Shown here in pieces: positions 1-21,708 of a stretch of DNA of 21,708 bases. The notes beneath the pieces are model-generated. The model did no database searches. It was not told the origin of the DNA and saw only the letters and a list, made by a program, of their open reading frames with translations. Positions within the stretch are counted from its first letter, which is position 1; every line of letters begins with the position of its first letter. Source of the DNA: a virus; IMG/VR virus record IMGVR_UViG_3300043399_000941, positions 1 to 21,708 of that record; one strand, given 5' to 3'. A program made the position numbers and the translations under genes.

Positions 1-146
1 GGGCAGCGACCCCCAAAATTTAGCTGATTCAAACCCGCCGAGCTCCTACCGCACCAGCTTGGCGGCGGCGGCGGGGTGTCAAAACGGCACTTTCACGCGC
101 AATAATCTCAGTTCTTTGTGTTTCACGCCTATGCGCCGCAAATCGC

Positions 147-161
147 TGGTAGAATCTACCA
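147..161. promoter_or_regulatory. Candidate operator dyad
   Basis: TGGTAGA and TCTACCA are perfect 7-base inverted arms around a single central A. A one-base loop cannot form an RNA hairpin, so a dimeric DNA-binding protein is the more natural reading. The dyad sits 20 bases upstream of the candidate TACCTTTG promoter element and 45 bases before the start codon at 207. No regulator gene lies in the window. A dyad of this length will occur somewhere in 21 kb by chance; its position is what makes it interesting. Confidence 0.35.
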
Positions 162-181
162 CGTGTTTGCACGCTTTTTCG

Positions 182-189
182 TACCTTTG
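182..189 (+). promoter_or_regulatory. Candidate Bacteroidota-type -7 promoter element (TACCTTTG)
   Basis: TACCTTTG matches the TAnnTTTG -7 consensus of Bacteroidota housekeeping promoters and ends 17 bases before the ATG at 207. The nearest TTTG upstream (166-169) is only 12 bases away, shorter than the usual spacing of about 19-20 bases to the -33 element, so only half of the promoter is convincing. If real, it would drive the ParB-like and PP-loop genes and perhaps the terminase genes. Confidence 0.35.
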
Positions 190-206
190 CGGAAAAGTGG
201 AAGCAG

Positions 207-950
207 ATGGCAAAGAACATCACGGAAAATACGCTGGCGATCGTGTATCGCAATGTTGAAGAGCTCGTTCCCTACGCGAACAACGCTCGCCGCCACGACA
301 ATCTCAAAGAACTCGAAGCGAACATTCGCCGCTTCGGTTTCCTCGATCCCATCGGCGTGGATGGCGCGGGCACGATCGTTTGGGGGCACGGGCGACTGCT
401 GGCCGCGAAGAACGTCGGCCTCGAGACCGTTCCCGTTATCGAGCTGCCCGCGCACCTGAGCGCCGAGGAGATCCGCGCCGTTCGTTTGGCGCACAACAAG
501 CTCACGGAAACGAGCGGGTGGATGGAAGACATCCTCGCCCAGGAGCTCCGCGAGCTGGCCGACTTGGGGCAGGCGATCGACCTGTTGGGCTGGGACGATT
601 CCGAGCTCGAGAAGCTCACCCGCGAAATGAGCAAGGCGATCGAGCAGCAGACCCGCGAACTCACGCAGGACGACGATGAGGAAGACGACGAGGACGACGA
701 GGAAGAGAAGCCCGCGAAGGTCGTCGAGCTGGGCGACCCCAAGCCCGCAGCAGGCCCCGAGGCATCCCCAGCCGACGCCCCGCAGCCCTTGCCGCCAGGC
801 GAGCGCTACGTGGAATTTTCGTTGGTGCTGCGCGAGGCCGAGCGCGACGAGCTGGTGGAAAAGATCAAGGCCATCAGTTCGGAGCTGGGTGTGGACGACG
901 ACGGCGCGGCGCTGCTGCACGTGGTTCGGAACTGGGGAGCGACGTCGTGA
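207..950 (+). CDS. ParB/Srx-fold protein, IbrB-like
   Basis: This 247-aa protein has a ParB N-terminal-type nuclease/NTPase fold. After a short leader, residues 15-30 give the VEELVPYANNARRH start of the domain, and residues 60-63 give the GHGR box that replaces the GERR box of chromosomal ParB in phage and methylase-linked members. No methylase domain follows. Residues 154-167 are an almost purely Asp/Glu linker, then a Pro-rich stretch and a small C-terminal domain. The stop overlaps the next start (GTGA, 947-950), so it is translationally coupled to a PP-loop protein. This pairing resembles E. coli IbrB/IbrA. A role in DNA modification, nicking or regulation is inference; a plasmid-partition role is unlikely because there is no ParA partner and no HTH domain is visible. 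Confidence 0.8.
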   Translation: MAKNITENTLAIVYRNVEELVPYANNARRHDNLKELEANIRRFGFLDPIGVDGAGTIVWGHGRLLAAKNVGLETVPVIELPAHLSAEEIRAVRLAHNKLTETSGWMEDILAQELRELADLGQAIDLLGWDDSELEKLTREMSKAIEQQTRELTQDDDEEDDEDDEEEKPAKVVELGDPKPAAGPEASPADAPQPLPPGERYVEFSLVLREAERDELVEKIKAISSELGVDDDGAALLHVVRNWGATS

Positions 951-1699
951 ACCCCGAGCTCGATCACGCCGACCACTACAAGCGCTCCGCGAACCTGCGG
1001 CACTTCCTGTATGCGAGGGAGAACGCGCATCGGGACATCAGCAAGGTAGCGACAAAGGCGCTGCTCGATCGCCTGCGGTGGTTCGTCGAAAGGGTGGTTA
1101 CTGCCGCCGAGCTGCCGACGCCCCCCGTCTTCGGTTGGAGTGGCGGAAAAGAGTCTGCCGTGCTGGAGTACGTGCTCAGGCCGTTCGGATGGCGCTCGGT
1201 GTGCGTGCTTACGCAGCTCGAGTTGCCCATTAGCGAGAAGTTCATCTCGCGGGCGCTGCCAAAGAACTTCACCGTCGCCACGACTCGCCACGACGTCGCC
1301 TGGTTGAAAGTGAACGACGAGTACCTGTTTCCGCGCGAGCCCGAGCAGATCAACAAGTGGCGGAAAATCACGGTGTTCGACACGTTGGAGGACTACGCCA
1401 AGACCTTCAACGCGGGGATGATGATCACGGGGCGGCGGCGCACGACGGGCGACAAGGTGCCAGGCATCATCGCGGTGGGCGAACGGCAGGTAAAGAACTT
1501 CGCCCCGCTGCTCGATCTCACCACGTCGGAGATTTGGGCGATGATGCGGCACTTCGACCTTCCCGAGCATCCGCTCTATGAGCTGGCGCCCAGCTCGCTG
1601 GTGCGAGGCACGGGCGGCTGGCCGATGCTCACGAGTTGGGAGACGATGCGCGGCGTTGATCGCGAGTTTTGCGCGGAAATGCGTACCTATTTCGCGTAA
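947..1699 (+). CDS. PP-loop ATPase, PAPS-reductase-fold, IbrA-like
   Basis: This 250-aa protein has the adenosine-nucleotide PP-loop SGGKES at residues 65-70, the signature of the PAPS reductase/ATP-pyrophosphatase fold. A second basic patch, GRRRTTGDK, lies near residues 160-168 and is a likely nucleotide-phosphate contact. The C-terminal catalytic cysteine motif of true PAPS reductase (ECGxH) and paired iron-sulphur cysteines are absent, so sulphate reduction is unlikely. The protein may activate a substrate by adenylation, as DndC- and IbrA-type relatives are thought to do. The start is a GTG overlapping the ParB-like stop by 4 bases. Phages often carry this pair next to the terminase genes, as here; its true substrate is not known to me. 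Confidence 0.8.
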   Translation: MNPELDHADHYKRSANLRHFLYARENAHRDISKVATKALLDRLRWFVERVVTAAELPTPPVFGWSGGKESAVLEYVLRPFGWRSVCVLTQLELPISEKFISRALPKNFTVATTRHDVAWLKVNDEYLFPREPEQINKWRKITVFDTLEDYAKTFNAGMMITGRRRTTGDKVPGIIAVGERQVKNFAPLLDLTTSEIWAMMRHFDLPEHPLYELAPSSLVRGTGGWPMLTSWETMRGVDREFCAEMRTYFA

Positions 1700-1746
1700 A
1701 AGAGAAGAAAAGCAACCAAAAACAGGACAAAACAACCACGTAGAAT

Positions 1747-2328
1747 ATGAAAACCAAGCTTAGAAACAGACCTGAAGGCCTCCCTGATGGGTATATGAGT
1801 ATGCGCGAATACGCCGAATCGCTGGGTATCGCGCATACTTCTGTCTACAATGCCATCAAGACGGGCAAGATCTCTAAGGTCGAATGGGGGGGAAAGGAGT
1901 GGATCAACAAGCCTGAAGCCGATGCGAATTGGTATGCAAAGTACAAGATCCAGGGCAATTCCAACCCGATCTTGCTGCAAACGCTGGCCAAAGGCGCGGG
2001 CGCCCCCGACGGCGAGCGCAAGCTAGACAAGATGGCCGCGTTGGAGCTCGCGAGCCAGCAGGAGCAGCTCTATAAGAGCCTGCTTCTCAAACAGAAGTAC
2101 GAGAAAGAAGCCCGCACGCTCGTCCCGCGCGAGGAGGTGAACAACCAGCTACGCGCCGTCGCCACCGCGCTGCGCGATCAACTGCTGCGCATCCCCGACC
2201 GCATCCTCGACGAGCTGCGGGCTACCACCGACCGCACCAAAGCTTTCAACCTGCTCTATGACGAGATCGAAAAGGTGCTGGTCGCTGTCTCGGAAGGCGA
2301 GCTCGATCGCATCATTGAGAAGCTCTAA
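1747..2328 (+). CDS. terS: Terminase small subunit, Nu1-like
   Basis: This 193-aa protein begins with a winged-helix/MerR-type DNA-binding motif (MSMREYAESLGIAHTSVYNA, about residues 17-36), as in lambda Nu1. A charged, predicted helical region with coiled-coil character follows (about residues 88-120), suited to oligomerisation and to contact with the large subunit. It should recognise the packaging site and load the motor onto phage DNA. It lies 11 bases before the terminase large gene. There is no Shine-Dalgarno; the ATG follows an A-rich leader containing AACCACGTAGAA (1734-1745), a 12-mer found again before the tail chaperone gene. The identification rests on the HTH, size and position. 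Confidence 0.85.
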   Translation: MKTKLRNRPEGLPDGYMSMREYAESLGIAHTSVYNAIKTGKISKVEWGGKEWINKPEADANWYAKYKIQGNSNPILLQTLAKGAGAPDGERKLDKMAALELASQQEQLYKSLLLKQKYEKEARTLVPREEVNNQLRAVATALRDQLLRIPDRILDELRATTDRTKAFNLLYDEIEKVLVAVSEGELDRIIEKL

Positions 2329-2339
2329 CCCCCACCAAT

Positions 2340-4229
2340 ATGGAGAAGAAAAAGAAGCGCGAACGAAGCGCCATCGAGGGATTCCTGCGCGGGCTGATGC
2401 CCGTCAAGCGGATGACCGTTTCGGAGTGGGCAGACCAATATCGGTTTCTGTCTGAGCTCGCATCCGCCGAGCCTGGCCGCTGGCGAACCAGCCGCGCGCC
2501 CTACCTCCGCGACATCCAAGACGCACTCAGCTCGGCAGCGAGCTACCAGCGCATCATCGTAATGAAAGGCGCGCAGCTCGGGCTTACCGAAGCGGGGCTA
2601 AACTGGCTCGGGTATCTGATGGATAACGACCCGTGCCCGATCCTCGCGGTGATGCCGACCGACTCGACAATGCGCCGCAACTCAAAGACGCGCATCGAGC
2701 CGATGATCGAGGCGACGCCTAGGTTGCGAGATAAGATCCTCGTCGGCGCCAAGCGCGACAGCCAAACGATGTTCGAGAAGTCGTTCGAGGGTGGCATCTT
2801 GCTGATGTGCGGCGCGAACTCGCCTTCGAACCTTGCCTCGCAGCCTGTGCGGGCGTTGTTCCTTGATGAGGTGGATCGCTACCCCGCCGACGCTGGTGGG
2901 GAAGGCAGCCCCGAGCAGCTCGCCGAGGCGCGGACGCGGACTTTCGCGCGGCGCAAGATCTTCAAGATCAGCACGCCCGTAACGAAAGGCGAGAGCGCGA
3001 TCGAGCGCGAGTACGAGCTCACCGACCAGCGCGAGTATCACGTGCCTTGCCCCGAGTGCGGGACGATGCAAACGCTTGTTTTCGAGCAGCTCCGATACAC
3101 CTACGACGCCAAACAGAAAGCCGCCCGCGACGCTCATTACGAGTGCGCACACTGCGGCCATCACATCCCCGAGCACAAGAAGCCCGAGATGCTCAGCGCT
3201 GGCGAGTGGATCGCCTCGGCGCCCGAGAAGAGCTCGCCCGTGATGATCGGGTTTTACATAAACTCCCTATACAGCCCCTACGGGTGGTTCTCCTGGGACG
3301 AGATCGCCACCCAGTACGAGCGCGCGATCGGCGACAACCTGAAAATGAAGGTGTTCACCAACACCACGCTCGGGCTGCCGTTCGCCGAGTCGGGGGAGGT
3401 GCCGAGCTGGGAGGCGCTCTACAATCGCCGCGAAACCTACGCCAAGGGCAAGCCGCCCAAGGGTGTCGTTATGCTTACCTGCGGCGTGGACGTCCAAAAG
3501 AACCGCCTTGAGTATCAGGTGGTTGGCTGGGGGCGGAACGACGAGAGCTGGGTGGTGGACTGGGATCGCATACCAGGCGACCCCGCCGAGGCCGCGACGT
3601 GGGAGAAGCTCGCGGCGGTGGTAAACACCATCTACACGCGCGAGGATGGGGTGCAGCTCCCCCTCTCGATGATGGCTGTCGATACGGGTTACCTGGCGTC
3701 GCACGTCTACGACTTCTGCCGCAGGTTCGATATCAGCCGCGTGGTAGCGATCAAGGGCAGCGACAACCCGCACATCCTCGTAAGCCCGCCGCGCACGATC
3801 GACTACAAGCCCGACGGCTCGAAGCTCGACAAGCTCACCATCGCGCTTTGGCAGGTGGGCGTGTCGGTGATCAAGTCAGACCTGTATGCGCGCCTCAAGC
3901 TCGCCCGCGACGGGGAGGGGAACGCGCCTCGGGGCTTCGTGCACTTCGGAGAGTTCAACGAGCCCGAGTACTTCAAGCAGCTCACCGCCGAGCAGCTCAC
4001 CTTTTCCGTGAAAAAGGGACGTACAAAGTACGAATGGACACTCAACTACCATCGAAATGAAGCCCTCGATATGTGGATTTACGCGCGTGCAGCGGCGATA
4101 ATTCGCGGTATCGATCGGTGGACGGACGATACTTTCCGTGCATTTGAAGACCAAGCAGCGCTGCAAATCGCGAAAAACTCGGGGCAGAATGCTCCCGCGA
4201 AGCGGAAACCAGCGTCGGATTTTTGGTAA
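2340..4229 (+). CDS. terL: Terminase large subunit, GpA family
   Basis: This 629-aa protein is the ATP-driven packaging motor and nuclease. The Walker A-like segment is KGAQLGLT (residues 76-83), Walker B is LFLDEVD (173-179) and the coupling motif STP follows at 211-213. CPEC (237-240) and CAHC (269-272) form a zinc-ribbon-like insertion typical of GpA-type enzymes. The C-terminal nuclease carries likely metal-binding aspartates in CGVDVQ (D384), AVDTGY (D448) and EALDMW (D577). Length is close to lambda gpA (641 aa). GpA-type terminases are usually linked to cos-type packaging, but no cos site was identified. It lies 11 bases after the small subunit and 30 bases before the gpW-type connector. 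Confidence 0.95.
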   Translation: MEKKKKRERSAIEGFLRGLMPVKRMTVSEWADQYRFLSELASAEPGRWRTSRAPYLRDIQDALSSAASYQRIIVMKGAQLGLTEAGLNWLGYLMDNDPCPILAVMPTDSTMRRNSKTRIEPMIEATPRLRDKILVGAKRDSQTMFEKSFEGGILLMCGANSPSNLASQPVRALFLDEVDRYPADAGGEGSPEQLAEARTRTFARRKIFKISTPVTKGESAIEREYELTDQREYHVPCPECGTMQTLVFEQLRYTYDAKQKAARDAHYECAHCGHHIPEHKKPEMLSAGEWIASAPEKSSPVMIGFYINSLYSPYGWFSWDEIATQYERAIGDNLKMKVFTNTTLGLPFAESGEVPSWEALYNRRETYAKGKPPKGVVMLTCGVDVQKNRLEYQVVGWGRNDESWVVDWDRIPGDPAEAATWEKLAAVVNTIYTREDGVQLPLSMMAVDTGYLASHVYDFCRRFDISRVVAIKGSDNPHILVSPPRTIDYKPDGSKLDKLTIALWQVGVSVIKSDLYARLKLARDGEGNAPRGFVHFGEFNEPEYFKQLTAEQLTFSVKKGRTKYEWTLNYHRNEALDMWIYARAAAIIRGIDRWTDDTFRAFEDQAALQIAKNSGQNAPAKRKPASDFW

Positions 4230-4234
4230 AAGCG

Positions 4235-4242
4235 TATCTTTG
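4235..4242 (+). promoter_or_regulatory. Candidate -7 promoter element (TATCTTTG)
   Basis: TATCTTTG fits the Bacteroidota TAnnTTTG element and ends 17 bases before the ATG at 4260, almost the same spacing as the element upstream of 207. It lies in the 30-base gap between terminase and connector genes. A correctly spaced TTTG is not seen 19-20 bases upstream. It could start a head/tail transcript. Occasional matches inside genes (for example in the tape measure near 13576) show that the motif alone is weak evidence. Confidence 0.35.
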
Positions 4243-4259
4243 TCGAAAACCAACCCGCT

Positions 4260-4496
4260 ATGTACACACAAGAGCAGATAACAGCCCTACGCGCAGCCAT
4301 TGCGACAGGCGCGACCGTCGTCGAATACGGCGACAAGCGCGTGGAATACCGCAGCCTCGCGGAGATGCGCAGCATTCTCGCCGAGATGGAGGCGGAGCTC
4401 GCTGGGCAGAAACAAAACGCGCGAACCAAGTTCGCGTATTTCAACTCGGGCGTGAACCAAGACACGACCACCGAGGAAAACCGCAAAAATTGGTAG
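4260..4496 (+). CDS. Lambda gpW-type head-tail connector
   Basis: This 78-aa protein matches the small gpW family: an N-terminal helix (TQEQITALRAAIATGA), a two-stranded hairpin with the typical VEYGDKRVEYRSLAEM segment, then a second helix. In lambda, gpW joins the portal ring to the neck and is needed for the head to accept a tail. The length is near lambda gpW (68 aa) with a short polar tail. Its position between terminase large subunit and portal is the lambda order (A-W-B). The stop is one base from the portal ATG. This is not the P2 gpW/gp25 baseplate protein, which is encoded separately at 16933. Confidence 0.85.
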   Translation: MYTQEQITALRAAIATGATVVEYGDKRVEYRSLAEMRSILAEMEAELAGQKQNARTKFAYFNSGVNQDTTTEENRKNW

Positions 4497-4497
4497 T

Positions 4498-5979
4498 ATG
4501 GGATTGTTTGAAAATTTCATCCGCTGGCTATCCCCGAGTAGGGCGCTCGCGCGCGAGGTAAGCCGCCAAAGCTTGGCCTATCTCGAAGGGCGAGGCTACA
4601 CGGCAGCGAGCAACGGGCGGCGCTTTGCCAACACGCCAGCACCGCAGACCTCCGCAAATGCCGAGCTGGTGCTAACCCTGCCGCAGCTTCGGGGGCGCTC
4701 ACGCGAGTTTGCGCGCAACAACCCCTACGTCGATCGCGCTCTCGAGGTGATCGCCAACAACGTCGTCGGCACGGGTGTGCGCGCGGCGTTCACGGTCGAA
4801 AAAGGGAAAGGCGCAAAGAACGCCGAGGCGAAACTTAAGCTTGCCTGGAATCGCTGGGCAGACAAAACCGAGTGCGACTTCGACGGACAAACGAACCTTT
4901 ACGGGCTGCAAAAGCTCGTGATGCGAGCCGTGGCGGAATCGGGCGAGGCGTTGATTATCAAGCGCACAAACCCCACGCGCCGCACGCTCGAGCTGCAAGT
5001 ACTCGAGGGGGATTTCCTCGACAGCAACCGACACAACGGTTTCGCGTATGGGTTCAATAACGAGGACGGCAGTTACGATTTTCACGGCATCCGATTCGAT
5101 CGGGATGGCCGTCGGATCGGCTATTGGCTGTTCGACAATCACCCAGGGGAGTATCGCGGCAGCTTCGAATCTCGTCTCGTGCCCGCCGACGACGTGATTC
5201 ACGTCTTCCGACGGCTGCGACCAGGCCAACAGCGCGGCGCGCCTTTCGGCGTTGCTGCCTTCCTGAGAATCAAGGACTACGACGATTACGAGGCCGCGCA
5301 ATTGATGCGCAACAAGGTAGCCGCGTGCTTCGCTGCCTTTGTGTCAGTCCCTTCGACGGGCATCCCGACCAACGGCGAGCAGTTCGAGCGGATCGAGCCA
5401 GGGATGATCTCGTATCTCAACCCTGGCGAAGACATCCGTTTCGGAGCTCCCCCGCAGGTGGAAGGCTACGAGCCATACAGCCGCCAGCAGCTCCGAGCGA
5501 TCGCCATCGCCTACGGCATAACGTACGAAAGTCTTACGGGCGATTTGTCGAACGTGAACTTCTCGAGCGGGCGTATGGGGTGGATCGAAATGCACCGAGG
5601 CATCACCTCGATGCAGCGCGATTTGATGATGCCCGCGCTAGATCGAGTGTTCCAGTGGTTCACTGATTATCTTTCGATTGCGACTGGATTTACCGCCCCT
5701 GTGTACGTCGAATGGACTGCGCCTAGACGCGAGATGATCGACCCCGTGAAAGAAACGCGGGCGATCGTCGAAAGCGTACAGGCGGGTATCCGTTCGTATC
5801 ACGAGGTTTGCCGCGAGCTCGGTTTCGATCCCGACGACACGTTGGAGGAAATCAAGAAGTTCTACGACGCGATCGACGCCTCGGGGTTGAAGCTCTCGAG
5901 CGACTTCCGCACGCAGATGAAGCCGCCCGAAAACGGTTTAGCTTCGGACAATTCGACAGGTAACGCACCGAGCGCGTAA
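4498..5979 (+). CDS. Portal protein, lambda gpB family
   Basis: This 493-aa protein should form the dodecameric ring at the packaging vertex. The N-terminal half has the family's RSREFARNNPYVDRAL segment followed by NNVVGTGVRAAF (about residues 70-100), and the later SLTGDLSNVNFSSGRMGW stretch (about 349-366) is the conserved lambda-portal signature. Lambda gpB is 533 aa, so the protein is full length. It starts one base after the gpW stop with no Shine-Dalgarno. The C-terminal 30 residues are polar and variable, as is normal. An 87-base gap with an A-rich leader follows before the capsid gene. Confidence 0.93.
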   Translation: MGLFENFIRWLSPSRALAREVSRQSLAYLEGRGYTAASNGRRFANTPAPQTSANAELVLTLPQLRGRSREFARNNPYVDRALEVIANNVVGTGVRAAFTVEKGKGAKNAEAKLKLAWNRWADKTECDFDGQTNLYGLQKLVMRAVAESGEALIIKRTNPTRRTLELQVLEGDFLDSNRHNGFAYGFNNEDGSYDFHGIRFDRDGRRIGYWLFDNHPGEYRGSFESRLVPADDVIHVFRRLRPGQQRGAPFGVAAFLRIKDYDDYEAAQLMRNKVAACFAAFVSVPSTGIPTNGEQFERIEPGMISYLNPGEDIRFGAPPQVEGYEPYSRQQLRAIAIAYGITYESLTGDLSNVNFSSGRMGWIEMHRGITSMQRDLMMPALDRVFQWFTDYLSIATGFTAPVYVEWTAPRREMIDPVKETRAIVESVQAGIRSYHEVCRELGFDPDDTLEEIKKFYDAIDASGLKLSSDFRTQMKPPENGLASDNSTGNAPSA

Positions 5980-6066
5980 AATCCTGACAATAAGTCAGAA
6001 AAAAACGCGGCAGCGCGGAGCTTGGAACGGAAAAAATACGTACAATTGCAGAAACATTCGCAAACT
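5980..6066 (+). other. A-rich leader upstream of capsid gene
   Basis: This 87-base gap is the longest gap after the terminase genes apart from the tRNA interval. It has a small inverted repeat (CTGAC 5984-5988, GTCAG 5994-5998), then an A run rather than a T run, so it is not a + strand terminator. TACAATTG at 6041-6048 differs from TAnnTTTG by one base. A TTG at 6022 would extend the capsid frame by 15 residues, but those residues are not protease-like and the ATG at 6067 is preferred. The stretch may be an untranslated leader for the abundant capsid mRNA. Confidence 0.4.
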
Positions 6067-8022
6067 ATGCCTGCATCTACTAACCGTTCTTTGCCCGTGC
6101 TGCATACGCGCGCGAGCATCGAGGCCGCAAGCTGGAACGCCGAGGAGCGCACGATTGACGTCGTGTTTGCTACCGAGACGCCAGTACGTCGGTTTGACTG
6201 GGAGGATTGGGAAGAGTTCGACGAGGTGTTGGACGTAAGCCCGTCCGCAATGGATCTTTCACGCGCAGGCAGCGGCTTGCCCGTTTTCAAAGATCACCGC
6301 GCCAGCGTGGACAACCAACTGGGGCGCGCGGACAAAATCAGGATCGATGGGAAGCGAGCGATCGCGACCATCCGATTCACGTCCAACCCCGCGCACGCGC
6401 CTCTGATCGAGGACATCCGATCGGGGCTGATCAACAACATCAGCGTCGGTTACCGAGTACTCGAATACACGACCTCCAAAAAGAAAGCGGACGGCTCTCG
6501 CGCCGAGTACCGCGCTACACGCTGGATGCCGCTGGAAATCAGCGTTGTAGGCGTGCCCGCCGATCCCAACAGCCAAACGATCCGATCCGCAACCGAGCCA
6601 AGCACCCATTTTCCCGTAATCATCAAAGACGAAACCATGTCTGAAAAACCGATCGAACCGATCGCGGACGACAAGCAGCCGAAGCCTGGCATCGACGCCG
6701 ACGCGCTGCGCCAAGCGGCTGAGGCGGAACGCCTGCGTTGCTTGGAGATCCGCAACATTGGACGCCGCGCAGGATTGTCCGATGCCTTCATCGATGAACA
6801 CATCTCGAAAAACACCGCCATCGAGAAGGTGCGCGAGCTCGCTTTCGATGCGCTGGCCGCGAAAGAGCATAAGCCGCGCGCTGGCGTGCAGTACGCGACT
6901 GTGGGCGACGACAACGAGCGAAACGCGATGCGCGAGGCGATGTCCGACGCGCTCATTCTGAGATCCGGTGCGATCGCTGGATATGATGAAAAGCTCGAGA
7001 AGCAGGACAAAGAAAAGCGTCGCCTGGCCGAGCAGTATCGCCACCTCTCGCTGAAGGACTTAGCGCGCAAGTGCCTGGAAAAATCGCGCGAGTACGACGA
7101 GAGCCTTCATCCGCTCAAGCTGGCAGAGCGCGCCTTCACAAGCACGACGGGCGACTTCCCAAACATCTTGGACGGCACCAACCGCCGCATCCTGCTCGAG
7201 AACTACGCCATCCAGTTGGACAAATGGCGTCAGATCTGCATCGTCGGTGCTGTTGGGGACTTCCGCGAGTACAAGCGCCTTCGTAAGGGAAGCTTGCCCA
7301 ACCTGACCAAGATCGCCGAGCTGCAAGAGTACGAAACTCTGCCGCTGAAGGATGGCAACTACGAACGCATCAAAATCGGTACGTATGGTAACACCATCAA
7401 CGTGTCGCGGCAGATGATCATCAACGACGACCTTCAGGCGTTCGCTTCCTTGGCTGCCGATCTTGGTCGTTCCGCTGCTCGTACCATCGACAACACCGTT
7501 TGGGCGTTGCTCGAGTCTAACCCAGAGATGGGCGACGGTGAGCGGCTTTTCTCGGCGGCGCACAACAACGTGGGCACTATCGGCACAGCTCCGAGTATCG
7601 CTGCATTCGACGTGATCCGTACTGCGATGTCCGAGCAGCGCGACCCCAATGGCAACGATTATCTCGACATCCAGCCGCACACGATCGCAATCCATCCTTC
7701 GCTTCGCAGCAAGGTCGATCAGATCAACAAGTCGATGTATGACCTCAGCGCCGCCACGGCGACTTTCACGCCCAACGTCGTCGAAGGGATGTTCAAGCAG
7801 ATCGTGGACACGCCCAAGTTGACCAATCGACTCGACTACTACGTCTTCGCAGACAAGGCGATCATCCCCACGCTCGAAGTAGCGTTCCTCAACGGCGTCC
7901 AAGAGCCCTTTATGGAAACGCAGACGGGCTTCCACGTGGACGGCCAGGAATGGAAGATTCGCCTCGATTTTGGTGTCGCCGCCATTGATTGGCGCGGCGC
8001 TTACAAACAAATCGGCGCGTAA
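6067..8022 (+). CDS. Prohead protease (S78) fused to major capsid protein
   Basis: From ATG 6067 the product is 651 aa. Residues 10-175 are an HK97-type S78 protease: catalytic His in VFKDHR (H77) and Ser in NNISVGY (S126), followed by the family's GVPADP. Residues 191-290 are charged and helical, resembling a scaffold. From about 300 to the end is an HK97-fold major capsid protein, with the typical LADLGRSAARTIDN and DYYVFAD segments. Fusion makes protease, scaffold and coat one polypeptide that must cut itself during maturation. Met191 (6637) is in frame, follows ACC in A-rich surroundings, and could be an internal start for a scaffold-capsid form, as Nu3 lies within lambda C. A terminator-like hairpin follows immediately. 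Confidence 0.92.
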   Translation: MPASTNRSLPVLHTRASIEAASWNAEERTIDVVFATETPVRRFDWEDWEEFDEVLDVSPSAMDLSRAGSGLPVFKDHRASVDNQLGRADKIRIDGKRAIATIRFTSNPAHAPLIEDIRSGLINNISVGYRVLEYTTSKKKADGSRAEYRATRWMPLEISVVGVPADPNSQTIRSATEPSTHFPVIIKDETMSEKPIEPIADDKQPKPGIDADALRQAAEAERLRCLEIRNIGRRAGLSDAFIDEHISKNTAIEKVRELAFDALAAKEHKPRAGVQYATVGDDNERNAMREAMSDALILRSGAIAGYDEKLEKQDKEKRRLAEQYRHLSLKDLARKCLEKSREYDESLHPLKLAERAFTSTTGDFPNILDGTNRRILLENYAIQLDKWRQICIVGAVGDFREYKRLRKGSLPNLTKIAELQEYETLPLKDGNYERIKIGTYGNTINVSRQMIINDDLQAFASLAADLGRSAARTIDNTVWALLESNPEMGDGERLFSAAHNNVGTIGTAPSIAAFDVIRTAMSEQRDPNGNDYLDIQPHTIAIHPSLRSKVDQINKSMYDLSAATATFTPNVVEGMFKQIVDTPKLTNRLDYYVFADKAIIPTLEVAFLNGVQEPFMETQTGFHVDGQEWKIRLDFGVAAIDWRGAYKQIGA

Positions 8023-8060
8023 AAAAAACGGGGCGTTCCGCAGGTTCGCCCCCCCTTTTT
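8021..8060 (+). terminator. Rho-independent terminator after capsid gene
   Basis: GGGGCG (8030-8035) pairs with CGCCCC (8047-8052) around an 11-base loop, preceded by an A run (8021-8028) and followed three bases later by TTTTT (8056-8060). The flanking A and T runs make it look bidirectional. The genes downstream continue in the same direction only 28 bases later and no clear promoter separates them, so termination is probably partial, leaving capsid mRNA in excess over neck and tail mRNA. Confidence 0.75.
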
Positions 8061-8087
8061 CACCTCAAAACAAGCCGCATACTCATC

Positions 8088-8438
8088 ATGCAAAACTATA
8101 AACGCGAGGGATGTTCCCTCAACTACACCGTCCCGAGCACTAGCCCCGTTACGACTATCGTGCCTGGTCAGGTAGTCGTCGTTGGCGACCTGATCGGCGT
8201 TGCGAAAGGCGCGGGCACGACTGGCGATCTCGTCATTGTCGATCTCGAAGGCGTCTTTACGCTCCCCAAGGCGACCCCCGAAACCTGGGGCACGCAGGGC
8301 GCGAAACTGTACTACGACGCCACCGCCAAGAAGGTAACGACCGACGACGACTCGGGTAACAACCCGCAGATCGGCTATGTTGAAACCACTGCGGGCAGCA
8401 CCGCCGCCGAAGGCCGCGTTCTGCTTCTCCGCTCCTAA
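8088..8438 (+). CDS. DUF2190-type capsid decoration protein
   Basis: From ATG 8088 the product is 116 aa: an all-beta, Gly/Thr/Val-rich small protein. The pattern GQVVVVGDLIGVAKG, then TWGTQGAKLYYD and the closing GRVLLL, is typical of the DUF2190 family found directly after phage capsid genes. Members are regarded as capsid-surface decoration or stabilising proteins. A longer frame from 7989 would run through the terminator hairpin and give a basic, non-homologous leader, so I reject that start. It lies 28 bases after the terminator hairpin. Confidence 0.8.
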   Translation: MQNYKREGCSLNYTVPSTSPVTTIVPGQVVVVGDLIGVAKGAGTTGDLVIVDLEGVFTLPKATPETWGTQGAKLYYDATAKKVTTDDDSGNNPQIGYVETTAGSTAAEGRVLLLRS

Positions 8439-8449
8439 ACCGCATCCCT

Positions 8450-8788
8450 ATGCCGAACCCGTTCGATTTCGCGCGCCTGTCCGCGCTAAACATCGTGAAG
8501 GACGTCTTTTCCAATCCAGCGGAATGGACGCCGAGCGCTGGCGGAGCGCCGCTAACCGCGCGGGTTCTTTTCAACCACCCGACGGACACGCGCCGCCATC
8601 ACCGCGCAGAATACAACCCGCTGATCCACTCGATGGAATACCACCTCGATGAGTTTCCTGGGCTGTTCGAGTCGCTGCGGGACGGCGGCGCTGAGTTCGT
8701 CACGATCGAGGGGCGCCAGTACGAAGTGCGCGAGGTACTCGCGAACTTTGACGGCAAAACCTACGTCGCTCAACTACACCCGCTCTAG
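8450..8788 (+). CDS. Putative head-tail joining (neck) protein
   Basis: This 112-aa protein has an N-terminal helical portion and a C-terminal beta portion ending EFVTIEGRQYEVREVLANFDGKTYVAQLHPL-like, resembling small head-tail attachment proteins of the lambda gpFII type. Size, position between decoration protein and the gp37-like protein, and the very short spacing (stop TAG, two bases, next ATG) support a neck role. I do not see a decisive signature motif, so the exact family is uncertain. Confidence 0.55.
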   Translation: MPNPFDFARLSALNIVKDVFSNPAEWTPSAGGAPLTARVLFNHPTDTRRHHRAEYNPLIHSMEYHLDEFPGLFESLRDGGAEFVTIEGRQYEVREVLANFDGKTYVAQLHPL

Positions 8789-8790
8789 CT

Positions 8791-9291
8791 ATGTACGTCG
8801 AATATCTCAACGACCTTGTGGCGCGGTTGAACGAGCTCAACACTCCGACGCAGGTGTGCGACGTGGAACTGCTGCCCAACACAGAGTCGCAGTACACCCG
8901 ACCGACGCCATCGCAGCGCGCGCGCCTGACTTTGGTTTTTTTGGGCAGCAAGTTCGGGCGAGTCGAAGACACGGGCGTTGTGCGCCAGGAGGAAACCCTC
9001 GAGTACCTGCTGATATGCAGCGCGCACGACCTATACGGGGCAGGGGGCGTTTACCCGATCGCCGAAGCCGCAAAAATCAAGTTGCTGGGCTATACGCCCA
9101 AGATCGGAGCGCACAGCGCCAAGAAGATACAGTTCAAAGAGGTAGGGCAACCCATCCGACCGCCAAAGGACAACATTTGGAAAATCGAACTGGTCTTCAC
9201 TGCCCGACACGACGCGCTCGAAGTACCTGATGCCGTAGCCGCCTCGCGGATTCAGAACATCATCACCAACCCTCCAAACATCATCCAATAA
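8791..9291 (+). CDS. Mu gp37-like / DUF1834 tail completion protein
   Basis: This 166-aa protein resembles the Mu gp37/DUF1834 family that precedes the sheath gene in contractile-tail phages: an N-terminal helix (YVEYLNDLVARLNEL), a beta core with VRQEETLEYLLICSAHDLYGAGGVY, and a late WKIELVFTARH strand. Such proteins cap the tail tube end and help it join the head (tail terminator role), but that function is inferred from position. It starts two bases after the previous stop and ends three bases before the sheath ATG. Confidence 0.7.
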   Translation: MYVEYLNDLVARLNELNTPTQVCDVELLPNTESQYTRPTPSQRARLTLVFLGSKFGRVEDTGVVRQEETLEYLLICSAHDLYGAGGVYPIAEAAKIKLLGYTPKIGAHSAKKIQFKEVGQPIRPPKDNIWKIELVFTARHDALEVPDAVAASRIQNIITNPPNIIQ

Positions 9292-9294
9292 GAT

Positions 9295-10740
9295 ATGCCC
9301 GCAAACTTCCTTCACGGGGTCGAAACAATCGAACTCCGTAACGGTGCCCGCCCCGTGAACCCCGTCAAAAGCGCGGTGATCGGGCTTATCGGCATCGCTC
9401 CGCTCGCCCAGGGCGCGGAAAAGCTCACGCTGGTGCAGAACACGCGCGACGCCGCGCAGTTCGGAATCCCAGCGCAGGAGAACACGATTGCCTCCGCGTT
9501 GAAGGCCATCTTCACGCAGGGCAACGCCACCGTGCTGGTGGTGAACGTGTTCGACCCTGGCAACCACGCGAGCACCGAGGACTTCAACTACACCGTGACG
9601 AACGGGAAGTTCAAAATCACCGATCGCGTGATTGTGGACGGCCTCGTTCTCACCGACGTAAACACCGCGACGCAGCTCACCAACAACACCGACTACGCCT
9701 ACGACCCCACGACGCAGGTGGTTACGATCCTCAACGGATCTAGCTACCCCGACGGCACGGTGATCAATGCAGAGTTTTCCGCGCTCACCAACGACCTGAG
9801 CGACGTAACGCCGAGCGAGATCATTGGACTAGATGCGGCCATTCCGACCGACTCGACTGGGTTGAAACGCTTCAAAGCAGCGTTCAACGAGTTCGGTTTC
9901 TCGCCCCGCATCATCATCGCGCCTTGGTTCTCGATCAACGCATCGGTATCGACCGAGATGGTCGCCCTGGCGACGCAGTTGCGCGCGCACGCTCTACTCG
10001 ATGCCCCCAAAAACGCCACCGTCGCGGAGTGCCTGCAAGGGCGCCTCAACACGAGCGGGCTTGTGAAGAACTTCCTCACTCGCTCGAAGCGCGCGATCCT
10101 TTGCTACCCGACCGTTCAAACCTACGACGTCTTTTACGATGAGGTTGTATCTGCGCCGCTTTCGACGTTCCTCGCGGGCGTAATGGCCAACACGGATTTT
10201 GTGAAAGGCTATTGGAAGTCGCCCTCCAATGAGGAAATTCAAGGGATTGTAGGGCTCGATCGGCTCATCTCCTGGCGTCTCAACGACCCGCAGACGGACG
10301 CTAATCTTCTCAATGAGAAGGGCATCGTTACCGTCGCTTCGGGCGGAGGCGTTGCGTACCGTATTTGGGGCAACCGCAGCGCGCTGTGGGACTCCGATAG
10401 CTTCCCCGACAACTTCATCTGCGTGCAGCGGACGGCGGATATCATCCACGAGAGTATCGAGCTCGCGATGCTGCCGTTTATCGACGAGCCCATTACCAAA
10501 ATGGTGATCAACGCCATTAAGGAAACGGGGAACTCGTTTCTCCGCCGCCTCCAGCGGGTGGGCGCGATTGTCGGAGGCGCGGTGTCTTACGACCCATCCA
10601 AAAACCCGCCCGATCAAATCGCGCTGGGGCAGTTGGTCTTCGACATCGAGTTTATGCCGAGCGTGCCCGCCGAGCGCATTACGTTCGAATCTTTTATCAA
10701 CCAGCAGCTTCTCAACGCTCTCAACGTTGACGCTGCCTAA
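9295..10740 (+). CDS. FI: Contractile tail sheath protein, P2 FI-like
   Basis: This 481-aa protein is the contractile sheath subunit. It opens with FLHGVETIELRNGARPV and VKSAVIGLIGIAP, the classic sheath N-terminus, which exchanges strands with neighbouring subunits. The C-terminal sheath domain includes the conserved SWRLNDPQTD, YRIWGNRSAL and RTADIIHESIELAM segments (about residues 325-395). It is longer than P2 FI (396 aa), mostly in the middle domain at about residues 90-170, a surface insertion. Followed by the tube gene after 14 bases, it fixes the phage as contractile-tailed. Confidence 0.95.
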   Translation: MPANFLHGVETIELRNGARPVNPVKSAVIGLIGIAPLAQGAEKLTLVQNTRDAAQFGIPAQENTIASALKAIFTQGNATVLVVNVFDPGNHASTEDFNYTVTNGKFKITDRVIVDGLVLTDVNTATQLTNNTDYAYDPTTQVVTILNGSSYPDGTVINAEFSALTNDLSDVTPSEIIGLDAAIPTDSTGLKRFKAAFNEFGFSPRIIIAPWFSINASVSTEMVALATQLRAHALLDAPKNATVAECLQGRLNTSGLVKNFLTRSKRAILCYPTVQTYDVFYDEVVSAPLSTFLAGVMANTDFVKGYWKSPSNEEIQGIVGLDRLISWRLNDPQTDANLLNEKGIVTVASGGGVAYRIWGNRSALWDSDSFPDNFICVQRTADIIHESIELAMLPFIDEPITKMVINAIKETGNSFLRRLQRVGAIVGGAVSYDPSKNPPDQIALGQLVFDIEFMPSVPAERITFESFINQQLLNALNVDAA

Positions 10741-10754
10741 AACGACGTATCGCT

Positions 10755-11279
10755 ATGCCACGCAATATTGAAATGAACAACGTCACCAACTGCTCGATCC
10801 TTTTGGGGAATATGAACCTCATCGGGACGGCCAGCGAGGTGAAGCTCCCGACGATCAAGTGGAAGAAGGTAGACCACAAGTCTCTCGGAATGATCGGCAC
10901 GCCACAGCTTCCCGCTGGCGTCGAACCGTTGGAGATGAGTATCAAGTGGAACGGCCCCTATAAGGCTGTCCTTTCTCGCATCGGAAACCCGTTTGCTGCG
11001 CAGAAGTACCAAATCCAAAGCGCGGTAGATAGCTACGACAACAACACGGGGCTTAGCCGCCGCATCGAGCAAACGCACTACGTTACCGCGATGACGACCG
11101 ATATCCCGCAGGGCGATTTTGCTGCCCACGAGAAAGTCGAAACGGAGGTAATGTACACCGTTACGCACGTCCGCCACGAGCTGGACGGCGAGGTGATGCT
11201 CGAGATCGACGTGATCAACAACATCTACATCGTAAACGGCGTCGATGTCCTCGCGGACTGGCGCCAAATCATGCAGTAA
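10755..11279 (+). CDS. FII: Tail tube protein, P2 FII-like
   Basis: This 174-aa protein matches the P2 FII major tail tube family in length and sequence pattern: N-terminal MPRNIEMNNVTNCSILL, central MIGTPQLPAGVEPLEMSIKWNG, and a C-terminal YIVNGVDVLADWRQIM. It forms the rigid inner tube driven through the host envelope on contraction. It follows the sheath gene as in P2. The tRNA-like gene starts 17 bases after its stop, an unusual place for an RNA gene. Confidence 0.93.
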   Translation: MPRNIEMNNVTNCSILLGNMNLIGTASEVKLPTIKWKKVDHKSLGMIGTPQLPAGVEPLEMSIKWNGPYKAVLSRIGNPFAAQKYQIQSAVDSYDNNTGLSRRIEQTHYVTAMTTDIPQGDFAAHEKVETEVMYTVTHVRHELDGEVMLEIDVINNIYIVNGVDVLADWRQIMQ

Positions 11280-11296
11280 GCAGCGCGTTTCTTTGT

Positions 11297-11394
11297 CGGC
11301 GAGTAGCTCAGCGGAAGAGCGCTTCGACCTCCCAGGGCAATTGTGGGGCGGGAGGTTGAAGAGGGCGCGGGTTCGAATCCCGCCTCGCCTCCCA
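11297..11394 (+). tRNA. tRNA-like gene with extended anticodon-arm hairpin
   Basis: The body is a complete class I tRNA. Acceptor GGCGAG (11298-11303) pairs with CTCGCC (11384-11389); the first pair (C11297/T11390) is mismatched. T8 and A9 are present. The D arm has GCTC/GAGC with loop GG, the variable loop is AGGGC, and the T arm is GCGGG-TTCGAAT-CCCGC. CCA is encoded (11392-11394) after discriminator C. The Levitt pair G15-C48 is kept. The anticodon arm is not normal: 12 bases (11322-11333) pair with 11350-11361 (one G-U) around a 16-base loop, so positions 32-38 are 30 bases instead of 7 and U33 is lost. No anticodon can be assigned. It could be a tRNA with a short insertion, a degenerate tRNA, or a tRNA mimic that attracts RNase P. 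Confidence 0.75.
11322..11361 (+). other. 12-bp hairpin replacing the anticodon loop
   Basis: CTTCGACCTCCC (11322-11333) is fully complementary to GGGAGGTTGAAG (11350-11361) with one G-T pair. The first five pairs are the normal tRNA anticodon stem; the next seven are additional. The loop (11334-11349) contains the palindrome CAATTG and two G runs. No T run follows, so it is not an intrinsic terminator. The helix is continuous, unlike the bulge-helix-bulge of archaeal tRNA introns, and the extra 23 bases are far too short for a group I intron. Confidence 0.8.
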
Positions 11395-11415
11395 ACCAAA
11401 ACCACGTAGAAAATC

Positions 11416-11781
11416 ATGAGCAACCGAAAAAAGACGACCGAAGGGGCATCGCCCGCTATCACGACCACGCCGATCGCCACCACGACCACGCCGACGAACA
11501 AGACCTTGAAACTCAGCGACGGCCGCACGGCAGAGCTCCGCCCGCTGCGGGTTCGCGACGCGATCGAGGCGCGCCGGATCGTGGCCGCAAACAGCTATGT
11601 GAACAAGGGCGCCGAGCCCGATCCCCAGGAGATCTCCGCCGCGATGCTGGCGCAGATTCTCACGATCGACGGCCAGCCCCAGCACTACAAAGCCGTGCTC
11701 GATCTGTTCTTTGTCGACTTCGTAACGCTCGCCACTGAGATGGGCACGGGTTTTACGCCCGCGGATTTGCCAGCTTCCTAG
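11416..11781 (+). CDS. Tail assembly chaperone, P2 gpE-like (zero-frame product)
   Basis: This 121-aa protein has a Thr-rich N-terminal leader (residues 10-28), then a compact domain with KLSDGRTAELRPLRVRDAIEARR and YKAVLDLFFVDFVTLA, typical of the chaperones encoded between tube and tape measure. Such proteins coat the tape measure during tail assembly and are not in the virion. The ATG follows the leader AACCACGTAGAA (11400-11411). The stop TAG (11779) lies inside the stem-loop of a -1 frameshift signal; the longer product continues to 11987. Confidence 0.85.
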   Translation: MSNRKKTTEGASPAITTTPIATTTTPTNKTLKLSDGRTAELRPLRVRDAIEARRIVAANSYVNKGAEPDPQEISAAMLAQILTIDGQPQHYKAVLDLFFVDFVTLATEMGTGFTPADLPAS

Positions 11782-11987
11782 CTGCAAGGCTATCCGCAAT
11801 ACGCCTCGCGCGAGTCCAATTTGTAAAGAACCTACCTACGCGCAAAGAGCTTGTGTTCTTTGCGCATTTTACTAGCACCTCCGTCCACATTGCCGAGCAG
11901 ATGGAGATTTTGGAGTTCATCGAGTACTACAAAGAGGCCGTCGAATGGCATAATTTCCTGAATACCCCCGCAAAAGAACAATCATAA
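11416..11987 (+). CDS. Tail assembly chaperone frameshift product (gpE+E' type)
   Basis: Slipping back one base at GGGTTTT (11748-11754) joins 113 zero-frame codons to 77 codons in the -1 frame, giving about 190 aa. The extension from 11754 reads YARGFASFLAARLSAIRLA, then KNLPTRKELVFFAHFTSTS and MEILEFIEYYKEAVEWHNF, a coherent helical protein with no stop until TAA at 11985-11987. That stop overlaps the tape-measure start (TAATG). Without a frameshift this 200-base stretch would be an unexplained gap in a tightly packed operon. The arrangement matches lambda G/GT and P2 E/E+E', where the extension recruits the tape measure. Confidence 0.88.
11748..11797 (+). promoter_or_regulatory. Programmed -1 ribosomal frameshift signal
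   Basis: The heptamer GGGTTTT (11748-11754) is in the correct X XXY YYZ phase, zero-frame codons GGT-TTT. After a 6-base spacer (11755-11760), GCGGAT (11761-11766) pairs with ATCCGC (11792-11797). Inside it, TTG (11767-11769) pairs with CAA (11785-11787), and CAGC (11771-11774) with GCTG (11781-11784), closing a TTCCTA loop. The zero-frame stop lies in this loop and stem. Heptamer, spacer and structure all fit known -1 signals. Confidence 0.88.
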
Positions 11988-14044
11988 TGAGCACTTCAAC
12001 CTTCAAAGTCGCGGTAATTCTCTCCGCGCTCGACAAGATGACGAGCGTGGTAGACGGAGCGGTGAACCGCGCCCAAGCGCGTATGCGCTCGCTTAGCAAC
12101 GCGAGTATGGAGGTTGGGCGCTCGGCGCTTGGAATGGGAGTTGGCATCGGGGCGGCTATGGCCGTGCCGATCAAGCAGGCCGTCGAATTTGAGACGGGTA
12201 TGGCCAACATCCGCAAAGTCGCGGGAGAACTGAAAGACGAGGCAGCGTTTAAAAGCTTCACGCAAGAGGTACTGAATCTCGGGCGTGAGCTCCCGCTCGC
12301 TTACAAAGACATCACCGATCTCGTAGCCGCTGGCGCGCGTATGGACGTGCCAAAAGATCAGCTCGTTGCCTACACGAAAGAGGTGGCGAAGATCGCCAGC
12401 GCCTTCGACGCACCCGCTGGAGAGATCGGCGAGAAAATGGGGAAGCTCGCCAAAACGTTCGATATCCCCATCAACGAGATCGGGAAGCTCGCCGACGCGA
12501 TCAACTACCTCGATGATAACTCGATTGCAAAAGGCACGGACATCATCGAGGTAATGGCGCGGATGTCAGGCCAGGCGCGGCAGTTGGGAATGAGCGGCGA
12601 GCAGACCGCAGCACTCGCCTCGACGTTCCTCACGCTGGGCAGCTCCGCCGAGGTGGCGGCAACGGCGGGCAATGCGATGCTGCGCGAGCTCGCGATCGCT
12701 ACCGAGCAGCCTGAGCGATTCTCGAAGGCCTTGAAGGTTCTGAATATCGACGCTGCGCAGCTTCAAAAGTCGATGTCGATCGACCCCCAAAACACGCTGC
12801 TGGGTGTCCTCGACAAGCTCAACGCACTCGACAAAGAGAAGCAGGTTGTCGTCGGGACGCAGTTGTTCGGGAAAGAATACGGCGACGACGCCGCCAAGCT
12901 ATCGCAGAACATCAAGGAATACCGTCGGCAGATCGGTCTTTTGTCCAACACCGAACTGAAAGGCTCGATGAGCCGCGAGTTCGAGACGCGGATGAAGACC
13001 ACCGCCGCGCAGATGAAGATTTTCCAAAACAATCTCGCCGAGATCGCTATCACGCTGGGAAATGCGATGCTTCCCGCGCTCAACAGCGTGATGCAGGCAG
13101 TTCGACCCTACATCGATGCCTTCCGCGACTGGGCACAGCGCAATCCCGAGCTCGTCGCTGGCATAGCGAAACTCGCCGCCGTCATCGCCGCCACGAGCCT
13201 GGCGACGAGTGCGCTTTCGTTCATGTTTGGCGGCGTGCTCAAGCTCTTCACGGCTGGCCTCAGCATCTTCAAAGCGCTGAGGACGGGCGTTGGAGTCGTG
13301 AGTGGTGGTTTCAAACTGCTCACAAAGGTCGGCGGGCTATTCACTGGCGTGCTCGGGGGTATCGTGAAGGCCTTCGGCTTTGTCGGTACAGCGCTGCGGG
13401 CTCTCACCGCTGCGTTTATGACCAACCCTATCGGCATCGCAATCGCCGCAATCGCGACCGCCGTCTATCTCATCTACGAATACTGGGGCGAGATCAAAGG
13501 GTTCTTTTCGAACCTTTGGGAGGGCACAAAAAGCGTCTTTTCCTCGTTCACGAGCTGGGTTGGGGACTGGGCGGGATACCTTTGGGAAAAAGGTAAGGGC
13601 GCGATGCACGGCCTTTGGGAGGGGATGAAGGGCGTTGCCTCCTCGATCGGCGATTGGTTCGCGAGCTGGTGGGAAAGCGATATCGAAAAAATCGCCAGCC
13701 GCATCAACTATAATGGTACTTTCGGCGACGCGATGAAGACCCTCACCACGGGCGGCTCGATGGGGCTCTCGACGACGGGCGGCCAAAGCCCCGAGGCGCG
13801 CGCAGGCTCGCTCGCAGGGTCGATTATCGGCCAAATGCAGCGCGTGGAAGCTGTCAAGTCAGGCGCTACCGTAAACGCCCCCACGACCAACAACCAGTCG
13901 ATCAACTTCTCGCCCACGATCAATGTAACAGGCACGGGCGCAGCGACGAGCGACATCGACGCAGCAATGAAGATCGCAAAAGAACGCCTTAAACGCGAGC
14001 TCGACGAGATGCAAGCGCGCAAGGAACGTAAATCTTTCGAATAG
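11987..14044 (+). CDS. Tail tape measure protein
   Basis: This 685-aa protein sets tail length and is ejected into the host during infection. Residues about 60-340 form the TP901-type tape-measure core (FETGMANIRKVAGEL, ALASTFLTLGSSAEVAATAGNAM, VVVGTQLFGKEYGDDAAKL). Two hydrophobic stretches follow, around 388-430 and 476-500 (NPIGIAIAAIATAVYLIYEY), likely membrane-active. A Trp- and Gly-rich region lies at about 500-565 and a charged C-terminal helix ends the protein. At roughly 0.15 nm per residue, tail length would be about 100 nm. The ATG overlaps the chaperone frameshift stop. Confidence 0.93.
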   Translation: MSTSTFKVAVILSALDKMTSVVDGAVNRAQARMRSLSNASMEVGRSALGMGVGIGAAMAVPIKQAVEFETGMANIRKVAGELKDEAAFKSFTQEVLNLGRELPLAYKDITDLVAAGARMDVPKDQLVAYTKEVAKIASAFDAPAGEIGEKMGKLAKTFDIPINEIGKLADAINYLDDNSIAKGTDIIEVMARMSGQARQLGMSGEQTAALASTFLTLGSSAEVAATAGNAMLRELAIATEQPERFSKALKVLNIDAAQLQKSMSIDPQNTLLGVLDKLNALDKEKQVVVGTQLFGKEYGDDAAKLSQNIKEYRRQIGLLSNTELKGSMSREFETRMKTTAAQMKIFQNNLAEIAITLGNAMLPALNSVMQAVRPYIDAFRDWAQRNPELVAGIAKLAAVIAATSLATSALSFMFGGVLKLFTAGLSIFKALRTGVGVVSGGFKLLTKVGGLFTGVLGGIVKAFGFVGTALRALTAAFMTNPIGIAIAAIATAVYLIYEYWGEIKGFFSNLWEGTKSVFSSFTSWVGDWAGYLWEKGKGAMHGLWEGMKGVASSIGDWFASWWESDIEKIASRINYNGTFGDAMKTLTTGGSMGLSTTGGQSPEARAGSLAGSIIGQMQRVEAVKSGATVNAPTTNNQSINFSPTINVTGTGAATSDIDAAMKIAKERLKRELDEMQARKERKSFE

Positions 14045-14046
14045 CT

Positions 14047-14898
14047 ATGTGGAATCTAGGAACGGTTACTTTTGAGGGGCTAAACGGGTTCACCGCGTTT
14101 TCCAGCGCGGCGCAGGCGAACTATGTACAGCATCAGACGCTAGACAGCCGTCCGCGCCTGCAACGAATTGGAACGCAGCTCGAATCCATCAGCGTCGAAC
14201 TCGCATTTCATTCGCGCTTTTGCGTGCCCGAGCAGGAAATTGCGAAGATGTATTTCGCGCTCGAGTCCGCGATCGCCGAGCCGCTCACGAATGGCTCGGG
14301 GGTGTATATGGGGCGCTACGTGGTCGAAGCGTTCGACTACGAGATAATGCAGACCGACAAGCGAGGGCGCATCCTACACGCCACCGCCAGCGCGCAACTC
14401 CTCGAGTCCGTCGCGCTGGGCGAAGTGCCCGCAGATCGGAGCACGGCTTTCGGGATGGTCGGACGCGGAGCGCCTGGGCAATTCTTTCGCCCTGTTACGA
14501 CCGCGTACACCGATGCGGGGCGAGTGTCGCGAGAGCTTACGACGATCTCCACCAGCTCGCAGGCGATTGATAATCAAATCACTGCGGCGGCATCAGATCC
14601 CGCGATCGTGGAAAACAATTTCCGCCGCAGCCGCAACCAGCTCACCGACGCGCAGGCAGCCCTTTCGCGGGTGAACACCCTCGTGAACAACACGCAAAGC
14701 ACCATCTACGACGCCGCGCTGGGCATCCGCTCGCAGCTCTCGATCGTGCAAGGCGCCGCGAGCGTTCTCGATACCGCGCTGGCGACGCCCGACGTGGTTG
14801 CAGCGAGCGCGGCAAATCTTGGCTTTAAAAACGCTGTCCGCGATATGCGCCGCCTATCCGCGCGCGTGCTCGCGTTGCAGGCAATCCGAGTTCTCTAA
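14047..14898 (+). CDS. U: P2 gpU-like tail protein with C-terminal extension
   Basis: The N-terminal 130 or so residues match P2 gpU: LGTVTFEGLNGFTAF at the start, then RIGTQLESISVELAFH and GRYVVEAFDYEIMQTDKRGR. The protein is 283 aa against about 159 in P2. The extra C-terminal half (about 160-283) is Ala/Ser/Thr-rich and predicted helical with heptad-like stretches (LTDAQAALSRVNTLVNNTQS), and resembles the long forms found with LysM-type X proteins. It starts two bases after the tape-measure stop and abuts the X gene directly (stop TAA, next ATG). A hub- or tape-measure-contacting role is likely. Confidence 0.8.
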   Translation: MWNLGTVTFEGLNGFTAFSSAAQANYVQHQTLDSRPRLQRIGTQLESISVELAFHSRFCVPEQEIAKMYFALESAIAEPLTNGSGVYMGRYVVEAFDYEIMQTDKRGRILHATASAQLLESVALGEVPADRSTAFGMVGRGAPGQFFRPVTTAYTDAGRVSRELTTISTSSQAIDNQITAAASDPAIVENNFRRSRNQLTDAQAALSRVNTLVNNTQSTIYDAALGIRSQLSIVQGAASVLDTALATPDVVAASAANLGFKNAVRDMRRLSARVLALQAIRVL

Positions 14899-15114
14899 AT
14901 GGCATCGAACACACTCTATACGACCGTCGAAGGCGACCGCTGGGATCTCGTCGCTTTCAAGGCCTACGCCGATCCGCTGCGGATGAACGAGCTGATCGAG
15001 GCGAACAAAAACGTCGCGCTCGCCGCCGAGATTCCCGCTGGCACGATCCTAAACATTCCCATCCTCGACGATCCCACGATCGAGGAAGATTTGCTCCCGC
15101 CCTGGAAGCGCTAA
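14899..15114 (+). CDS. X: Tail protein X (LysM-like), P2 gpX family
   Basis: This 71-aa protein fits the P2 gpX family: TVEGDRWDLVAFKAYADPLRMNELIEAN, then AEIPAGTILNIPIL. This is a LysM-like beta-alpha-alpha-beta fold, commonly placed between U and D. It is thought to sit on the tail hub and may bind peptidoglycan or clamp the hub. Its ATG directly follows the U stop and 12 bases separate it from the D gene. Length matches the family (about 67-75 aa). Confidence 0.9.
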   Translation: MASNTLYTTVEGDRWDLVAFKAYADPLRMNELIEANKNVALAAEIPAGTILNIPILDDPTIEEDLLPPWKR

Positions 15115-15126
15115 CCGCCCCCACCG

Positions 15127-16284
15127 ATGAAAACGCCCGAACCAAAATTCAAGATCAAATACGCGGGGAAGGAGATCACAACCGACCTCAGCGGCTACCT
15201 CATCGAGGTAACCTACACGGACGCGGAGGAGGGGGAGAGCGACGAGATCACGTTTACGCTCGCAGACCCCGAGGGCATTTGGCGCGATGCCTGGTATCCG
15301 AAAAAGGGCGACGCTATGGAGCTCGAAATTGGGTACGACGCCAAGCTGATGCCGTGCGGGCGCTTCGAGATCGACGAGCTCAAACTGCGCGGCAACGCCA
15401 GCGGGGATACCGTCGAAATTCGCGCCCTGGCTGCGGGCATAAAAAAGAGCATTCGCACCAAGCGCAGCACCGCCCACGAGAAGCAGACACTCCGCCAAAT
15501 CGCCGAAAAGATCGCCTCGGCCAACGGGCTAAGCGTGCAGGGCGACATCCCGAACGTGCAGATCGAGCGCGTAACGCAGAACCAGCAAACCGACCTCGCG
15601 TTTCTGCGGCGCGTGGCGGGCGAGTACGGCTGTATGTTCTCGATCCGAGACTCGAAGCTGATCTTTACGAGCATCTTCGAAGTGGAAAAATCCAAAGAGG
15701 TGCTCGAGATCGATCGCACTGAGCTGCTCGAGTACGACGTTACCGACAAGGCGGTGCAGACCTACAAAAAGGCGGAGGTGCGCTACGCGAACTCTGCCAA
15801 CAAGAAGGTCGTGAAGGGCGACGCCAGCTCGGGCGGCAAAGCGGACGCAGGCGCGGCGATCGGCGGCGACAAAGAGCAGAACACCTCCGACGACGTGCTG
15901 GCGATCCGAACGAAGGCGGAGAACGAGCAGCAGGCCAACCTCAAGGCGCAAGCGGCGCTACACCGCGCCAACAGCCACGAGCAAGAAGCCCGCTTTTCGG
16001 TGATCGGCGAGCCGCGCCTGGTCGCAGGTGTGAACGTCACCATAACAGGGCTCGGCAAGCTCTCGGGCAAGTACCACGTTACGAAGAGCACGCATCGCAT
16101 CGGGCGCACGACGGGCTACATCACCGAGATCGAAACGTACCGCCTAAAAGACGTCGCCAAGCCCGAGCAGCGCAAGCCCAAACGCGTCGCCAAGAAACGC
16201 AACCCGATGCCCAAAAAGGGCGCGGGCACGATCATCGGCGGCGGCGTAACGCCCTATTCCCAAAACGATCTAATGACCAGCTAG
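15127..16284 (+). CDS. D: Baseplate hub protein, P2 gpD (late control D) family
   Basis: This 385-aa protein is the hub between tube and spike, structurally like T4 gp27. Conserved features include the N-terminal DLSGYLIEVTYTDAEEGESDEITFTL and YPKKGDAMELEIGY, the RQIAEKIASANGL segment near residue 125, and QQTDLAFLRRVAGEYG near residue 155. A Gly/Ser/Lys-rich linker at about 235-260 precedes the C-terminal beta domain that includes GLGKLSGKYHVTKSTHRIG. The C-terminus is basic and low in complexity. It is contiguous with the V gene (TAG then ATG). Confidence 0.92.
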   Translation: MKTPEPKFKIKYAGKEITTDLSGYLIEVTYTDAEEGESDEITFTLADPEGIWRDAWYPKKGDAMELEIGYDAKLMPCGRFEIDELKLRGNASGDTVEIRALAAGIKKSIRTKRSTAHEKQTLRQIAEKIASANGLSVQGDIPNVQIERVTQNQQTDLAFLRRVAGEYGCMFSIRDSKLIFTSIFEVEKSKEVLEIDRTELLEYDVTDKAVQTYKKAEVRYANSANKKVVKGDASSGGKADAGAAIGGDKEQNTSDDVLAIRTKAENEQQANLKAQAALHRANSHEQEARFSVIGEPRLVAGVNVTITGLGKLSGKYHVTKSTHRIGRTTGYITEIETYRLKDVAKPEQRKPKRVAKKRNPMPKKGAGTIIGGGVTPYSQNDLMTS

Positions 16285-16920
16285 ATGTATCGCACAGGCA
16301 CAATTTCGCAGGCCAAGCCCGCCGAGGGCTTGTACAAGGTGCAATTCGCCGAGGACGACCTCGAGTCGGGCTGGCTGCATCTTGTTGTAAAGAAAACGCT
16401 GAAGGATAGCAGCACCCACGCCCTCGATGTCGGCGAGCACGTCGCTTGCCTGATGGATGAGCACTGCGAACGCGGCGCGATCCTAGGCGCGATCTACTCC
16501 GAGTCCGAAACGCCCAAAAACGCTTCTGCCGACATCGAGGGCACGACCTTCTCGGACGGCACCCGCGTATCCTACGACCGCAGCTCGCACACGCTCACGG
16601 TGGACGTGCAAGGCGGGAATATCACGATCAAAACCACCGCCGACGTCCTCGTGGACTGCGTAAACGCGACCGTGAAAGCAAGCGCCGGAGTAAAGCTCGA
16701 TACCCCGCGCGGCGAGGTAACAGGCGACTGGAAAGTGGGCGGGAATCTCACGATCGTCGGCACCACGACGGGCGGCAGCAACTTCCAAACGGACGGCAGC
16801 CTTCGCGTTCGCGGCGATGCGGAAGTGCTCGGCGAAGTCAGCGCCAAAGCGGACACCGTTCGCCTATCTACTCACACCCACCCGACGCCCGCTGGTCCCT
16901 CGGGGCCAGGGCTCGGCTAA
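16285..16920 (+). CDS. V: Baseplate spike protein, P2 gpV-like
   Basis: This 211-aa protein has an N-terminal OB-fold (about residues 1-75) that attaches to the hub, and a repetitive beta-helical middle (GGNITIKTTADVLVDC and onward). It ends in an apex with THTHPTPAGPSGPG. The HTH at residues 197-199 matches the His-x-His motif that binds iron at the tip of P2 gpV-type trimers. There is no lysozyme domain and no separate PAAR protein is encoded, so the spike pierces the outer membrane by itself. Outer-membrane piercing fits a didermic host. Confidence 0.93.
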   Translation: MYRTGTISQAKPAEGLYKVQFAEDDLESGWLHLVVKKTLKDSSTHALDVGEHVACLMDEHCERGAILGAIYSESETPKNASADIEGTTFSDGTRVSYDRSSHTLTVDVQGGNITIKTTADVLVDCVNATVKASAGVKLDTPRGEVTGDWKVGGNLTIVGTTTGGSNFQTDGSLRVRGDAEVLGEVSAKADTVRLSTHTHPTPAGPSGPGLG

Positions 16921-16932
16921 ACCAATAGCGCT

Positions 16933-17304
16933 ATGGCAACCCTGGCAGACATCAGAAACGCGAATTGGCAGCTCGCCACCGCCGCACCTGGCGACGTGGT
17001 GCAGGGCTACGCTGATATTCAGCAATGCCTCGAGACGCTGCTCTACACCGTCAAGGGCACGGCGGTGCTCCGCCCCCAGTACGGCATCGATCTCCCGTCG
17101 TACATCGACCGCCCCCTTACGGAGGTTGTGCCGCTGTTGAAACGCGAGATCATCGATCAAGTCGAAGCCTACGAGCCGCGCGTGGACATCGAAAAGATCG
17201 AGATGGCGATCGAGGAGATCTCGCGGCTGCGCGTTCGTGTCTATTACGTCCCGAAAAATTCCAACCGTCGCGAGGTGGTGGATCTATATTATATCGTATC
17301 TTAG
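16933..17304 (+). CDS. W: Baseplate wedge protein, P2 gpW / T4 gp25 family
   Basis: This 123-aa protein has the gp25-like pattern: DIQQCLETLLYTVKGTAVLRPQYGIDLPSYIDRP, then LKREIIDQVEAYEPRVDIEKIEM and a final beta strand RVRVYYVP. It is a baseplate wedge component that nucleates sheath polymerisation. It lies between spike and J as in P2. Its ATG is preceded by TAGCGCT, one of several starts here with a GCT immediately before ATG. Confidence 0.92.
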   Translation: MATLADIRNANWQLATAAPGDVVQGYADIQQCLETLLYTVKGTAVLRPQYGIDLPSYIDRPLTEVVPLLKREIIDQVEAYEPRVDIEKIEMAIEEISRLRVRVYYVPKNSNRREVVDLYYIVS

Positions 17305-17321
17305 CCCCCAATAACTAGAAT

Positions 17322-18422
17322 ATGGCAGCACCCGTTTTCATCGCCCGCGACATCACGACCATCCGCAACGAAATCGTCGCGGACTACCAAGCGCGCACAG
17401 GCCGCACGCTCCAACCCTCGCAGGTGGAAACCTTCCTCCTCGATGCGATGGCATATCGCGAGCTGCTCGTTCGCAATGCGATCCAAAACGCGGGCGAGCT
17501 CAACCTCGTCGGCTTCTCGTCGGGCGCTCACCTCGAGGCGCTGGCCGACCTCGTTGGCGTCCAACGCCTGGGCGCTTCCGCTGCGGCTTGTACGCTGCGT
17601 TTCGTGCTCGCTGTCGGGCACACGGGCGTAACGATTCCCGCAGCCACCCGCGTCGCGTCGCTCGACGGCAAGGCGGTTTTTCGCACCACGCAATCGGCAG
17701 CAGCGGCCAGCGGTACGACCTACATCGATGTGCCCGCCGAGTGCGAGGTGGTGGGCGAGGTGGGCAACGGGTTTGCCGCTGGCATCATCAACGTGCTGCT
17801 CGACCCCCGTCCGTTCGTGGTGAGCGCTGCCAACCTCGCTTTGACAGCGGGCGGCGCTGATGTGGAAACCGACGACAACCTGCGGGAGCGCATCCAGCTC
17901 GCGCCCAGCTCGTTCTCGAATGCGGGCAGCTACGGCGCTTACAAGTTTTGGGCACGCACGGCCAACGCGAATATCGTGGACGTGGCGGTGCTGAATCCGA
18001 CGCCTGGCGTTGTGGCCATCTATCCGCTGATGGAAGACGGCCAGCCGACGCCCTCGCAGATCATCGCGGCGGTTTTGGCAGCGTGCAGCGCGGACAATCG
18101 GCGCCCGCTCTGCGATACGGTCGTGGTGTCGTCGCCTACCCGCGTGAACTACACGCTCGTCGTGGAACTCACGCTCTACCTATCCAACCCCGACCCCGCG
18201 CAGACGGTCGCAGATGTCGAAGCAGCGCTTCAGGCGTTTGTGGACGAGCGGCGGCGCAAGCTGGGGCAGGATGTCGTCGCCACGCAGGTAATCGAGCGCG
18301 CCCAAATCGCGGGCGTGTACGAGGTTGCGCTTCCTGGCTTCTCGAATTTGATCATCGCCCCAACGGAGTTTCCCTACTGCACCTCGATCAACGTGCAGGC
18401 GGTGGGCTCGGTGCTGGGCTAA
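17322..18422 (+). CDS. J: Baseplate assembly protein J
   Basis: This 366-aa protein belongs to the baseplate J/T4 gp6-like family that forms the wedge ring around the hub. Visible signatures are LLVRNAIQNAGELNLVGFSSGAHLEALADLVGVQRLG (about residues 48-84), GVTIPAATRVAS, and GGADVETDDNLRERIQLAPSSFSNAGSYGAYKFWA (about 171-205). A C-terminal ferredoxin-like region includes the RVNYTLVVELTLYL strand. Length is close to P2 J (302 aa) with a modest extension. Confidence 0.94.
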   Translation: MAAPVFIARDITTIRNEIVADYQARTGRTLQPSQVETFLLDAMAYRELLVRNAIQNAGELNLVGFSSGAHLEALADLVGVQRLGASAAACTLRFVLAVGHTGVTIPAATRVASLDGKAVFRTTQSAAAASGTTYIDVPAECEVVGEVGNGFAAGIINVLLDPRPFVVSAANLALTAGGADVETDDNLRERIQLAPSSFSNAGSYGAYKFWARTANANIVDVAVLNPTPGVVAIYPLMEDGQPTPSQIIAAVLAACSADNRRPLCDTVVVSSPTRVNYTLVVELTLYLSNPDPAQTVADVEAALQAFVDERRRKLGQDVVATQVIERAQIAGVYEVALPGFSNLIIAPTEFPYCTSINVQAVGSVLG

Positions 18423-18433
18423 TCCGCGCGCGA

Positions 18434-19114
18434 ATGAACCTGCTTCCGAACTCGCTGCAACAGCCGCACATCACCGTCTTCGACGAGCTCTATGCCGATC
18501 GCCTGGCTGCGCTTCCGCTCGAGGTAATCATCACCTACCTCGTGCAGATCGTGCCCCCGCAGGTGCTCCCGCACTTGGCGGAAACGTTCGATATGCTCGG
18601 CTACAACGGCTACGGGCTGGCAACGACCGACCAGCAGCGCCGCGATGTGATCCTAGGCGCGATCGAGCTGCATCGCCTGAAAGGTACGCCGTACTCGATC
18701 CGCCGCGCCCTCGAGCTGTTTGGATATCCAAACGCCACCTTCGACGAGGGCGTGGGCACGGCGATCCGCTACGACGGCACCTACACGTATTCGGGCATTA
18801 TTCAATACAACGCGGGCGGCGGGCACTGGGCGCTCTTCGATGTGATTTTCAACGCCGCGTCGTTCCAAACGCTGCCCGCCTTCGATGTCGATCTCATTCG
18901 CAACGTGGTGGAAGCCTACAAGCCCGCGCGGTGCACGCTGAGAAACATCACCGTTTCTCTCGCTTTGGAGGATTCGCTCGCGGCGGCTGATGAACTAGCG
19001 TTGGACGCAGATCTAAGCCTGCAAGACCAACTGCCAAATCTCTACGACGGCGCGAGCCAGTACGACGGCTCGATCCGCCACGACAGTTATCAAGAATCAG
19101 TAACAATCGTCTAA
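18434..19114 (+). CDS. I: Tail protein I, baseplate wedge
   Basis: From ATG 18434 the product is 226 aa; a longer in-frame reading would run into the J gene. The N-terminus (NLLPNSLQQPHITVFDELYADRLAAL) and the GAIELHRLKGTPYSIRRALELFGY motif are characteristic of P2 I-type proteins, which bridge the baseplate wedge to the tail fibres (T4 gp7-related). The C-terminal part has short YDG/YNG-type repeats (RYDGTYTYSG, QYNAG, LYDGASQYDGS), a feature of this family. It ends directly before the next ATG (TAA then ATG). Confidence 0.92.
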   Translation: MNLLPNSLQQPHITVFDELYADRLAALPLEVIITYLVQIVPPQVLPHLAETFDMLGYNGYGLATTDQQRRDVILGAIELHRLKGTPYSIRRALELFGYPNATFDEGVGTAIRYDGTYTYSGIIQYNAGGGHWALFDVIFNAASFQTLPAFDVDLIRNVVEAYKPARCTLRNITVSLALEDSLAAADELALDADLSLQDQLPNLYDGASQYDGSIRHDSYQESVTIV

Positions 19115-19552
19115 ATGAAAGAAGAAATCGTAACCCCGAAAGGCGAGGTAAGACTAACCGCGCACGATGCGGACGGGAATGAGATTTGGTCGTTCGAAAA
19201 GAACAACCTGATCGTGATGCTCGGGCGGCAGAACCTCGCCCAGTTCCTCATAACGGGCGACACCACGCGCCGCATCACGACCGTCGGGTTCGGTACGGAC
19301 GGCACCCTGCCCGCCAGCGGCGACACAGGCCTTACGGGCACGTTCTCGAAGGCGATCGGTGGCGCAACCAGCCCCGCAGCCAACCAAGTCCAATTCCTGT
19401 TCGGGCTTTTGTCCGGCGAAAACAACGGGATGGCAATCCGCGAACTCGGGCTCTTTACCGCCGCTGGCGATCTTTTCGCCCGCCTGGTGATTCCGACCTT
19501 CAACAAGGTCGCGGGAATCACGCTCAACGGCACTTGGAAAATCATCTTTTAA
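19115..19552 (+). CDS. Putative tail-fibre adaptor / baseplate-associated beta protein
   Basis: This 145-aa protein has the pattern NNLIVMLGRQNLAQFL, then ITTVGFGTDGTLPASGDTGL, and finally IRELGLFTAAGDLFARLV ending in NGTWKIIF. I know this arrangement from small proteins encoded between tail protein I and the fibre gene in P2- and Mu-like phages; they are thought to be structural and fibre-linked. It is beta-rich with no catalytic motif. The ATG abuts the I stop and 12 bases separate it from the fibre gene. The exact role is unproven. Confidence 0.7.
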   Translation: MKEEIVTPKGEVRLTAHDADGNEIWSFEKNNLIVMLGRQNLAQFLITGDTTRRITTVGFGTDGTLPASGDTGLTGTFSKAIGGATSPAANQVQFLFGLLSGENNGMAIRELGLFTAAGDLFARLVIPTFNKVAGITLNGTWKIIF

Positions 19553-19564
19553 AAACCGACCACG

Positions 19565-20716
19565 ATGGCAAATCTCACCCCCACGCCCGTCTTTGACGAC
19601 GTGCTCCAGCTTGAAACCACCGATTACGTCCTCGGCGGTTCGGGCGGCATCTCGAACACGCAAGCCCAGCAGCTCGCAAATCGAACCCAATACCTGCTAG
19701 GCCTTTACAACGCCCTGGCTACCGCGTTGATCCCACCCGTGTCGGGCGCGTGCCTGATGGGGCGGGTGGATAGCTCCACGCAGCTCGAAATACTGCTCAC
19801 GATTCCCGCAGGCATTGGCGTGCAGCTCAACGCTGCGCCGTCCTACCCGTGCATCCTGGCATTTCAAAACGGCTTCGACCTAAACGGCGTCGAAAAGGTA
19901 ACGTACCGCCGTCTAACCGCAGATATTCCCATCAGCAACATCGCGCTGGGCACCGCTGGCCAGCACCTTGTTTACGCGCAAATTGTTGGGACTACGGTCG
20001 AAATCAACGCCACCGCGCGGACGATCTATATCCAGGGCATCGCGCCAGCGGCGGATAACGATGCGCTTTGGTACGATTATAACAGCAACGTTTGGTACCA
20101 AGGGCAGGGCGTTTCTTGGGTAGCCGTGCAGGTTGTCCCGCTAGGGATCGTAACCGTTACGGCAGGCGTACCGAGCGCTATCCGCACCTTCCCCTACGGC
20201 GTTCCGTACTACGACCGCCGCACCCAGGCGGGCAACGTCATCCAAAGCGCGGCCAACGAGCTGCCGTTGGGCGGCTACCTGCTCTGTGATGGCACGGCGG
20301 TAAGCCGCACGCGTTATGCGCGGTTGTTCGCCCGCATCGGTACGACCTGGGGCAGCGGCAACGGCTCAACAACTTTCAACCTGCCCGATATGCGCGGAGC
20401 GTTCCTGCGCGGCTTCGACAACGGGCGCGGCGTGGACGCTGGCCGCACGTTCGGTACGAGCCAAAAGGGTACGATCCACGCGATCGACTCGACGGGCACC
20501 AACCAGCTCTATTCCGCTGTGATGACGTCCACCTCGTTGTCGTCCGCAGACGCCGCGCTGGTCGCAGAGCGCACAGGCCTCGATTACGACGCCAACGGCG
20601 CAACGAACTACCCCAACACCACCGCCGCGTACGCAAACGGCGATGGCTCGGGCGGCTTCAATTACGGTGTGAGCCGTCCGTTCAACGTCACCGTGAACTA
20701 CTACATCAAGTTTTAG
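19565..20716 (+). CDS. Tail fibre protein with tail collar domain
   Basis: This 383-aa protein starts with a helical attachment region (PTPVFDDVLQLETTDYVLGG and QAQQLANRTQYLLGLYNAL) and a beta-rich shaft (about residues 60-215). A classic phage tail-collar domain lies at about 226-284: LPLGGYLLCDGTAVSRTRYARLF, then WGSGNGSTTFNLPDMRGAFLRGFD. The last stretch, SRPFNVTVNYYIKF, is the standard C-terminus of collar fibres. It is likely the receptor-contacting or short fibre. The stop TAG overlaps the AGGAGG of the next gene. Receptor specificity cannot be read from the sequence. Confidence 0.9.
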   Translation: MANLTPTPVFDDVLQLETTDYVLGGSGGISNTQAQQLANRTQYLLGLYNALATALIPPVSGACLMGRVDSSTQLEILLTIPAGIGVQLNAAPSYPCILAFQNGFDLNGVEKVTYRRLTADIPISNIALGTAGQHLVYAQIVGTTVEINATARTIYIQGIAPAADNDALWYDYNSNVWYQGQGVSWVAVQVVPLGIVTVTAGVPSAIRTFPYGVPYYDRRTQAGNVIQSAANELPLGGYLLCDGTAVSRTRYARLFARIGTTWGSGNGSTTFNLPDMRGAFLRGFDNGRGVDAGRTFGTSQKGTIHAIDSTGTNQLYSAVMTSTSLSSADAALVAERTGLDYDANGATNYPNTTAAYANGDGSGGFNYGVSRPFNVTVNYYIKF

Positions 20717-20720
20717 GAGG
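20715..20720 (+). promoter_or_regulatory. Strong Shine-Dalgarno sequence (AGGAGG)
   Basis: AGGAGG lies five bases before TTG 20726 and overlaps the stop codon of the fibre gene (TAG 20714-20716). It is the only canonical ribosome-binding site in front of a start in this window, where every other gene lacks one. It decides the TTG start of the last gene: the first in-frame ATG (near 20951) would drop 75 residues. Confidence 0.75.
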
Positions 20721-20725
20721 CATCC

Positions 20726-21610
20726 TTGCTTATCGAGTCCCAGGCGCCGTCGCTGTCGATCGGCGGCATCCCGTTCACCAACGCACCCGTCGGAAGCGAG
20801 CAGATCGAGGGCATCTTCCTCGGCGAGCTCGCAACCCTCGACGGCCCCGCGCCCGCGATCTTTTTTCGCCTGGGCTCGAGCAATACGGTCGTGTGGCTGT
20901 TCACCGACGAGGCGGCGCGAGATACCGAGTACCTGTCGGTAAAGACCGCGATGGCGGGCGGCGGCAGCGGGGGCGACCTCGCGGCACTCACGTCGCTGAT
21001 CGCGCAGATGTCGCTCAACAACGACGAGCTCGAACCCAAGCTCGATCTGCTCCACAGCGACAACGAGCTGATCCGCGCGGCGCTCAACGACCTCGCGCCC
21101 AAGCTGGTGGGCATCGGCCAGCCCGAAGACCCGCCCGCGTCGTCGGACATCGCCAGCACGTCGCTCCTGGCGCACGTGAAGCGCCTTTCGGCCAAGTTCG
21201 GCGCCAAGGGGCGGCAGACCGCCAACGAGTCGATCTCGGTCGTACAGGCCAGCGATGCGCCTCCGACCGTCGTCCGCAGCGGAGCGAGCGCCAGCACCTT
21301 CTCGCTGGCCTTGCAGGTGGGCAGCGCGGCGACGTTCGACACCGCCGACTTCGCGGGCATCTGCTTCGACTTCGCGGGCTTCGCGACGTCGCAGGTGCTC
21401 ACAGTCGAAGCGTGCAATACCGAGAACGGCACGTTCCGCGCGGTGCAGGTGCGCAACCTGGCGACGGGCGCGCTGACTACGACCATTAACGCGGTGGGGC
21501 TGTATCAGCTTCTCACCGTTGCCCGATACGTCCGCTTGCGGGTTTCGACCGCAGGCAGCAACGGCGTAACCAGCGGCACGGCCTTCTGCAAGGCGCTGGC
21601 TGCTGCGTAA
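20726..21610 (+). CDS. Unidentified tail-tip or fibre-associated protein
   Basis: This 294-aa protein uses a TTG start behind AGGAGG. Residues about 1-75 form a beta-rich domain (SIGGIPFTNAPVGSEQIEGI, VVWLFTDEAARDTEYLSV). A Gly-rich hinge (GGGSGG) and a helical region with coiled-coil character follow (about 83-125: LAALTSLIAQMSLNNDELEP, LLHSDNELIRAALNDL). The segment ESISVVQASDAPP resembles linkers in phage structural proteins. The C-terminal 110 residues are a beta domain of likely jelly-roll type. GC is about 67% over 20761-21540, higher than the genes upstream. Position suggests a distal tail component, perhaps with a carbohydrate- or surface-binding C-terminus. I do not recognise the family. 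Confidence 0.6.
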   Translation: MLIESQAPSLSIGGIPFTNAPVGSEQIEGIFLGELATLDGPAPAIFFRLGSSNTVVWLFTDEAARDTEYLSVKTAMAGGGSGGDLAALTSLIAQMSLNNDELEPKLDLLHSDNELIRAALNDLAPKLVGIGQPEDPPASSDIASTSLLAHVKRLSAKFGAKGRQTANESISVVQASDAPPTVVRSGASASTFSLALQVGSAATFDTADFAGICFDFAGFATSQVLTVEACNTENGTFRAVQVRNLATGALTTTINAVGLYQLLTVARYVRLRVSTAGSNGVTSGTAFCKALAAA

Positions 21611-21635
21611 TCGCTTCTTTTCTACGTTGGTTGCA

Positions 21636-21667
21636 CCCGTCCCGAGAAATTGGGGCGGGTTTTTTTT
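21636..21667 (+). terminator. Strong rho-independent terminator ending the late operon
   Basis: CCCGTCCC (21636-21643) pairs with GGGGCGGG (21652-21659) in eight pairs, one G-T, around the loop GAGAAATT, followed by eight T residues (21660-21667). It lies 25 bases after the stop of the last gene. With the capsid-proximal hairpin it is one of two clear intrinsic terminators, and marks the end of the structural operon. Confidence 0.9.
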
Positions 21668-21708
21668 ATTTAACTAGCGAAATTTCGTAACCTATTCCGC
21701 GCGGCTGC

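Follow-up and report, generated by a model that had tools for sequence, protein, structure and literature searches.

The window, the whole 21,708 bases of IMG/VR record IMGVR_UViG_3300043399_000941 (60.1% GC), covers a fragment of the genome of an uncultured myophage. The phage is contractile-tailed: the terminase and portal are of lambda type, protease and capsid are fused, and genes for sheath, tube, tape measure, baseplate and fibre are present. The genes of relevance here are:

207–950, + strand: protein with a ParB domain; it matches ParB-DNA methyltransferase fusions in their N-terminal part and has no methyltransferase domain
947–1699, + strand: PAPS-reductase-domain protein
2340–4229, + strand: terminase large subunit, lambda gpA type, used as the marker for finding relatives
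4498–5979, + strand: portal, lambda family
6022–8022, + strand: prohead protease-major capsid fusion
9295–10740, + strand: contractile tail sheath
10755–11279, + strand: tail tube
17322–18422, + strand: baseplate J-like protein

No methyltransferase domain was found in the genes of this fragment scanned with one or more of Pfam, NCBIfam and PHROGs, in agreement with an earlier note on this DNA that no protecting methylase is encoded in the window; the first gene does, however, correspond to the ParB half of a family of ParB-methyltransferase fusions. Lifestyle genes are likewise absent from the 21.7 kb fragment. The ParB-domain and PAPS-reductase-domain genes overlap (207–1699), a pairing reminiscent of IbrB/IbrA. 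Between the tail tube and the next gene lies a tRNA-like element (11297–11391, + strand) that matches Rfam RF00005 at 45.7 bits and receives no call from ARAGORN. Its acceptor and T arms are normal, and the anticodon stem has 12 bp with a loop of 16 nt. Used as a host marker, the sequence gave no match in phages or plasmids. An ordinary tRNA-Met (CAT) occupies the same slot in the relatives L109 and L110.

The tetramer CCGG is present in four copies in the whole window:

6965–6968, no strand: CCGG, in the protease-capsid fusion gene
11574–11577, no strand: CCGG
16685–16688, no strand: CCGG, in the baseplate spike gene
19413–19416, no strand: CCGG

Base composition alone predicts 176 copies, and the count lies far below both Markov and codon-preserving expectation. 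An order-2 Markov model predicts 95 (z −11.5), and 300 synonymous-codon shuffles of 24 window genes gave an expectation of 110, the lowest shuffle still containing 87 (z −13.3). Both of these comparisons had been proposed in the earlier note, and both bear out the near-loss it described from four copies, three of which it had placed correctly and the first at 6964 instead of 6965.

The deficit is independent of codon use and reading frame. CCG, elsewhere the commonest proline codon (107 of 197), is missing altogether where the next base is G (0 of 114), and codons of the type xCC are nearly never chosen before glycine; before GG we found alanine GCC in 1 of 55, threonine ACC in 0 of 39 and proline CCC in 0 of 17 cases, and arginine CGG follows C in 1 of 131. 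The Pro-Gly pairs at 5221, 5401, 5426, 9557 and 18005 are written with CCA or CCT, just as had been noted before. Sorted by reading phase, CCGG shows a deficit in all three (0/39, 3/44 and 1/28; slashed counts are observed/expected throughout).

The earlier note had considered the depletion to be specific to CCGG. This does not hold, as three further words are equally empty:

1–21708 (whole record), no strand: near-absence of CCGG, CATG, GGNCC and CCAGA/TCTGG

CATG stands at 5/48 (copies at 6636, 8087, 11270, 11415 and 13222), GGNCC at 5/90 (copies at 753, 10953, 16894, 16903 and 20843) and the non-palindromic CCAGA/TCTGG at 1/36. For CATG the imprint on codons is again evident, since 4 of 90 codons standing in front of ATG end in C, versus 3011 of 5591 elsewhere. 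Also low are GTSAC (5/24), GTYRAC (3/18), CCRYGG (4/31), CCGCGG (1/13), CGGCCG (1/15), GGWWCC (1/23) and CAGCTG (0/8). GGNNCC is depleted in part, with GGCGCC (12/17) and GGCACC + GGTGCC (10/13) persisting and most other forms occurring 0 or 1 times. The deficits of CCAGA, GTSAC, GTYRAC and CCGCGG survive shuffling in which CCGG, GGNCC and CATG are fixed at their observed level. CCSGG and RCCGGY were rejected as separate depleted words, their deficits following from that of CCGG.

Among the words named earlier as common, GCGC, CGCG and GATC do occur at normal frequency in the window, as do TCGA, ACGT, CTAG and CCWGG, and AGCT is over expectation. GGCC does not belong with them, being present at half its expectation (66/123), in part through its overlap with GGNCC. 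Two further words, GTCA/TGAC (40/94) and CTCC/GGAG (about half of the codon-shuffle expectation), are also reduced in the window; neither has a matching orthodox site.

Words may be lost by mutation when a methyltransferase methylates the cytosine of its sites and deamination erodes them, and the Neisseria systems for CCGG and CCAGA are indeed m5C methylases. The products of such decay are not in excess, with CTGG at 119/124, CCAG at 74/98, TATG at 36/37 and CATA at 13/15. Because they are not enriched, the loss of CCGG appears to stem from selection on the word rather than from mutation. With GGNCC and CATG equally lost, we find the mutational route hardly credible.

The depletion is spread over known R-M recognition sites. 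CATG and GGNCC count among the classic Type II targets, those of NlaIII and Sau96I, respectively; GTSAC, GTYRAC and CCGCGG are the targets of Tsp45I, HindII and SacII. CCGG, CCAGA and GGNNCC have been assigned to Neisseria R-M systems, CCAGA being recognised by a Type IIS m5C system in Neisseria meningitidis; in the table for one N. meningitidis strain, CCGG (NmeAI) and GGNNCC (NlaIV) stand beside CCAGA, the NlaIV genes being inactivated there (PMC7973814, PMC7046676). The window resembles this repertoire in that the three co-occurring targets are avoided, CCGG and CCAGA almost fully and GGNNCC partly, and differs from it in that the meningococcal target GATC is not avoided and the phage has 60% GC (PMC7973814, PMC7046676). 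The CCAGA gap was detected statistically first, and its match to a Type IIS target was found in the literature afterwards. As R-M systems are subject to horizontal transfer, the match of targets to Neisseria assigns no host.

The closest relatives have terminases of about 45–52% identity, the best protein identities to the window being 52% for the terminase, about 50% for the sheath and 48% for the portal. No record in the phage collection shows nucleotide similarity to the window, and neither a close relative nor a host was encountered in one genome-collection scan and in 58 + 369 genomes. These relatives are often devoid of restriction sites too, but of different ones, the avoided set varying from phage to phage. 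Examples are L109 (GATC 0/41, CTAG 0/22, GGCC 2/31), L117 (CGCG 0/17), L156 (GATC 2/19) and L095 (CCGG 0/58, GGNCC 1/47, GGNNCC 0/53, CCAGA 2/25, GATC 1/62, CCNGG 2/46, CGNCG 2/52). Over about 110 records, strong depletion was found for palindromic tetramers in 56 of 1519 tests, and for non-palindromic ones in 46 of 24652. With CTAG set aside, strong palindrome depletion was seen in 1 of 23 isolate-genome records, mostly prophages to judge by the record names, versus 26 of 86 metagenome records. Terminase-relative contigs of G061, G054 and G331, together with sampled host DNA, showed no such depletion. Where hosts carry CcrM/HinfI-type systems, their phages are expected to avoid GANTC. The sheath relatives L013, L014, L017, L022, L024 and L046 fit this pattern, with 0–3 copies where 26–65 are expected, unlike the window (53/78), which shows no strong avoidance.

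A host genome itself poor in these words, whose composition the phage shares, could leave the same gaps, and hosts of old R-M systems are known to avoid their own sites too (PMC4687349). The different site sets of the relatives argue against such a host-wide bias, as does a sister phage in a genome bin, G001:C22 (CCWGG 1/56, CGCG 11/96, GATC 21/137). This phage avoids GATC, CGCG, GGCC and GGNCC, which the rest of bin G001, as sampled, does not; GATC stands at 319/302 there, against the 21/137 of the phage. Methyltransferases of the families PF00145, PF02086 and PF01555 had no match in the bin. The mismatch may reflect either wrong binning or a difference between the binned and the restricting strains. 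With the host samples of the three other relatives being normal as well, we consider a host-wide bias very unlikely.

The gap at CCAGA recurs in at least nine relatives, including L114, L119, L121 and L008, as might be expected if the phage's own DNA biology (packaging, or a phage-coded nuclease or regulator) forbade these words. However, the close relatives L110 and L111 tolerate CCAGA (52/89 and 107/81), and avoidance of CCGG, CATG, GGNCC, GATC and CGCG varies phage by phage within the clade. A constraint of this kind therefore appears very unlikely indeed.

The explanation we favour, with a probability of about 0.88, is that several host Type II R-M systems selected for the loss of their sites in a probably non-temperate phage lineage. 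The systems met in the host range would have included those cutting at CCGG, CATG, GGNCC and CCAGA, nearly all of these sites having been lost, and probably others directed against GTSAC or GTYRAC, CCGCGG and part of GGNNCC. Any site left unmethylated would put the incoming DNA at risk of a cut, so that synonymous changes destroying sites would be favoured until few remain. Points against this explanation are the lack of methyltransferase matches in bin G001, weaker deficits such as those of GTCA and CTCC that fit no orthodox site, and the absence of lifestyle genes from the fragment. The earlier note had suggested selection by an HpaII-type system. Restriction as the cause is well supported by the words affected, the deficit in all frames, the lack of deamination scars, the different sites avoided by relatives, and the absence of such avoidance in the sampled prophages and host DNA. 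A single HpaII-type system is insufficient, because at least four independent specificities have been nearly eliminated.

It was also considered that the ParB gene had lost its methyltransferase half and that avoidance had taken over. This was rejected as unsupported, for in a first set of 50 records, themselves fragments, those matching PF01555 or PF00145 avoid no fewer sites (Mann-Whitney p = 0.75). The L081 record has a PF01555 match, yet six sites are avoided in it.

Restriction avoidance is a known strategy, seen here in an extreme multi-site form that is notable in degree and breadth. According to Rusinov et al. (2018), prokaryotic viruses avoid orthodox Type II R-M sites, near-completely mainly in non-temperate phages, and about one-tenth of viral genomes show complete or almost complete site elimination (PMC6286503). 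The window is like these viruses in being from a dsDNA phage with restriction palindromes nearly lost, and the same selection is invoked; it is unlike them in having several sites near zero at once, including the asymmetric Type IIS site CCAGA. The set of missing words would thus be a readable record of the enzymes with which a phage lineage has had to cope. Where a phage is uncultured, this record could be used to predict the restriction repertoire of an unseen host, narrow host assignment and flag uncharacterised specificities.

Two gaps in this myophage clade may be of the last kind. CGNCG is nearly absent from the whole records L002/G370 (2/161), L008/G374 (4/135), L118/G387 (1/159) and L095/G379 (2/52); nucleotide similarity, weak at about 74% over 5.5 kb, links G370 to G374, and the other pairs of the four share none. 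No enzyme targeting CGNCG was found described in the literature searched; in two passages that name it, CGNCG is GCNGC written for the complementary strand, or a sequence that proved a poor substrate on testing. The asymmetric CGCTC/GAGCG stands at 1/128 in the 49 kb of L110/G382. That the blindly detected CCAGA gap matched a described Type IIS target lends support to the same reading here, and we tentatively propose, as one possibility, that CGNCG and CGCTC/GAGCG are targets of undescribed, widespread restriction systems.
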